Shown: piece by piece, positions 1 through 55,967 of the stretch
Numbering within the stretch: position 1 is the stretch's first letter
How the letters are laid out: each line of letters opens with the position of its first letter
Origin: Lachnoclostridium sp. MSJ-17
GTDB taxonomy: Bacteria > Bacillota > Clostridia > Oscillospirales > Acutalibacteraceae
DNA: 55,967 nucleotides
Direction: 5' to 3'
NCBI RefSeq assembly: GCF_018918205.1
Contig: NZ_JAHLQB010000032.1
Location: 1-55,967 of the forward strand
Made by a program: the position numbers and the translations under genes
The notes under the pieces: model-generated
What the model was told of the DNA's origin: nothing
What the model saw: the letters and a program-made list of their open reading frames with translations, nothing else
Databases searched by the model: none

Positions 1-218
1 AGGTTATCGGGAGAAAAGCTGCGGCTGACAAACTCGTCCGCCTGCTCGCTGAAGATCTCCTCCATCAGCGAGGGAATATCGTCAAAATGGTAATAGAAGG
101 AATTGCGGTTTATCCCGCAGTCCTCGACGATCTCCTTGACGGTGATTTTGTCTATCGGTTTGCTGTTGAGCAGCTTCATAAATGATTTTTTGATTGCGTC
201 CTTAGTCAGCGAAGTCAT
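1..218 (-). CDS. TetR/AcrR-family transcriptional regulator, N-terminal part (runs off the window)
   Basis: Seen: translation from the ATG at 218 gives MTSLTKDAIKKSFMKLL, followed by a helix-turn-helix with ITVKEIVEDCGINRNSFYYHF, the classic TetR DNA-binding signature. A GAGGTG ribosome-binding site lies 4 bases upstream. Only about 72 residues are inside the window; the ligand-binding C-terminal domain is outside. Known: TetR proteins are dimeric repressors released from DNA by a small ligand. It lies 49 bp after the zinc-ribbon gene on the same strand and may be its operon partner. The target and ligand cannot be deduced. Confidence 0.85.
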   Translation of the reverse strand, partial: MTSLTKDAIKKSFMKLLNSKPIDKITVKEIVEDCGINRNSFYYHFDDIPSLMEEIFSEQADEFVSRSFSPDN

Positions 219-267
219 GCTGCACCTCGTTCATAAGTAATATTTTTGCCGTTGATCCGCTCTGATA

Positions 268-1428
268 CTATGAGCGTGAGAGCAGGATCTTGTAGTCGCG
301 CATTTCCTGTTCGATCGCGGCTCTCTGACGCGGGTCGGGAATATGCAGCACATAAACTCCGCGCATATCCATGTACTTGAGCTTGAGCAGCCACTTGTCG
401 AGATAGATGATGCGGTTGACGATAGTGGTTCGCGCGTCCTTGAACGGCACGCGGTTGAACATGGTGACGAAGGTGTTCTTGTAGCCGTAAATGAAGTCGC
501 ACAGCGCGCGGTAGGCGTTGTTGCCCGGTGTGCGCGAATTGAGCTCGGACTTGTACCAGTAGAACATTTTGGAGGCGTTCATGTCGTCGGCGAGCTGCTT
601 GCTGATGATGTGCGAAATGCAGTAAAACGCGTCGTTCCATACAGTGCGGAAATAGTCGTCGCGGTAGTTGGGGTTGACGCTGCTTCTGAACTCGCAGACG
701 CAGCCGTAAACGCTCTGATATAACATATCCGCCTTACCCAGCGGCTGATAGCGCATTGACGGCACGCTCTCGGACATGATGTTGCCGTCGTAGGGCTCAA
801 AGAACATTCTGCTGTTGACCATGGCGTCGACCGCGTTCTTGAGCATGTGGTTGAACTCGATCGTGAGATGACCGCGGGCTTCGGGGCTGTCTGAGCTCAG
901 GCGCAGACACTCGGACGCGAAGTTCACGTATTTTACAAGATCCTGCTCGGGGGTTTCGGGTCTTTTGGCGGCAAGCACCTTGCATGCGCAGAACCACACA
1001 CCCGAATTTTCGGACTCCGTATCGAAAAGCAGCGAAAGACACTTGTCGGCGGTATCGTAGTCGCCGCGGTTGTAGCACGAGATCGCAAGGGACAGATCTG
1101 CCTTCGGTTCAACAGGCTGATAAACAGGCTGATAAGCCGGAGCAGGAGCAACGGGTACGGGAGCAACAGGCGCCGGCTGCATATTCTGAACAGGCGGTGC
1201 GGGCTGATACTGTGCGGCTTCGGGCTGTTCCTCCGCCGCAACAGGCTCACCGGTTACGGCTTCTCCGGCAGCGGAGTCTGCCTGCGGCTCGCTGACCTCA
1301 GCGGGAGCTTCACTCGGCGGAGTGAGTATGATTTTGTAGCCGCATCTCGTACAGAAAACGAATTCTCTGCCCTGCTCGCAGGATATCGGATTTCCGCACT
1401 GAGTGCAGTAAACGGTAATGTTTTCCAT
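268..1428 (-). CDS. Zinc-ribbon protein with proline-rich linker and helical C-terminal domain, function unknown
   Basis: Seen: the N-terminus has two CxxC knuckles (CTQCG and CTRCG, about residues 8-29), forming a zinc ribbon. Residues about 40-115 are a low-complexity Pro/Ala/Glu/Gln linker, and the remaining 270 residues are helical and aromatic-rich (CWYKSE, YKNTFVTMFN-type segments). There is no signal peptide or membrane segment, so it is probably cytoplasmic. A GTG two codons earlier overlaps the AGAGGTG ribosome-binding site, so the ATG at 1428 is the better start. It follows the M18 peptidase by 17 bp and is likely in that operon. No catalytic motif is recognised; a scaffold or regulatory role is only a guess. 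Confidence 0.8.
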   Translation of the reverse strand: MENITVYCTQCGNPISCEQGREFVFCTRCGYKIILTPPSEAPAEVSEPQADSAAGEAVTGEPVAAEEQPEAAQYQPAPPVQNMQPAPVAPVPVAPAPAYQPVYQPVEPKADLSLAISCYNRGDYDTADKCLSLLFDTESENSGVWFCACKVLAAKRPETPEQDLVKYVNFASECLRLSSDSPEARGHLTIEFNHMLKNAVDAMVNSRMFFEPYDGNIMSESVPSMRYQPLGKADMLYQSVYGCVCEFRSSVNPNYRDDYFRTVWNDAFYCISHIISKQLADDMNASKMFYWYKSELNSRTPGNNAYRALCDFIYGYKNTFVTMFNRVPFKDARTTIVNRIIYLDKWLLKLKYMDMRGVYVLHIPDPRQRAAIEQEMRDYKILLSRS

Positions 1429-1445
1429 GATCACACCTCTTTATC

Positions 1446-2852
1446 TTACGCCTTAAAGAACTCAAGGAACGCGCGGTAAGCCATATACACGTCGGTTTTT
1501 GATACGATCTCAAAGGGCGCGTGCATTGAGAGTACGGGTACGCCGAGGTCGATGACGTCGACGTTCATGTTGGCGACGTACTTCGCGATAGTACCGCCGC
1601 CGCCGAGATCAACCCTGCCGAGCTCGCCGATTTGCCAGAGGATACCGTTCTTCTCGAGCATGGCGCGGATTTTGCCCATGTACTCGGCGGAAGCGTCGGA
1701 GGTGTCGTACTTTCCGCCGTGACCGGTGTATTTGGATATAACTACGCCGCTGTTGATATAGCAGCTGTTCTTCGCCTCGAACGCGGAGGCGTAGGTCGGG
1801 TCGAAGGCGGCGTTTACGTCGGCTGACAGACAAACGCTCTTTGACAGCGCGCGGTAGCCCTCAACGCCGTCCTGAGCGGCGAGGTCATAGATAAAATAGC
1901 GCAGGAAATCGCTCTGCATACCGGTATTGCCGTCGCTGCCGATCTCCTCCTTGTCGGCGAGGTAGGTGACGCAGGTGTCCTCGGGAATTCCCGCGTCAAA
2001 CGCCGCGACGAGCGCCGGATATGCGCAGACCTTGTCGTCGTGGCCGTAAGCGCCGATCATGCTGCGGTCAAAGCCGATGTCCTTCGCCTTGAAGGTAGGA
2101 ACAAGACAGAGCTCCGCTGAGAGGAAGTCGTTCTCGGTGATGCCGTACTTTTCATTGAGGATAGACATGATGTTGAGCTTGACAAGCTCCTTCTCGTCCT
2201 CGGCTTCGGCGTACGGACGCGAGCCGACGAGAACGTTCAGATCCTCACCCGTGAACGCCTTCGCCATGGGCTTTGTCACCTGCTCCTGAGCAAGGTGCGG
2301 AAGCAGGTCTGTAACGCAGAAGCAGCTCTCGTTTTCACCGTCGCCCCATTTGATATTTACTACGGTGCCGTCGGTCTTTGCGACAACTCCGTGGAGAGTC
2401 AGCGGAATAGCAGTCCACTGGTACTTTTTCAGACCGCCGTAGTAGTGGGTCTTGAAAAGTCCGAGACCGTTCGCCTCATAAAGCGGATTCGGCTTGAGGT
2501 CGATCCTCGGGGAGTCGATGTGGGCGATCGCGAGACGCGCGCCGTTTTTTACTCCGTTTTTGCCTATCACCGCAAGGGCAATGGCTTTTCCTCTGTTGAC
2601 AAGATAAACCTTGTCGCCCGCCTTGTACTCAGCCTCGGGGTCGTATTCCTCAAAGCCCCTTTCCTTTGCCTGAGCCAGCGCCTCGGCGACTGCCTCGCGC
2701 TCAACGGGCGCGAGGTTCAGAAAGCTCTTGTAGCCCTCGCAGAACTCGTCCGCTTTTGCGATCTCCTCCGCTGAGAGCGACTTTACTCCCTTGTTCTCGG
2801 TGAGCATAACGCGCTCGCGGAGCTCTTCGGTCTTTGTTTTTTCTTCTGACAT
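1446..2852 (-). CDS. M18-family aminopeptidase
   Basis: Seen: 468 residues, the usual length for family M18 (aspartyl aminopeptidase, Lap4/ApeB). Metal-site and active-site motifs are present: AHIDSPRIDLKPNP in the N-terminal half, DKEEIGSDG in the middle and SMHAPFE near the C-terminus. Known: M18 enzymes are large cytoplasmic dinuclear-zinc peptidases that remove acidic N-terminal residues in peptide turnover. An AAAGGAAG ribosome-binding site precedes the ATG. It lies 38 bp after the transglycosylase gene and 17 bp before the zinc-ribbon gene on the same strand, so it is probably part of the prfA operon. Substrate preference cannot be read from the sequence. Confidence 0.95.
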   Translation of the reverse strand: MSEEKTKTEELRERVMLTENKGVKSLSAEEIAKADEFCEGYKSFLNLAPVEREAVAEALAQAKERGFEEYDPEAEYKAGDKVYLVNRGKAIALAVIGKNGVKNGARLAIAHIDSPRIDLKPNPLYEANGLGLFKTHYYGGLKKYQWTAIPLTLHGVVAKTDGTVVNIKWGDGENESCFCVTDLLPHLAQEQVTKPMAKAFTGEDLNVLVGSRPYAEAEDEKELVKLNIMSILNEKYGITENDFLSAELCLVPTFKAKDIGFDRSMIGAYGHDDKVCAYPALVAAFDAGIPEDTCVTYLADKEEIGSDGNTGMQSDFLRYFIYDLAAQDGVEGYRALSKSVCLSADVNAAFDPTYASAFEAKNSCYINSGVVISKYTGHGGKYDTSDASAEYMGKIRAMLEKNGILWQIGELGRVDLGGGGTIAKYVANMNVDVIDLGVPVLSMHAPFEIVSKTDVYMAYRAFLEFFKA

Positions 2853-2890
2853 ATATATCTTCCTTTCGCTGAAAAGTAATTATTTTTATT

Positions 2891-3526
2891 TTAAGAATAA
2901 TAAAGCTCAATATACACCGACTTCGCGCTTTCGACCTTGTCGACGTACTGCGAGGTCTCGGGGTACGGTATCGTGCTCAGGGTCACGCCGTCTGTGCTGT
3001 ACGAGGAGTCCGCAAGCCAGTCCGACACGACAAATCCCGCGTTATACGCCGCGACAGCGCACTGCTCGGTGCCGTAATAGTCGTAAAAATACCGCAGCAG
3101 GTACGCTCCGTAGTCTATGTTGACGGCGGGGTCAAAGAGGTCGTCCGAGGTGTATTTATCAGTCTCGCCGCGCTTTTGCAGGAGCCACTCAAACGAGGAC
3201 GGCATCAGCTGCATAAGCCCTCTTGCGCCGACGGAGGACTGAGCGTCGGGGTTAAAGCCGCTTTCGGTGCGGATAACCGCGTAGATCAGCGCCGGCGGCA
3301 GGCTGTAGTCTGCGGCAGCCTTGTTGACGTACTCGCTGTACTTCTGCGGATAGGCGACCTTGCGCAGATTATCGGCGGTTCTGCCCTGGCAGTTCACGAC
3401 AAAGAGCACAGCCGCGGCGGCAAGGATAAAAAATACCGCGATCCATACGGCAGCGGGCATCCTGCCCTTTTTTTGCTTTTTGCCGCGGCGCGGCGCGTAT
3501 CTTCTGTTTTGCGAATATTGCGCCAT
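2891..3526 (-). CDS. Membrane-anchored lytic transglycosylase, SLT domain
   Basis: Seen: a basic N-terminus (RRYAPRRGKKQKKGR) is followed by one transmembrane helix at about residues 25-45 and a C-terminal SLT domain. Diagnostic motifs are IRTESGFNPDAQS (ESG with the catalytic glutamate), GARGLMQLMP and AVAAYNAG. Known: these enzymes cleave the MurNAc-GlcNAc bond in peptidoglycan, leaving 1,6-anhydro ends; the helix places the enzyme on the outer face of the membrane. The ATG at 3526 overlaps the coaE stop (TGATG), with GTG one codon earlier as the alternative. There is no sign that it belongs to the phage island, since it sits inside the housekeeping operon. Confidence 0.93.
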   Translation of the reverse strand: MAQYSQNRRYAPRRGKKQKKGRMPAAVWIAVFFILAAAAVLFVVNCQGRTADNLRKVAYPQKYSEYVNKAAADYSLPPALIYAVIRTESGFNPDAQSSVGARGLMQLMPSSFEWLLQKRGETDKYTSDDLFDPAVNIDYGAYLLRYFYDYYGTEQCAVAAYNAGFVVSDWLADSSYSTDGVTLSTIPYPETSQYVDKVESAKSVYIELYYS

Positions 3527-4125
3527 CACATCACCCCGGCATTTATTTTTTCTGTCAGCGCGTACATGCGCGACCTGAATTCGTCTATATCTCCGTTGTT
3601 TTCGATCACATAGTCCGAATGACAGCGGAAAAATTCTTCGCTGTACTGGGCGCGGATACGCTCCAGCGCCTGTTCCTTTGTTACATTGTCGCGCCCGAGG
3701 ATCCTTTGCAGCCGCACTTCCTCGTTCGCGGTCACGCTTATGATAATATCGCAGACCGCGTCCATGTTGCTCTCAAAGAGCTGCGGCGCGTCAAACACAG
3801 CCGTGCCGCTGAGGGTCTTAAGTATTCTTAGCGTCTGAGCGATCACGAACGGATGAACGATTTCGCCGAGAAGCGCGGTATTTTCCTTGGTTTCAAAGGC
3901 GCGCTTTGCGAGAAGCTTACGGTCAAGAACGCCGTCGGGTCTGATGATATCCTGACCGAAGCTCGCGGCGACAGCTTTCAGGCACGCGGGCGAGGTTTCG
4001 TAGATTTTTGCCACGAGCGCGTCAGCGTCGATGACTGTCATGCCGTTCTTTGTGAATATCTCCGCCGCCGTGCTTTTGCCTGCTCCGCTCTGACCCGTCA
4101 TTCCGATAAGCCTGACTCTATTCAA
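3526..4125 (-). CDS. coaE: Dephospho-CoA kinase
   Basis: Seen: 199 residues with the P-loop GMTGQSGAGKST at the N-terminus, DADALVAKIYE, the DAPQLFES segment and the VTANEEVRLQRI lid region. Known: it phosphorylates the ribose 3'-hydroxyl of dephospho-CoA, the last step of coenzyme A synthesis. Translation appears to begin at a TTG codon at 4125 behind GAGGTGAT, inside the end of the Sua5 gene (8-nt overlap), which suggests translational coupling. Length and motifs are normal for the family. Confidence 0.96.
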   Translation of the reverse strand: MNRVRLIGMTGQSGAGKSTAAEIFTKNGMTVIDADALVAKIYETSPACLKAVAASFGQDIIRPDGVLDRKLLAKRAFETKENTALLGEIVHPFVIAQTLRILKTLSGTAVFDAPQLFESNMDAVCDIIISVTANEEVRLQRILGRDNVTKEQALERIRAQYSEEFFRCHSDYVIENNGDIDEFRSRMYALTEKINAGVM

Positions 4126-5149
4126 GGTCGATCACCTCAAATCCCGCCGCCCTGATAAGGCGGTTGTATACGGCGAGACCTACGCCGTCGGTAGATGGCA
4201 GCCGCGAAAAGACAGTCATGACTCCTCCGTAGCCGTCAACGCGGCGCAGGCTGTCGAACAGGCGGTGCGCCTGAGTCTCGTAGTCGAGCCGCTTGCCGAG
4301 AGAAATCGTCTTGACGCCCTTAAGAAGCGGGATATCCTCGTCGCAGCAGAGAGCGGCAACTCCGGCGCCTGCGTTCTTGTTGACATAGTCAATATACGCG
4401 TCGTCAGAGCATTTGAGAAGTATCACGTTCGCTTTAGGAGCGTAGTGCTTGTACTTCATGCCAGGACTAGCGGCGGTCTGACCCTGAGCGAGCTGATGAA
4501 GCACCGCGTCGTCGACCTCGACCTCGCCGAGAACCGCTCTGAGCTGTTCGACGGTTATTCCGCCCGGACGAAGCACTCTCGGAATGTCTGTAGCGACGGT
4601 GATAACCGTGCTCTCGAGTCCGACGGAGCATTCGCCGCCGTCGAGCACAGCGTCGATTTTGCCGTTCATGTCGTTCATAACGTGAGCGGCTGTTGTGGGG
4701 CTCGGCGAGCCTGAAATATTCGCCGAGGGAGCCGCCAAAGGCGTGTTTGCCGCTTTTATGACCGCCTGCGCCACAGGGTGCGACGGAAATCGTATCGCGA
4801 CGGTATCGAGCCCCGCGGAGACCTCGCCGGGAATAGCTCTGCCCTTCTTCATGATTATCGTCAGCGGCCCCGGCCAGAAGGCTTTGGCGAGGGTGTACGC
4901 CGCTTCGGGGATTTCGCGGACTAACGCGAATCGGCTGATGTCCTCAAACGCCGCGATATGTACTATCAGGGGATTGTCCATCGGTCTGCCCTTCGCCGCG
5001 AAGATTTTCGCGACCGCCTCTCCGTTCAGGGCGTCGGCGGCAAGACCGTAGACCGTCTCCGTCGGGATCGCCGCCAAACCTCCGTCTGACAGTATCCTTC
5101 CGGCTGTATTTATATCGTTTTCGTTGTTGTGCAAAAGCTGTGTCGTCAT
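4118..5149 (-). CDS. L-threonylcarbamoyladenylate synthase, Sua5 type
   Basis: Seen: the N-terminal 200 residues hold the YrdC/Sua5 domain ([47 protein letters not shown]). It is followed by the Sua5 C-terminal domain ([13 protein letters not shown] onwards), total 343 residues. Known: the enzyme makes threonylcarbamoyl-AMP from threonine, bicarbonate and ATP for the t6A37 modification of ANN-decoding tRNAs. The extra C-terminal domain makes this Sua5 rather than the short TsaC. The start ATG overlaps the prfA stop (ATGA). A prfA-Sua5 neighbourhood is common in Firmicutes. Confidence 0.95.
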
Positions 5150-6219
5150 TGCTGTTCCATGCTTTCCTTTAGCTTTTCCGCTCTGTCGGCGGTGACGAGA
5201 GCGTCAATGACCTCGTCGAGGTTGCCGTTGAGAATATCCTCGAGCTTGTACAAAGTCAGTCCTATCCTGTGGTCGGTCAGTCTGCCCTGAGGATAGTTGT
5301 AGGTGCGGATACGCTCGCTGCGGTCGCCGGTGCCGACCTGAGATTTTCTGTCGGCGGCGATCTCACTCGCCTGCTTGTCCTGCTTCTCTTTCAAAAGCCG
5401 CGACTTGAGCACCTTGAGCGCCTTGTCCTTGTTCTTGTACTGACTGCGCTCGTCCTGACACTCAACCACCGTGCCCGTCGGGATATGCGTTACGCGTATC
5501 GCGGAGCTTGTCTTGTTGATATGCTGACCGCCCGCGCCGCTCGAACGGAAGGTGTCTATCTTTAAATCCTTGGGGTCGATCTCAAGCTCAACGTCCTCCG
5601 CCTCGGGAAGCACCGCTACCGTGGTGGTCGAGGTGTGAACGCGTCCCTGACTCTCGGTCTCGGGTACTCTCTGTACGCGGTGAACTCCGCTCTCGTACTT
5701 GAAGCGCGAATACGCTCCGTCGCCCTCGATCATGAACGAAATTTCCTTGTAGCCGCCGAGCTCGGTCTCGTTGACATTGACGACCTCGACGCGGTAGCCG
5801 CGCTTTTCGGCGTACATCGTGTACATTCTGAAAAGCACCGCGGAAAACAGAGCGCTTTCCTCGCCGCCCGCTCCGCCGCGTATCTCGACAATGACGTTGC
5901 GGTCGTCGTTCGGGTCCTTGGGAAGAAGCAGTATCTTGAGCTTTTCGGAGAGCTCCTCCGTTTTTTCCTTCGCCTCGTCAAGCTCGAGCTGTGCAAGCTC
6001 GCGCAGCTCGCTGTCGCCGCTCTCGAGGATCTCAAGGCTCTCGCGCTCGGTCTGCACAGCCGCCTTGTACTCGCGGTAGGTCAGCACTATCTCCTCGATC
6101 GACTTTATCTCCTTCATTATCTTCTGATACGCCTCGGGGTCAGCCGCTACGGACGGCTCGTAGAGCCTGCTGTTGAGCTCAGAGTATCTCTTGTCAAAAA
6201 TCTCTATTTTTTCGAACAT
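5146..6219 (-). CDS. prfA: Peptide chain release factor 1
   Basis: Seen: the GGQ peptidyl-tRNA hydrolysis motif in [20 protein letters not shown], and the codon-recognition region [14 protein letters not shown], whose P-x-T tripeptide is the RF1 (UAA/UAG) type rather than the RF2 SPF type. Length about 357 residues is normal. Two in-frame ATGs lie at 6225 and 6219; the GGAG sequence is 7 bases before the second, so 6219 is preferred. Known: RF1 ends translation in the ribosomal A site. It overlaps or abuts the DUF951 gene upstream and the Sua5 gene downstream. Confidence 0.97.
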
Positions 6220-6221
6220 AT

Positions 6222-6401
6222 TCATTCTCCGATGATTTTTCTGATGTTTTTCTCGATTTTTTTGCGCGGAGCCATGACCTCGCGTCCGCAGTTAAGACAG
6301 CGGAGCTTGAAATCCATTCCTACGCGCAGTATTTCAAACGTCTTTGAGCCGCAGGGATGCGGTTTTTTCATTTCGACGCGGTCTCCGACCTGTACGTTCA
6401 A
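6222..6401 (-). CDS. DUF951-family small protein
   Basis: Seen: 59 residues starting [18 protein letters not shown], with a CLNCGREVM knuckle and a basic tail. This matches the DUF951 family (usually about 60-70 residues, KKPHPCG...LKCxxCGR). A GTG three codons earlier is part of the AGGAGGTG ribosome-binding site and cannot be the start; the TTG at 6401, 8 bases after AGGAGG, is therefore chosen. The family is widespread in Firmicutes and probably binds zinc, but its function is unknown. It is the first gene of the operon behind the promoter at 6435-6463. Confidence 0.88.
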
Positions 6402-6434
6402 GAAAAACACCTCCTGTTTTTATCTTAATATATT

Positions 6435-6463
6435 ATTATAGCATATTTTATTCTGTTGCGCAA
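6435..6463 (-). promoter_or_regulatory. Sigma-A type promoter of the DUF951-prfA operon
   Basis: On the minus strand TTGCGC and TATAAT are separated by exactly 17 bases, about 30 bases before the DUF951 ribosome-binding site. It is the only good promoter upstream of the seven-gene minus-strand run. Confidence 0.7.
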
Positions 6464-6508
6464 CCGAGAAATGCGGCGGCGCTGCGTCAAAGAATTTTTT
6501 TGGAAATA

Positions 6509-6541
6509 TTTTTTAAATTGCATATTTTTATGCAATTTTTT
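6509..6541 (+). promoter_or_regulatory. AT-rich palindromic regulatory element, copy A (before the tail-fibre island)
   Basis: Seen: a 33-bp sequence, T6 then the arm AAATTGCAT (6515-6523), loop ATTTTT, the arm ATGCAATTT (6530-6538) and further T's. It is identical, base for base, to the minus-strand sequence at 51748-51780 before the terminase gene. The palindrome ends 63 bp before the fibre ATG, against 55 bp at the other locus. It could be an operator or an activator site; no consensus -35/-10 pair is visible around it, so an alternative sigma factor or an activator is possible. A weak hairpin plus T-tract reading (terminator) is the alternative. Confidence 0.75.
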
Positions 6542-6601
6542 CCGTTTTAGTCCTGTGAGTGAGGAAGCCCCATCCTCAAATAAATTTTCAGGAGGAATAA
6601 A

Positions 6602-8908
6602 ATGAACGATTATATCTCGGAAATCACCCTTGATCTCAACTGTGAACGCAGCTGCCGGACTATCATGCTGACGCAGTTTGACAAGGGCAAGAAAATCCAC
6701 CTCACCGTAAAGGCGAACGGCGAGCCCTACTCCGTCAGCGGCTGCTCTGTTGTTTTGAAGGGCGTTAATTCCGACGGAAGCAGAGTCGCCGTCGACTGCA
6801 ATATTGAACAGGACGGCACCGCGACCGCGGTTACCGACGACATAACCTTCGCGGTAAAGGGCTTTGCCGCCGCGAGATTTGTGATTTCCGACAGCCAAAG
6901 AACATACAATACACAGAGATTTCTGATTTACGTCGACGACGCTCTCGACACCGACGTGACCTCAGACCCCGCGTATTCTATCCTCAACAGGCTTATCCGC
7001 GAGGTGCAGCTGATCGACGAGCACGGCGGGATAATCGTCGACGACGAGCTCAGCAGCACAAGCGCGCACCCTGTTCAGAACAGAATCGTAAACGCCGCGC
7101 TGAATACAAAGGCCCCCTTGTCGACCGCCTACACCTTTGACAACACGACCACAGCTGTTCCGTTCAATGTCAATAATCCAAAGATCATATATCTGAACGC
7201 CGTTGTTGACGGAGAAAACGGTATTGTTATTACTTCCGCACATAATTCCGGGTTCCAGTTTTTCTTCGGACGAAACGGAACTACAAAAATACGGTTGAGA
7301 AACGGTGCTGATACTTATACCGATTGGCAGCCTGCGGCAGAAAAAGCCGCCAACAAAAGCAACGCGATCACCTCGTCAAACAAGACGAGCTCCACGCTTT
7401 TCCCCACAATCAAGGCGGTCGTCGACTACCTCGCCGAAAAATACGAGGCACTGTCAAACAAGCTGACCTCAGCATACGGCATTGACGGAGATTCCACCGA
7501 CGCTCAGTACCCCACGGCGAAGGCGGTCTATGAATTCGGCGGAGAGATCGTCGACATTGTTAACGAGGATATCGCGGAAACGAACGATGCTGTCGCCGAC
7601 CTCAAGACCTACCTCGGCTACACCTCGGGCGATATCCTCGGTCTGCAGGCTGATTTTGAGAACAAGGTATTCACCCGTCTGGGCGCGGCTGTCGGCAAAA
7701 ACGCAGGCAGCGACTTCGACGTGTTCCCGATGTACGGAGGGCGCAGGCGCGTTGTCGTCGACTCGGACGGCGTTATCGATGACAGCATTGCTCCGGCAAG
7801 CGTCACTGAAACAGACTATGACCTCGACGTTATGGTATATCAGCCTAAATTCTACTACAAGGTAGTTCCGCTCAAGCTCGAGAAGCAGTCAGGCGGTACG
7901 GGATATCATATCCGCAAGGCGAATTACTACATCACCTCGACTCCGCACGCGGGGTTCAAGGTTCACCCTCTGTTCATCGACGCAAACGGCAATGAGGTCG
8001 ATTATGTTCTGCTCTCGGCGTATGAAGCGTCGTATCTGCATGCCGAAACCGGAAATTATCATTATTTCAGCGACGGAACAGATACAAACACGAATATAGA
8101 CTGGGCACATGACGTGCTCAAATCCATGCCCGGAGTAAAACCGATCTCGGGACAGCGCAAGGCGATGACTAAGGCTAACATGGAAGCGCTCGCGCAGCGC
8201 AAATCGTCGAACTGGCACCTTGATACTATCAAGTCTGTATCTGCAAATCAGCTGCTCATGATAATTGAAATGGGTCAGTTCAATACGCAGGCGGCTATGG
8301 GCAGCGGCGTTACCGACACTCCGAATAACGGCGCCTACAACTGCTCTTCTCTCACCGGCTCGACCACTTCCCTCGGTAACGCAACAGGCATGGCAGCAGA
8401 AACAACCTATGAATCAGCGGGAAACGAAACAGTTAACACCACCAACGGCAAATTATCTGTTTCTTACCGGGGACTTGAAAACCCATGGGGCAACATCTGG
8501 AAGCATGTAAACGGAATCAACCTCTGGGGCAACGGCGAAATGGGCGGAGGTCAGGCTTACATAGCCGATAACTTCAGCTTTGACGAAGAAGCGCACAGCG
8601 GAAATTATCATCCCGCAGGCTTCACCATTGCAAACGCAAGCGGCTGGATATCCGCGTTCGCTTACGGAAATGAGGATTTCGACTGGCTGTTTATGCCTTC
8701 GGAAACAACAGGCAACAGCTCGCTTCCTGTCGGCGACCGCTATTACGGTACAGAAGATATGAATGGTTACTATATAATCCGGCACGGCGGCTATTGGAAC
8801 AGCGGCAATGCAGCGGGCGGTTTTCTTTTGAATTGTCTCGGTCCGAGCGGCTCAAAAGCCAATTCGATCGGCGGCCGCCTGCTGTATGTTCCGACCGCGG
8901 CGGTATAA
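6602..8908 (+). CDS. Phage tail fibre / baseplate upper protein with C-type-lectin-like C-terminus
   Basis: Seen: 768 residues. The first about 120 resemble the BppU N-terminal domain (RTIMLTQFDKGKKIHLTVKA, YSVSGCSVVLKG). A middle region has fibre-type repeats (TLFPTIKAVVDYLAEKY, AQYPTAKAVYEF). The last about 290 residues look like a C-type-lectin/FGE-like fold: LENPWGNIWKHVNGINLW, DWLFMPSE and a final GGYWNSGNAAGGFLLNC...GGRLLYVP. That ending resembles the variable proteins of diversity-generating retroelements, but no reverse transcriptase is in the window. Known: such proteins bind host surfaces at the tail tip. AGGAGG lies 7 bases before the ATG. The same regulatory palindrome precedes this gene and the head block far away. 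Confidence 0.85.
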   Translation: MNDYISEITLDLNCERSCRTIMLTQFDKGKKIHLTVKANGEPYSVSGCSVVLKGVNSDGSRVAVDCNIEQDGTATAVTDDITFAVKGFAAARFVISDSQRTYNTQRFLIYVDDALDTDVTSDPAYSILNRLIREVQLIDEHGGIIVDDELSSTSAHPVQNRIVNAALNTKAPLSTAYTFDNTTTAVPFNVNNPKIIYLNAVVDGENGIVITSAHNSGFQFFFGRNGTTKIRLRNGADTYTDWQPAAEKAANKSNAITSSNKTSSTLFPTIKAVVDYLAEKYEALSNKLTSAYGIDGDSTDAQYPTAKAVYEFGGEIVDIVNEDIAETNDAVADLKTYLGYTSGDILGLQADFENKVFTRLGAAVGKNAGSDFDVFPMYGGRRRVVVDSDGVIDDSIAPASVTETDYDLDVMVYQPKFYYKVVPLKLEKQSGGTGYHIRKANYYITSTPHAGFKVHPLFIDANGNEVDYVLLSAYEASYLHAETGNYHYFSDGTDTNTNIDWAHDVLKSMPGVKPISGQRKAMTKANMEALAQRKSSNWHLDTIKSVSANQLLMIIEMGQFNTQAAMGSGVTDTPNNGAYNCSSLTGSTTSLGNATGMAAETTYESAGNETVNTTNGKLSVSYRGLENPWGNIWKHVNGINLWGNGEMGGGQAYIADNFSFDEEAHSGNYHPAGFTIANASGWISAFAYGNEDFDWLFMPSETTGNSSLPVGDRYYGTEDMNGYYIIRHGGYWNSGNAAGGFLLNCLGPSGSKANSIGGRLLYVPTAAV

Positions 8909-8924
8909 AGGAAAGGAGACGCAT

Positions 8925-9152
8925 ATGACAGATTACGGTATTGTAAGAAGCACAGTCAAGCCTGACGAAAAGATTGTCGACGAGCATTCGGTCTGGGTAA
9001 ACACGGAAATCACTCAGACTTCTGACGGTTGGAAATATCGCATGGTTCAGTACGGCAAGGACGAGTATATCAAACTCATGGACGAGGCGAACCAGAAGGC
9101 TCAGGCTGACCTTGAGTACCTCGCCATGATGACGGAGGTGGAGCTTGAGTGA
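8925..9152 (+). CDS. Small phage tail-tip-associated protein (XkdW position), unknown function
   Basis: Seen: 75 residues, start MTDYGIVRSTVKPDEKIVD, hydrophilic, with an acidic helical C-terminal half (IKLMDEANQKAQADLEYLAMM). There is no signal peptide or membrane segment. AAAGGAG precedes the ATG by 7 bases. It lies 16 bp after the fibre gene and its stop overlaps the XkdX start. In PBSX-like elements a small protein commonly occupies this place between the fibre and XkdX; a role in fibre attachment or folding is inferred from position only. Confidence 0.75.
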   Translation: MTDYGIVRSTVKPDEKIVDEHSVWVNTEITQTSDGWKYRMVQYGKDEYIKLMDEANQKAQADLEYLAMMTEVELE

Positions 9153-9295
9153 GTAAGCATTTCAAAAAGGTAAAAATGTATTTTGACAGCGGCTTGTGGA
9201 GCATCGAGAGAGTGCGAAACGCCGTAGTCAAGGGCTGGATAACAGCTCAGGAATACAAAACAATCACAGGCGAAGAATACAATACAGCAGCATAA
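9149..9295 (+). CDS. xkdX: XkdX-family phage protein
   Basis: Seen: 48 residues beginning at GTG 9149 (overlapping the previous stop as GTGA) behind GGAGGTGGAG. The sequence SKHFKKVKMYFDSGLWS, then VRNAVVKGWITAQEYKTITGEEY, is the typical XkdX pattern of about 45-50 residues. Known: XkdX is a conserved small protein at the end of the tail operon of PBSX and many Firmicutes prophages; its function is not established. Here it ends the island. No holin, endolysin or other lysis gene follows; the next gene is dapL on the other strand. Confidence 0.88.
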   Translation: MSKHFKKVKMYFDSGLWSIERVRNAVVKGWITAQEYKTITGEEYNTAA

Positions 9296-9327
9296 AAAAA
9301 ACAGCTCCGGGGATATCCTCGGAGCTG
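9293..9327 (-). terminator. Rho-independent terminator of dapL
   Basis: Read on the minus strand, CAGCTCCG pairs with CGGAGCTG around a GGATATCC core and is followed by a run of eight T's. It lies 6 bp past the dapL stop and overlaps the XkdX stop. On the plus strand the hairpin has no T-run, so it is weaker for XkdX. Confidence 0.8.
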
Positions 9328-9332
9328 ATTCC

Positions 9333-10511
9333 TTATGACAATAATTTTTTGATTCTTTCAACAGCTTCAACAGTGTTTTCTCTGTCGCCGAACGAGGTCA
9401 GACGGAAGTAGCCCGCGCCGTTTTCACCAAAGCCCTCGCCCGGTGTGCCTACGACGTTGGCTTTCTTTAAGAGCAGATCAAAGAACTCCCAGCTGCCCAT
9501 TCCGTTCGGGCATTTGAGCCAAATGTACGGTGAATTCTTGCCGCCGGTGTAGTAAATGCCCAGCTCGTCGAGAGCGGAAGCAATAATGCGCGCGTTCTCC
9601 TGATAGTAGGCGATATTATCGCGGATCTGACGCTGTCCTTCCTCGCTGAATACAGCCGCCGCGGCGCACTGTACGGGATACGAAACGCCGTTGAACTTCG
9701 TAGCCTGACGGCGGTACCATGTGGCGTAGAGATTGTGACCGTCGCGCTCAAGCTCCTTCGGGATAATTGTATATCCGCAGCGGGTGCCGGTAAAGCCCGC
9801 GGTCTTTGAGAGCGAGCAGAGCTCTATGGCGCAGGTTCTCGCGCCCTCGACCGCGTAGATCGAACGCGGCAGATCATCGGTGATGAACGCCTCATACGCC
9901 GCGTCGTAGAGAATGACCGCGTCGTTTTTGTTCGCGTAATCCACCCACGCCTTGAGCTGGTCGTATGTAAACGCCGCGCCTGTGGGGTTGTTCGGAGAAC
10001 AGAGGTAGATTATATCTGCCTTAACGTCCTCGTCGGGCATAGCCGTAAAGCCGTTTTCCTCGTTGCAGGCGGCGTAGATGATCTTTCTGCCCGCCATGAT
10101 GTTGGAATCGACGTAAACGGGATATACGGGGTCGGTGACAAGGACTGTGTTGTCCTGAGAGAAGATGTCGCCGATGTTGCCGCAGTCGGACTTTGCTCCG
10201 TCGGACACGAAAATCTCGTCGGCTGAAACATTCACGCCGAAGCTCTTATAATAGCCCGAGATCGCCTCTCTGATGAAGTCATAGCCCTCGTACTCCGGAT
10301 AGCCCTTGAAGGTCTCCTTGTGGCCGAGCTCCTCGGCGCCCTTTTTCATCGCCTCGACGACGACGGGAGCCAAAGGCAGGGTCACGTCGCCGATACCGAG
10401 ACGGATGATCTTCTTATCGGGATTTGCCGCCGCATATTCCGCGGTTTTTCTCGCTACGTCGGCGAAAAGATAGTTCGGCACAAGGTTGTCAAAATTTTTA
10501 TTGATTTTCAA
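9333..10511 (-). CDS. dapL: LL-diaminopimelate aminotransferase
   Basis: Seen: 392 residues of a class I/II PLP aminotransferase with DapL-type motifs (IRLGIGDVTLPLAP, FKGYPEYEGYDFIREAI, CSPNNPTGAAF). The PLP lysine lies in SLSKTAGFTGTRCGY. Known: it converts tetrahydrodipicolinate directly to LL-diaminopimelate in one step for lysine and peptidoglycan. The product is the substrate of DapF, which here is fused to CarB 57 bp upstream, so two consecutive steps of the pathway are adjacent. A minus-strand terminator follows at once. Confidence 0.96.
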   Translation of the reverse strand: MKINKNFDNLVPNYLFADVARKTAEYAAANPDKKIIRLGIGDVTLPLAPVVVEAMKKGAEELGHKETFKGYPEYEGYDFIREAISGYYKSFGVNVSADEIFVSDGAKSDCGNIGDIFSQDNTVLVTDPVYPVYVDSNIMAGRKIIYAACNEENGFTAMPDEDVKADIIYLCSPNNPTGAAFTYDQLKAWVDYANKNDAVILYDAAYEAFITDDLPRSIYAVEGARTCAIELCSLSKTAGFTGTRCGYTIIPKELERDGHNLYATWYRRQATKFNGVSYPVQCAAAAVFSEEGQRQIRDNIAYYQENARIIASALDELGIYYTGGKNSPYIWLKCPNGMGSWEFFDLLLKKANVVGTPGEGFGENGAGYFRLTSFGDRENTVEAVERIKKLLS

Positions 10512-10568
10512 AGTGGTTTCATTCCTTTATATCAGATTTTTTCCTAATATCTGATAAACGACAAGGTC

Positions 10569-13500
10569 TTAAACCTCGACCTCACCCTCGTAAACCTTCT
10601 CGGCGTTGCCGGTCATGTATACGGTCTCGTCGGTGTAGTTGATGATAAGATCGCCGCCCTTGAGCTTGATCTTGATGTCGTCGCCCTTCTTGCAGAAGCC
10701 GTTCTCACATGCCGCTACAGCTACGGCGCAGGCGCCTGTACCGCATGCCCATGTCTCGCCGGAGCCGCGCTCCCATACGCGCATCTTGATTGTCTTGTCA
10801 TTGAGAACGGTGACAAACTCGGTATTTACTCTCTCGGGGAAGATCGGGTCGTTCTCGAACAGCGGTCCGATCTCCTCAAGGTTGATGTTGTCGATATCGC
10901 TGTCGACGAATACGACGCAGTGCGGGTTGCCCATGGAAACGCAGGTGATGCGGTAGTCCTGCATACCGATAGTCACTCTGCGGTCGACTACCTTGTCGCC
11001 GCTGAGGTCAACGGGAATGAGCTTCGGGTCGAGGATAGCCTTGCCCATATCGACGCGGAGTGTCTTGACCTCGCCGTCGGTGGTGTATGCCTTGAGCGAC
11101 TTGATGCCGCTGAGGGTCTCGATCGTGATCTCGTCCTTCTCCTTGATGTTTACCATGCCGTGGTCGTAGAGGAACTTGCCGACGCAGCGGATACCGTTGC
11201 CGCACATCTTGCCCTCGGTGCCGTCGCGGTTGTACATCTTCATCTGGGCGTCAGCTACCTTTGAGGGAGCGACGAGGATAACGCCGTCGCCGCCGATACC
11301 GAAGTGACGGTCGCTGAGTCTTACAGCGAGAGCCTCGGGGTTGTTGATCCACTGACCGAAGGTTGAGAAGTAGATATAGTCGTTGCCGATGCCCTGCATC
11401 TTTGTGAAGCGGAGCTTGGTCTTGGAATCTCTCATGTTGTTGATGTCGACAAGCTCTGTGCTGTGCTGTGAATAGCGGCTCTTGAGGCAATCCGCGAGAG
11501 CGTTGGCGGTGTCGAGAGAGGTAAGGCAGGGAATGTTCCTCTCAACGGTCTTTCTGCGGATCTTTACGGAGTCACGCGAGGGAATTCTGCCCTTCGCGGA
11601 GGTGGAAATAACGTACTGGACCTTGCCCGACTCGATAAGCGAGAGGGTGTTGTTGCGGTCGGACTCGTGGATCTTCTTAACGCCGACAGCGTCGATGCCG
11701 TACTTGTTGAGCACCTTCGAGGTGCCCTCGGTGGCGTAGATCTTGAAGCCGAGGTCGTAGTATTTCTTGGCGATCTCGCCGATCTCAGCCTTGTCGGAGT
11801 CGCGGACGGTGATGAACACGCCGCCGTTCTTCTTCATCTTGTAGCCCGCGGCGATAAGTCCCTTGTAGAGAGCCTCCTCAAGGGTGCCCGCGATACCGAG
11901 GACTTCGCCTGTGGACTTCATCTCGGGACCGAGGTGGTTGTCGACGTTGATGAGCTTCTCAAAGCTGAATACGGGAACCTTGACCGCGATATACGGGCTC
12001 TTGCGGTAAAGACCTGTGCCGTAGCCCATGTCCGCGAGCTTCTCGCCGAGCATCGCTCTTGTCGCGAGGTCGACCATCGGAACGCCCGTTACCTTGCTGA
12101 TGTAGGGGATCGTTCTCGAGGAACGCGGATTAACTTCAATTACATACAGCTCGTTGTTGTAGATAAGGTACTGGATATTTACAAGACCCTTTGTTCTCAG
12201 CTCGATCGCGAGGTTGCGCGAGCTTTCAACGATGATCTCGGTCATCTCGTCGGAGATGTTCCACGCGGGATAAACAGCGATAGAGTCGCCTGAGTGAACG
12301 CCTGCGCGTTCAACGTGCTCCATGATACCGGGAATGAGGATATCCTCGCCGTCGCAGATAGCGTCGACCTCGATCTCGGTGCCCTGGAGATATTTATCGA
12401 TAAGAATCGGGTTTTCAATGTTCTGTGCGAGGATGATCGCCATGTATTCCTTAACGTCAGCCTCGTTGAAGGCGATGATCATGTTCTGACCGCCGAGAAC
12501 GTAGGACGGACGGAGAAGAACGGGATAGCCGATAGTGTCGGCGACCTCAAGCGCTTCCTCTGTAGTCATAACGGTCACGCCGCGCGGACGCTTGATGTGG
12601 TACTTCTCGAGAAGCTCGTCGAAGCGCTCTCTGTCCTCAGCCATATCGATAGCGTCGTAGGAGGTGCCGAGGATATTTACGTTGTTCTCGCTGAGGAACT
12701 TCGTCAGCTTGATAGCGGTCTGTCCGCCGAAGGCGACAACAACGCCGTAGGGGTTTTCGGTCTTGATGATGCCCATGACGTCCTCTGTTGTCAGCGGCTC
12801 AAAGTAAAGTCTGTCGGCGGTGTCGAAGTCGGTTGAAACAGTCTCGGGGTTGTTGTTGACGATTACAACGTCGAAGCCCGCCTTCTTGAGCGCCCATACG
12901 CAGTGTACGGAGGCGTAGTCGAACTCGATGCCCTGACCGATGCGGATAGGACCTGAACCGAATACGATGACGGTCTTTTTGTCGCTCTTGCGCTCGGCGA
13001 TGAACTCCTCAGCCTCGTTTTCCTTGTCGAAGGTGGAATAGAAGTAGGGAGTCTCGGCGGCGAACTCAGCCGCGCAGGTGTCAACCATTTTATATACGGG
13101 AGTGAGCGGATTTTCGATAGTCTGACCGCTCATTTCCTCGATCGTCTTGTCGAGGAAGCCGGTGTGCTTGGCTCTTGAGTAAAGCTCCTCTGTGAGAACG
13201 CCTTTTTTCAGCTCGTCCGAAACGGCGATGATGTTTCTGAGCTTCTCGAGGAACCACTCGTCGATCATGGTAATCTCGTGGATCTTGTCGACGGAGATAC
13301 CGCGCTTGAGCGCTTCGTAGACGCAGAATATTCTTCTGTCGTCGCAGACGCTGAGCTGGTGCATGACATTAGCGTCGCTGAGCTTTGCGTACTCCTTGTC
13401 GTCGAGGGTGTTGTGGGAGATCTCCGCGCCTCTGACAGCCTTCATGATAGCCTGCTCAAAGGTGGGAGCGATAGCCATAACCTCGCCTGTCGCCTTCATC

Positions 13501-14624
13501 TGGGTGCCGAGGTCGCGCTTGGCGTATACGAATTTATCGAAAGGCCATTTCGGGAACTTAACGACAACGTAGTCGATAGCCGGCTCGAAGCACGCGTAGG
13601 TTGTGCCCGTAACGGCGTTTTTGATCTCGCTGAGGGTGTAGCCGATCGCGATTTTGGAAGCTACCTTGGCGATCGGGTAGCCGGTAGCCTTTGAGGCGAG
13701 AGCCGAGGAACGCGATACACGCGGATTTACCTCGATAACGGCGTACTCCATGCTCTCGGGGTCGAGAGCGAACTGACAGTTGCAGCCGCCTTCAACCTTG
13801 AGCGCTGAGATGATGTCGAGAGCCGCGGAACGCAGCATCTGGTACTCCTTGTCCGAAAGAGTAACGGCGGGAGCGATTACGATAGAGTCGCCGGTGTGAA
13901 CGCCGACGGGGTCGAAGTTCTCCATTGAGCAGATCGTGATTACGTTGCCCTTGGAGTCGCGCATTACCTCGAACTCGATCTCCTTCCAGCCGGAGATGCA
14001 CTTCTCGACGAGGACCTGTGTGATAGGAGAAAGCTCCAGACCGTTTGAAGTGATCTCGCGAAGCTCCTCCTCGTTATTTACTATGCCGCCGCCTGTGCCG
14101 CCGAGGGTGAAGGCGGGACGGATGATTACGGGATAGCCGATCTCGTTTGTGAACCTGACGGCGGACTCGACGTCGTTTACGACGAGCGACGGAATGACGG
14201 GCTGGTTGATGGACATCATCGTGTCCTTGAAGAGCTGTCTGTCCTCAGCCTTGTCGATAGTCTCGGGCTTTGCGCCGAGGAGCTGAACGCCGTGCTTCTC
14301 GAGGAAGCCTTCCTTTGCGAGCTGCATTGAGAGAGTCAGACCCGTCTGACCGCCGAGGGTCGAGAGCAGGCTGTCGGGCTTCTCCTTGACGATAATGCGC
14401 TTCACCACGTCGAGGGTGAGCGGCTCGATATAGATCTTATCCGCCATGGCGTTGTCGGTCATGATCGTAGCGGGGTTGGAGTTTACGAGGATAACCTCAA
14501 GACCCTCCTCCTTGAGGGCGCGGCACGCCTGTGTGCCGGCGTAGTCAAACTCGGCTGCCTGTCCGATAACGATGGGACCCGAGCCGATAACCATTACTCT
14601 TTTAATATCCTTTTTCAGTGGCAT
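10569..14624 (-). CDS. carB-dapF: Fusion protein: carbamoyl-phosphate synthase large subunit plus diaminopimelate epimerase
   Basis: Seen: one 1351-residue reading frame. Residues 1-about 1060 are a full CarB: start MPLKKDIKRVMVIGSGPIVIG, two ATP-grasp halves (each with a GSGPIxIGQ and an EVNPRxSRSS/T motif) and a C-terminal MGS-like domain. Residues about 1064-1351 are a full DapF with the two catalytic cysteines, MCGNGIRC (about 1141) and ACGTGACA (about 1294). The join (SRYSQHSTELVDINNMRDSK) has no stop codon or frame change, and no clear ribosome-binding site precedes the internal ATG at 11435. Known roles: carbamoyl phosphate for pyrimidine and arginine synthesis; LL- to meso-diaminopimelate epimerisation. 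carA is 45 bp upstream and dapL 57 bp downstream. Confidence 0.96.
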   Translation of the reverse strand: MPLKKDIKRVMVIGSGPIVIGQAAEFDYAGTQACRALKEEGLEVILVNSNPATIMTDNAMADKIYIEPLTLDVVKRIIVKEKPDSLLSTLGGQTGLTLSMQLAKEGFLEKHGVQLLGAKPETIDKAEDRQLFKDTMMSINQPVIPSLVVNDVESAVRFTNEIGYPVIIRPAFTLGGTGGGIVNNEEELREITSNGLELSPITQVLVEKCISGWKEIEFEVMRDSKGNVITICSMENFDPVGVHTGDSIVIAPAVTLSDKEYQMLRSAALDIISALKVEGGCNCQFALDPESMEYAVIEVNPRVSRSSALASKATGYPIAKVASKIAIGYTLSEIKNAVTGTTYACFEPAIDYVVVKFPKWPFDKFVYAKRDLGTQMKATGEVMAIAPTFEQAIMKAVRGAEISHNTLDDKEYAKLSDANVMHQLSVCDDRRIFCVYEALKRGISVDKIHEITMIDEWFLEKLRNIIAVSDELKKGVLTEELYSRAKHTGFLDKTIEEMSGQTIENPLTPVYKMVDTCAAEFAAETPYFYSTFDKENEAEEFIAERKSDKKTVIVFGSGPIRIGQGIEFDYASVHCVWALKKAGFDVVIVNNNPETVSTDFDTADRLYFEPLTTEDVMGIIKTENPYGVVVAFGGQTAIKLTKFLSENNVNILGTSYDAIDMAEDRERFDELLEKYHIKRPRGVTVMTTEEALEVADTIGYPVLLRPSYVLGGQNMIIAFNEADVKEYMAIILAQNIENPILIDKYLQGTEIEVDAICDGEDILIPGIMEHVERAGVHSGDSIAVYPAWNISDEMTEIIVESSRNLAIELRTKGLVNIQYLIYNNELYVIEVNPRSSRTIPYISKVTGVPMVDLATRAMLGEKLADMGYGTGLYRKSPYIAVKVPVFSFEKLINVDNHLGPEMKSTGEVLGIAGTLEEALYKGLIAAGYKMKKNGGVFITVRDSDKAEIGEIAKKYYDLGFKIYATEGTSKVLNKYGIDAVGVKKIHESDRNNTLSLIESGKVQYVISTSAKGRIPSRDSVKIRRKTVERNIPCLTSLDTANALADCLKSRYSQHSTELVDINNMRDSKTKLRFTKMQGIGNDYIYFSTFGQWINNPEALAVRLSDRHFGIGGDGVILVAPSKVADAQMKMYNRDGTEGKMCGNGIRCVGKFLYDHGMVNIKEKDEITIETLSGIKSLKAYTTDGEVKTLRVDMGKAILDPKLIPVDLSGDKVVDRRVTIGMQDYRITCVSMGNPHCVVFVDSDIDNINLEEIGPLFENDPIFPERVNTEFVTVLNDKTIKMRVWERGSGETWACGTGACAVAVAACENGFCKKGDDIKIKLKGGDLIINYTDETVYMTGNAEKVYEGEVEV

Positions 14625-14669
14625 ACTATCAATCCTTACTTTATAGAATATTTTTGAATATATCTGAGA

Positions 14670-15752
14670 TTACTGCTTGCTGTCGTCCATCATTCTGAGG
14701 AAGCGGTCAAAGAGGAACGAGGTGTCGAGCGGACCGCCGTGGGCTTCGGGATGGAACTGCACCGAAAAAGCGGGGAAGCTTTTGTATGTCACGCCCTCGC
14801 AGGTGTTGTCGTTGCCGTTAACGTAGCTTACCTCGCTGTCCTCGGGCAGGCTGTCGGAAACGACGGCGTAGCCGTGGTTCTGTGAGGTGATGTAGACCTT
14901 GCCTGTCTCGAGCTCCTTGACGGGCTGGTTGGCTCCGCGGTGGCCGTACTTGAGCTTTTCGGTCTTTGCTCCGTGAGCGAGAGCGAGCAGCTGGTGACCG
15001 AGGCAGATGCCGAACATCGGAACATTGCTCTCTGTGAGCTTTTTAAGCTCCTCGATGACCGCGGTGTTCTTCGCGGGGTCTCCGGGGCCGTTCGAGAGCA
15101 TGATGCCGTCGGGATTGAGCGCGAGGACTTCCTCGGCTGTTGTGTGGGCGGGTACGACAGTCAGGCTGCAGCCGCGCTTGTTGAGCTCTCTGCCGATGTT
15201 ATGCTTCGCGCCGAAGTCCATGAGGACAACGTGATACTTCGCGTTTTCGACGGGGAAGTTTTCAATCTCGGAGATCGTGGTTTTCTCGACCGCCTCGGTG
15301 ATAACAAAGCCCTTGAGCTTGCTGAGCAGCTCGTCCGTCACCTCGGGGGTGTACTGAATACTGCAGTTCATAACGCCGTACTCGCGGACGATCCTTGTGA
15401 GAGCGCGGGTATCAAGACCGCAGATGCCGGTTACGCCCTTCTCTTTTAAAAAGGCGTCAAGATCGCCCTCACTGCGGAAGTTGGACGGTGCTTGACACCA
15501 TTCTCTTACGATATAACCATTGAGCGCGGGTGTGGGCGTCTCGAAATCCGAACGGATAACGCCGTAATTGCCGATAAGAGGAAATGTGTGAAGAACCACC
15601 TGACCGAAATAGCTGGGGTCGGTGAGTGTTTCAAGATAGCCTGTCATAGCGGTTGTAAAAACAAGCTCTCCCATAGTTTCCTTTTCGGCGCCAAATGCCT
15701 TGCCCTCAAAAACCGTTCCGTTTTCGAGCACTAAATACGCAGCACGACTCAT
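14670..15752 (-). CDS. carA: Carbamoyl-phosphate synthase small (glutaminase) subunit
   Basis: Seen: 360 residues with the N-terminal CarA domain (VLENGTVFEGKAFG, TGYLETLTDPSY) and a class I glutamine amidotransferase domain. The nucleophile lies in FGICLGHQLLALAHG, and the histidine and glutamate in VQFHPEAHGG. The ATG at 15752 is chosen because MSRAAYLVLENG is where family members begin and AAAGGA lies about 9 bases upstream; a longer frame to 15866 adds an arginine-rich, unlikely leader. Known: it releases ammonia from glutamine for CarB, whose gene follows by 45 bp. Confidence 0.96.
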   Translation of the reverse strand: MSRAAYLVLENGTVFEGKAFGAEKETMGELVFTTAMTGYLETLTDPSYFGQVVLHTFPLIGNYGVIRSDFETPTPALNGYIVREWCQAPSNFRSEGDLDAFLKEKGVTGICGLDTRALTRIVREYGVMNCSIQYTPEVTDELLSKLKGFVITEAVEKTTISEIENFPVENAKYHVVLMDFGAKHNIGRELNKRGCSLTVVPAHTTAEEVLALNPDGIMLSNGPGDPAKNTAVIEELKKLTESNVPMFGICLGHQLLALAHGAKTEKLKYGHRGANQPVKELETGKVYITSQNHGYAVVSDSLPEDSEVSYVNGNDNTCEGVTYKSFPAFSVQFHPEAHGGPLDTSFLFDRFLRMMDDSKQ

Positions 15753-15788
15753 AGTAACAATCCTTTCAAATAGTGGTTTATTCAAATC

Positions 15789-15804
15789 GGGCGGAATACC
15801 GCCC
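15789..15804 (-). promoter_or_regulatory. GC hairpin in the ANTAR-carA spacer
   Basis: A perfect 6-bp stem GGGCGG/CCGCCC with a TATT loop lies in the 73-bp gap before carA. There is no T-run, so it is not a standard terminator. It may affect mRNA stability or be a protein-binding site. Weak evidence. Confidence 0.3.
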
Positions 15805-15825
15805 CGGAATTGACGTTTGTGTTTA

Positions 15826-16389
15826 TCAGTTCTGATAGGTCCTGATGACCTGTTTCGCGACGGCAAGCTTGCTGGTCTGCAGGTCCATCGCCTGTTTTTC
15901 GAGGTAGCGGTGCGCCTGCTCCTCGCTCATATTCAGGCAGGTGACGAGCAAAAGCTTGGCGCGGTCGATGATTTTCAGATCCTCGACCATGTGCTTGAGC
16001 TTGTCGTTTTCGCGCTCGACCCTGAGAAGGCGGCTCCTGAAGCAATCCGTGAACAGCAGATAGTGGTGAAAAAGGTGCCTGTTGATAGGCTTTGAGATAA
16101 CGAGCACTCCCTTTTCGTTGAGCATATCGCTTACCTTGTCGGAGCTTGCCTTTGATACGATTATCACGACGCCGGAACGTGTGGTGTCGGCAAAACGCGT
16201 CGCAAGCGCGATGCCGTTCTCGTCCGCAAGAGGAGCGTTGATACACACAAGGTCGAATTCAGGCTCCTGCTGTTCGGCGCTGTAGGCTGAGTAGGTAACG
16301 GTGATCTCCTCATAGCCTTCCTCTTCGAGGAGCTTTGAAAGTGCGACGGCGCTTTGTTCGGAGTTTGTTACAAGCAATGCATTTTTCAA
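15826..16389 (-). CDS. ANTAR-domain response regulator (RNA-binding antiterminator)
   Basis: Seen: 187 residues. The first about 120 form a receiver-like domain (NALLVTNSEQSAVALSKLL, FDLVCINAPLADENGIALA, VISKPINRHLF); an asparagine or alanine stands near the usual phospho-acceptor, so it may be a pseudo-receiver. The C-terminal 60 residues form a coiled coil and ANTAR helices (IIDRAKLLLVTCLNMSEEQAHRYLEKQAMD). Known: ANTAR proteins bind paired hexaloop hairpins in nascent RNA and prevent termination, often in nitrogen metabolism. It lies 73 bp before carA. Its RNA target is unknown; glnN in this window has a leader terminator, but no clear ANTAR hairpin pair. Confidence 0.9.
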   Translation of the reverse strand: MKNALLVTNSEQSAVALSKLLEEEGYEEITVTYSAYSAEQQEPEFDLVCINAPLADENGIALATRFADTTRSGVVIIVSKASSDKVSDMLNEKGVLVISKPINRHLFHHYLLFTDCFRSRLLRVERENDKLKHMVEDLKIIDRAKLLLVTCLNMSEEQAHRYLEKQAMDLQTSKLAVAKQVIRTYQN

Positions 16390-16527
16390 ACTATCACCAC
16401 CGCTATTTCATTCTTCAACATATTATTTTACCTGATTTCCCGGACAGTTTATTTACATAAAGGAATTAAACTGAGATTTCTTGATTTTTTTATTTTTACA
16501 AACTGAATAATCATTTATTTTGGCGGA

Positions 16528-16557
16528 TTGACACAGCATATAACAAAATGCTATAAT
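16528..16557 (+). promoter_or_regulatory. Sigma-A type promoter of the nucleotidyltransferase-like gene
   Basis: Perfect TTGACA (16528-16533) and perfect TATAAT (16552-16557) with an 18-base spacer, about 57 bp before the ATG at 16614. The rest of the 224-bp gap from 16390 is AT-rich, presumably with the ANTAR gene promoter, which I could not place. Confidence 0.8.
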
Positions 16558-16613
16558 ATTACGGTGCAGACTCATAATCCGACAAATTTCTGCACGGAAA
16601 GGATCAGCTGACG

Positions 16614-17741
16614 ATGAATCAAAGCAAAGTATCTAAAACGGCTATGGATTTGATTTATCTTGTATCGTGTGCATTCAATTCCATAACTCCCGACGCGCAG
16701 CGCTGTTCCGAAATGGATGACGCGGCGGTGTACAGTATGGCAAGCAGCCATATGCTTTCCGCAGCCGCGGCGTATGCGATTGAAAAGGTGTCGCCGCTTT
16801 CTCAGCGCTGGCTGAACGCAAAGGGCAACTCAAAACGGCGGCTGATTATCTTTCAGGCGGAACGCGCAAAAATCTTACGTGAGTTTGACAGGCACGGAAT
16901 CTGGTATCTTCCTCTCAAGGGCATCCTCCTGAAGGATATTTACCCTGAGGCGTCAATGCGCGAAATGTCTGACAACGATATACTCTGCGACGCCTCAAAA
17001 ATGTCCGAGATCAGAGATATAATGTGCTCGCTGGGATTCACCTGCGTGGAATTCGGAAATCACAACCACGACGTATATAGCAAAAAACCGGTTTCCTTTG
17101 AAATACACGCCCATCTCTTTAACCCGATCACGTGGCCGACGGCTTACTCCTACTACTCAACGCTCAAGGAGCGCCTGATAAAGGACGACGATAACAGCTG
17201 CGGATATCATATGACCGACGAGGATTTTTATGTCTACTGCGTCATACATATGTACAAGCATTTCTCCCATGCGGGCACGGGGCTGCGTTCGCTTGCCGAC
17301 GTCTATTTATTCAACAAAGCAAAGGGTCAGTCGCTCGACCGGGAATATATCCGCAATGAGCTTGAATTTTTGGGTATAAGGGAATATGAAGCAAAAACGC
17401 GCGGGCTTGCCGAAAAGGTATTTTCATTTCAGCCGCTGTCGGACAGCGACAAAGAGGAGCTTGCGTTTTACGCGGATTCAGGCTCCTACGGCACGGTTGA
17501 CAACATGATAAAAAACCGTCTCGGAGGCGACAACAGCAAAAAAGCAAAACTCCGCTATATTATCAGCCGTGTTTTCCCTTCAAAGGAACACCTCGAGCAA
17601 TATCATCCCGTTGTTTACCGTCACCGGGTACTGTATCCTCTTTTGGTGGTATACAGACCTTTCAACGGGCTGATAAGGCACCGCAAAAAGCTTTTCAATG
17701 AGGTTGATTCACTCAGGAAAAAACCGGACGCAGAGGAATGA
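16614..17741 (+). CDS. Nucleotidyltransferase-family protein (NTP_transf_5-like)
   Basis: Seen: 375 residues. The centre has WYLPLKGILLKDIYPEASMREMSDNDILCD, the pattern of the uncharacterised nucleotidyltransferase family often found in polysaccharide clusters; the D-x-D acidic pair (DNDILCD) would bind metal. It is followed by FEIHAHLFNP and a helical C-terminal region. There is no signal peptide. GAAAGGATCAGC lies before the ATG. It is monocistronic or paired with ald 66 bp downstream. A link to the exopolysaccharide genes at 19008-21229 is possible, but the donor and acceptor are unknown. Confidence 0.8.
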   Translation: MNQSKVSKTAMDLIYLVSCAFNSITPDAQRCSEMDDAAVYSMASSHMLSAAAAYAIEKVSPLSQRWLNAKGNSKRRLIIFQAERAKILREFDRHGIWYLPLKGILLKDIYPEASMREMSDNDILCDASKMSEIRDIMCSLGFTCVEFGNHNHDVYSKKPVSFEIHAHLFNPITWPTAYSYYSTLKERLIKDDDNSCGYHMTDEDFYVYCVIHMYKHFSHAGTGLRSLADVYLFNKAKGQSLDREYIRNELEFLGIREYEAKTRGLAEKVFSFQPLSDSDKEELAFYADSGSYGTVDNMIKNRLGGDNSKKAKLRYIISRVFPSKEHLEQYHPVVYRHRVLYPLLVVYRPFNGLIRHRKKLFNEVDSLRKKPDAEE

Positions 17742-17807
17742 TTCCCATATATTCAGCCGAGCTTCGGCTTACAATAATATTTTTTCTACTGAAAGGCAGG
17801 TTTTTTA

Positions 17808-18920
17808 ATGAAAATCGGATGTGTCAAGGAAATCAAAAACAATGAGTTCCGCGTTGGCATGACACCTGATAATGTGCGCGCTTACGTTTCCGCGGGGCAT
17901 GAGGTCTATATCGAAAAGGGCGCGGGCATCGGATCAGGCTTCACTGACGCGGGATATGTTGAAGCGGGAGCCGCAATGGTTGACGGCGCCAAGGACATAT
18001 GGAGCACGGTGGATATGATGATAAAGGTCAAGGAGCCGCTTGAGGAAGAATACGCTTACTTCCGCGAGGGTATGATCCTCTACACATATCTTCATCTTGC
18101 AGCCGACGAAAAACAGATGGACGCGCTTCTCAAAGGCAAGGTCAAGGCTGTAGCTTACGAGACGCTTCAGGAAACCGACCGTTCTCTGCCGCTTCTCGCG
18201 CCTATGTCGCAGATCGCCGGACGTCTTTCAATTCAGGAAGGCGCAAAGTATCTTGAGAAACGCTTCGGCGGCGAGGGCATACTGCTCGCCGGCGTACCCG
18301 GTACCCCGAAGGCGAACGTCGTTATTCTCGGCGGCGGCACCGTGGGCATGAACGCCTGCAAAATCGCCGCTGGAATGGGCGCGAACGTCACCATTCTCGA
18401 TATCAGCCTGAAACGTCTTGAGGAGCTTGACAACATGTTCGGCTCACGTATCCAGACTCTTGTCAGCAACGAGAGCAACATCGAGCGCGCGGTAAAGGAC
18501 GCTGATCTCGTTATCGGTTCCGTACTTATCCCCGGCGCTTCCACTCCGAAGCTGTTCAAGAAAAAATACCTGCCCGGAATGAAGGACGGCGCCGTATTCG
18601 TTGACGTCGCTATCGATCAGGGCGGCTGCGGAGAAACAAGCCGCGTAACGACTCACGACGACCCTGTTTATATCGAGGACGGCGTAGTTCATTACTGCGT
18701 AGGAAATATGCCCGGCGCGGTTCCGAGAACAAGCACCATCGCCCTGACGAACGCCACTCTCCGTTACGGTCTGCAAATCGCGGAAAACGGTCTTGAGGAA
18801 GCCTGCAAAAAGAGCGCTGTTATCTGCTCGGGCGTAAACTGCTATCTCGGCAAGATCACAAACAAAAACGTCGCCGAGGCTCACAACCGCGAGTCTGTTG
18901 ATATTTGTTCTCTTATCTGA
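17808..18920 (+). CDS. ald: Alanine dehydrogenase
   Basis: Seen: 370 residues, normal length. Substrate-site motifs are KIGCVKEIKNNEFRVGMTP and MMIKVKEPLEEEY. The NAD-binding Rossmann motif is VVILGGGTVGMNACKIAAGMGA, and the C-terminal half has VDVAIDQGGCGETSR and VGNMPGAVPRTST. Known: reversible NAD-dependent deamination of L-alanine to pyruvate and ammonium, linking carbon flow with nitrogen, and in anaerobes an alanine-forming redox sink. A hairpin follows directly. Confidence 0.97.
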   Translation: MKIGCVKEIKNNEFRVGMTPDNVRAYVSAGHEVYIEKGAGIGSGFTDAGYVEAGAAMVDGAKDIWSTVDMMIKVKEPLEEEYAYFREGMILYTYLHLAADEKQMDALLKGKVKAVAYETLQETDRSLPLLAPMSQIAGRLSIQEGAKYLEKRFGGEGILLAGVPGTPKANVVILGGGTVGMNACKIAAGMGANVTILDISLKRLEELDNMFGSRIQTLVSNESNIERAVKDADLVIGSVLIPGASTPKLFKKKYLPGMKDGAVFVDVAIDQGGCGETSRVTTHDDPVYIEDGVVHYCVGNMPGAVPRTSTIALTNATLRYGLQIAENGLEEACKKSAVICSGVNCYLGKITNKNVAEAHNRESVDICSLI

Positions 18921-18935
18921 TTAATAATTCAAAAC

Positions 18936-18964
18936 GGGGCTGGCGCAAATGCGGCAGCCCCTTT
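18936..18964 (+). terminator. Hairpin terminator after ald
   Basis: Stem GGGGCTG/CAGCCCC with an inner CGC/GCG pair, followed by a short TTT only. Placed 16 bp past the ald stop. The short T-tract makes the call moderate. Confidence 0.55.
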
Positions 18965-19007
18965 GCTGTATATATTATTAAGTTGTATTTCAGGAAAGAA
19001 TATGCGG

Positions 19008-19661
19008 TCAATACGCGCCGTCGCCCTTTATTACCGCGGGAATGGTAAGGAAAAGAATCTTTATGTCCGTAAGGAAGCCTCTCTCCCTGATGTACTTGTA
19101 ATCAAGCTCGACCATACCGCTGAAATCTATCTGACTTCTGCCGCTGACCTGCCAGTAACAGGTCAGGCCGCCGATAACAGACAGGCGCTGCATTGAATAA
19201 TCCGTGTAATTGGCGACCTCTCTGGGAAGCGGAGAGCGCGGACCGACAAAGCTGATGTCGCCCTTGATGATGTTGAAAAACTGCGGAAGCTCGTCAAGGC
19301 TGGTCTTTCTCAGGAACCTTCCGACCCTCGTCACGCGCGGATCATCCTTGATTTTAAAAAGCTCTCCCGAGGTTTCGTTAAGATGCTGTATCGAATCAAG
19401 CATTTTATCCGCGTCGGGTCTCATGCTTCTGAACTTATAAAATTTAAATTCTCTGCCGAATAAACCGACTCTGTTGTGAACGTAAAAAACCGGACCTCTG
19501 TCGTCAATTTTGATCGCAACCGCAATTCCGACGAACAGCCACCAGAACAATATCACAAACAGCACCGAAACAGTAACATCGAACACACGCTTTACAATAC
19601 TATAAAACTTTTTTTCGTCAACGTAGTATATAACTCCGTTTTTTATTACTTCCTTACGCAT
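19008..19661 (-). CDS. Undecaprenyl-phosphate sugar transferase (bacterial sugar transferase family)
   Basis: Seen: about 218 residues with one hydrophobic N-terminal segment (VFDVTVSVLFVILFWWLFVG) and the family signature in order: KIDDRGPVFYVHNRVG, FKFYKFRSMRPDAD, RVGRFLRKTSLDELPQFFNIIKGDISFVGPRSPL. Known: such enzymes transfer a sugar-1-phosphate to undecaprenyl phosphate at the inner membrane face to start exopolysaccharide repeat units. A longer frame to 19781 would read the GYGY repeat of the kinase gene in another frame (MATVTVTATATD), so the ATG at 19661 is preferred, though its ribosome-binding site is weak. No glycosyltransferases or flippase follow. Confidence 0.88.
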   Translation of the reverse strand: MRKEVIKNGVIYYVDEKKFYSIVKRVFDVTVSVLFVILFWWLFVGIAVAIKIDDRGPVFYVHNRVGLFGREFKFYKFRSMRPDADKMLDSIQHLNETSGELFKIKDDPRVTRVGRFLRKTSLDELPQFFNIIKGDISFVGPRSPLPREVANYTDYSMQRLSVIGGLTCYWQVSGRSQIDFSGMVELDYKYIRERGFLTDIKILFLTIPAVIKGDGAY

Positions 19662-19746
19662 ACTCTTCTTTTCCGTTATTTCTTTTTCAAGCGTCCCGCT
19701 CCCTGCATATCCGTCGAATACTGCAGAGCCGATTCCCCGCGGAGAA

Positions 19747-20493
19747 TCAGTAGCCGTAGCCGTAACCGTAACCGTAGCCATAGCCGTAACCCTTTCCGTA
19801 CTTATGAGACTTGACGGAATCGACGCTGTTTACGATAATTCCGAGGATTTTACCGTTGTTTCTGTTTATCGTCTCAATGATCTTTTTCAGATCGGGGTAT
19901 GTTGTGGAATTATGCTTGATGATCAGCACAACGCCGTCAGACTGCTTGACAAGAGGAAGCGAGTCGATTACTACGCCGACGGGAGGAGTATCGAAAATGA
20001 TATAATCGTAGTCCTTTTCAAGCTCCTTGATAAACTCTCTCATACTCTCACTGGAGAGAAGCTCTGAGGGGTTAGGCGGGATCGCGCCGTATGTTATAGC
20101 GGAAAGATTGTTGATTTTTGTACTGCGGACAACCTCATCCTTTGAGCATTCGCCGTTGAGGTAATTCGTCAGACCCGGAGCAAAAGCGATCGAAAGAACG
20201 TTGTGGATCTGAGGTCTTCTGAGGTCGCAGTCGATGATCAGAACCCTTGTGTTTACCTGCTGAGCAAGAGCGATCGCTATGTTGACCGAGGTAACGGTCT
20301 TGCCTTCGCCCTTGTTGGCGCTGGTAAAGCTGATTTTCTTACAGCCCTTCTTGATAATCGAGTAAACGATGTTGGTTCTGGCAGTCTTGTACGATTCTCT
20401 GATCTGGAAAGCGATAGCCTCCATGTTTAGCAGGTTATCGGCTCTTTTTCTGTCTGTACCGTAGCTGTTATTATTGTTATTATTCTTTGCCAT
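19747..20493 (-). CDS. Bacterial tyrosine kinase (BY-kinase, CpsD/CapB family)
   Basis: Seen: 248 residues. Walker A SANKGEGKTVTS, Walker A' VLIIDCDLRRPQIH and Walker B DYIIFDTPPVG are all present. The C-terminus is an unusually regular Gly-Tyr tail, KYGKGYGYGYGYGYGYGY. Known: these cytoplasmic kinases autophosphorylate a C-terminal tyrosine cluster and, with a Wzz-like membrane partner, control chain length and export of polysaccharide. The partner gene directly upstream overlaps by 14 nt. The repeat DNA (alternating GGCTACGGTTAC-like hexamers) could change length by slippage. Confidence 0.94.
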   Translation of the reverse strand: MAKNNNNNNSYGTDRKRADNLLNMEAIAFQIRESYKTARTNIVYSIIKKGCKKISFTSANKGEGKTVTSVNIAIALAQQVNTRVLIIDCDLRRPQIHNVLSIAFAPGLTNYLNGECSKDEVVRSTKINNLSAITYGAIPPNPSELLSSESMREFIKELEKDYDYIIFDTPPVGVVIDSLPLVKQSDGVVLIIKHNSTTYPDLKKIIETINRNNGKILGIIVNSVDSVKSHKYGKGYGYGYGYGYGYGY

Positions 20494-21229
20494 TATCCTT
20501 TGCGCCTCCGTTCTTGCCCTTCTGGTTTATATACGTGTCAAAGCTGGGGATTGCAGCCAGTACGGGAATATCGCAGATAGTAGTCATCTCGTCGTCATAC
20601 TTGATCTTCTTGTCAAGGAAATGTCTGACAAACGATATCACGAGAGAGAGCACCAAACCGATAGCAAAAGCGATTATCACGTTTCTGCTCACACTCGGCG
20701 ACGACGGCTTTGTGGGCATCTGCGCCTCATCGCAAACCTTGAGCTTTGCGTTTGACTTAAGGTTTGAAATGGTATCGGGCGCTACCTCAGCGATTGTATC
20801 CGCAATGATCTTTGATTCTGTCGGAGAATCGGAAACAACGCTGACATTAAAGACCTCCGTAGTATCATCGCTCGTGAAGGTGACCATGCTCCGCAGCTGC
20901 GCCGCGGTATACTTGTCGCCAAGCTCATCGGCGAGCTTGGTGAAGAAGGTATTTGTGTCCAGCATTCTGATGTAGGTATTAACGAGCTTAAGCGCGTAAT
21001 TCTGCATGTTCAGAGAATAAACCGCGCTGTTCGGAGAATCCGCCTGCAGATCGACGGTTTCTACATACAGCGAAATAGATGAGGTATAATGCTTCGTCAC
21101 CAGGAAATTGGTAATGAAAAAAGAACCGACGGTACATACCAATACGGTGATAATAATAAATACCAGGTTTTTCTTAAGCACCTCAATTATCGTTTTAGGT
21201 GAAATTAATATCTCATCACGTTCTTCCAC
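20480..21229 (-). CDS. Wzz-type polysaccharide chain-length protein / BY-kinase modulator (CpsC/CapA)
   Basis: Seen: 249 residues with two transmembrane helices (about 22-45, LVFIIITVLVCTVGSFFI; about 188-207, VIIAFAIGLVLSLVISF). Between them is an external domain (SSISLYVETVDL, FNVSVVSDSPTESKIIADTI), with the usual proline-rich MPTKPSSPS just before the second helix. Known: these proteins activate the BY-kinase through the cytoplasmic tail and set polymer length. The promoter at 21284-21312 lies about 55 bp upstream. First gene of a three-gene operon. Confidence 0.92.
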   Translation of the reverse strand: MEERDEILISPKTIIEVLKKNLVFIIITVLVCTVGSFFITNFLVTKHYTSSISLYVETVDLQADSPNSAVYSLNMQNYALKLVNTYIRMLDTNTFFTKLADELGDKYTAAQLRSMVTFTSDDTTEVFNVSVVSDSPTESKIIADTIAEVAPDTISNLKSNAKLKVCDEAQMPTKPSSPSVSRNVIIAFAIGLVLSLVISFVRHFLDKKIKYDDEMTTICDIPVLAAIPSFDTYINQKGKNGGAKDNGKE

Positions 21230-21283
21230 TCAATTCACTCACCTTTCAAATAATCGTAAGATAACAACTTTTGACCGCATTTA

Positions 21284-21312
21284 ATTATACAATAATGGCT
21301 TAAATAATTCAA
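21284..21312 (-). promoter_or_regulatory. Sigma-A type promoter of the exopolysaccharide operon
   Basis: On the minus strand TTGAAT and TATAAT are separated by 17 bases, about 55 bp before the Wzz-like gene. The rest of the 338-bp gap 21230-21567 is AT-rich with no gene I trust; an imperfect GCCCTC/GAGGGC inverted repeat spans 21486-21526 and may help terminate the operon to its right. Confidence 0.7.
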
Positions 21313-21567
21313 GCAGAGCACCGACAAATAACGGCTTATTAAGAAAATTCTCCGTTTAGCCGATATTTATTTAAGCAATATTTAATTTATTGTTAGTTTC
21401 GTCCCCAACACATTTTACTATTTGTAATAAAGCTCAAAAAGCAGTATCCATATTAACAAAAAACACCCTTTCAGATAACAAATTAGCCCTCACAAGCCGC
21501 TGCTCGCGCCTTTTTTTGCGAGGGCACAAAACCGAAAAAATGTTTTCTAAATTTCAAATTTCAATTA

Positions 21568-22416
21568 TCAGTCGGATGATATAACCTTAATGTATTTTGA
21601 ACGGTATACAAAGTACAGTGCGAACGCCACTATAAAGAAAAACGCTGTCAATGCCCAAAACGCAACTGTCAGGCTGTTGCCGTAAGACACCGCCATATTA
21701 TATAACGCTCTTGATTCGAGGACTATCTTTTTAAGTCCGCCGATGGCAGACAGATAAACCGCAGCAGCAAGAAGCGAAAGGCATGTACCCGCACACGCGT
21801 AATACAGGTATTTAAAAGCGCGGTGACGCCATTTTTTGTTACCCAAAAACAGAATAAGCACTATTACCGCAGAAAGCGCCGTGAGTCCCGCAATAATAAA
21901 TGGGATTATCTTTCTCAGCGCAGTAAAATATACCGATAACCTGTAAAGCAGGGGAATTTCGAGGCTTTTGGTGTAAATATGCTCAGCCTGTTTGACCAGA
22001 TAATCAACGTTAGCGTCGTCGACTTTTGCATTTTTTTCCTTGACGTATGCTTCAAGCTCCGAATAGAACGTCTGCTTAAAAACAGTTGTATCGATAATAT
22101 CGTTCTTTCCGTCAAAGTACGCGTCAAGATAAGTCTGCGTATCCTTGGTGATCTGAATAGTATCGACAACCTTATCAAAAAACTCCGGCGCCAAGCCGCT
22201 TGCGTTACCGAGAATGATCAGTTTATTTTTAACCTCATCCGTTTTATCAACAAAGTAGTTTGACAGATGCATCTGATCGATCCATGCGTTTTTATTAAAA
22301 ACAAATGCAACGGATAAAACACAAATAGAATCCGCAAAAAGAAAAAGCGCCAGAATAAACGATAAGACGCCGAAAATAATGTCGCGTATTTTTTTGCTTA
22401 CTGTTTTTTTGCTCAT
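21568..22416 (-). CDS. Polytopic membrane protein of the sortase operon, unknown function
   Basis: Seen: 282 residues with about four predicted transmembrane helices: one near the N-terminus (IIFGVLSFILALFLFADSICVLSVAF) and three in the C-terminal half (IIPFIIAGLTALSAVIVLILFL, YLYYACAGTCLSLLAAAVYL, VAFWALTAFFFIVAFALYFVY). An external hydrophilic domain of about 120 residues lies between (YFVDKTDEVKNKLIILGNASG to EHIYTKSLE). The start lies 8 bp after the sortase stop, so it is co-transcribed. No family is recognised; a helper for sorting or a surface-stress sensor are both possible. Confidence 0.8.
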   Translation of the reverse strand: MSKKTVSKKIRDIIFGVLSFILALFLFADSICVLSVAFVFNKNAWIDQMHLSNYFVDKTDEVKNKLIILGNASGLAPEFFDKVVDTIQITKDTQTYLDAYFDGKNDIIDTTVFKQTFYSELEAYVKEKNAKVDDANVDYLVKQAEHIYTKSLEIPLLYRLSVYFTALRKIIPFIIAGLTALSAVIVLILFLGNKKWRHRAFKYLYYACAGTCLSLLAAAVYLSAIGGLKKIVLESRALYNMAVSYGNSLTVAFWALTAFFFIVAFALYFVYRSKYIKVISSD

Positions 22417-22424
22417 AATATCAC

Positions 22425-23138
22425 TTACTCCGCCGCTTTCTCGATAGCAATACCTTCGGTCAGATCGGCGTAAACAAAGAATCTCTTGCTTGTAAGACCG
22501 ATTTCGTCAAAAGGATAGCAGGTGTACAGAACCAGATTCTCATAGTCGGCAGACAGATCGTACGCATCGGTGTCAAGCGCTTCCTTAACCGCCGTTTCCT
22601 TTATAGTATACTTGTAGTTACCGTAGCTTGTTCTAATTGTGATCTTCTGACCGGGAGCGGCGTATTTTAAGCCGTTAAAATAGGTGTTGTTATGTCCGGC
22701 GATCATTGTTGTGCCGCCATAACCCGGAACAAAGCTTCCGTAATAAATACCAACGCCGTTGCTGAGCGCAATGTCTCCGTCACCCATGAGCAGAGGGCAC
22801 TCGATTCCGCAGTCGGGAATGCTGATTTCGCCGAACTGGTTGCCGTAGTTCGGATATTCAACCACCTCGGATTTAATCTCTTCCTTACCGCTGCTGTCGG
22901 TTACCGTCTCTACCGTTTCATTTTCTTTTACAGGCACAAAAATATTCTTATATTCGGTAGAGTAGTCTTTTTCTGAGTCAGAAAACACCATGCCTGCCGC
23001 AGCGACAAAGGGTCCGACAGAAGGAACAAGCGCCGCGTATATCACCAAAAATATTCCGAGACAAAAGATAATGGGAAGAATCACAAAACTCTTCCCACCA
23101 ACTTTTTTATTGTGCCTGTGTCTGTTTTGACCGGACAT
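22425..23138 (-). CDS. Sortase, probably class D-like
   Basis: Seen: 237 residues, a basic N-terminus and a membrane helix (about 17-38). The sortase domain carries the catalytic His149 in TTMIAGHNN, Cys207 in LVLYTCYPF and Arg219 in TSKRFFVYA. Known: sortases cut a C-terminal sorting signal of exported proteins and join them to the cell wall or to each other on the outer membrane face. Its start overlaps the stop of the preceding gene (TAATG), which encodes a protein with a C-terminal anchor, the likely dedicated substrate. The class is assigned from the TC-YP region and is not certain. Confidence 0.92.
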   Translation of the reverse strand: MSGQNRHRHNKKVGGKSFVILPIIFCLGIFLVIYAALVPSVGPFVAAAGMVFSDSEKDYSTEYKNIFVPVKENETVETVTDSSGKEEIKSEVVEYPNYGNQFGEISIPDCGIECPLLMGDGDIALSNGVGIYYGSFVPGYGGTTMIAGHNNTYFNGLKYAAPGQKITIRTSYGNYKYTIKETAVKEALDTDAYDLSADYENLVLYTCYPFDEIGLTSKRFFVYADLTEGIAIEKAAE

Positions 23139-23746
23139 TAGCCTCTCTTCTTAATTACGAAGAAAGCGCCGCCTGCGATAACGAGAACTGCAGCTACACC
23201 GATGATAACGAAGGTCATGGTGTTAGCAGAAGCGCCTGTTGTCTTAACAACGCCGCCGTCTGTGGTCTTGCCGTTAACGTCCTCGCCCTTGCTGCTGCCT
23301 TTTTCTACGAGAGTAGGAACAGCCTTGAAGATAACCTCGCCGCTCTCAGACTTAAGGGTAATCTCACCTGTGGTCTTATCATAGGAAGCAGTGCCGTTTA
23401 GGGGAGCCATTACGTTTTTGAGAGTAGTCATGAGCTCCTTCTTCTGAGCAGTTGTGCAATCAGCAATATTCTTTGCGCCTGTAGCCTCAAGCTGGGTCTT
23501 GCCGCTCTTGATAGCGGAGAGAACCTTATCAGCCTGATCTTCAGTCATGTCAATAGTGTTAAAGAAATTCTCAGCCTGATTTACATAAGCTTCGGGCAAG
23601 TACATCTCAGTACCCTGCATCTTAACACTGGTCTTTAATTCGTCAAGAACCTTCTGCTCATTGTCATTGATACCGGCAGCAAAAGCTGAAACAGCGGATA
23701 CGGCAACGAGAAGAAGTGCAACGAAGATTGCGGATAACTTTTTCAT
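23138..23746 (-). CDS. Secreted protein with atypical sorting signal, likely sortase substrate
   Basis: Seen: 202 residues. A signal peptide (MKKLSAIFVALLLVAVSAVSAFA) is followed by a helical domain of about 90 residues, a short beta-like segment (GEITLKSESGEVIFKAVP) and a Gly/Lys/Thr linker. The tripartite C-terminus is VVKTTGASAN, a hydrophobic helix, then KKRG. The expected LPXTG is replaced by VKTTG. It lacks known enzymatic motifs. It is the first gene of the operon, directly overlapping the sortase gene, so a dedicated sortase-substrate pair is likely. Its role on the cell surface is unknown. Confidence 0.85.
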   Translation of the reverse strand: MKKLSAIFVALLLVAVSAVSAFAAGINDNEQKVLDELKTSVKMQGTEMYLPEAYVNQAENFFNTIDMTEDQADKVLSAIKSGKTQLEATGAKNIADCTTAQKKELMTTLKNVMAPLNGTASYDKTTGEITLKSESGEVIFKAVPTLVEKGSSKGEDVNGKTTDGGVVKTTGASANTMTFVIIGVAAVLVIAGGAFFVIKKRG

Positions 23747-23836
23747 TGTTTTCTACCACCTTTTGAGTAATTTATGTAATCCTCAGAAAACGGTTACAGA
23801 ACCGCTGAAAACCATTTTCGAAGAATTTACGTATAG

Positions 23837-23865
23837 ATTATATCACTAATGATTTGGTTTGTAAA
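23837..23865 (-). promoter_or_regulatory. Sigma-A type promoter of the sortase operon
   Basis: On the minus strand TTTACA and TATAAT are separated by 17 bases, about 90 bp before the ATG at 23746. The rest of the 308-bp gap 23747-24054 is AT-rich and shows no gene; I see no convincing terminator for glnN in it. Confidence 0.75.
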
Positions 23866-24054
23866 GTGTTTTTTGCAAATTACATCTAATTTTAGCGCAA
23901 CATAACCCAGATTATATACTTCTCTGTACTAAAGATTTCAATAATTCGGATTGGTTTTTATTCTATTTTTACAACTATTCGGACTAAATTTGTCTATCGA
24001 GTCAAAAATGCCGTCAAAAGTATTTTCCGCCTTGTCACGTTGTACAAAAAAGCC

Positions 24055-26145
24055 TTAAACGCCGAAAAGCAGCTCGGTATACGAGGGATAAGGCCAGAAA
24101 TCAGCCGCGGTTTCGGTCTCCATTGAATCTCCGACGGCGCGCAGCTCCTGCATCTTGGCGAAGATGCTCTCGCGGAAATATCTAGCTCTCTCGAGGGGAT
24201 CGGACGATGCGTCGCCCGCGTTCATAACAGCGTCCTCAAGCTCCGAGGTCTTTTTGACAAAGCAGACAAGCTTGTTTGAAAGGCTCATGATAAGATCCTC
24301 CTCAACGCTTGTGGGAATAGCCGCGGAAAGCGCCTTCTTTGCGAGAGCCGCGTCGGTGAGCTCCCTTACAAAAGCGGTGACCGCGGGAGTGATCTTCTTC
24401 TTAGCCATGTCGATCATGGTGAGCGCCTCGATGTTGATCTGCTTGCAGTAGGTCTCAAGCTCGATCTCGTAACGCGCGCGGTACTCCGCCTCGGTGACGA
24501 TCTTGTTCTTGACAAAGAGGTCGATATTCTTTCTGTCGAGGAAGTGCGAGAACGCGTCGGGAAGTGACTTGAGGTTGTAAAGGCCGCGTCTCTGAGCCTC
24601 CTCTACCCACTCGTCGGCGTAGTTGTCGCCGTTGAAGATGATGCGCTGATGCTCGGTGAGCACGTTTCTGACGAGAGAACGGACAGCCGCGTTGATATTC
24701 TCGGCGCCCTTGAGCTCTACGTAGAACTGACTGAGCTCCTCGGCTACCATTGTGTTGAGCATGTAGTTCGGACAGCCGATGTTGAGCGCGGAACCGAGTG
24801 CGCGGAACTCAAACTTGTTGCCTGTAAAAGCGAACGGAGATGTGCGGTTGCGGTCTGAGGTGTCCTTCTTGAAGTCGGCGAGCACCTCAACGCCGGTTTC
24901 CATTTTTTCCTTGCCGTGGCTGACATAGTCCTCGCCGTCGATGATAGCCTGAACCATCTCGCCGAGGTCGTCGCCGAGGTATACCGACATAATTGCGGGC
25001 GGAGCCTCGTTTGCGCCGAGTCTGTGGTCGTTGCCCGCGGAGGCTACGGTAGCTCTGAGCAGATCCTGATACTCGTCGACAGCCTTTACGACAGCCGCGA
25101 GGAAGAGCTGGAAGGTGAGGTTATTTTCGGGGTGCTTGCCGGGGCTGAGCAGGTTCTCGCCGGTATTTGTGCTCAGCGACCAGTTGTTGTGCTTGCCCGA
25201 GCCGTTCACGCCTGCGAAGGGCTTCTCGTGGAGCAGGCAGACAAGTCCGTGACGCTCGGCGGTTTTCTGCATGATCTCCATTGTCAGCTCGTTGTGATCG
25301 TTCGCGATATTCGAGGTGGTAAAGATCGGAGCTAGCTCGTGCTGTGAGGGAGCGACCTCGTTGTGCTTGGTCTTTGCGAGCACGCCGAGCTTCCACAGCT
25401 CCTCGTCGATATCCTTCATGTACGCCGCGACCCTTGTCTTGATCGCGCCGAAATAGTGGTCGTCAAGCTCCTGACCCTTGGGCGCCTTCGCTCCGAAAAG
25501 GGTTCTGCCGGTGAGCTTGAGGTCCTCTCTCTGATCGTAAAGCTCCTTGTCGATGAGGAAATACTCCTGCTCGGGACCGACAGTAGTCGTGACTCGTGTA
25601 ACTTCGGTCTTGCCGAGGAGGTGAAGTATCTTGACCGCCTCGGTGCTCATGCGCTCCATCGAGCGGAGAAGCGGAGTCTTTTTGTCGAGAACCTCGCCTG
25701 TATAGGAACAGAAGGCGGTGGGAATATACAGAGAGCCGTCGCGGACAAACGCGGGCGAGGTGGGATCCCATGTCGTATAGCCTCTCGCCTCAAAGGTTGC
25801 GCGGATACCGCCGCTGGGAAAGGACGAAGCGTCGGGCTCGCCCTTGATGAGCTCCTTGCCCGAGAACTCCATGATAACGCCGTCGCCGTGGGGCTGAATG
25901 AAGCTGTCGTGCTTCTCGGCGGTAACTCCCGTCATCGGCTGGAACCAGTGGGTGTAGTGGGTCGCGCCCATCTCGATAGCCCAGTCCTTCATCGCCGCCG
26001 CGACAACGTTAGCCACGGTGATATCGAGCGGTTCGCCGTCCTGAATGGTCTTTTTGAGAGCCCTGTAGGTTGATTTGGGTAGTCTCTCCTGCATTTTTTT
26101 GTCGTTGAATACCATGCATCCGAACATTTCGGGCACCTTTGACAT
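24055..26145 (-). CDS. glnN: Glutamine synthetase, type III
   Basis: Seen: 696 residues, the length of GSIII (about 700) and far longer than GSI or GSII. Typical motifs are MTGVTAEKHDSFIQP, GPEQEYFLIDKELY, NDHNELTMEIMQKTAERHGLVCLLHEKPFAGVNGSGKHNNWS and DRNRTSPFAFTGNKFEFRALGS. Known: ATP-dependent synthesis of glutamine from glutamate and ammonium, in the cytoplasm; type III enzymes are typical of Bacteroidetes and some Clostridia. A promoter and then a strong terminator-like hairpin stand upstream, suggesting attenuation. TTAGGAGAG is the ribosome-binding site. Confidence 0.97.
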   Translation of the reverse strand: MSKVPEMFGCMVFNDKKMQERLPKSTYRALKKTIQDGEPLDITVANVVAAAMKDWAIEMGATHYTHWFQPMTGVTAEKHDSFIQPHGDGVIMEFSGKELIKGEPDASSFPSGGIRATFEARGYTTWDPTSPAFVRDGSLYIPTAFCSYTGEVLDKKTPLLRSMERMSTEAVKILHLLGKTEVTRVTTTVGPEQEYFLIDKELYDQREDLKLTGRTLFGAKAPKGQELDDHYFGAIKTRVAAYMKDIDEELWKLGVLAKTKHNEVAPSQHELAPIFTTSNIANDHNELTMEIMQKTAERHGLVCLLHEKPFAGVNGSGKHNNWSLSTNTGENLLSPGKHPENNLTFQLFLAAVVKAVDEYQDLLRATVASAGNDHRLGANEAPPAIMSVYLGDDLGEMVQAIIDGEDYVSHGKEKMETGVEVLADFKKDTSDRNRTSPFAFTGNKFEFRALGSALNIGCPNYMLNTMVAEELSQFYVELKGAENINAAVRSLVRNVLTEHQRIIFNGDNYADEWVEEAQRRGLYNLKSLPDAFSHFLDRKNIDLFVKNKIVTEAEYRARYEIELETYCKQINIEALTMIDMAKKKITPAVTAFVRELTDAALAKKALSAAIPTSVEEDLIMSLSNKLVCFVKKTSELEDAVMNAGDASSDPLERARYFRESIFAKMQELRAVGDSMETETAADFWPYPSYTELLFGV

Positions 26146-26180
26146 AAAATACTCTCCTAACTGAAAATTTTTGTAATTTC

Positions 26181-26219
26181 AAAAAAACAAACGCCGCGGA
26201 CATACCCGCAGCGCCTTTG
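26181..26219 (-). terminator. Terminator-like hairpin in the glnN leader (probable attenuator)
   Basis: Read on the minus strand, a long GC-rich stem (CAAA and CGCTGCGG pairing with CCGCGGCG and TTTG, loop about GTATGT) is followed by seven T's. It lies between the glnN promoter (26234-26262) and the glnN start (26145). The other neighbour, the methyltransferase gene, runs the opposite way, so this cannot be the end of an upstream operon. Confidence 0.75.
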
Positions 26220-26233
26220 CCGTCATCATTGAC

Positions 26234-26262
26234 AGTATATTCCCAATTATCCTTTTTGTCAA
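26234..26262 (-). promoter_or_regulatory. Sigma-A type promoter of glnN
   Basis: On the minus strand TTGACA and TATACT are separated by exactly 17 bases. The predicted transcription start is near 26227, giving a leader of about 80 nt that contains the terminator-like hairpin. Confidence 0.75.
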
Positions 26263-26280
26263 GCGTTTTCCGGGTTGAAA

Positions 26281-26308
26281 TTGAAGTCTGTTGATGATAG
26301 AATATAAT
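26281..26308 (+). promoter_or_regulatory. Sigma-A type promoter of the RNA methyltransferase operon
   Basis: TTGAAG and a perfect TATAAT with a 16-base spacer, 24 bp before the ATG at 26332, which also has GGAGG upstream. It is divergent from the glnN promoter, whose -35 ends 19 bp away. Confidence 0.65.
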
Positions 26309-26331
26309 CAGAACAGAGCGGAGGAATTTTT

Positions 26332-27498
26332 ATGGAAAAATCTACAACAAAACGCTGCCCCGTATACAAAAAATGCGGCGGCTGCCAGCTTGACACCGCG
26401 TATCCCGATCAGCTGGGCTTCAAGCAGCGAAAGGTCGAACGCCTTCTCCGCCGGTTTTGCAGGGTCGAGCCGATCATCGGAATGAAAAAACCCTGTCACT
26501 ACCGAAACAAGGTTCAGGCGGCGTTCTACACAAACAGGAGCGGCAAAATCATCTCGGGCGTTTACCAGTCGGGCACCCACCACGTAGTCGGCATAGACAG
26601 CTGCATGATAGAGGACGAGACCGCCGACAGGATCATCGTCGCAGTCCGCAGGCTGCTTCCGTCATTCAAGCTCACAACCTACAACGAGGACACCGGCAAG
26701 GGGTTTCTTCGTCATGTGCTTGTCAGGCGCGGCTTCTCAACGAACGAGATAATGCTCGTGCTCGTTACCGGCACTCCCGTATTTCCGTCAAAAAACAACT
26801 TCGTGAAGGCTGTTTTGAAACAGTTCCCCGAGATCACGACGATCGTGCAGAACGTCAACAACCTCAGCACCAACCTCGTCCTCGGCGACAGACAGACCGT
26901 GCTCTACGGCAGGGGTTATATCGAGGACGTGCTCTGCGGCTGCCGCTTCCGCATTTCCCCCAAGAGCTTCTACCAGATAAATCCCGTTCAGACGGAGGTG
27001 CTCTACGGCAAGGCGATCGAATTTGCGCGGCTCAGGGGCGATGAAACCGTTCTCGACACCTACTGCGGCATCGGCACGATAGGCATCGTCGCCGCCAAAA
27101 ACGGAGCCGGCAGAGTTATCGGAGTCGAGCTCAACGGCGACGCCGTGCGTGACGCGATAACCAACGCCAAACGCAACGGCCTGAAAAATATCCGCTTCTA
27201 CAAGGGCGACGCCGGAGAATTCATGGAATCCGCCGCCGAAGAAGATGAACGTCCCGACGTGGTGTTCATGGATCCGCCGAGAGCGGGCAGCAGCGAAAAA
27301 TTCCTGCGCTCGCTGATAAAGATGTCGCCCGAAAGGGTCGTGTACGTCAGCTGCAATCCCGAGACCTTAGCGCGTGACCTGCGCTTTCTCGCGGACAACA
27401 GCGATTACAAGGTCAAAAAAATCCAGCCCGTGGATATGTTCCCGCACACCGAGCATATCGAATGCGTGGTGCAGCTGATAAAGGAGGCAAAAAAATGA
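26332..27498 (+). CDS. RNA (uracil-C5)-methyltransferase, TrmA/RlmD-like
   Basis: Seen: 388 residues. The N-terminus has an iron-sulfur-type cluster of cysteines (CPVYKKCGGCQLD plus IDSC further on). The SAM-binding domain contains VLDTYCGIGTIGIVAA and DPPRAGSSEKFL, and the catalytic cysteine lies in VVYVSCNPETLARDL. It lacks the N-terminal TRAM domain usual in RlmD/RlmCD. Known: family members make m5U in rRNA (positions 747, 1939) or tRNA (position 54) using S-adenosylmethionine; which site is used here cannot be told. Its stop overlaps the next start (ATGA). Confidence 0.92.
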   Translation: MEKSTTKRCPVYKKCGGCQLDTAYPDQLGFKQRKVERLLRRFCRVEPIIGMKKPCHYRNKVQAAFYTNRSGKIISGVYQSGTHHVVGIDSCMIEDETADRIIVAVRRLLPSFKLTTYNEDTGKGFLRHVLVRRGFSTNEIMLVLVTGTPVFPSKNNFVKAVLKQFPEITTIVQNVNNLSTNLVLGDRQTVLYGRGYIEDVLCGCRFRISPKSFYQINPVQTEVLYGKAIEFARLRGDETVLDTYCGIGTIGIVAAKNGAGRVIGVELNGDAVRDAITNAKRNGLKNIRFYKGDAGEFMESAAEEDERPDVVFMDPPRAGSSEKFLRSLIKMSPERVVYVSCNPETLARDLRFLADNSDYKVKKIQPVDMFPHTEHIECVVQLIKEAKK

Positions 27499-28301
27499 TT
27501 ATAGATACTCACGCTCATATCGGCACTCTCCCGCCGTTCGACATGACGATAGAGCAGGTTCTTTATTCGATGGACAGGTACGGAATCGGCTTCACGATCC
27601 TGAGCAACATAGAGGGCGCGGAAAACGACCATCAGGGCATGCCCGTTCCGCCGCCGTTTTCAAAGCCGCAGAATGAGCTTCTGCGCCAGACCGTTGAAGC
27701 CGTGCGCCCGCATAAGGACAGGCTCGGAATAATGCCGTGGCTGCGTATCCAACAGGAGCTGCCCGACGCGGAGTTTGAGTCGCTGCTCAGGGAAAACCGC
27801 GATATCATCTACGGAATAAAGCTGCACCCGTTCCACTCGCTGACCGCTCCCGACGACGAACGTCTGGAACCGATATACAAGCTCGCCGCAGAGTACGGGC
27901 TGCCCATAGCGTCGCACACCGGCGGCTGCGAACAGGCTATGTCGCCGCACCTTTACAACGCCGCGAAGCGTCACCCCGAGCTGAAATTCATTATGGTACA
28001 CATGGATCTCGGCACCGACAACTCAGTCGCCCTCGATCTGCTCGGCAAGCTGCCTAACCTCTACGGCGACACGACGTGGGTTCCCGTCAGTACCACCGTC
28101 GAGGCGATACGGCGTTACGGAAGCGAAAAAATGCTATTCGGCACCGACAATCCGATCGACGGAAAAGACACCCTGCTCCATAACCGAACAGGCGAACGTT
28201 CACTGTACCAGCAGTATTTCAACGAGCTTAAAGAAATGATTTCCGCTGAGGATTACGCAAACCTCATGTACAAAAACGCGCAGAGGATGTTCGGGCTATG
28301 A
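27495..28301 (+). CDS. Amidohydrolase-family metal-dependent hydrolase
   Basis: Seen: 268 residues from the ATG at 27495, which has GGAGG upstream and overlaps the previous stop. Motifs are MIIDTHAHIG (metal-binding HxH), IKLHPFHSL, SHTGG, HMDLGT and FGTDNPIDG (final aspartate), the order seen in amidohydrolase_2/TatD-like TIM barrels. Known: such enzymes use one or two metal ions to hydrolyse amide, ester or carboxyl groups; the substrate cannot be predicted. It is co-transcribed with the methyltransferase and the TraX-like gene. Confidence 0.88.
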   Translation: MIIDTHAHIGTLPPFDMTIEQVLYSMDRYGIGFTILSNIEGAENDHQGMPVPPPFSKPQNELLRQTVEAVRPHKDRLGIMPWLRIQQELPDAEFESLLRENRDIIYGIKLHPFHSLTAPDDERLEPIYKLAAEYGLPIASHTGGCEQAMSPHLYNAAKRHPELKFIMVHMDLGTDNSVALDLLGKLPNLYGDTTWVPVSTTVEAIRRYGSEKMLFGTDNPIDGKDTLLHNRTGERSLYQQYFNELKEMISAEDYANLMYKNAQRMFGL

Positions 28302-29017
28302 TACGGCAGGACTTCATTCCCGACCGTTTCAGTGTACTCAGCGGCAGCATGCTAAAGCTCATCGCGGTGATCTCTATGATCATCGACCACGTCGGCTGTC
28401 ATCTTGTCGACCATAATATCATTCTGCTTCAAGCCGGAGGGTATAAGCTGCCCTTGTACCGTCTGATGCGTGACCTCGGAAGGTTCGCCTTTCCGATTTT
28501 TTGCTTCCTGCTGATTGAGGGCTTTCTTCACACGCGGAACAAGATCCGCTACGGCGCAAGTCTTGCGATTCTCGCGGTCATATCTGAAATCCCCTACGAC
28601 CTCGAGCACAACGGCACACTGTATTATCCGGAGCAAAACGTTTTTTTCACCCTGCTGCTCGGCTACCTCGGTCTGTGCGCGATAGAGCGCTTCCGCGAAA
28701 AACCGCTGCGCGTGTTTCTGTCGCTGCTCTGTCTTGCGGTGGTTTCATATTTTCTTGACGCGGACTACAGCATTCAGGGCTTTGCGTTCATTATCCTCCT
28801 CTATGCCCTGAGAGAACAGAAGATACTTCGCGTCTTTACGGCGGTTCTGCTCAACAACTTCCGCTTTGTCGCGCTCGCGTTCCTTCCGATTTCTCTTTAT
28901 AACGGCAAACGCGGCTTTATCCGCGGCGCGTTTCTGAAGTATTTGTTCTACCTGATCTATCCCGTCCACATTTTCATCATCTACCTGATAAAGCTCAATT
29001 ACATAGGCTTTGAATAA
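28298..29017 (+). CDS. TraX-family membrane protein
   Basis: Seen: 239 residues, with at least six hydrophobic segments. The N-terminal motif MLKLIAVISMIIDHVGCHL and RDLGRFAFPIFCFLLIEGFLHTRN are the TraX signatures. Known: TraX was first found as the F-pilin N-acetyltransferase; chromosomal homologues in Firmicutes are of unknown function and probably acylate surface molecules. It overlaps the previous gene by 4 nt. A bidirectional terminator follows. Its position gives no sign of a conjugative element. Confidence 0.88.
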   Translation: MIRQDFIPDRFSVLSGSMLKLIAVISMIIDHVGCHLVDHNIILLQAGGYKLPLYRLMRDLGRFAFPIFCFLLIEGFLHTRNKIRYGASLAILAVISEIPYDLEHNGTLYYPEQNVFFTLLLGYLGLCAIERFREKPLRVFLSLLCLAVVSYFLDADYSIQGFAFIILLYALREQKILRVFTAVLLNNFRFVALAFLPISLYNGKRGFIRGAFLKYLFYLIYPVHIFIIYLIKLNYIGFE

Positions 29018-29021
29018 TAAA

Positions 29022-29051
29022 AAAACGTCCCTGATCATTCAGAGACGTTTT
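29022..29051. terminator. Bidirectional terminator between convergent genes
   Basis: Stem AAAACGTC and CTGA pairing with TCAG and GACGTTTT, loop TCAT, with A's before and T's after. It serves the TraX-like gene on the plus strand and the proline-rich surface protein gene on the minus strand. Confidence 0.85.
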
Positions 29052-29059
29052 TGTTTTAT

Positions 29060-29866
29060 TTACTTATATCTTTTTCCGTTGCGGGGAGTCTTTTCCTTTT
29101 TGGCTGCGGGCTTGTAGCCGTCGTCGTAATCGTCGTTTGCACGGTAATAGCCGTTCTGAGCGCCGTTTGTGCTCATAGCGGTTTTGAGCTTTCTGCGGCG
29201 TGACACCGCCGAAGCGATCAGATAGATGAAGCCCGCGAGGCTGAGCGTCAGACATGCCGCTCCAACGATAAGGATCCAGTGACCGTTATCCTCTCTCGCC
29301 GTGTTCTGCTGAATGAAGGAAAAGTCGCCGCTGCCGTCGTCATCGCCCGGGGTGTTTGAAGCGTTCTTGAGCTTTGCCGCGATGTCGCCCCAGTCGTTGG
29401 AGGACAGGGTCTTGTCGTCGGTCTTTTTCTCCTTGGTTTCGTAGAGCGCCGCTGACGGAGCTGTGCTCTGCGGAGGCTGGTAGCTCTGACCGCCGCCGAC
29501 ATACACGTCCTGCGGACTGCTGTATACATTGCCGTCGCCGTCGACCCAGCCTGAGCCGTTGTTGCCGGTACCGCCGCCTGTGTTGTCGCCGGTGTTGCCG
29601 CCCGTATTTCCGCCGGTGTTGCCGCCGTCATCGTAGGGCTCGGGATTGTAGGGCTCGGGATTGTACGGAGGATCCGTCACAACGGGATCGGGATCTACCG
29701 GCATATCGGGATATGTCGGCTCCGGTTCGGGATTGTAGGGCTCTGTCACAACGGGATCGGGATTCGGCTCGATGTCGACCTCGGCGTAAACCGAAGCCGC
29801 GCCGAACGCGCTGAAAAGGAATACTGCGGTTAATATAGCTGCGATTACTCTTGTATGTCTGCCCAT
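29060..29866 (-). CDS. Secreted proline-rich membrane-anchored surface protein, unknown function
   Basis: Seen: 268 residues. Signal peptide about 1-28; a P/E/D-rich repeat region (PDPVVTEPYNPEPEP, PPYNPEPYNPEPYDD); a Gly-Asn-Thr spacer (GGNTGGNTGGNTGDNTGG); a region rich in Q, S and K; one transmembrane helix (WILIVGAACLTLSLAGFIYLIA, about 198-220); and a basic cytoplasmic tail ending KNGKRYK-like. The low-complexity stalk and anchor point to a wall-spanning surface protein. It lies 24 bp after the PrsA-like gene on the same strand. No enzymatic domain is seen. Confidence 0.82.
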   Translation of the reverse strand: MGRHTRVIAAILTAVFLFSAFGAASVYAEVDIEPNPDPVVTEPYNPEPEPTYPDMPVDPDPVVTDPPYNPEPYNPEPYDDGGNTGGNTGGNTGDNTGGGTGNNGSGWVDGDGNVYSSPQDVYVGGGQSYQPPQSTAPSAALYETKEKKTDDKTLSSNDWGDIAAKLKNASNTPGDDDGSGDFSFIQQNTAREDNGHWILIVGAACLTLSLAGFIYLIASAVSRRRKLKTAMSTNGAQNGYYRANDDYDDGYKPAAKKEKTPRNGKRYK

Positions 29867-29890
29867 AAAAACCTCCTTTTGAAAGGTTGA

Positions 29891-31084
29891 TTATTCCTCT
29901 GCGGTGGTTTCCTCCTCCGCGGAGGTTGTCTCCTCAGCCGCCGTTGTAGGCTGCTCGGCTACAAAGAACATCTTGGGATCGTAGCCGTCTACGGCTGAGT
30001 TCTTCTCGTAATCGAGGTCATCTGCGATCTTCTGAATGTAATCCTCGAAATCGTCCTTCTTCATTGTGTTGAGGACGCCGGCGCGGTTTTGCTCGCTCTC
30101 GAGGTAATCCTTGGCGGAATCCGCGCTGTTTCTCTTGTATACAAGGTAGAGCATGGCTGTGTTGCCCTCGCCTACCTTGACGGTGACTGCCTTGTTGTTT
30201 CCGAGCTCCTTGAGCGCGTCCTTGATCTGGTCGCCTGCGGAAACGCTCTCAAGCTGCTCTGTGTTGTCTACCGCGGGGCTCTCGGTGAGCTCGTGCTTCT
30301 CGGTGTAAGCGCTTACCGCGTCGTCGTAGGAACCGCCGTCGTTGATATCCTTTACATAACCCTCAAGCTCAGAGGTGTACTCGGCGATCTTGTCCTCGCT
30401 GAGAGCGACGTCTGTGGACTCGCCCGCCTCGTCGGTCGAAGCCTCGTAGAGCTTAACGGGAATGTAGCTGTAATCAACGTAGTTCTCGGTGAAGTAATCC
30501 TCGAGCTCTTTGTCAGAAACCTCCTGAGAACCGCCCGCGCCGTAGAGCGTATCGAAGAGAGCGCTGTAGTTTACGGAGTACTGCGAGGTGCAGTAACGGA
30601 AGCTGTCAAAGGAAATGCCGTAGGGCTCAAGATCCTTGCTCATGGGCATGATGTAGCCGTAGTTTGCGTACTGACCTACGTTCCAGTATGTCTTTGCCTG
30701 CTCGTCGGCAGCCTGCTGGGTTGCCTCGTCAACAGACGCGCCCTCGTCCTTCATCGCCTTCTCGACAGCGAGGAAGTTCAGGCACTTCTTCTGGGCGTCC
30801 TCCTTGATCCACTCTCTGGCAACAGCGGTGTTGCCGTCGTCGTCGGTGATCTCAAGGTCGAGCCACTTGTCGTTGGTGCCGTCGTAGTCGTCGAGCTCCT
30901 TAGCCTTTGTCTGAGCCTGCTGGAAGGCAAGATCAAGGCAGTAGATGTACACGCCTATGGCGAGCTCCTTGTCGCTTGTTTTGTAAGACCATTCCTTGCC
31001 CATGCTGCAGCCTGTGGCGAACGCTGCGGAAAACGCCATCACTACAGCGAGGAGTAAGGAACCGATTTTAACCGTTGGTTTCAT
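29891..31084 (-). CDS. PrsA/SurA-like foldase lipoprotein
   Basis: Seen: about 397 residues from the ATG at 31084. A lipoprotein signal with lipobox FATGC is followed by a long helical N-terminal domain (DLAFQQAQTKAKELD, KKCLNFLAVEKAMKDEGASVDEAT) and a C-terminal part (VSDKELEDYFTENY) like the SurA_N/peptidyl-prolyl isomerase chaperone architecture. A clear parvulin active site is not obvious. It ends in a Thr/Glu-rich tail (TTAAEETTSAEEETTAEE). Known relatives fold exported proteins outside the membrane. It lies just after mfd, but with its own promoter. Confidence 0.75.
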   Translation of the reverse strand: MKPTVKIGSLLLAVVMAFSAAFATGCSMGKEWSYKTSDKELAIGVYIYCLDLAFQQAQTKAKELDDYDGTNDKWLDLEITDDDGNTAVAREWIKEDAQKKCLNFLAVEKAMKDEGASVDEATQQAADEQAKTYWNVGQYANYGYIMPMSKDLEPYGISFDSFRYCTSQYSVNYSALFDTLYGAGGSQEVSDKELEDYFTENYVDYSYIPVKLYEASTDEAGESTDVALSEDKIAEYTSELEGYVKDINDGGSYDDAVSAYTEKHELTESPAVDNTEQLESVSAGDQIKDALKELGNNKAVTVKVGEGNTAMLYLVYKRNSADSAKDYLESEQNRAGVLNTMKKDDFEDYIQKIADDLDYEKNSAVDGYDPKMFFVAEQPTTAAEETTSAEEETTAEE

Positions 31085-31109
31085 TTTTATACCATCCTTA
31101 CACAAATTT

Positions 31110-31129
31110 CACCCATTCACATATGGGTG
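31110..31129 (-). promoter_or_regulatory. Hairpin in the 5' leader of the PrsA-like gene
   Basis: A 7-bp perfect stem CACCCAT/ATGGGTG with a 6-base loop lies between the promoter and the ribosome-binding site. No T-run follows. It may stabilise the mRNA; no known riboswitch is recognised. Confidence 0.35.
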
Positions 31130-31140
31130 CGTACTGTACT

Positions 31141-31169
31141 AGTATACACAATTTTTTCGTCATTGTCTA
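31141..31169 (-). promoter_or_regulatory. Sigma-A type promoter of the PrsA-like gene
   Basis: On the minus strand TAGACA and TATACT are separated by 17 bases, about 57 bp before the ATG at 31084, in the gap after mfd. Confidence 0.65.
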
Positions 31170-31198
31170 TATCTTAAAAAAATTTTGTTGAAATTTTT

Positions 31199-34100
31199 CT
31201 AATTTATGCCGAAAACACGCTTTAATACAGCCACGGAATCCTCTCCCTTGGGGCATTTTACCGACAAAAACGGCTTTTGTCCGGCGTTCAGCGACGCCTT
31301 GCCGTTGAGAGATATGAGCAGATCGGCGACTGCGGGCGATTTGATCTCCCTGACATAGAGCAGAAGATTTCCCTCGTTCTGGCGTATCTCGTAAACTCCG
31401 AGGGCGTTCGCGCGGTTGCGGATAAGCGCGATCTCTATCAGTCCGAGCACCGACTTCGGTATCTCGCCGAAGCGGTCGCGCAGCTCGTCGCGCACGTCGC
31501 CGGCGTCCGCGGGAGTGCGGATATCGGCTATGCGGCGGTAAACGTCGAGCCTGAGCGTCAGGCTCTCGACATAATACTCGGGAATATGCGCGTCAACGGA
31601 GATGTCGATAAGGCAGTCGAGGTCTTTTGTCTGCGCGGTTTCGCCTCTCTCCTCGCTGACAGCCTCGCCGAGCAGCTTTAGGTACATATCGTAGCCGACG
31701 CTCTCCATGTGACCGTGCTGCTGAGCGCCCATGATATTTCCCGCGCCGCGCAGCTCGAGGTCGCGCATCGCGATCTTGAATCCGCTGCCGAACTCGGTGT
31801 ACTCTCTGATCGCCGCGAGACGCTTCTGCTGTATCTCGGTGAGAACCTTGCTGCGGCGGAAGGTGAAGTACGCGTAAGCCCTTCTTGCGCTTCTGCCGAC
31901 GCGTCCGCGCAGCTGGTGGAGCTGCGACAGACCCATGCAGTCGGCGTTTTCTATAATAAGTGTGTTTGCGTTCGGAAGGTCGACTCCCGTTTCTATTATT
32001 GTCGTGCAGACGAGAATATCTATCTCCTGCTCAAGCATCTGTCTCCAGACCTCGCTGAGCTCGTTTTCCTTCATCTTGCCGTGGCCTATCGCGATTTTTG
32101 CGTCGGGAATAGCCTCCTGAATCCGTGATGCGCAGGACGAGATCGTCTCGACGTTGTTGTGCAGGTAGAACACCTGACCGCCGCGGCGCATCTCCCGCCG
32201 TATCGCCTCGTAGATAACAGCGTTGTCGTGCTCGAGCACGTAGGTCTGTACGGGCTGACGGTTCATCGGAGCTTCCTCGATGACGCTCATGTCGCGCAGT
32301 CCGCTCATAGCCATGTTGAGAGTCCTCGGAATAGGTGTAGCGGAGAGAGTGAGCACGTCGACGTTCTTTACAAGCTCCTTGAAGCGTTCCTTCTGAGCCA
32401 CGCCGAACCGCTGCTCCTCGTCGATGATCGCAAGCCCCAGATCGCGGAACTCAACGTCCTTCTGGACTAAACGGTGGGTGCCTACGACCATGTCCACCTC
32501 TCCTCGCCTGAGCCGCTCGAGGATCTCCTTCTGCTGCTTTGGGGTGCGGAAGCGCGAGAGCAGCTCCACGCGTATCGGGTAGCCCTCAAATCTCTTGGTC
32601 ACGGTCTGGTAGTGCTGCCACGCGAGGATAGTCGTCGGACAGAGAAGCGCGCACTGCTTTGAATCCGCGACGCACTTGAACGCCGCGCGCAGAGCGACCT
32701 CTGTCTTGCCGAAGCCGACGTCGCCGCAGAGCAGTCTGTCCATGGGAACGGTGCGCTCCATGTCGTGCTTTATCTCGCGGATGCAGGCGAGCTGGTCGGG
32801 CGTTTCCTCGTACTCGAACGCCGCCTCAAAATCGCGCTGCCACTCGTTGTCGCCTGAGAACGCGTAGCCCTTTGCCTTCATTCTCGCGGAATAAAGCGCG
32901 ATAAGCTCCTTTGCGATGTCCTTGACGGAAGATTTTACTCTCGCCTTAGCCTTCTGCCAGTCGCCGGAGCCGAGGCGGTTAAGCTTGACGCGTGAATTCT
33001 CCTGAGGTCCGATGTATTTCGCGACCATGTCGAGCTGAGTGACGGGCACATAGAGCGCGTCGCCCTTCGCGTAGTCGATTTTGATGTAGTCCTTTACGAT
33101 GCCGTGGGTGTCGATTTTCCGTATGCCGCTGAAAATACCGATGCCGTGGACGCTGTGAACGACGTAATCGCCCGCGGTAAGCTCGGACAGGCTGTATATC
33201 TCCTGTCCTTCCTTTTTGCCGCGGCGCTTGCGCTTTTTCTCGGGGCGGTAGGAATTGTAGCCGAAGGTGATGACGAAGAATTTCTCGCCGGGCAGCTCAA
33301 ATCCCGCGCTCAGCGCGCCCGGCATGACGTAGAGCCTGCCCTTTGAAGCCTTTTCGAGCGAGGCGACGTACTGAGCGTCGTAACCGTCGGCAATAAGGTT
33401 GTCGCAGAGGTTCTTAGCCGCTCTTTCGGTGCCGGCGAGGATAACTCCGCGGCTGCCGGTGGTGAAAAGACCGTTCAGATCCTCACGCAGCTGCTTGTAC
33501 GAACCCGTCCACTGGGTGAGCTGCTTTGCGGTGAAGGTGATTATCTCCGAAAGCTTGAGATCTATGCTGCCGTGCACAAAGCTCTCGAGCAGAATAACTC
33601 CGTGCGACGAGAAACGCTCCATGCACTCGTTGTATGTCAGCTGAAAACGGTCAAACCCGCGCGCGAGGAAGCCCTCTTTAAGACCTTCCTTCAAAAGCTC
33701 GGCGTTCTGGAAGTCCATCGACTTTCCCCTGTCGCGGACGTTGCTGAACTCTGAGATAAACATCAGCGAATCGCGGCTGAAATAATCGAACAGGCACTCG
33801 GGCTTGCCGTAGATCTGACCGATGAATTTGTCGGCGTTCGCAGGAGTCGCGCCGCTGCGGATAAGCTCAGCCTCGGCGTACAGCTTTTCGCGCGCCTTTA
33901 CAACGCCCTTGCCGCGCAGAAGCCCCGCCTTGTGAACGATCTTTTCGGCTAGCTCCTCTCTGTCCTCGATGATGATCTCGGTCGAGGGAGTCAGGTGGAT
34001 AGTGCCTGCCTTCTTGAACCTGCGCTGGGTTTCTATGTCAAAATAGCTCAGGTCGGTGATCTCGTCGCCCCAGAATTCCGCGCGGACGGGATAATCCGCG

Positions 34101-34657
34101 TCGGGCATGAAGAAGTCGAGGATTCCGCCGCGCAGCGAGAACTGACCGCTGCCCTCAACAGCGTCGAACCTCTCGTAGCCGAGGAGCGTAAGCGCACGCA
34201 CCGCGCGGTCAAGATCGAGGGTCTTGCCCTCCCACATCGAGAGCACGATATCCGCGAGGAAATCCTGCGGAACGGTGAGCTGGCTCGCCGCGTCAAGGCA
34301 GGATATTACAACGTCGCACTCCTCCTCGATAAGCTTGAGCAGCACCTTGAGGCGCATGTGCTCGTACTCGCGGGAGCGGCTCTGTAAATCGAGAAAATTG
34401 TAGTCGCGGACGGGATATACGAACGCGCGCAGACCCATGCCGCAGAGATCGTTGCACAGGGTCTGGGCTTCCTTCTCGTCGGAAGCGATACAAAGAGCCT
34501 GACCCCCATTCTTTCGAATGAGGGTGAATATCACGTCCGCCTTGCAGACCGCCGATAGTCCCGACACGCAGAGCGAACGTCCTGTTTTGAGATTTCTGCG
34601 CAGGGTCAAAAACGGCGAGGAGCCGCCTAACGCCTGCGCGATAAAGTCCATTTTCAT
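31199..34657 (-). CDS. mfd: Transcription-repair coupling factor
   Basis: Seen: 1152 residues, normal for Mfd. It has a UvrB-like N-terminal region ([19 protein letters not shown]) and a CarD-like RNA-polymerase-interaction domain ([19 protein letters not shown]). The RecG-like translocase follows, with Walker [21 protein letters not shown] box [28 protein letters not shown] and [14 protein letters not shown], and then the C-terminal TRCF domain. Known: it removes stalled RNA polymerase at lesions and recruits UvrA. It is preceded by pth and the DUF1624 gene on the same strand, a Firmicutes-like order. Confidence 0.97.
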
Positions 34658-34669
34658 AGTTTTATTAAA

Positions 34670-35416
34670 TCAATATCTGAATATGAGGAAGCATATCCCC
34701 ATCAATACCGGTTGGTGTATGAGATAGATGATAAGCGCGTGCCTTCCGAGAAAATTGAGCGGCGGAAAGCCCTTGCGGAACAGCTCCTCCCTGTGATAAC
34801 GCTTTACGATGCCCCAGAGGAAAAAGCCGAGCAAAAAGATAAATATCCACGTGATTATCGGGAAGTAGTCCGCCGAGCGGAAGCCGCTGTCGGGAAAACC
34901 GAGGAAGGCTACGTACTTGAACTGATAGAAAAAGTCCGGCACCTCAAAAAGCTTGATGTTAAAAAAGCCTATGTACCTCTCGGGCACTCCGTAGAAAACC
35001 GCGAAGAACAGCAGCGACATCACAGCTCCCGCAAAGGGGTTTATCTTTTCGAGGAGCTTGCGGAAAAGCGTCGCTATCAGCATTGCGCAGCCGATGAGAT
35101 TGAGCACTCCGAACCACACCGCCTGCTCGGGCATGAACAGAGCGGTGACTAAGGTGATGAGCAGACCGCAGAGGTTGATTATCAGTCCGCGCCTTATCGG
35201 GTGGTACGAGAAATGCAGCGACACTCCCGAAATCAATATGAAGCTCACGCAGATGAAGCGTTCCCAGACGATCACCCACGGGTACGTGAACCATTTGGGG
35301 TCAAGTCCGTAGACCGCGAAAATGTCGTAGCAGAAGTGATAGGCGACCATATTGACGAGCGCGAAGCCTCGGAACGCGTCGATCAGGGCGTAGCGGTACG
35401 AAAGATCCTTTTTCAT
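34670..35416 (-). CDS. DUF1624-family (HGSNAT-like) membrane protein
   Basis: Seen: 248 residues with about seven hydrophobic segments. The N-terminus has YALIDAFRGFALVNMVAYHFCYD, the signature shared by DUF1624 and heparan-alpha-glucosaminide N-acetyltransferase-like proteins. It ends with FLGRHALIIYLIHQPVLMG, similar to other membrane acyltransferases. Known relatives are thought to move acyl groups across the membrane; the substrate here is unknown. It is packed between pth (1 bp) and mfd (12 bp). Confidence 0.88.
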   Translation of the reverse strand: MKKDLSYRYALIDAFRGFALVNMVAYHFCYDIFAVYGLDPKWFTYPWVIVWERFICVSFILISGVSLHFSYHPIRRGLIINLCGLLITLVTALFMPEQAVWFGVLNLIGCAMLIATLFRKLLEKINPFAGAVMSLLFFAVFYGVPERYIGFFNIKLFEVPDFFYQFKYVAFLGFPDSGFRSADYFPIITWIFIFLLGFFLWGIVKRYHREELFRKGFPPLNFLGRHALIIYLIHQPVLMGICFLIFRY

Positions 35417-35417
35417 A

Positions 35418-36011
35418 TCAGTTATATATATTCATGGCGCGGTCGGTTTTTCCCTCAGCCATGAGGTCGATCGCGTCGTTCGCGTTGTCGAACATTTCGG
35501 TCAGAGCTTTCAGCTCGTCCTTCGTAAACTTCGAGAGCACCCAGTCGGCAAGCTCCCACCGGGGATTAGGCTTTGCGCCTATGCCGATTTTTATGCGCGG
35601 AAAATCGTCCTTGCCGCTGAGATAAATTATGCTGCGCATGCCCTTCTGACCGCCGTCGCTGCCCTTTGAACGTATGCGCATTTTGCCGACGGGAAGCGAG
35701 ATGTCGTCGAAGATGACAATGACGTTCTCGGGCTTGAGCTTGTAGAAATCCATCGCCTCAACGACTGCCTGACCGCTGTTGTTCATGTAGGTGGTCGGCT
35801 TCATCAGCATGGCTCTTTTGCCGCCGACGGTGCACTCGCCGACAAAGCTCTTGAACTTGATTTTGTTTATGCGGCAGCCGCGTTTTTCCGCGATATGATC
35901 GAGGGCAAGCCAACCGCAGTTGTGGCGGGTGTTCTCGTATTTTTTGTCGGGGTTCCCGAGACCTACGATGAGGTACTCGACAGGACCGCCGGGTTTCTTA
36001 AAGCCAAACAT
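35418..36011 (-). CDS. pth: Peptidyl-tRNA hydrolase
   Basis: Seen: 197 residues. Motifs are IVGLGNPDKKYENTRHNCGW (catalytic histidine and asparagine), KPTTYMNNSGQAV, IFDDISLPVGKMRIRSKGSDGGQKGMRSI and FPRIKIGIG. Known: it recycles peptidyl-tRNA dropped from ribosomes by cutting the ester bond. Length and active site are normal. It heads a run with the DUF1624 gene and mfd; a small repeat element and the prs terminator lie upstream. Confidence 0.97.
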   Translation of the reverse strand: MFGFKKPGGPVEYLIVGLGNPDKKYENTRHNCGWLALDHIAEKRGCRINKIKFKSFVGECTVGGKRAMLMKPTTYMNNSGQAVVEAMDFYKLKPENVIVIFDDISLPVGKMRIRSKGSDGGQKGMRSIIYLSGKDDFPRIKIGIGAKPNPRWELADWVLSKFTKDELKALTEMFDNANDAIDLMAEGKTDRAMNIYN

Positions 36012-36028
36012 TTCATCACTCCGTTGTG

Positions 36029-36167
36029 AGAGTTAAGAGTTCAATGGACAGTTGACAGTTGACAATTGACAATGAACGGCGGGACACCCGCACCCGAATT
36101 ATATTCGGAGCGAAGCGGCAAAAAACTACCAACTGCCAACTAAATACAATTCTGAACTCTGAACTTT
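36029..36167. repeat. MITE-like element of about 139 bp with imperfect terminal inverted repeats
   Basis: The left end AGAGTTAAGAGTTCA matches the reverse complement of the right end (TGAACTCTGAACTTT) with few mismatches, and the inner GTTGACAGTTGAC is echoed inverted by CCAACTGCCAACT. Left of centre are four 7-bp tandem units (GACAGTT, GACAGTT, GACAATT, GACAATG). There is no coding capacity. It fills most of the 213-bp gap between pth and prs. Mobility is inferred. Confidence 0.6.
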
Positions 36168-36168
36168 C

Positions 36169-36196
36169 AAAAGGCGGACTTTTTACAGTCCGCCTT
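36169..36196 (-). terminator. Rho-independent terminator of prs
   Basis: A perfect 10-bp stem AAGGCGGACT/AGTCCGCCTT with a 6-base loop, followed on the minus strand by TTTT, 29 bp after the prs stop. Confidence 0.85.
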
Positions 36197-36224
36197 GATT
36201 GTATATTTGTTTGCCTTGCCGCTT

Positions 36225-37184
36225 TTAGTTGAACGCCGCGGTGAAGGGCTTGTCGTTATAGATTCTCGCGATAGCCTCTGCGAAGATGGGAGCCGTGGGA
36301 AGCACAGTGAACTTGTCGATCATCTTGTCCTCGGGAACGGGGATAGTGTCGAGGAGGATTACCTCCTTGATCGCGCTGTTCTTGATGCGCTCGATAGCGG
36401 GACCCGAGAGAACCGCGTGAGTAGCGCAGGCGTAAACCTCAACAGCGCCGCCCTTTTCAACGATAGCATTAGCCGCGTTGCAGAGAGTGCCGGCGGTGTC
36501 GATCATGTCGTCGACGAGAATGACCTTCTTGCCTCTCGCGTCGCCGATGATGTTCATGACCTCGCAGACGTTAGCCTTTGGTCTGCGCTTGTCGATGATC
36601 GCGAGACCTGTGCCGATCTTGGAAGCGAAGTTGCGCGAACGTGTAACGGAACCGAGGTCGGGTGACACAACGATGAAGTCGTCGAAGTTGCCGCCGATCT
36701 TCTCCTTCATGTGGTTGGCGAGGATTCCCGCGCCGTGAAGGTGGTCAACAGGGATATTGAAGAAGCCCTGAATCTGATTTGCGTGCAAATCCATTGTAAG
36801 AACTCTGTCAGCGCCCGCGGTGGTGATGATGTCAGCGCAGAGCTTTGCAGAGATCGGATCTCTCGCCTTAGCCTTTCTGTCCTGACGCGCGTAGCCGAAG
36901 TAGGGCATTACGGCGGTGATTCTCGCCGCGGAGGCTCTCTTCATCGCGTCAATCATGATGAGCATTTCCATCAGGTTGTCGTTGACGGGTGTGCAGGTGG
37001 ACTGAACGATGAAGCAGTCGCTGCCTCTTACAGACTCGTGAAGCGAAACCGCGATCTCGCCGTCGGAGAAGTGCGTGCAGTCGCTCTTGCCGAGAGACAG
37101 ACCCAGACAGCCTGCGATTCCCTGAGCCACATCAACATTTGAATTGCCTGCGAAGATTTTGATGTCCTTGCCGTGAAAATTCAT
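36225..37184 (-). CDS. prs: Ribose-phosphate pyrophosphokinase
   Basis: Seen: 319 residues. Motifs are IKIFAGNSNVDVAQGIAGCLG, FSDGEIAVSLHESVRG, MPYFGYARQDRKAKARDPIS (ATP loop), DLHANQIQGFF and the PRPP-binding VILVDDMIDTAGTLCNAA. Known: it makes PRPP from ribose 5-phosphate and ATP for purine, pyrimidine, histidine, tryptophan and NAD synthesis. The order glmU-prs-pth-mfd is as in Bacillus and relatives. It follows the GlmU-like gene by 51 bp. Confidence 0.97.
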   Translation of the reverse strand: MNFHGKDIKIFAGNSNVDVAQGIAGCLGLSLGKSDCTHFSDGEIAVSLHESVRGSDCFIVQSTCTPVNDNLMEMLIMIDAMKRASAARITAVMPYFGYARQDRKAKARDPISAKLCADIITTAGADRVLTMDLHANQIQGFFNIPVDHLHGAGILANHMKEKIGGNFDDFIVVSPDLGSVTRSRNFASKIGTGLAIIDKRRPKANVCEVMNIIGDARGKKVILVDDMIDTAGTLCNAANAIVEKGGAVEVYACATHAVLSGPAIERIKNSAIKEVILLDTIPVPEDKMIDKFTVLPTAPIFAEAIARIYNDKPFTAAFN

Positions 37185-37235
37185 TGATTCTAACTCCTTT
37201 TCCTTATTCCTCGTATTAACTTTGCTCGCTGTATA

Positions 37236-37985
37236 TTAACAGGTATAACCCTTTTTCAAAGCGATCTGATTCAGCTCCTCAAGCTGAGCGGGGTCGTTTG
37301 CGCCCAAAACGGCGTCGCTGCACTGTGCTGTGTAAGCTCCGACGGTCCTGCCGCTCTGGAGCAGAAGCTTTATCGCGTCGGGCAGATAATACTCGCCCGC
37401 CTTGTTGTCGCTCTTTATGCTGCCGAGAACGCTGAGAAGCATTTTGCAGTCGAACCAGTAGCCGCCCGAATTGACCTCGTCGATTCTGAGGGTCTCCTCG
37501 TCGGCGTCCTTGTGCTCGACGATCGCCCTGAGATTGCCATTTTCATCGCGCACGATCCTGCCGTAGCCGGAGGGGTCGTCCACTCTCGCGGAAATGACCG
37601 TAGCGGCGCAGCCTGTAGACGTGTGCTGAGATAGTGATTTTTCGATCGTTTCCGCGCTCATAAAGGGCGCGTCGCCGTTGAGGATAACGACGTTGCCGTC
37701 GTGTCTTTCGAGGAAGTCCTTCGCCATCATAACGGCGTGACCCGTGCCGAGTCTTTCCGCCTGAAATACGCTCTCGACCTTGAAATCGAGAGTATCGAGG
37801 TACTCCTCTATGCACTCCTTTTTGTAGCCCTTGACGACGCAGATGTCGTCGATACCGGCTTTTCTGAGCGCGTTCATGACCCAGAGCAGCATGGGCTGAC
37901 CGAGCACCTCTGAGAGTGTCTTGGGCTTGTCGGACTTCATTCTCTTGCCCTCGCCGCCCGCGAGAATAATTGCGCAGTTACTCAT
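37236..37985 (-). CDS. UDP-N-acetylglucosamine pyrophosphorylase domain protein (GlmU N-terminal half only)
   Basis: Seen: 249 residues, a single nucleotidyltransferase domain: AIILAGGEGKRMKSDKPKTLSEVLGQPML, ERLGTGHAVM, ILNGDAPF, YGRIVRDENGNLRAIVEHKDA and NSGGYWF. The left-handed beta-helix acetyltransferase domain of a normal GlmU (about 450 residues) is absent. The gene stops normally and the next gene starts 51 bp later, so this looks like a true short version, not a frameshift. Known reaction of this half: UTP plus GlcNAc-1-phosphate to UDP-GlcNAc. It stands where gcaD/glmU stands in Bacillus, before prs. Confidence 0.9.
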   Translation of the reverse strand: MSNCAIILAGGEGKRMKSDKPKTLSEVLGQPMLLWVMNALRKAGIDDICVVKGYKKECIEEYLDTLDFKVESVFQAERLGTGHAVMMAKDFLERHDGNVVILNGDAPFMSAETIEKSLSQHTSTGCAATVISARVDDPSGYGRIVRDENGNLRAIVEHKDADEETLRIDEVNSGGYWFDCKMLLSVLGSIKSDNKAGEYYLPDAIKLLLQSGRTVGAYTAQCSDAVLGANDPAQLEELNQIALKKGYTC

Positions 37986-38076
37986 ATATTACCTCTTGAA
38001 TATGCGGAAAAATCATGTTTGTCCGCAGGATTCCGTGCCGTATATTTCCGTATTGGCACAGCGTTGTTCAATATTA

Positions 38077-38105
38077 ATATTATCGCAGAAAAGCCGAAAT
38101 TTCAA
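38077..38105 (-). promoter_or_regulatory. Probable promoter of the glmU-like-prs operon
   Basis: On the minus strand TTGAAA and TAATAT are separated by 17 bases, about 92 bp before the ATG. A TGCGGA/TCCGCA hairpin (38003-38027) lies in the leader. Confidence 0.5.
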
Positions 38106-38228
38106 GTGAAATAATCAAAAAATCGCTTGTCAAAGCCATTTTAAACGATTTATACAATATTAATAAAATTTAGTGTTGTTTTTTATAAGAAAAATTTTTT
38201 AAAATATATAGCTATTTTTAACAGAATT

Positions 38229-38237
38229 TGGTATAAT
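38229..38237 (+). promoter_or_regulatory. Extended -10 promoter of ppdK
   Basis: TGG directly before a perfect TATAAT gives an extended -10; no good -35 is present, but AT-rich tracts lie upstream. A leader of about 80 nt follows, with AGGAGG before the ATG at 38323. The 337-bp gap 37986-38322 holds this, the divergent promoter and nothing else I can identify. Confidence 0.6.
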
Positions 38238-38322
38238 ACACTGTAGGCATATAGTTTGGCAGGACTGCCTTTGGGCATTTTTGCTACAGCCAAATTATTT
38301 TTCATTAGGAGGATGATTTCCA

Positions 38323-40950
38323 ATGGCAAACAAATGGGTATACCTTTTCTCAGAAGGTAATGCGAACATGCGTGAGCTTCTCGGCGGTAAGGGCGCTAAC
38401 CTTGCTGAAATGACCGGCATGGGTCTTCCCGTACCCCAGGGCTTCACAATTACTACAGAGGCTTGTACTCAGTATTATGAGGACGGCAAGAAGATCAACG
38501 ACGAGATTCAGGGTCAGATCAACGAGTACATCGGCAAGATGGAAGAAATCACAGGCAAGAAGTTCGGCGACAAGGAGAACCCGCTCCTCGTTTCCGTACG
38601 TTCCGGCGCGAGAGCTTCCATGCCCGGTATGATGGATACAATTCTTAACCTCGGTCTTAACGAGACTGTTGTCAACACCATCGCTGAGATGTCCGGCAAC
38701 CCCCGTTGGGCTTGGGACTGCTACAGAAGATTTATTCAGATGTATTCCGACGTTGTTATGGAGGTCGGCAAGAAGTACTTCGAAGAGCTCATCGACGAGA
38801 TGAAGGAGAAGAAGGGCGTTAAGCAGGACGTAGAGCTCGACGCTGACGACCTCAAGGAGCTGGCTTATCAGTTCAAGGCAGAGTACAAAGAGAAGATTGG
38901 CAAGGACTTCCCCGACGATCCCAAGGAGCAGCTCATGGGCGCTGTTATGGCTGTATTCCGTTCATGGGACAACCCCAGAGCGAACGTTTACCGCCGCGAC
39001 AACGATATCCCCTATTCATGGGGTACTGCCGTTAACGTACAGTCAATGGCATTCGGTAACATGGGCGACGACTGCGGTACCGGCGTAGCCTTCACAAGAG
39101 ATCCCGCTACCGGCGAGAAGAAGCTCATGGGTGAGTTCCTTACAAACGCTCAGGGCGAGGACGTTGTTGCTGGCGTTCGTACTCCCATGCCCATCGCTCA
39201 GATGGCTGAGAAGTTCCCCGAGGCTTTCGAGCAGTTCCAGCAGGTTTGCGCTACTCTCGAGAACCACTACAGAGATATGCAGGACATGGAGTTCACCGTT
39301 GAGCACGGCAAGCTCTACATGCTCCAGACCAGAAACGGCAAGAGAACCGCTCAGGCTGCTCTCAAGATCGCATGCGACCTCGTTGACGAGGGCATGAGAA
39401 CAGAGGAAGAGGCTGTTGCGATGATCGATCCCAGAAACCTCGACACTCTCCTCCATCCCCAGTTCGATCAGGCTGCTCTCAAGGCTGCTACTCCCATGGG
39501 CAAGGGTCTCGGCGCTTCCCCGGGTGCTGCATGCGGCAAGATCGTCTTCACTGCTGAGGACGCTGAAGCTTGGAACGCTAAGGGCGAGAAGGTTGTTCTC
39601 GTTCGTCTTGAGACCTCTCCCGAGGACATCACAGGCATGAAGGCTTCACAGGGTATTCTGACCGTTCGCGGCGGTATGACCTCTCACGCTGCCGTTGTTG
39701 CCCGTGGTATGGGTACCTGCTGCGTATCCGGCTGCGGCGACATCGTTATGGATGAAGCTAACAAGAAGTTCACTCTCGCAGGCAAGGAATTCCACGAGGG
39801 AGATTATATTTCAATCGACGGTTCTACCGGTAACATATACGACGGCGCTATCGCTACAAAGGACGCTGAGATCGCAGGCGAGTTCGGCAGAATCATGGCT
39901 TGGGCTGACAAGTTCAGAACCCTCAAGGTCCGCACCAACGCCGACACACCCGCTGACGCCAAGAAGGCAAGAGAGCTCGGCGCCGAGGGTATCGGTCTGT
40001 GCCGTACAGAGCACATGTTCTTCGAAGAGGACAGAATCGCTGCGTTCAGAGAGATGATCTGCGCTGACACCGTTGAGGAGAGAGAAGCTGCTCTCGACAA
40101 GATCCTTCCCTATCAGCAGGGCGACTTCAAGGCTCTGTACGAGGCTCTCGAGGGCTGCCCCGTAACCATTCGTTTCCTCGATCCGCCTCTCCACGAGTTC
40201 GTTCCCACTGAGGAAGAGGACATCAAGAAGCTGGCTGACGCTCAGGGCAAGACCGTTGACGAGATCAAGGCTATCATTCAGTCTCTCCACGAGTTCAACC
40301 CGATGATGGGTCACCGCGGCTGCCGTCTGGCTGTCACCTATCCCGAGATCGCAAAGATGCAGACCAAGGCTGTTATCCGCGCTGCTATCGAGGTTCAGAA
40401 GGCTCACGCTGACTGGAACGTTAAGCCCGAGATCATGATTCCGCTCGTATGCGAGATCAAGGAGCTCAAGTACGTCAAGAAGGTCGTTGTTGAGACCGCT
40501 GACGCTGAAATCGCTGCTGCAGGCGTAGAGCTCGAGTATGAGGTTGGTACAATGATCGAGATCCCGAGAGCTGCTCTTACAGCTGACGAGATCGCTACCG
40601 AGGCTGACTTCTTCTGCTTCGGCACCAACGACCTCACCCAGATGACCTTCGGCTTCTCACGTGACGACGCAGGCAAGTTCCTCAACGCTTACTACGACAC
40701 CAAGATCTTTGAGAACGATCCCTTCGCTAAGCTCGACCAGACAGGCGTAGGCAAGCTCATGGAAATGGCTATCAAGCTCGGCAAGCCCGTTAATCCCAAG
40801 CTCCACGTAGGTATCTGCGGCGAGCACGGCGGCGATCCCTCATCTGTAGAGTTCTGCCACAAGATCGGTCTTGACTATGTATCCTGCTCACCCTTCCGTG
40901 TGCCGATCGCAAGACTGGCTGCTGCTCAGGCTGCTGTAAACAGCAAGTAA
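38323..40950 (+). CDS. ppdK: Pyruvate, phosphate dikinase
   Basis: Seen: 875 residues, normal for the family. The ATP-grasp N-terminal domain has LLGGKGANLAEMTGMGLPVPQGFTIT and VRSGARASMPGMMDTILN. The swivelling domain has the phospho-histidine in LTVRGGMTSHAAVVARGMG. The C-terminal TIM barrel has LCRTEHMFF, GHRGCRL, FGTNDLTQ and GICGEHGGDP. Known: it interconverts pyruvate, ATP and phosphate with PEP, AMP and pyrophosphate; in anaerobic fermenters it often works in glycolysis. Codon use is strongly biased (GCT, GTT, AAG, AAC), unlike most neighbours, which suggests very high expression. Confidence 0.98.
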   Translation: MANKWVYLFSEGNANMRELLGGKGANLAEMTGMGLPVPQGFTITTEACTQYYEDGKKINDEIQGQINEYIGKMEEITGKKFGDKENPLLVSVRSGARASMPGMMDTILNLGLNETVVNTIAEMSGNPRWAWDCYRRFIQMYSDVVMEVGKKYFEELIDEMKEKKGVKQDVELDADDLKELAYQFKAEYKEKIGKDFPDDPKEQLMGAVMAVFRSWDNPRANVYRRDNDIPYSWGTAVNVQSMAFGNMGDDCGTGVAFTRDPATGEKKLMGEFLTNAQGEDVVAGVRTPMPIAQMAEKFPEAFEQFQQVCATLENHYRDMQDMEFTVEHGKLYMLQTRNGKRTAQAALKIACDLVDEGMRTEEEAVAMIDPRNLDTLLHPQFDQAALKAATPMGKGLGASPGAACGKIVFTAEDAEAWNAKGEKVVLVRLETSPEDITGMKASQGILTVRGGMTSHAAVVARGMGTCCVSGCGDIVMDEANKKFTLAGKEFHEGDYISIDGSTGNIYDGAIATKDAEIAGEFGRIMAWADKFRTLKVRTNADTPADAKKARELGAEGIGLCRTEHMFFEEDRIAAFREMICADTVEEREAALDKILPYQQGDFKALYEALEGCPVTIRFLDPPLHEFVPTEEEDIKKLADAQGKTVDEIKAIIQSLHEFNPMMGHRGCRLAVTYPEIAKMQTKAVIRAAIEVQKAHADWNVKPEIMIPLVCEIKELKYVKKVVVETADAEIAAAGVELEYEVGTMIEIPRAALTADEIATEADFFCFGTNDLTQMTFGFSRDDAGKFLNAYYDTKIFENDPFAKLDQTGVGKLMEMAIKLGKPVNPKLHVGICGEHGGDPSSVEFCHKIGLDYVSCSPFRVPIARLAAAQAAVNSK

Positions 40951-40985
40951 TTCCTTCGCAAAGGGTATACAATAAAAAACAAATC

Positions 40986-41017
40986 AGCTCCGTCTGTCAA
41001 CTCAGACGGAGCTTTTT
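40986..41017 (+). terminator. Rho-independent terminator of ppdK
   Basis: A perfect 11-bp stem AGCTCCGTCTG/CAGACGGAGCT with a 6-base loop, followed by TTTTT, 36 bp after the stop codon. Confidence 0.9.
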
Positions 41018-41133
41018 CTATTTGTATAACCCCGCCGTCGATGAACATTGCGAAGGATGAACGTCATTATAGGCGGGAGAAGGCGCCCACCGGCGCGCGG
41101 AGCTTTTTTGCGTCTGTTTCCTTTACAACGTAG

Positions 41134-41206
41134 TGACAGCCCTTGCGGCTGTCATTCAAAATCGCAGAAACACTGCGATTTTGACGGGAGCCCGCAAGGA
41201 GCTCCC
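41134..41206. repeat. Cluster of three palindromes (REP-like) between ppdK and the phage block
   Basis: Three inverted repeats in a row: TGACAGCC/GGCTGTCA (41134-41154), an 11-bp perfect CAAAATCGCAG/CTGCGATTTTG (41157-41183) and GGGAGC/GCTCCC (41186-41206). It is non-coding. It may act as a terminator region or be a dispersed palindromic repeat; copy number in the genome is not visible here. Confidence 0.55.
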
Positions 41207-41246
41207 CTACAAATAAAAACCGAACTTGTTTTGAGTATTTTCTCGC

Positions 41247-41723
41247 TTACGCATTATATTCAAAAATCGTTTCAAAGGTCACCGGGGTAAACGCCTTGAT
41301 TCCCTTCTCGAAATCCGCCTTCTGAACGGCGGTGAGCGGATCGTTTACGGTAATTGTGATCTTGCCGTTGCGCTGCACGATCGACACCGTGTAATCCGTC
41401 ACTCCGAGCGCCTCGATAAGCTGATTCAGATCCGCGCTTCCGTGACCTCCCGACGCCCGCGTTTCCCTGAGCATAAGCAGCTCGCGCCGCCTTGAAAGGG
41501 TCAGGTCAGATCTCTCCTTGCCGATGAATTTCTCGCGCTCGGTTATGCCGTAGGTCTCGGCTGTAGGAACGAACGCCTCGCGTATCATGGTATCAAGCTC
41601 CGCGTATATCCTGTCAAGCTCAACGGCATACGCCTTGAGCTCGCAGTCCACGGCTCCGCCCTGTCCGATCGAGTACAAGCCCGTTTGAAGAAGCTTCGAG
41701 CTCATCGACTCATAAGATGTCAT
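41247..41723 (-). CDS. Phage baseplate protein, DUF2313/YmfQ (XkdU-like)
   Basis: Seen: 158 residues with YAVELDRIYAELDTMIREAFVPTAETYGITEREKF and a C-terminal beta domain (DYTVSIVQRNGKITITVNDPL). This is the pattern of the DUF2313/XkdU family. Known: it lies just after the baseplate J gene in PBSX- and Mu-like phages and belongs to the baseplate/fibre junction. Its start overlaps the J gene stop by 4 nt. It is the last gene of the minus-strand block; the fibre that should follow is not here but at 6602. Confidence 0.85.
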   Translation of the reverse strand: MTSYESMSSKLLQTGLYSIGQGGAVDCELKAYAVELDRIYAELDTMIREAFVPTAETYGITEREKFIGKERSDLTLSRRRELLMLRETRASGGHGSADLNQLIEALGVTDYTVSIVQRNGKITITVNDPLTAVQKADFEKGIKAFTPVTFETIFEYNA

Positions 41724-42751
41724 TCGCTCACCCCTAATATCACGTTGCCCGGCATAAAGCAGGTCGCGGCTGTCGCGCCGATATCGGTCATCGACGAGTC
41801 GTAAACGTAGTTTTCAATGCACCCCGTGTCGAGCATATATTTTCCGAGCGCCGAAAGATAAAACCTCTCGCCCATCGGAATAGAGTAAACATAATCCGCG
41901 AAGGCGTTTTCGATCGCCACACGCACGTCCTGCGCGCTGTAGCCCGGCTTTCGCGTGACGACAACATCGAGGTCGACGCTCCTCAGCACCGCGGGGTACG
42001 CAGTCACCATTGCTCCGACGCAGTCGTTCTGAGAGAGCAGAGCGTTGACCCTGCTGACGACCGCGTTGGAAACCTGCTCGCGCAGTCCGCAGACGTACAC
42101 GCCCGCAGTGCCGTAGCCGTCGATTCGCTCGATAACGCCCGCCTTTTCGACGCCCTCGACCGTGAGCACGAGATTCTTGTAATAATCCGCGTTGACTCCG
42201 TTCGGAACGGCGGTGTAGGTCTTTAGAACGCGGTCGCGGAGATTGTTGTCGCTCTCCTCGTCGCTGCCGCCCGTAAAGCGCGAGGCGTTGTACACTGAGC
42301 TGACCGCCGCCGGCACCGTTACAGGCACGGTGGCGGAGTTTGCGTTGATGTTTCCGCGGTAGCCCGCAAGCTCAGCCTCGGCGTTTATGGCGGCGGAATA
42401 CGTCGCCTGCGGAATCTCGCCGTCCTCTGTGGTTACGAAGCGGACGGGGATCTCGTCGTCCGTCGCGACAACCGTACCTCTCGGTATGGGCACGGCGTAG
42501 TCGAGCGTTTCGGCAAGGCGGAAGGTTATCTGACCCGTCGCCTTGACCGCAGCCTTGCGCGTAAGTCCGCGCTGTGAGGCGAGGTTGTCGAGGTTGTCGC
42601 CCGTCGCTGTGGCGGCGAACATCTGCCGCTTCGTCCAGTCGAGCGTCGTCTGCATATTGTATATTTCGCCAGCGAGCACCTTTAGGCGAATGGCGATGTC
42701 GCTCGCCTCGTCCACCTCAAAGCCGCTCTCCTGCTCGTAGCGCGCCTTCAT
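41720..42751 (-). CDS. Phage baseplate J-like protein
   Basis: Seen: 343 residues with a typical baseplate J pattern: LKVLAGEIYNMQTTLDWTKRQMFAATATGDNLDNLASQRGLTRK, then FTGGSDEESDNNLRDRVLKTY and LDLDVVVTRKPGYSAQDVRVAIENAF-like segments. Known: it forms the wedge of contractile-tail baseplates and triggers contraction. The start is uncertain: in-frame codons upstream read YDAIYSR, as homologues often begin, but no usual start codon or ribosome-binding site is seen there. Confidence 0.9.
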   Translation of the reverse strand: MKARYEQESGFEVDEASDIAIRLKVLAGEIYNMQTTLDWTKRQMFAATATGDNLDNLASQRGLTRKAAVKATGQITFRLAETLDYAVPIPRGTVVATDDEIPVRFVTTEDGEIPQATYSAAINAEAELAGYRGNINANSATVPVTVPAAVSSVYNASRFTGGSDEESDNNLRDRVLKTYTAVPNGVNADYYKNLVLTVEGVEKAGVIERIDGYGTAGVYVCGLREQVSNAVVSRVNALLSQNDCVGAMVTAYPAVLRSVDLDVVVTRKPGYSAQDVRVAIENAFADYVYSIPMGERFYLSALGKYMLDTGCIENYVYDSSMTDIGATAATCFMPGNVILGVSE

Positions 42752-42773
42752 TCTGCTGTAAATCGCGTCATAG

Positions 42774-43106
42774 TTATCCGTAGTGACGCACCTCCCTTAT
42801 TCTTGTTTCACCGTTGACATTTATCTCGGCGCGCACTCCGTTATCTGTGACGGCAATGGCTTGTGCCGAGACGTTTTCACAGGGCGCGAGCGCTTCGCAG
42901 AACGCCCTGTCGTACTGCTGCAAAATCAATTCTCCGCCGATATCCTCACAGTCCGCGCCGAGCTGTCTGTCGTAGATAAAACTACCTCTTTTCGCGCTTA
43001 TGCGAATCAGCGCGCGCTGAAACTCCGAGTCCTTTTCCGACAAAAGCTCCGCTCTGCCCGCGCTGTCGAGGACGATATCGCCGTACTCCGTTTTTACGTC
43101 TCTCAT
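42774..43106 (-). CDS. Phage baseplate protein, gp25/W-like (DUF2634 position)
   Basis: Seen: 110 residues, MRDVKTEYGDIVLDSAGRAELLS then FQRALIRISAKRGSFIYDRQLGADCED and a C-terminal VNGETRIREVRHYG. This resembles gp25/XkdS-type small baseplate wedge proteins. Known: the gp25 fold resembles lysozyme and nucleates sheath assembly in contractile tails. It overlaps the spike gene by 4 nt. Notably no sheath gene is present in the block. Confidence 0.8.
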   Translation of the reverse strand: MRDVKTEYGDIVLDSAGRAELLSEKDSEFQRALIRISAKRGSFIYDRQLGADCEDIGGELILQQYDRAFCEALAPCENVSAQAIAVTDNGVRAEINVNGETRIREVRHYG

Positions 43107-43432
43107 TCGAACACCCTGCCGTTTATCAGCACAGTGCCGTCGTTTTTGAGCACTATCGAAGCGCCGCCGCTCGAGCGGAGCATGATCTCGCCCTCGCTGA
43201 GATTATCCGCTGAGGAGATCACGCCTACGCTGACCTCTCCGTCGTCGAGAGGAAGCACGACTGCCCTCTCTCCCGACGGAGGAATGCTGAACACTCCGTA
43301 TGGCGCGCAGCAGGGCAGGTTTTTGTGCTCTCCCGACGACCTCACGGAGCTGCCGTCATTGCCCTGGACGTCCCCTTTTACGGCGTTAGGCGGCGTTATT
43401 GAATTTTTTGTTATATAGCTCATCAGCCACAT
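43103..43432 (-). CDS. Phage baseplate spike/hub protein (gpV or DUF2577-like)
   Basis: Seen: 109 residues. The sequence NLPCCAPYGVFSIPPSGERAVVLPLDDGEVSVGVIS has the OB-fold pattern of gpV/gp45 spikes. It ends with repeats like IMLRSSGGASIVLKNDGTVLINGRVFE that normally form a triple beta-helix. It is shorter than usual spikes (about 180-210). Known: the trimeric spike sits under the tube and pierces the target envelope. A GGAGA lies 7 bases before the ATG at 43432. Confidence 0.78.
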   Translation of the reverse strand: MWLMSYITKNSITPPNAVKGDVQGNDGSSVRSSGEHKNLPCCAPYGVFSIPPSGERAVVLPLDDGEVSVGVISSADNLSEGEIMLRSSGGASIVLKNDGTVLINGRVFE

Positions 43433-43433
43433 A

Positions 43434-44348
43434 TTAAATCTCCTTTCTCAGGCTCACGGCGGTATACTCGCCCTTGTCGCTCATGCTGTAGCTGAGTCCC
43501 GCCGCGATAAAACCCTTTTCGCCGTCGACAACGGCGGTTTTTCCGAGAATATCCGTCAGATCGCCCGCGCATTTTATCTTTACAAGCCTTGCCTCGCGGT
43601 TGCCCTTCTCAATAATGCGGCTCGCGGTGTCAAGGCTGATGTTGTCGGCGACGGCGTTGACGTAGCGCACGCGGGTAACAGCCGCCGCGTCAGGATTCTC
43701 ATTTATAACGCGCGAATCGTAGCCGCCGGTTTTAGTCAGCCGCACCCTCGTTTCGGAAATGAGCTTGTACCTGCGGAAGCTGTCGGTTTTTTCGAGAATA
43801 CTTATCCCGCCTGCGCCGAAAATCACCTCGCCCTGCGCCCGGAAGCCCTTTAATATCGCCCTTGTGTCCGCGATACGCGGCTTCGCTCCGTAGCGCTTGG
43901 CGCAGTAGCTTTCGAGCACCTGCCAATGCGACATGCCCTTGTCGATTTTCAGGCTGTCGTAAAGCGGGTGACGCTCCTCCTCGCAGGAGGTTATCCCGAA
44001 GGGCTTTAGGTGGCGGTCGAGCATCATCCGGTTCGAGGGATTTGTATATACAAGCGGCTCAGCCTCGTTGTCGAGCAAAAACGCGGCAAGGCTGCGCGCG
44101 CTGAAGCGCAGAAGGCATTTTCCGCTGTCCTTTACGGTGATGATCTCGTCGATCTGCCCGTAAAAAACACGGCTGCCGACCGAATACGCCGAGAGCATGT
44201 CCGCCTTTTCGCGGAGCCTGTCCGAATACGGAACCGTCACGCTCAGGCTGTCGGCAGGTACGTCAAGCTCGCTGTCCAGACGCGCGGACAGCACGCTGTT
44301 GAGCGGTAATTCGCTCTTGTCCGTAAGCGTCAGTATGTATTTCAGCAA
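43434..44348 (-). CDS. Phage late control D / XkdQ-like baseplate hub protein
   Basis: Seen: 304 residues, LPLNSVLSARLDSELDVPADSLSVTVPYSDRL and YGQIDEIITVKDSGKCLLRFSARSLAAFLLDNEAEPLVYTNPS, the pattern of XkdQ/late-control-D-like hub proteins. The C-terminus has GDLTDILGKTAVVDGEKGFIAAGLSYSMS. Known: it forms the baseplate hub between tube and spike. It overlaps the LysM gene by 7 nt. Length is similar to XkdQ (about 320). Confidence 0.82.
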   Translation of the reverse strand: MLKYILTLTDKSELPLNSVLSARLDSELDVPADSLSVTVPYSDRLREKADMLSAYSVGSRVFYGQIDEIITVKDSGKCLLRFSARSLAAFLLDNEAEPLVYTNPSNRMMLDRHLKPFGITSCEEERHPLYDSLKIDKGMSHWQVLESYCAKRYGAKPRIADTRAILKGFRAQGEVIFGAGGISILEKTDSFRRYKLISETRVRLTKTGGYDSRVINENPDAAAVTRVRYVNAVADNISLDTASRIIEKGNREARLVKIKCAGDLTDILGKTAVVDGEKGFIAAGLSYSMSDKGEYTAVSLRKEI

Positions 44349-44854
44349 AGCCTGACCACCTCGCCCTCAGCGAGAATATCGGGACGCTTCACCTGCGGAT
44401 TCAGGCGCACGAGAGTGTCTATGTCCACGCCGTATTTGTAGGATATATCCCAGAGGTTTTCATTCGCGGCGGCGATCACCCCGCGCCGTCTGTCGCCGCG
44501 TTCCTCCATCAGCTCCCTGAACGCAAAGCCGTAGGTCAGCACGTCGTTACGCGGCTTGCCGATCAGCCTGATACTCTCGAATTCCGCGTAAAACGAGGGA
44601 AAATTCGGGATCGTCAGCACTCCTGCGCCGCCCTCGCGGAACAGCCCGAGAAGCTCCTTGAACTGCTCAACACAATCCGCGCCGAACAGCTCGCCCTCGC
44701 CCGAGATCTTCATATTGCGCCTGCCCGTGTTCTGCACAAGGCTCTTGCCGAACGGCGCGAGAGTCTCGTTGAGCTGCTTTGCGTTCTCAAATACGATTTC
44801 CCGCGGGTTGTGGCTCCAGCTGTAGCCCTTGAACTTCATCGGTACCTGCTTCAT
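44342..44854 (-). CDS. Phage baseplate protein with C-terminal LysM domain (XkdP / gp53-like)
   Basis: Seen: 170 residues. The N-terminal 115 (KFKGYSWSHNPREIVFENAKQLN, GEGELFGADCVEQFKELLGLF) resemble XkdP-type proteins. The last 50 (ENLWDISYKYGVDIDTLVRLNPQVKRPDILAEGEVVRL) are a LysM domain. Known: in PBSX this gene follows the tape measure gene; LysM may hold the baseplate to peptidoglycan or to the hub. Here it is preceded by a 36-codon gene, not a tape measure. The start overlaps that gene's stop (ATGA). Confidence 0.85.
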   Translation of the reverse strand: MKQVPMKFKGYSWSHNPREIVFENAKQLNETLAPFGKSLVQNTGRRNMKISGEGELFGADCVEQFKELLGLFREGGAGVLTIPNFPSFYAEFESIRLIGKPRNDVLTYGFAFRELMEERGDRRRGVIAAANENLWDISYKYGVDIDTLVRLNPQVKRPDILAEGEVVRLC

Positions 44855-44961
44855 TCGCCGTTCACCTCTTGTTCTTCGTCGAGCCTGCGGCTGTAGCGGC
44901 GGCTCTCCTGTTCGAGCAGCTCGCTGAGCTCGGCAAGGCTGAAATTATCTGTCTCAGACAT
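44851..44961 (-). CDS. 36-residue phage protein in the place of the tape-measure region
   Basis: Seen: MSETDNFSLAELSELLEQES, then RRYSRRLDEEQEVNGE, a short charged helix. The start overlaps the end of the 120-residue gene by 8 nt and its stop overlaps the LysM gene as ATGA, so the gene is kept in a tight translational chain, the main evidence that it is real. GGAG lies about 10 bases before the ATG. In PBSX this interval holds a tape-measure chaperone and a large tape measure of over 1000 residues; this may be a remnant or an adaptor. Confidence 0.6.
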   Translation of the reverse strand: MSETDNFSLAELSELLEQESRRYSRRLDEEQEVNGE

Positions 44962-45316
44962 TTTCAACGCTCCTTTCTCCCGCCGAAATAAGTACGGCGT
45001 ACTCCACCGCAGAGTCGGGCAGGATCTCGCACTTCACACTTTCCACGCAGCAGCCGGTGTATGAAACGCGCTTGTTTCCGTAAGCCAAGGTCACCGCCGA
45101 AGGATTCAGCCCGATAGACGAGTACGGCTGAACGCGCATGCGCAGCTTAACATAGTATGATGAACTTGAAAGCTGCGCTGCAGGCACGTCGGTCAGGTAT
45201 TCCTCTATCTTTTCAACGGTATTATTCTGACCGCATTCGACCGAGATAACGCCGCCGACTCTCGCCCCGTCCGCTGTGACGGTCACGTCGCAGCCCTTGA
45301 GAAATGACGCAATCAT
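44954..45316 (-). CDS. Small phage structural protein, possible tail-tube-like or connector protein
   Basis: Seen: 120 residues, beta-rich: CDVTVTADGARVGGVISVECGQNNTVEKIEEYLTDVP, then YYVKLRMRVQPYSSIGLNPSAVTLAYGNKRVSYTGCCVES. GGAGG lies before the ATG, which overlaps the previous stop by 4 nt. Its position (after the tail terminator, before LysM) is where sheath, tube and tape measure genes should be. The fold may match a tail-tube protein, but no certain family signature is visible. If it is the tube, the tail would have no length ruler. Confidence 0.6.
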   Translation of the reverse strand: MIASFLKGCDVTVTADGARVGGVISVECGQNNTVEKIEEYLTDVPAAQLSSSSYYVKLRMRVQPYSSIGLNPSAVTLAYGNKRVSYTGCCVESVKCEILPDSAVEYAVLISAGERSVENV

Positions 45317-45750
45317 GCCGAACCCTCCTCACACAGACAGAATTCAAGGCGGAAGCCGATCCTGCGGAATATCGTGTTGAGCTCCGTGTCGAACTCGATA
45401 GACGACACCGAAGGCTCTGAGACAATGCCCGCGGTATCCGCGGTTTTAAGTCCCGAGAGAATCTCTCCCGCGATCTCCGAAAGACCGCTGCCGTTGCCGC
45501 CGTTGGGTGAATAGAGCCTGATCTCGATAGAAGCCGAGTACATCTCGCCCTTGAGCGCGGAGGTAGCGTCGCCGCCGATAAAGCCGTTCTTGCGCTCCGC
45601 GCTGTTGACCCCGACCGCAGCGAGAAAGCCGCTGACGGGAGTTTCTATCGGCTCCGAGGAATACTCCCTGACAAAGCGCACTGAGCTCAGCGCGGGGATC
45701 GCCTTGAGTCCGAGCACGATACCGTCCGCCTGTTCGTTAATCTGAGTCAT
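45313..45750 (-). CDS. Phage tail terminator / head-tail joining protein (XkdJ-like position)
   Basis: Seen: 145 residues from the ATG at 45750, which has GGGAGG 6 bases upstream; a longer frame to 45798 starts inside the previous gene. The sequence has GLKAIPALSSVRFVREYSSEPIETP and MYSASIEIRLYSPNGGNGSGLSEIAGEIL, an alpha/beta pattern like tail-completion proteins. Known: such proteins cap the tail at the head side. It overlaps the previous gene by 14 nt. Family assignment is by pattern and position. Confidence 0.65.
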   Translation of the reverse strand: MTQINEQADGIVLGLKAIPALSSVRFVREYSSEPIETPVSGFLAAVGVNSAERKNGFIGGDATSALKGEMYSASIEIRLYSPNGGNGSGLSEIAGEILSGLKTADTAGIVSEPSVSSIEFDTELNTIFRRIGFRLEFCLCEEGSA

Positions 45751-46093
45751 AATCATCCTCCCGTCTTGCCCCGAAGGGCACCATAATCGCCCAGACATAG
45801 ACCGGTCTGTCCTGAACGTAATAGGTTTCGCACCTTTTTACAATATATTTGCCGCCGACCGATTCTATTACAGACGCGTTTGCGCGCAGAGGTACGTCGG
45901 GCTGTCCGATATACAGATACCTGTCCTGTATGAGCGAGCCGAGGCTTCGCTGTTCGCCGCCGATATAGATTTTATTTTTGTAACGCAGCGGCTCAACGAT
46001 AGCGCGGGTTTTCACGCTTGAGCTGCCCTGAGTGACCTCGACGTCGCCGCCGAATTTCGCGATGGAATTTGACACCGCGCCCATAAGACTCAT
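45737..46093 (-). CDS. Small phage head-tail protein (XkdI-like position)
   Basis: Seen: 118 residues, MSLMGAVSNSIAKFGGDVEV then beta-rich segments (KTRAIVEPLRYKNKIYIGGEQR, YLYIGQPDVPLRANAS, GGKYIVKRCETYYVQDRPVYVWAIM). The ATG overlaps the previous stop (TAATG). The small size, beta content and position between the connector and the tail terminator fit a head-closure or stopper protein. Not otherwise recognised. Confidence 0.65.
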   Translation of the reverse strand: MSLMGAVSNSIAKFGGDVEVTQGSSSVKTRAIVEPLRYKNKIYIGGEQRSLGSLIQDRYLYIGQPDVPLRANASVIESVGGKYIVKRCETYYVQDRPVYVWAIMVPFGARREDDYDSD

Positions 46094-46449
46094 TAAATCA
46101 CTATCCTTCCGAAAATAAAGCCCTTTGTGTCTATCAGCCCCGAATACTCCGCGCACAGGCTGCGCCACAGCTTTTCCGCTCCGCCTTCGCCGGCGGATGA
46201 CGTGAGCTTCACGTCACCCGCGGTAAAGGAAGTGAGGTTGTCGGCATTGCAGATTTCAAAGAGCCTGTACGCGTAAGCGGCGGCGAGCAGCTCAAGCGCT
46301 CTCGTCTGGGCTTCGTCGGGAGACCCGACCCTTGTATGCGCCCCGATATACTCGAGCGCGTCCTCAACAAGACCGCGCCATCGGCACATCTCGTCGGGTC
46401 TTACTCCCGCGAGCATCATAAAACGCTCGTCTACATTTGCAATGTTCAC
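46093..46449 (-). CDS. Phage head-tail connector protein (XkdH-like position)
   Basis: Seen: 118 residues, helical: ERFMMLAGVRPDEMCRWRGLVEDALEYIGAH, ALELLAAAYAYRLFEICNAD. This matches the short helical bundle of gp6/HK97 adaptor proteins that sit under the portal. The start is a GTG at 46449 behind GAGGTGA. It follows the major capsid gene by 12 bp. Confidence 0.7.
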   Translation of the reverse strand: MNIANVDERFMMLAGVRPDEMCRWRGLVEDALEYIGAHTRVGSPDEAQTRALELLAAAYAYRLFEICNADNLTSFTAGDVKLTSSAGEGGAEKLWRSLCAEYSGLIDTKGFIFGRIVI

Positions 46450-46461
46450 ACTCTCACCTCA

Positions 46462-47469
46462 TCAGACGGTAAGCATCTTGCTTGCCTCGGTGAAGATCTT
46501 CGCGAAGCCTGCGGTGCAGGTGATCGCGGCGCGCTCGAGCTGACGGTCGATGAGCTTGTCGTAGTCGGTCACAACTCCGCCCGCCTGAACCATCTCAAGC
46601 GCGCAGTTCCTGTCGAGACCGATAATTCTGCCCGAAGTCATCTCGGGTACGTGCAGAAGGGTCGCGCCCATGGGAGTGATCATCTTGCCGGTGCCCTGGA
46701 AGTCAAGACCCGCGCGGGAATCCTGCATCTGGGTGAGGGCGAGGATCTTCTGCATCTCTGTAGTAGGCGCGAGAATTGTGTTGAGCTCGTAGGGAGTCAT
46801 ATTCGCCCAGAGCTTGACAAGGTCGCCGTAGGTCAGCGTACCCGCGGTTGCGGGAGTGATGACCGAAGCGGCGTTTGAGTTGCCGTCTCCGTTGATAAGC
46901 ACGTCGACCGCGTCATGAAGCTGCTCGCGGGCGATGTACGCGCCGATCTGGTTGAGGGTGACGGTAAAGAGGTCAAGTCTCTGGAAGCGCAGAGCCTCGT
47001 ATGAAGCGACGAGCATTCTGCCTCTCTTGTGGAGCTTGACGAGATTCTCGCGGGTCCTGACGGTAGTCTGGGGGATCGCCGCGCCCTCGCCGACGATCTT
47101 GAGGCTCTTTTCGTCCTCCGTGGGAGCGGAAACGATGCTTCTGTAGTCCATGCCCTCGATATCGGTGACGGTAGCGACAAGGTTCGGGAGAATATCAGCT
47201 CTCTCCATGCCCTGACGAACCGCGCGGCTCACATACTCCGGGAAAAGCGCCGCGGAGTTTGAGGTCTGGAAGAACTTCTCAACGCAGTCGCTGCCTCTGC
47301 CGCTGACTCTGATGTCGTAGCGCTTGAGCTGACGTGAGAACGCGTCAAGACCCTCGAGAGAGGTGCCTGCGTAGTTCTCGCTGGGGTCGAGCTTTTCGAG
47401 AGCGGCGGTCAGACCGCCCTTGTTCTGGTACATACCCTTCTCAATGTTAATATTTTCAAAAGTTGCCAT
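46462..47469 (-). CDS. Phage major capsid protein, HK97-like
   Basis: Seen: 335 residues. The N-terminal arm (ENINIEKGMYQNKGGLTAALEKLDP) is followed by FPEYVSRAVRQGMERADILPNLVATVT and FTVTLNQIGAYIAREQLHDAVDVLINGDGN. The C-terminal half carries LAPTTEMQKILALTQMQDSRAGLDFQGTGKMITPMGATLLHV. This pattern is typical of XkdG-like capsid proteins of Firmicutes phages. Known: it forms the icosahedral shell. AAGGAGG lies before the ATG. The decoration protein gene directly upstream and the protease before it complete the shell module. Confidence 0.85.
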   Translation of the reverse strand: MATFENINIEKGMYQNKGGLTAALEKLDPSENYAGTSLEGLDAFSRQLKRYDIRVSGRGSDCVEKFFQTSNSAALFPEYVSRAVRQGMERADILPNLVATVTDIEGMDYRSIVSAPTEDEKSLKIVGEGAAIPQTTVRTRENLVKLHKRGRMLVASYEALRFQRLDLFTVTLNQIGAYIAREQLHDAVDVLINGDGNSNAASVITPATAGTLTYGDLVKLWANMTPYELNTILAPTTEMQKILALTQMQDSRAGLDFQGTGKMITPMGATLLHVPEMTSGRIIGLDRNCALEMVQAGGVVTDYDKLIDRQLERAAITCTAGFAKIFTEASKMLTV

Positions 47470-47487
47470 AAAAATACCTCCTTAAGA

Positions 47488-47823
47488 TCAAAGAATTATT
47501 CCGACTCTGGTTGCGTCCGCGTCGACGACGAGATACTCTCTGCCGTTGGCGTTAGCGGCGACCTTGCCGGAGCTGTTGACGGCGAGATTCTGGTAGCCGA
47601 CGGTGATTTTTGCCGCCGCGGGAAGTTCGGCGTAGCCTGCGACCTGAACTGCGGCGTAGCCGTTTCTCAGACCGACGCAGACGCCGATGAACGGATCGCC
47701 GTTGCCGCTGACGGTAACGGTGCCGTCGGCGCTCATCTTGACGGGAACGCCCGTTGCAGTGAGAGCTGACGCCGCGATAAAGGTGAGCACGTTTTCGTTG
47801 AAGCCCTTAAAGTTTACATTCAT
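47488..47823 (-). CDS. Capsid decoration protein, DUF2190-like
   Basis: Seen: 111 residues, beta-rich with many Gly/Ala/Val: LTATGVPVKMSADGTVTVSGNGDPFIGVCVGLRNGYAAVQVAGYAELPA and REYLVVDADATRVGIIL. This is like DUF2190 and head-fibre proteins that trim the capsid surface. It lies 18 bp before the capsid gene and 20 bp after the protease gene, the usual order. Known: these proteins stabilise expanded shells. Confidence 0.7.
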   Translation of the reverse strand: MNVNFKGFNENVLTFIAASALTATGVPVKMSADGTVTVSGNGDPFIGVCVGLRNGYAAVQVAGYAELPAAAKITVGYQNLAVNSSGKVAANANGREYLVVDADATRVGIIL

Positions 47824-47843
47824 TTCAAATACCTCCGTTTAAG

Positions 47844-48824
47844 TTAAATGTGATACTGTCCGTTGAGGTCGGACTTGGTTGACTTTTTCTCGGTGTAGAG
47901 CTGCGGTGTGATGGGAATGAGCTCGGCGCGCTGCTTTTCAAAGGCGGTTTTGAACTCCTTGAGCTGCGCTACCGTCATACCCTTGGTCACGCTCTCCATC
48001 GTTTCGCGGGAAATGCCCGGCTGTACCGCCGCCGAAAGGCGCAGCACCTCCGAGGTAAGACTGTCGCGGTAATACACGCCGTCCTTGGCGCTCTGCTTGA
48101 GGCTGTCGATGTACTCGAGCAGCTTTTTGCAGTCGCGGTCGCTGAAGGTCGCGCTCTGACCGCGCGAGAGCTTTTTCATAATTCCTTCCATATCATTTTC
48201 CTTTCCGTAAGCTGTCTTTGTCACGCCCGCGTTCTTCTGGGCGGGAACCGCGACAAAGCTCCATTCGTATGCGTCGTATGGCTCGCTCAGCTCGCCGCAG
48301 CAGAGCTTGCCGCCGTAGGTCTCGCCCTTTCTGTGGGGACAGAGACTTATATCCTCGCCGCAGACGCTGCACAGTATCTTTCCTACCGCGCAGCCGACGC
48401 TGACCTCCTTGACGATGCCGCTGTCGAGAGCGGCGATAAGCTCGGAGTTGCCCTGAGTGCGCGGCAGATAGGCGCGCGCCGTGAGGCGGAAATACTCGTC
48501 GCCTGTCGCGGTGGTGCGGGTCGCGACGTTTTCGACCCTGCACGAGATTATCCTCGCGGTCTGGTTCTTTGCGCTCGGGTCGTGGTCAAAAATGCCCGTC
48601 TTGCCGACAAAGAGCTTTTCGAGAGCGAACAGCGATTCCACGGTGAAGCGTTCGCCGTCGCGGTCGACGTCGTTGTCGCAGAGCACGACGGTAAAGACGT
48701 AGACCTCGTTTTCCGAGAGCGTCCTGCGGGTGTAGGTGTTTATCAGCTCCAGCTCCTCAGCCGTCGCCCTGCACGCGTCCGGCGAGACGCCGCCGGCTGC
48801 CGCCTTGGTGATTTTATTGTCCAT
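47844..48824 (-). CDS. Prohead protease with fused scaffold-like tail and cysteine-rich insert
   Basis: Seen: 326 residues from the ATG at 48824 (GGGAGGA 5 bases upstream). The N-terminal 200 have VYVFTVVLCDNDVDRDGERFT, FDHDPSAKNQTARI and VKEVSVGCAVGK, the pattern of HK97-type serine proteases (His and Ser). A cysteine-rich insert follows (CSVCGEDISLCPHRKG, GGKLCCGE), which may bind zinc. The last about 100 residues are helical (SLKQSAKDGVYYRDSLTSEVLRL), as in a scaffold domain. Known: it cuts capsid arms during maturation. It overlaps the portal gene by 11 nt. Confidence 0.8.
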   Translation of the reverse strand: MDNKITKAAAGGVSPDACRATAEELELINTYTRRTLSENEVYVFTVVLCDNDVDRDGERFTVESLFALEKLFVGKTGIFDHDPSAKNQTARIISCRVENVATRTTATGDEYFRLTARAYLPRTQGNSELIAALDSGIVKEVSVGCAVGKILCSVCGEDISLCPHRKGETYGGKLCCGELSEPYDAYEWSFVAVPAQKNAGVTKTAYGKENDMEGIMKKLSRGQSATFSDRDCKKLLEYIDSLKQSAKDGVYYRDSLTSEVLRLSAAVQPGISRETMESVTKGMTVAQLKEFKTAFEKQRAELIPITPQLYTEKKSTKSDLNGQYHI

Positions 48825-49962
48825 CTTCTTCCTCCCAACCGATTTCATTTTCGAGCTTCTGCGCCTGCGCGTTGTTGAGTCTTGCCTGCGAAAGCTCGAC
48901 CGCGTCCTGAAGGTTGATGTCGTCCCACTCGACCCTGAACGCGCTGTTGCAGCCGCTCAGCTGAAGATGCGTGCGCACGATGCGCCTTATCACAGGCTCG
49001 AGGGTGTCGCGGTAAAACTCCAGCTCGCTGGTGAGGATATCCGCCTGCTGACTGCTCATGCGCTCAGTGCTCGACCACGAGAGACCGAGCAGAAACGGCG
49101 GTATGCCGAGCTTTGAGGTTATCTGCTCAAGCAGCGCCCTGACGGGAACCTCGCACTCGGGCATGATATTCTCAGAGCCGATGACCTTTACGCTGACGTC
49201 GCCGACGGACACAAAGTCGCACACGCTGTCGCTGCGCATAGCCTTTCGCCATTCGTCGGCGATCTGCTGAGCGTTTTCCTCGCTGAAAACTCCGTTTTCG
49301 GGCTTGTAGGTCACGGCAAAGCGGACGTCGCCGATCCTCTCCCAGTTGTTTTTAACCGACTCGAATATTCTCAGCAATATGCCGCTGACAAACGGCAGAC
49401 CTCTGAGCAGCGAGGTTCCTCTCGCGGTGCCCGCGCGCTGGTTGAGCAGCGATACCACCACCAGATTCTGATACCTGACGGGCACGTTACCTCCGGCGTC
49501 GCGCCTGCAGACGAGAAGATTGAGCGGCGAGCCGTCGGCGCGTATTTCAACGTCGTCGAGTCTCGCGTTGTAAACAGCAGCGATGCCCTGTCCGTCGGGC
49601 GAGGGTATCATCTCGCCCACAGCCTCGCCGTAGGTCAGCATGGTGTCGAGGTAGGTGTAAATAAAGCCGTGCAGCCCCTGGTCGGTGCCGTTGGACTTTA
49701 CCTCCTTGACAAAATGCTGCGCCAGGCTCTCGCATTCCGCGTTGTCGGAGCGGATATGAAAGCCGCCGATAAGCCTGATGATCTTGCCGAGCGCGGCGTC
49801 GATCATCGGCACGGACTCCCTGAGCGCCGAATAGAGCTGTCTTTCCGCGCTCGTCTGAACCGCGTACCGCGAAAGATTCAGCAGAGAGCTGTCACAGGGA
49901 CTTTTCGGAACCGTCTGCGCGACCCGCTTCACCTCCCTGCCCTGCTTTTTTCTACCAAACAT
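48814..49962 (-). CDS. Phage portal protein
   Basis: Seen: 382 residues from the ATG at 49962 (AGGAGG 6 bases upstream). Motifs are MIDAALGKIIRLIGGFHIRSD, YGEAVGEMIPSPDGQGIAAVYNARL, PCEVPVRALLEQITSKLGIPPFLLGLSWSSTERMSSQQADIL-like text, and a helical C-terminus. Known: the dodecameric portal is the DNA gate of the capsid and the base for the connector. It is shorter than many portals (about 450-500) but the core is complete. It follows the terminase gene by 10 bp. Confidence 0.85.
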   Translation of the reverse strand: MFGRKKQGREVKRVAQTVPKSPCDSSLLNLSRYAVQTSAERQLYSALRESVPMIDAALGKIIRLIGGFHIRSDNAECESLAQHFVKEVKSNGTDQGLHGFIYTYLDTMLTYGEAVGEMIPSPDGQGIAAVYNARLDDVEIRADGSPLNLLVCRRDAGGNVPVRYQNLVVVSLLNQRAGTARGTSLLRGLPFVSGILLRIFESVKNNWERIGDVRFAVTYKPENGVFSEENAQQIADEWRKAMRSDSVCDFVSVGDVSVKVIGSENIMPECEVPVRALLEQITSKLGIPPFLLGLSWSSTERMSSQQADILTSELEFYRDTLEPVIRRIVRTHLQLSGCNSAFRVEWDDINLQDAVELSQARLNNAQAQKLENEIGWEEEDGQ

Positions 49963-49972
49963 TGTTTTCCTC

Positions 49973-51217
49973 CTATCTTGCGGCGGCAATCACGGGTACG
50001 AAGCTGCCGCCGTCCATTAAGGTTGTCACAAAGTACCGTATGTCGTCCATCGCGTGGTCGTTCTGCTTGACGGGAGAATCAGCGTGACGTTCGCTGTCCC
50101 AGCGGTAGAGCGAAAACTCTCGCCGCGACGCCTTACAATTACCGCAAATGCGGATCCTGCCGCTCTTGAGCGCCTGCGACACACGCCTGATACCGTTGAC
50201 AACATTGTTCTGCGCCGGCACGACCTGAAAAACTCCGTGCCTGCGTATGACCTCGATGAAGCTCGCCGCCGACGGGTCGACCGCGACAGCGCGGATATGC
50301 CTGCCGCCGACAAGCTCGCAGAGCGCTGAATAGTGCTCCTCGTCGGTTTTCTGAAAGCCCTCGGCGCGTGAGTCAAAGTAATACTCGTCGATCCTGTACC
50401 AAACATCTCCGCGCTTGCCCCATAGCCCGAAGGAAGCAGGATTGACCGTGCCGTAGTCGCAGGAAACGGCGTATTCGCCGAATTCGCCCTGCGGCACCTC
50501 AAAGTAATACTTTTCGTCCGCCATGAAGGGATAGACCGCGCCGTGAACGGCGACCCATTTCCCTTTGACGAAGCGCTCGTAGAAAACGCCGGAGTACAAA
50601 CTCTCGTACCTGCGCTTTACCTCATCGGACAGCGACGGGTTATCGTCCATCGTAAAGTGGAGATAGAGAGCGTTTTTTGCCTGCGCTCCCTTTATCCACT
50701 CGAGGTGGAACCAGTGCTCGGGGTGCTCGGGATTGCAGTTGAACCAGAACCGCGAGCCGTCGACGGAGCACCTAGCGAGCGCCTGCTCGACAAACGAGCG
50801 CGGCATCAGCGCGACCTCGTCGAACAGCACGCCCGAGAGCGTCATGCCCTGTATAAGCGCGGCTGACGCCTCGTCCTTTCCGCCGAAGAGATAGAACCGG
50901 TTCGTCCTGCCGCGGTAGGTCACGAGCAGGAGGTTCTGACTGAGCTTTTCCTCGCACGAAAACCCGGCTGACTGCAGCAGCGACGTTATCGGCGTGATCA
51001 TGTTGCGCCTGAGCGAGCGGATAGTCTTTCCGCAGATCGCGAAATCCCCGTTGCCGAAAAAATAAAAGCTCCACAGCACAAACGAGAGCGACATGCAGAA
51101 GGTCTTGCCGCTGCGCACCGAGCCGTCGCAGATTATCGCGTCGCGCAGATAATCGCGCGAATCGCGGTGCCACCAGCTCAGCACCCTGCGCTGCTTTTTT
51201 GAGAACGAGCTAATCAT
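49973..51217 (-). CDS. Terminase large subunit (PBSX family)
   Basis: Seen: about 414 residues. The ATPase has Walker A IICDGSVRSGKTF and Walker B GVLFDEVALM; RFWFNCNPEHPEHWFH is a family hallmark. The nuclease domain has acidic residues in VSCDYGTVNPASF, AVDPSAASF and HAMDDIRYFV. All key residues look intact. Known: it packages DNA into the prohead through the portal. The ATG at 51217, with GGGAAG 8 bases upstream, overlaps the small subunit stop by 8 nt; a GTG at 51226 is the alternative. Confidence 0.95.
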   Translation of the reverse strand: MISSFSKKQRRVLSWWHRDSRDYLRDAIICDGSVRSGKTFCMSLSFVLWSFYFFGNGDFAICGKTIRSLRRNMITPITSLLQSAGFSCEEKLSQNLLLVTYRGRTNRFYLFGGKDEASAALIQGMTLSGVLFDEVALMPRSFVEQALARCSVDGSRFWFNCNPEHPEHWFHLEWIKGAQAKNALYLHFTMDDNPSLSDEVKRRYESLYSGVFYERFVKGKWVAVHGAVYPFMADEKYYFEVPQGEFGEYAVSCDYGTVNPASFGLWGKRGDVWYRIDEYYFDSRAEGFQKTDEEHYSALCELVGGRHIRAVAVDPSAASFIEVIRRHGVFQVVPAQNNVVNGIRRVSQALKSGRIRICGNCKASRREFSLYRWDSERHADSPVKQNDHAMDDIRYFVTTLMDGGSFVPVIAAAR

Positions 51218-51695
51218 CGTACTCACTTCCCGCGGCTACGCTGCCGATCGCGTCGTAAAGACTGCCGGCGCCTTCGCGCTCCATACTCAGCGTCTCAAGC
51301 TTCTCGAGCGCCTTGACGCGGTCGAAGAACTTGATCTCCATCGCACCGTCCTTCGGGCGTTTTATCTCGGAAACGAGGAACAGATCCATGTTTTCGAGAG
51401 TCTCGCGGCTCGGGTTTTCCTCAAACATCAGCGACGCCGCGTCAGACGTACTGCCGAAGGCGAGCCTACGGTAGCCGATGACCGCCATCGCCCGGAGAAG
51501 TCTTGCCCGGTAATCCGACAGCCGCTCAAGCTCCGCGCAGATTTTTTCGTCGCACAGCAGCCTTTCGCCGTCAGCACCGGGATTTCTGAACCCCGCGCGC
51601 CGTGCGGAGACCGCCGCGTCTCCCGTCTGCATGAAGAGCAGACAGAATTCCCTCTCCCTTGCGGTCAGCTTGTTTTTAATAACCGTCACCTCCAT
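51210..51695 (-). CDS. Terminase small subunit
   Basis: Seen: 161 residues, KLTAREREFCLLFMQTGDAAVSARRAGFRNPGADGERLL (helix-turn-helix) and a helical C-terminal half (VKALEKLETLSME). This matches XtmA/Terminase_2-type small subunits. Known: it recognises pac or cos DNA, or in transfer agents works with little specificity. The start is odd: a perfect GGAGGTGA lies inside the frame after the ATG at 51695, so real initiation may be at a less usual codon slightly downstream. First gene of the 17-gene block, behind the shared palindrome. Confidence 0.85.
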   Translation of the reverse strand: MEVTVIKNKLTAREREFCLLFMQTGDAAVSARRAGFRNPGADGERLLCDEKICAELERLSDYRARLLRAMAVIGYRRLAFGSTSDAASLMFEENPSRETLENMDLFLVSEIKRPKDGAMEIKFFDRVKALEKLETLSMEREGAGSLYDAIGSVAAGSEYDD

Positions 51696-51747
51696 AAGAT
51701 TTTCGAAAGGCGTGAATGACTGCCTTCCACCTACCCCGCAAAAATGA

Positions 51748-51780
51748 AAAAAATTGCATAAAAATATGCAATTTAAAAAA
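51748..51780 (-). promoter_or_regulatory. AT-rich palindromic regulatory element, copy B (before the terminase-capsid block)
   Basis: Reverse complement of this stretch is identical over 33 bases to 6509-6541: arms AAATTGCAT and ATGCAATTT (51751-51759 and 51766-51774) with a 6-base AT loop and homopolymer flanks. It starts about 55 bp before the terminase small-subunit start. Very AT-rich tracts of about 30 bp continue upstream at both loci. After it both leaders have a short GC hairpin, TGAGGA/TCCTCA at 6558-6576 and a weaker GTGGA/TTCAC here. Confidence 0.75.
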
Positions 51781-51833
51781 ATTTTTAAAAAATATTTTTT
51801 TCCCGCACGCCGCGGGACTCTTTTTAAACATAG

Positions 51834-51868
51834 AAAAAAGGCGGCAGCCTTATCAAAGACTGCCGCCT
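51834..51868 (-). terminator. Rho-independent terminator of the pullulanase gene
   Basis: Stem AGGCGGCAG/CTGCCGCCT (9 bp plus partial extension), followed on the minus strand by TTTTTT, about 35 bp after the stop. It separates the pullulanase from the phage block. Confidence 0.85.
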
Positions 51869-51903
51869 ACGCTATGCAAAATATTTATTTGTCGTGAACT
51901 GAC

Positions 51904-54900
51904 TTATGACCAGAAGCCCTCGAGCTTAGCGCCATAGCCGGAGCCCCAGCCGGAGGTGACGAAGGTTCCGCCGAGTTCAACATATTGGTCTTCGGTCTGG
52001 TTCCATGCTCCGCTCCATGAAGGTCCTGCCTTTTCAGGGTCCATTCTGATGAAGATGACGTTTGAGTTGGTAACGCCGTCAAATCTCCAGATTCCGCCCT
52101 CGTCAACGCCTTCGATCCACGCCTCGTCCCCGGGGCCGGAAGTCCAGGTGTATGCCCACCAGACCTCAGTACCGGTCATGGTAGAGGTCGGGTCGAGGTA
52201 GATCACGTTTTCGGGCTGAGGCAGAGTAGTGGGTTCGGGTACGGTCGTGGGCTGAGGAGCCGTTGTGGTAGGCTCGGGAACCGTTGTAGGCTCGGGAGCC
52301 GCCGTTGTGGGCTCGGGAGCTGCCGTTGTGGGCTGAGGAGCCGCTGTGGTAGGCTCGGGAGCAATCGTCGGCTGAGTCGGGTCGTCTGTGTACTTGCCTA
52401 CGTTAGCCGTATCGGGCAGAGACGCCGCATACTTCTGTACATATGTAGCGTCAACAACGGTAACTACGCCGTTGTCGTCAGAGTCGGCTGCGATCTTCTG
52501 CTTCTCGGTGGGAGTTACAAGCTCTGCCGCGATCTTCTGGATCTCGGTAGCGTCGACAACGTTGATCTTGTCGTCGAAGTTTACGTCGCCGATCCAGATT
52601 TTCTCGACGGGCTGAGGCACGGTCGTGGGCTGAGGCTCAACGGTCGTGGGCTGCGGAGCCGTCGTGGTAGGCTCGGGAACGGTAGTTGTGGGCTCGGGAA
52701 CCGTCGTGGGAGCAGCCGTGGTGGGCTGAGGCTCGGAGCCTGTGTAGTAATATACAACGTTGACAGCGCCTACGCTGTATTTGCCTGTCGCGTTAGAGGG
52801 AACAATAACGTCGCTTCTGCCCGCGAGAGGAGAGGTGGTGTAGCTGTCTGTGGAGCTGACCTTGGAAGCGGTTTCAACCACGTCTTCCGCGATCTTCTGA
52901 CCGGTCTTGGCGTCAACATGGCTGGTGATGACCTGTGTGCCGAAGGTTGTCACGCCGCTCTCGATCCAAACCTCGCCGATGCAGAGATAACCGACTTCGC
53001 CGGGATCCTGCGCGGTATTTGAGGAGCCGTTGCCGTTGTGGAAAAGCGCATAGGCTTTGGGTGCGGTAAATGTCGCGCCGTACCAGTTGCTGCCCTCAGA
53101 GTTCATTACCTTTGCAGAATTCCACTTGCCGTTGAGCTCAACGGTTGTGCCGGCGTCATTTGTATAATACGCGTAGCAGCGGACAGTCGACCAGTTGTTG
53201 GTATTCTTGTAATGGATCTTGACCGTGCTGGAATTCAACGGCGTATAAACGTACCTGACGTCTACATCGCCCGAGAAGGTACCCGCGGCGTTGGCGGGAA
53301 TCTTAGTGGTGTCAAGCTGATAGCCCGCGATCGAGGCAGGCGCGGTGCTGTAGGTCGCGCCGACCTTGCAACGGGTCTTTTCAGGCTCCGCAAGCTGCTT
53401 GCCGTTCGCGTCAACGTGGGTGACGTTTACGTAGCCGGAGCCTGCGCCTGACGTCTGATAAACGAAGGTCACGGTGTAGCTGCCGTTTGCCGCTACGGTG
53501 CCGGTCGTCTCGCCCTCGGTGCGGATAAGGGTGTAGTCATAGAGAATGCTGCTGTCGGGATTGGCGCGGTAGGTGCTGCCCTCTCTGTACTTGGCGGTCT
53601 GGGTCTTGAGGAGGTTGCCCTTGTCGTCAACATGGTTTATCGTCAGGGTGCCGAAGTTCTCGGTAACGCCGAGGTTCGTGAAGTTGCCTGTGTCGGTGAG
53701 AACGAGCGAGCCCTTGGCGGGAACGCTTACGCTGCTGCCCGAAACGGTGCCGAGGCTCTTGAGACCCGCGCCCTGATCGGTTGAGGCAACGATAGTCCAG
53801 TTGGAGGTCGGCAGGTTGATTGAATAAGCCTGTGAGCCGCCGTTAACGAGAACCGCGAGGTACTTCCACTCGGCAGCCTTGTTGTTGGTGTAGGTGTAAG
53901 CCACAACGTCGCCGTAGTTGGACTGGAACGAGGGCTTGATGATGCTCGAGCTGTGGAGCGGTGTGTAGTTCTTGCGGATCTGGAGAAGTCCCTTGTAGTA
54001 GGAAGCAAGACCCGACATAGCCTTAACGCGGCTCCAGTCGATAGCATTGATGGAATCAGGGGACTTGTAGGAGTTGTGGTCGCCATTCTTGGTGCGTCCG
54101 AACTCGGAGCCTGCCGTCATGAACGGAATGCCCTGAGAGGTGAGCAGGAGGGTATAGATCTCCTTCATTTGTCTCTGGTAGCTGGCGTTTGTGCCGGTGT
54201 AGTCGGAGCCGCCGTTACTCTTTACGATCTTATCCCACATGATGAGGTTATCGTGAGCGTCGGCGTAGGAGATCGCCTGAGCGGGACCCTTGGGAGCGGT
54301 AACCTTATAGGGCTGACCCTGAACGCCGAGAACGATGTTGCCGGTGTTCGAGGTGGTGTTACCCTGTACGAAGCCCTTGCCTGTGCCGTCGGTGTCGCCC
54401 TTGATAGCGTCGCGGTACTGGTCGCCGAAGGCGCCTACGCGCGAGTTAAGGCGGGAGATACCCGTGCCCTGCCAGCTGAAGATCGGGTCGGGGTTGAGGG
54501 TGTCGCCGCCTGTCCACGGCTCGCCGTACATGAGGATCTTGCTGCCGTCGCTGCCCAGACCGTCAAGACCCGCGCGGATCTCGTTCATGGTGGTAACGTC
54601 GTGCAGACCCATGAGGTCAAAACGGAAGCCGTCGATGTGATACTCCTCAGCCCAGTATTTGACGGATTCGATCATGTACTTTCTGTACATTCTCTTGTCG
54701 GAAGCGGTCTCGTTGCCGCAGCCTGAGCCGTTGGAGAAGGTGCCGCCGTTCATTCTGTAGTAATACCCCGGCGCTGTCTTTTCAAACGAAGAAGAAGTGT
54801 TGAAGGTATGGTTGTAAACAACGTCCATAACAACGGAGATGTTGCGGTCATGGAGCGCCTGAATCATCTGCTTGAATTCCTTGATTCTGACATTGCCGTC

Positions 54901-55728
54901 GTAGGGGTTCGTGGAATAGGAGCCCTCGGGAGCGTTGTAGTTCTGCGGGTCATAGCCCCAGTTGCGGTTGGTGGCGGAAGGCGAGGTCTCGTCTACGGAC
55001 TGGAAGTCATAGACAGGCATGAGCTGTACGCAGTTGATCCCCTGCTCGACGAGGTAGTCGATGCCTGTGGAAATTTCGCCCGACTGACCGTTGAGCGTAG
55101 TGCCGCCCTCGGTGAAGCCGAGGTACTTGCCTTTGTTTTCATAGCTGACGCCCGAGGTGTCGGACGCTGAGAAGTCGCGCACGTGAACCTCCCATACAAC
55201 CGCCTCGCCCGCGTTCTGGAATACGACGTGCTTGTCGCTGTTCCAGCCGTCGGGGTCGGTGGAATCGAGGTCAACGATCATGGTGCGGTTGCCGTTTACG
55301 CCGACAGCCTTGGAATAGACGTCCTGGGTCTCGTTGGTCTTTCCCTTGACGCTGACAATATAGGTATAGTATTCGTTCTTGTGGTCGCCGCTGAGGGTGT
55401 AGCTCCAGATACCTGTGGAGCTGTCCTTGGTCATCTGATACTCGCCGATGACCCCTGAGCCTGCCTCTGCGTCAGAGCCGGTCTTGTAGAGCTTGACCTT
55501 GACTGCGGTCGCGTCGGGAGACCATGTCTTGAAGGTAGTCGAACTCGGCGAATATGTGCAGCCGAGGTCGGGTGTGTTGTAAGCTGCGCTTGCCTGGGAT
55601 TCAAGGTAATTCTGGTTGGAATACGCGCCGACGGAATCGTCATCAACCGCGGCGTTCACGGCGATGGTCGCCGTGCCCATTACCAGGACGGAAGCCAGCA
55701 ACAACGATAATGATTTTTTGAATTTCAC
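51904..55728 (-). CDS. Secreted dockerin-bearing type I pullulanase with starch-binding modules
   Basis: Seen: 1274 residues from a GTG at 55728 (AGGAG 8 bases upstream), which starts a normal signal peptide. In order: signal (about 1-26), an E-set N-domain and the GH13 catalytic domain with the pullulanase hallmark NWGYDP (about 256). The GH13 regions are DVVYNH, GFRFDLMGLHD (nucleophile Asp about 371), MYGEPW (acid Glu about 403) and YADAHDN (about 492). Then follow two MucBP-like repeats, a CBM26-like module (VKIHYKNTNNWSTVRCYAYY), a third MucBP-like repeat, a Pro-Thr linker, a type I dockerin (DVNFDDKINVVDATEIQK, DSDDNGVVTVVDATYVQK), a second linker and a C-terminal beta domain. Known: it cuts alpha-1,6 bonds; the dockerin should attach it to a cohesin scaffold, as in amylosomes. 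Confidence 0.95.
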   Translation of the reverse strand: MKFKKSLSLLLASVLVMGTATIAVNAAVDDDSVGAYSNQNYLESQASAAYNTPDLGCTYSPSSTTFKTWSPDATAVKVKLYKTGSDAEAGSGVIGEYQMTKDSSTGIWSYTLSGDHKNEYYTYIVSVKGKTNETQDVYSKAVGVNGNRTMIVDLDSTDPDGWNSDKHVVFQNAGEAVVWEVHVRDFSASDTSGVSYENKGKYLGFTEGGTTLNGQSGEISTGIDYLVEQGINCVQLMPVYDFQSVDETSPSATNRNWGYDPQNYNAPEGSYSTNPYDGNVRIKEFKQMIQALHDRNISVVMDVVYNHTFNTSSSFEKTAPGYYYRMNGGTFSNGSGCGNETASDKRMYRKYMIESVKYWAEEYHIDGFRFDLMGLHDVTTMNEIRAGLDGLGSDGSKILMYGEPWTGGDTLNPDPIFSWQGTGISRLNSRVGAFGDQYRDAIKGDTDGTGKGFVQGNTTSNTGNIVLGVQGQPYKVTAPKGPAQAISYADAHDNLIMWDKIVKSNGGSDYTGTNASYQRQMKEIYTLLLTSQGIPFMTAGSEFGRTKNGDHNSYKSPDSINAIDWSRVKAMSGLASYYKGLLQIRKNYTPLHSSSIIKPSFQSNYGDVVAYTYTNNKAAEWKYLAVLVNGGSQAYSINLPTSNWTIVASTDQGAGLKSLGTVSGSSVSVPAKGSLVLTDTGNFTNLGVTENFGTLTINHVDDKGNLLKTQTAKYREGSTYRANPDSSILYDYTLIRTEGETTGTVAANGSYTVTFVYQTSGAGSGYVNVTHVDANGKQLAEPEKTRCKVGATYSTAPASIAGYQLDTTKIPANAAGTFSGDVDVRYVYTPLNSSTVKIHYKNTNNWSTVRCYAYYTNDAGTTVELNGKWNSAKVMNSEGSNWYGATFTAPKAYALFHNGNGSSNTAQDPGEVGYLCIGEVWIESGVTTFGTQVITSHVDAKTGQKIAEDVVETASKVSSTDSYTTSPLAGRSDVIVPSNATGKYSVGAVNVVYYYTGSEPQPTTAAPTTVPEPTTTVPEPTTTAPQPTTVEPQPTTVPQPVEKIWIGDVNFDDKINVVDATEIQKIAAELVTPTEKQKIAADSDDNGVVTVVDATYVQKYAASLPDTANVGKYTDDPTQPTIAPEPTTAAPQPTTAAPEPTTAAPEPTTVPEPTTTAPQPTTVPEPTTLPQPENVIYLDPTSTMTGTEVWWAYTWTSGPGDEAWIEGVDEGGIWRFDGVTNSNVIFIRMDPEKAGPSWSGAWNQTEDQYVELGGTFVTSGWGSGYGAKLEGFWS

Positions 55729-55860
55729 CGTTATCACTCCTGTATAAAATTTAATACGTACTTGTTTACGGGGAATATTGAAAAATATCAATAATTGTCC
55801 CATGATACAAATTCATTTTATCAAATCCGCACAAGATTATATTTCTTATAACGAAAAATA

Positions 55861-55896
55861 AAACCTCTTGCAGTACAAACTTTGCAAGAGGTTTTT
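55861..55896. terminator. Terminator hairpin left of the gene entering from the window end
   Basis: A 12-bp stem AAACCTCTTGCA/TGCAAGAGGTTT with T's on the plus strand side and A's on the other, so it can work in both directions. It probably ends the minus-strand gene at the window edge. The gap 55729-55860 should hold the pullulanase promoter, but none is convincing. Confidence 0.7.
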
Positions 55897-55925
55897 GTGA
55901 ATAATGACAGTTTGCGTTTCCCCGA

Positions 55926-55967
55926 TCAGGAACCCGCGCTTTCGTAAGCCCTTATTCCGCGGTGCCA
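55926..55967 (-). CDS. C-terminal end of a protein gene cut by the window edge (uncertain)
   Basis: The minus-strand frame from the edge reads WHRGIRAYESAGS then TGA, about 30 bp before a strong terminator hairpin, which suggests the end of a gene. Thirteen residues are too few to identify it. Confidence 0.35.
   Translation of the reverse strand, partial: WHRGIRAYESAGS

What the first reader, a model, noticed from the sequence alone, without database searches (positions are those of the whole stretch)
6509..51780. Two distant phage-derived loci share an identical 33-bp palindromic upstream element
The fibre-XkdX island (6602-9295, plus strand) and the terminase-to-DUF2313 block (41247-51695, minus strand) are 32 kb apart and separated by housekeeping genes. 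Each first gene has the same 33 bases (6509-6541 and, reverse complement, 51748-51780) at 55-63 bp before its start and in the same orientation. The palindrome does not occur elsewhere in the window as far as I could see. Together the two loci make up one PBSX-like gene order cut in two. Identity of a non-coding AT-rich sequence at matched positions points to selection for joint expression, as expected of a domesticated particle such as a gene transfer agent or a phage-like weapon. Function is inference.
Basis: partly seen in the sequence, partly recalled or inferred. Interest (0 to 1): 0.88.

Follow-up and report, generated by a model that had tools for sequence, protein, structure and literature searches.

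The report
Scattered gene-transfer-agent regulon in gut bacteria
In this relative of the gut bacterium Ruminococcus bromii, five phage-type gene sets scattered over the genome each have the same 18-base palindrome in front of them, and they are likely switched on together to build particles that would package and move pieces of the bacterium's own DNA.

Summary
The 33 bases are identical at both places, and there is more. The core TTGCAT-N6-ATGCAA occurs five times in the genome held (82% complete), each time before a phage-type gene: terminase-to-baseplate operon, tail fibre, holin, GH25 lysin, and a DnaD-like replication initiator with about five 11-bp repeats in its coding sequence. A 99%-complete relative has sites before the same five kinds of gene. 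Over 60 genomes of the genus the box gives 206 sites, the reversed control 10; of 60 sites read, 53 precede phage-type genes, 2 none, 5 unresolved. Where half-sites diverged, sites in one genome diverged alike, so a trans-acting regulator is implied; it was not found. The capsid gene is single-copy in 54 of 60 genomes and the cluster is under purifying selection; no sheath or tape-measure gene was recognised. Best reading: a domesticated, probably short-tailed, gene-transfer-agent-like particle encoded as a dispersed regulon. Multi-locus GTAs, the Bartonella run-off origin and a two-locus Faecalibacterium GTA are published. A genus-wide shared box that also covers a detached phage initiator appears new in the searches made. 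Packaging, transfer, amplification and co-expression are untested.

The parts
6509..6541 (+). 33-mer; palindrome TTGCATATTTTTATGCAA at 6518-6535, upstream of the fibre operon
6554..6562 (+). -10-like element TGTGAGTGA, 18 nt after the palindrome (consensus TATAAGTGA); predicted
   Evidence: sequence; consensus and fixed spacing
6602..8908 (+). tail fibre (BppU_N; phrog_5302 tail protein)
51748..51780 (-). 33-mer; palindrome at 51754-51771, upstream of terS
51210..51695 (-). small terminase (Terminase_2)
49973..51226 (-). large terminase; ATPase and nuclease motifs conserved
48814..49989 (-). portal
47844..48848 (-). p334, conserved between portal and capsid (phrog_16951, unknown function)
47488..47823 (-). 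p111, virion structural protein (phrog_4588)
46462..47469 (-). major capsid protein (Phage_capsid_4, phrog_3922)
46093..46449 (-). p118, probable head-tail connector (by position only)
   Evidence: no family hit
45737..46168 (-). p143, probable head-closure protein (by position only; true start probably Met26 of the ORF)
45313..45798 (-). p161, tail-terminator fold (AlphaFold2, pLDDT 78)
44954..45316 (-). p120, tail-tube fold (AlphaFold2, pLDDT 85)
44342..44854 (-). LysM tail/baseplate protein
43434..44348 (-). baseplate hub (phrog_177)
43103..43432 (-). p109, weak Mu Gp45 (spike) match below cut-off; phrog_25991
42774..43106 (-). p110, probable baseplate wedge (by position only)
   Evidence: no significant hit
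41720..42751 (-). Baseplate J
41247..41723 (-). Mu Gp48-like baseplate protein

Best explanation
The two loci are parts of a dispersed set of at least five phage-type loci that share one palindromic box and likely form a single regulon for a domesticated, gene-transfer-agent-like particle. Shown: the box, its position before terminase-to-baseplate, fibre, holin, GH25 lysin and DnaD-like initiator genes, a promoter-like element at fixed spacing after it, its conservation over the genus, and the intact, selected particle genes. Inferred: a dimeric trans-acting regulator, more likely an activator because the box would overlap the -35 region and no good -35 hexamer is seen, turns all five promoters on in some cells; the terminase pair packages chromosomal DNA into small heads; terminator, tube and baseplate make a very short tail; holin and lysin release the particles. 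The initiator may fire an origin inside its own gene and amplify neighbouring chromosome for packaging.
For: Five exact TTGCATA-N4-TATGCAA sites in the genome held: terS, fibre, holin (PF05105, E 6e-33), GH25 (PF01183, 2.7e-28), initiator (phrog_2514 DnaD-like, 9.6e-26). Genus: 41 of 60 genomes, 147 sites, control 0; looser TTGCAT-N6-ATGCAA 55 of 60, 206 sites, control 10. Of 60 sites fetched from 17 relatives: terS 15, initiator 15, fibre or fibre-like 13, lysis-type 7, four single cases of other kinds described in the report (three phage-type), so 53 phage-type in all, 5 unresolved, 2 none (49 backed by profile hits, 12 of these being members of the query sets). Upstream of terS in 75 named loci: 47 TTGCAT-N6-ATGCAA, 52 any TTGxyz palindrome of this geometry; shuffle means 0 and 0.24. 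AAGTGAA-like element 21-22 nt after the box with at least 5 of 7 matches in 32 of 58; shuffles mean 1.3, maximum 5. Co-divergence of half-sites: G108 5 of 5 hits TTGCGTA, and like sets in G107, G109, G110. Capsid gene single copy without internal stop in 54 of 60 genomes, two matches partial. dN/dS 0.05-0.20 over 16 genes against L043. TerL catalytic motifs conserved in 102 sequences.
Against: No expression, particle, packaging or transfer data. Regulator not found: Crp-type HTH is missing in 3 of 60 genomes. 23 of 75 terS upstream regions lack a strict palindrome, and 5 of 60 genomes lack the looser box, three of them with a capsid gene (G010, G018, G053). 2 of 60 sites have no phage gene and 5 are unresolved; L180 and L181/L212 look decayed. 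The fibre-like family (11 of the 13) is not shown to be homologous to the window fibre and has only a weak BppU_N match. A replication initiator is unexpected in a classical GTA. The genome held is 82% complete, so the set may be incomplete.
Confidence: 0.66

Rival explanations
1. A particle that kills related cells (PBSX-like or bacteriocin-like) instead of transferring DNA: the same regulon makes heads, baseplates and fibres, and any DNA packed is not delivered.
For: Fibre genes are diverse between genomes; one site (L185) precedes a MuF-ribonuclease protein. Borodovich et al. (PMC12946183, discussion passages) leave the same question open for FpGTA.
Against: No sheath recognised, so a contractile killing tail is unlikely; portal, capsid and both terminases are kept with conserved catalytic motifs, which a tailocin does not need.
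Confidence: 0.17
2. Fragments of decaying prophages that happen to keep one regulator's operator; the shared box is a relic of one phage's late promoter.
For: Truncated initiators (L181, L212) and a broken fibre-like ORF (L180); initiators of unrelated types in different genomes.
Against: Single-copy capsid gene in 54 of 60 genomes, dN/dS well below 1 against close relatives, half-sites co-diverging between unlinked loci.
Confidence: 0.07
3. A still mobile but segmented phage or phage satellite whose parts are packaged and spread as separate pieces.
For: Initiators, one VapE-type helicase (L227) and structural parts share one box; initiator loci lie at different chromosomal places in different genomes.
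Against: No integrase or attachment structure was seen next to the loci read, though no genome-wide integrase search was made; terS-MCP clusters lie among housekeeping genes, sometimes at a shared site.
Confidence: 0.05
4. The box is a repressor operator (stress or SOS type) and the loci are simply derepressed together; the particle reading is unchanged but the switch works the other way.
For: A box that would overlap the -35 region fits a repressor as well as an activator; nothing here separates them.
Against: No recognisable -35 hexamer in the consensus, which suggests that an activator is needed.
Confidence: 0.3

Closest known systems
FpGTA of Faecalibacterium (Borodovich et al. 2026, PMC12946183; abstract, sections 9 and 26 and passages read)
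   Same: Gut Gram-positive; TerS, TerL, portal, scaffold and capsid in one operon, baseplate, fibre, holin and endolysin in another about 125 kb away; no visible tail; the same paper reports GTA-like packaging in Ruminococcus callidus and CAG-115 without naming genes.
   Different: Here at least five loci with one shared box and an initiator in the set; the paper reports no replication genes. Sequence homology was not tested: no FpGTA sequence could be fetched, and no Faecalibacterium name appeared among the listed hits.
RcGTA with GafA and CcGTA with GafY/GafZ/IHF (PMC9638019, PMC11150451; passages read)
   Same: Main operon plus remote fibre, spike and lysis loci under one activator.
   Different: There GafA-type proteins and IHF or CtrA act; the gene sets and the 18-bp box here are different, and the regulator is unknown.
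BaGTA of Bartonella with run-off replication (PMC2697382, PMC11841831; passages read)
   Same: A detached phage-derived origin kept next to a conserved particle cluster.
   Different: There amplification was measured; here only an initiator gene with repeats is seen. Joint control of origin and particle, left open in the 2009 paper, is what the shared box would provide.
PBSX of Bacillus subtilis (recalled)
   Same: Terminase, capsid, LysM, baseplate J and Gp48-type genes in one order.
   Different: No sheath or tape measure recognised; loci scattered.
Phage D6E large terminase (PDB 5oe8; phage name recalled)
   Same: Closest solved structure of TerL, E 1.5e-138.
   Different: A terminase only; it says nothing on function of the particle.

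Membership tests
Gene transfer agent | Phage-type packaging and structural genes | tested here: met
Gene transfer agent | Kept intact under selection and inherited with the host lineage | tested here: met
   Capsid gene in 54 of 60 genus genomes, one copy each; dN/dS; same cluster order in 16 of 20 clusters fetched from other genera. No gene tree against a species tree was made.
Gene transfer agent | No phage replication or integration genes | tested here: inconclusive
   None in the two window loci, but an initiator is in the set; no genome-wide integrase search
Gene transfer agent | Packages mostly random host DNA and cannot hold its own genes | not testable with these tools
   needs purified particles
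Gene transfer agent | Controlled by the host, with loci co-expressed | tested here: inconclusive
   Shared box and co-divergence; no expression data
Tailocin / contractile injection particle | Contractile tail with sheath and no head | tested here: not met
   head and packaging genes present; no sheath recognised
PBSX-type defective prophage | One contiguous late operon with sheath and tape measure | tested here: not met
   the largest ORF of the block is 417 aa
BaGTA-type run-off replication | Phage-derived initiator with an origin | tested here: inconclusive
   Initiator with 11-bp repeats in 3 of 9 tested, other repeats in 3 more, none in 3; origin activity not testable
FpGTA | Sequence homology to FpGTA operons | not tested

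The most novel reading that the evidence does not exclude
A gene transfer agent whose single switch also fires a detached phage origin: the same box that turns on capsid, fibre and lysis genes turns on a lone initiator carrying its origin within its gene, so that a chosen chromosomal neighbourhood is over-replicated just as empty heads are made. The R. bromii lineage would thus couple amplification and packaging in one operator.
Probability: 0.3. Interest if true: 0.92.

Novelty: new variant of a known kind. Interest (0 to 1): 0.8.

Why it matters
R. bromii is a keystone starch degrader of the gut (recalled). A published survey found capsid-packed chromosomal DNA from Ruminococcaceae, but named genes only in Faecalibacterium (PMC12946183). 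These loci are concrete candidate genes for such packaging in a related lineage, occur in cultured strains (R. bromii 5AMG and YE282, Ruminococcus sp. FMBCY1), and give a 18-base handle for finding all parts and the regulator. TerL relatives occur in 43 of 148 genera of the order sampled. The initiator makes the open question of whether run-off replication and particle production share control directly testable.

Tried and rejected
Regulator: Crp-type HTH (PF13545) was searched because the box has Crp-like geometry (recalled). It is found in 57 of 60 genomes but with variable copy number and is absent in G014, G022 and G049, two of which have boxes (G014, G022); not accepted. Two own candidates were read and not followed.

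Initiator as the regulator: rejected as unlikely, because unrelated initiator types stand behind the same box.

RNA hairpin in the leader: considered because arms covary; some boxes have A-C or T-T mismatches in the outer arms, and the core half-site is TTGCAT, which suits a dimeric DNA-binding protein better. Not tested further.

FpGTA homology: searches used capsid proteins from other families as bait; no Faecalibacterium name among the listed hits; left untested. A second chromosomal TerL-portal-capsid-type cluster in genus g67 (L326, L327) was not pursued.

L317 was first noted as helicase-like; Pfam and PHROGs do not support this, so it is called unknown.

The 60 sites read are 60 of 142 seven-base-arm sites outside the own genome, taken in listing order (the list was capped); ten listed sites were not fetched.
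Full report
1. The observation. The two 33-mers are identical and face the first genes of the two phage-type loci. No other match within 3 mismatches to the 27-base core exists in the window, and 100 shuffles gave none. The core is an 18-bp inverted repeat.

2. More loci. A search of the whole genome held (2.04 Mb, 126 contigs, 82% complete, 3.3% contaminated) gives five sites of the form TTGCATA-N4-TATGCAA. The three outside the window precede a GH25 lysozyme-type gene (C48; PF01183, E 2.7e-28), a Phage_holin_4_1 gene (C16; PF05105, 6e-33) and a 234-aa protein of the DnaD-like phage replication-initiation families (C11; phrog_2514, 9.6e-26). The first two are isolated among ordinary genes, and the third lies between the trp operon and a GGDEF-type gene (names by eye). 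Four further hits at 3 mismatches were seen only with about 300 bp around them and not followed.

3. The genus. Named relatives are R. bromii 5AMG and YE282, Ruminococcus sp. FMBCY1 and many rumen and gut MAGs (196 relatives found, 80 kept). In 60 genomes of the genus the seven-base-arm box occurs 147 times in 41 genomes and its reversed control never; the looser TTGCAT-N6-ATGCAA occurs 206 times in 55 genomes, control 10 in 8 genomes (sums). The control string has another dinucleotide make-up, so it is a guide only. Of 60 sites fetched from 17 relatives, 15 precede terS, 15 an initiator, 13 a fibre or fibre-like gene, 7 a lysis-type gene, one a VapE-type helicase (L227, PF05272 4.6e-49), one a MuF-ribonuclease protein (L185), one a small protein of a phage family of unknown function (L198, phrog_4105); 5 are unresolved and 2 (L176, L215) have no phage gene. 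Profile searches back 49 of these labels; 12 of the 49 are members of the query sets themselves. Caveats: 11 of the 13 fibre-like proteins belong to a family that is not shown to be related to the window fibre; one member matches BppU_N weakly, below the cut-off, and another a PHROG of unknown function. Several small lysis-type proteins belong to PHROGs of unknown function and are called holin-like by eye.

4. One of each. G046 (99% complete, capsid 90% identical) has five seven-arm sites, before holin, initiator, fibre, GH25 and terS (L207-L211), the same five kinds as here, though its initiator has a different N-terminal family (DUF6291). R. bromii YE282 (G002, identified through L085) has four: terS, initiator, a small phage-family protein with a GH25-like gene 1.1 kb further on, and a fibre-like gene (L170-L173); two further looser sites were not read. 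None of the 17 genomes had two terS sites among those read.

5. The box is a control element. In 75 named loci with terS, 30 have the seven-arm box, 47 TTGCAT-N6-ATGCAA and 52 a perfect TTGxyz-N6-zyxCAA inverted repeat within 300 bp upstream; shuffles gave means of 0, 0 and 0.24 and at most 2. An AAGTGAA-like element follows at 21-22 nt with at least 5 of 7 matches in 32 of 58 sites; shuffles gave 1.3 on average and at most 5. If TATAAG is the -10 element, the start lies about 31 nt after the box and the centre of the box near -40; this is inference. In six genomes chosen around divergent terS boxes, a pattern open to other half-sites found five of five hits as TTGCGTA in G108, and repeated TTGCCYA or TTGCCCT-type palindromes in G107, G109 and G110, mixed with one asymmetric hit in each of these three; G111 gave one asymmetric hit and G112 none. 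Those sites precede terS (L315, L319), fibre-type genes (L313, L318), an initiator (L312), a small phage-family protein (L320), fibre-like or LRR-type proteins (L321, L323) and an unknown protein (L317); L316 is unclear and L314 and L322 end at a contig edge. Parallel change at unlinked sites is what a trans-acting protein with changing specificity would give.

6. The particle. TerS, TerL, portal, p334, p111, capsid, two connector-like proteins, p161 (tail-terminator fold; best matches are phage neck and gpU chains), p120 (tail-tube fold), LysM protein, hub, p109, p110, baseplate J and Gp48. No sheath or tape measure was recognised and no ORF in the block exceeds 417 aa. TerL has its ATPase lysine, Walker B acidic pair and nuclease aspartates in 102 of 102 aligned sequences, and none of 101 relatives has an internal stop.

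7. Selection and spread. The capsid gene is present once, without internal stop, in 54 of 60 genus genomes (two matches partial); it is missing in G001, G006, G019, G027, G028 and G057, of which G057 is rated 100% complete and has no box, while G001, G019, G027 and G028 (75-85% complete) have one or two. dN/dS against L043 is 0.05-0.20 for the 16 genes; against the more distant L090 it reaches 0.60 with dS above 1. Stops in the aligned p143 and p161 lie before their likely true starts. TerL relatives at E 1e-30 or better occur in 58 of 295 genomes of the order, 43 of 148 genera, at 30-67% identity. Sixteen of 20 clusters fetched from other genera keep TerL-portal-p334-capsid or its near-complete order (L332 onward checked by tblastn), and two genera share flanks that look like DegV and HflX genes (L329, L330; by eye). 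The TTGCAT box was not seen before terS in those other genera; one (L337) has TTGTAC-N6-GTACAA at -82. A GerA-type gene (by eye) lies upstream in 17 of 63 named loci.

8. The initiator. The initiator here holds about five 11-bp repeats (L010 8226-8277). Tandem repeats beyond what protein and codon use explain were found in 5 of 9 initiators tested (0 of 200 synonymous shuffles), a sixth at 2 of 200, not in three, and in none of 8 other genes of the set. Clear 11-bp arrays are in three (L010, L223, L199); the others are purine- or AT-rich. Origins inside initiator genes are known for lambda-type phages (recalled). Only 19 of 60 genus genomes hold this initiator type; others have different types behind the same box.

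9. Known systems. Reviews state that GTAs tend to lie in several loci and that BaGTA production is linked to a run-off origin from a defective prophage (PMC11841831, passages; PMC2697382, passages). FpGTA is the nearest in host and design (PMC12946183). A search for papers holding both 'Ruminococcus bromii' and 'gene transfer agent' found none among the open papers held; 'gene transfer agent' with 'Ruminococcus' gave 12, of which only PMC12946183 was opened. So novelty is judged on a partial library.

10. Verdict. A dispersed, box-linked particle regulon is well supported by comparative evidence; that it is a working gene transfer agent, and that the initiator drives run-off replication, are inferences.

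Noticed in passing
L185:1839-2435 (G016, C9): A box site precedes a 199-aa protein with a Phage_Mu_F-like stretch and a barnase-type ribonuclease domain (PF00545, 3.9e-13), a possible toxin cargo of the particle.
   Followed up: partly
L277 (MT835508): A 46.7 kb record deposited as 'Bacteriophage sp.' reads as bacterial chromosome (ribosomal-protein operon by eye) with a TerS-to-capsid cluster.
   Followed up: partly
window 10569-14624 (-): One 1351-aa ORF joins carbamoyl-phosphate synthase large-chain domains to a diaminopimelate epimerase domain; fusion or assembly effect not checked.
   Followed up: no
L227:2565-4127 (G036, C15): A box site precedes a VapE-type helicase (PF05272).
   Followed up: partly
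L317:731-2485 (G109, C11): A divergent box precedes a 585-aa protein without family.
   Followed up: no
L326, L327 (genus g67): A different TerL-containing phage-type cluster behind housekeeping genes in another genus of the order.
   Followed up: no
L337 (G346, C19): A palindrome of the same geometry, TTGTAC-N6-GTACAA, lies 82 bp before terS in another family.
   Followed up: no
L012:3490-4737: The holin locus here lies about 4 kb from an HflX-like gene; clusters in two other genera lie next to HflX-like genes.
   Followed up: no
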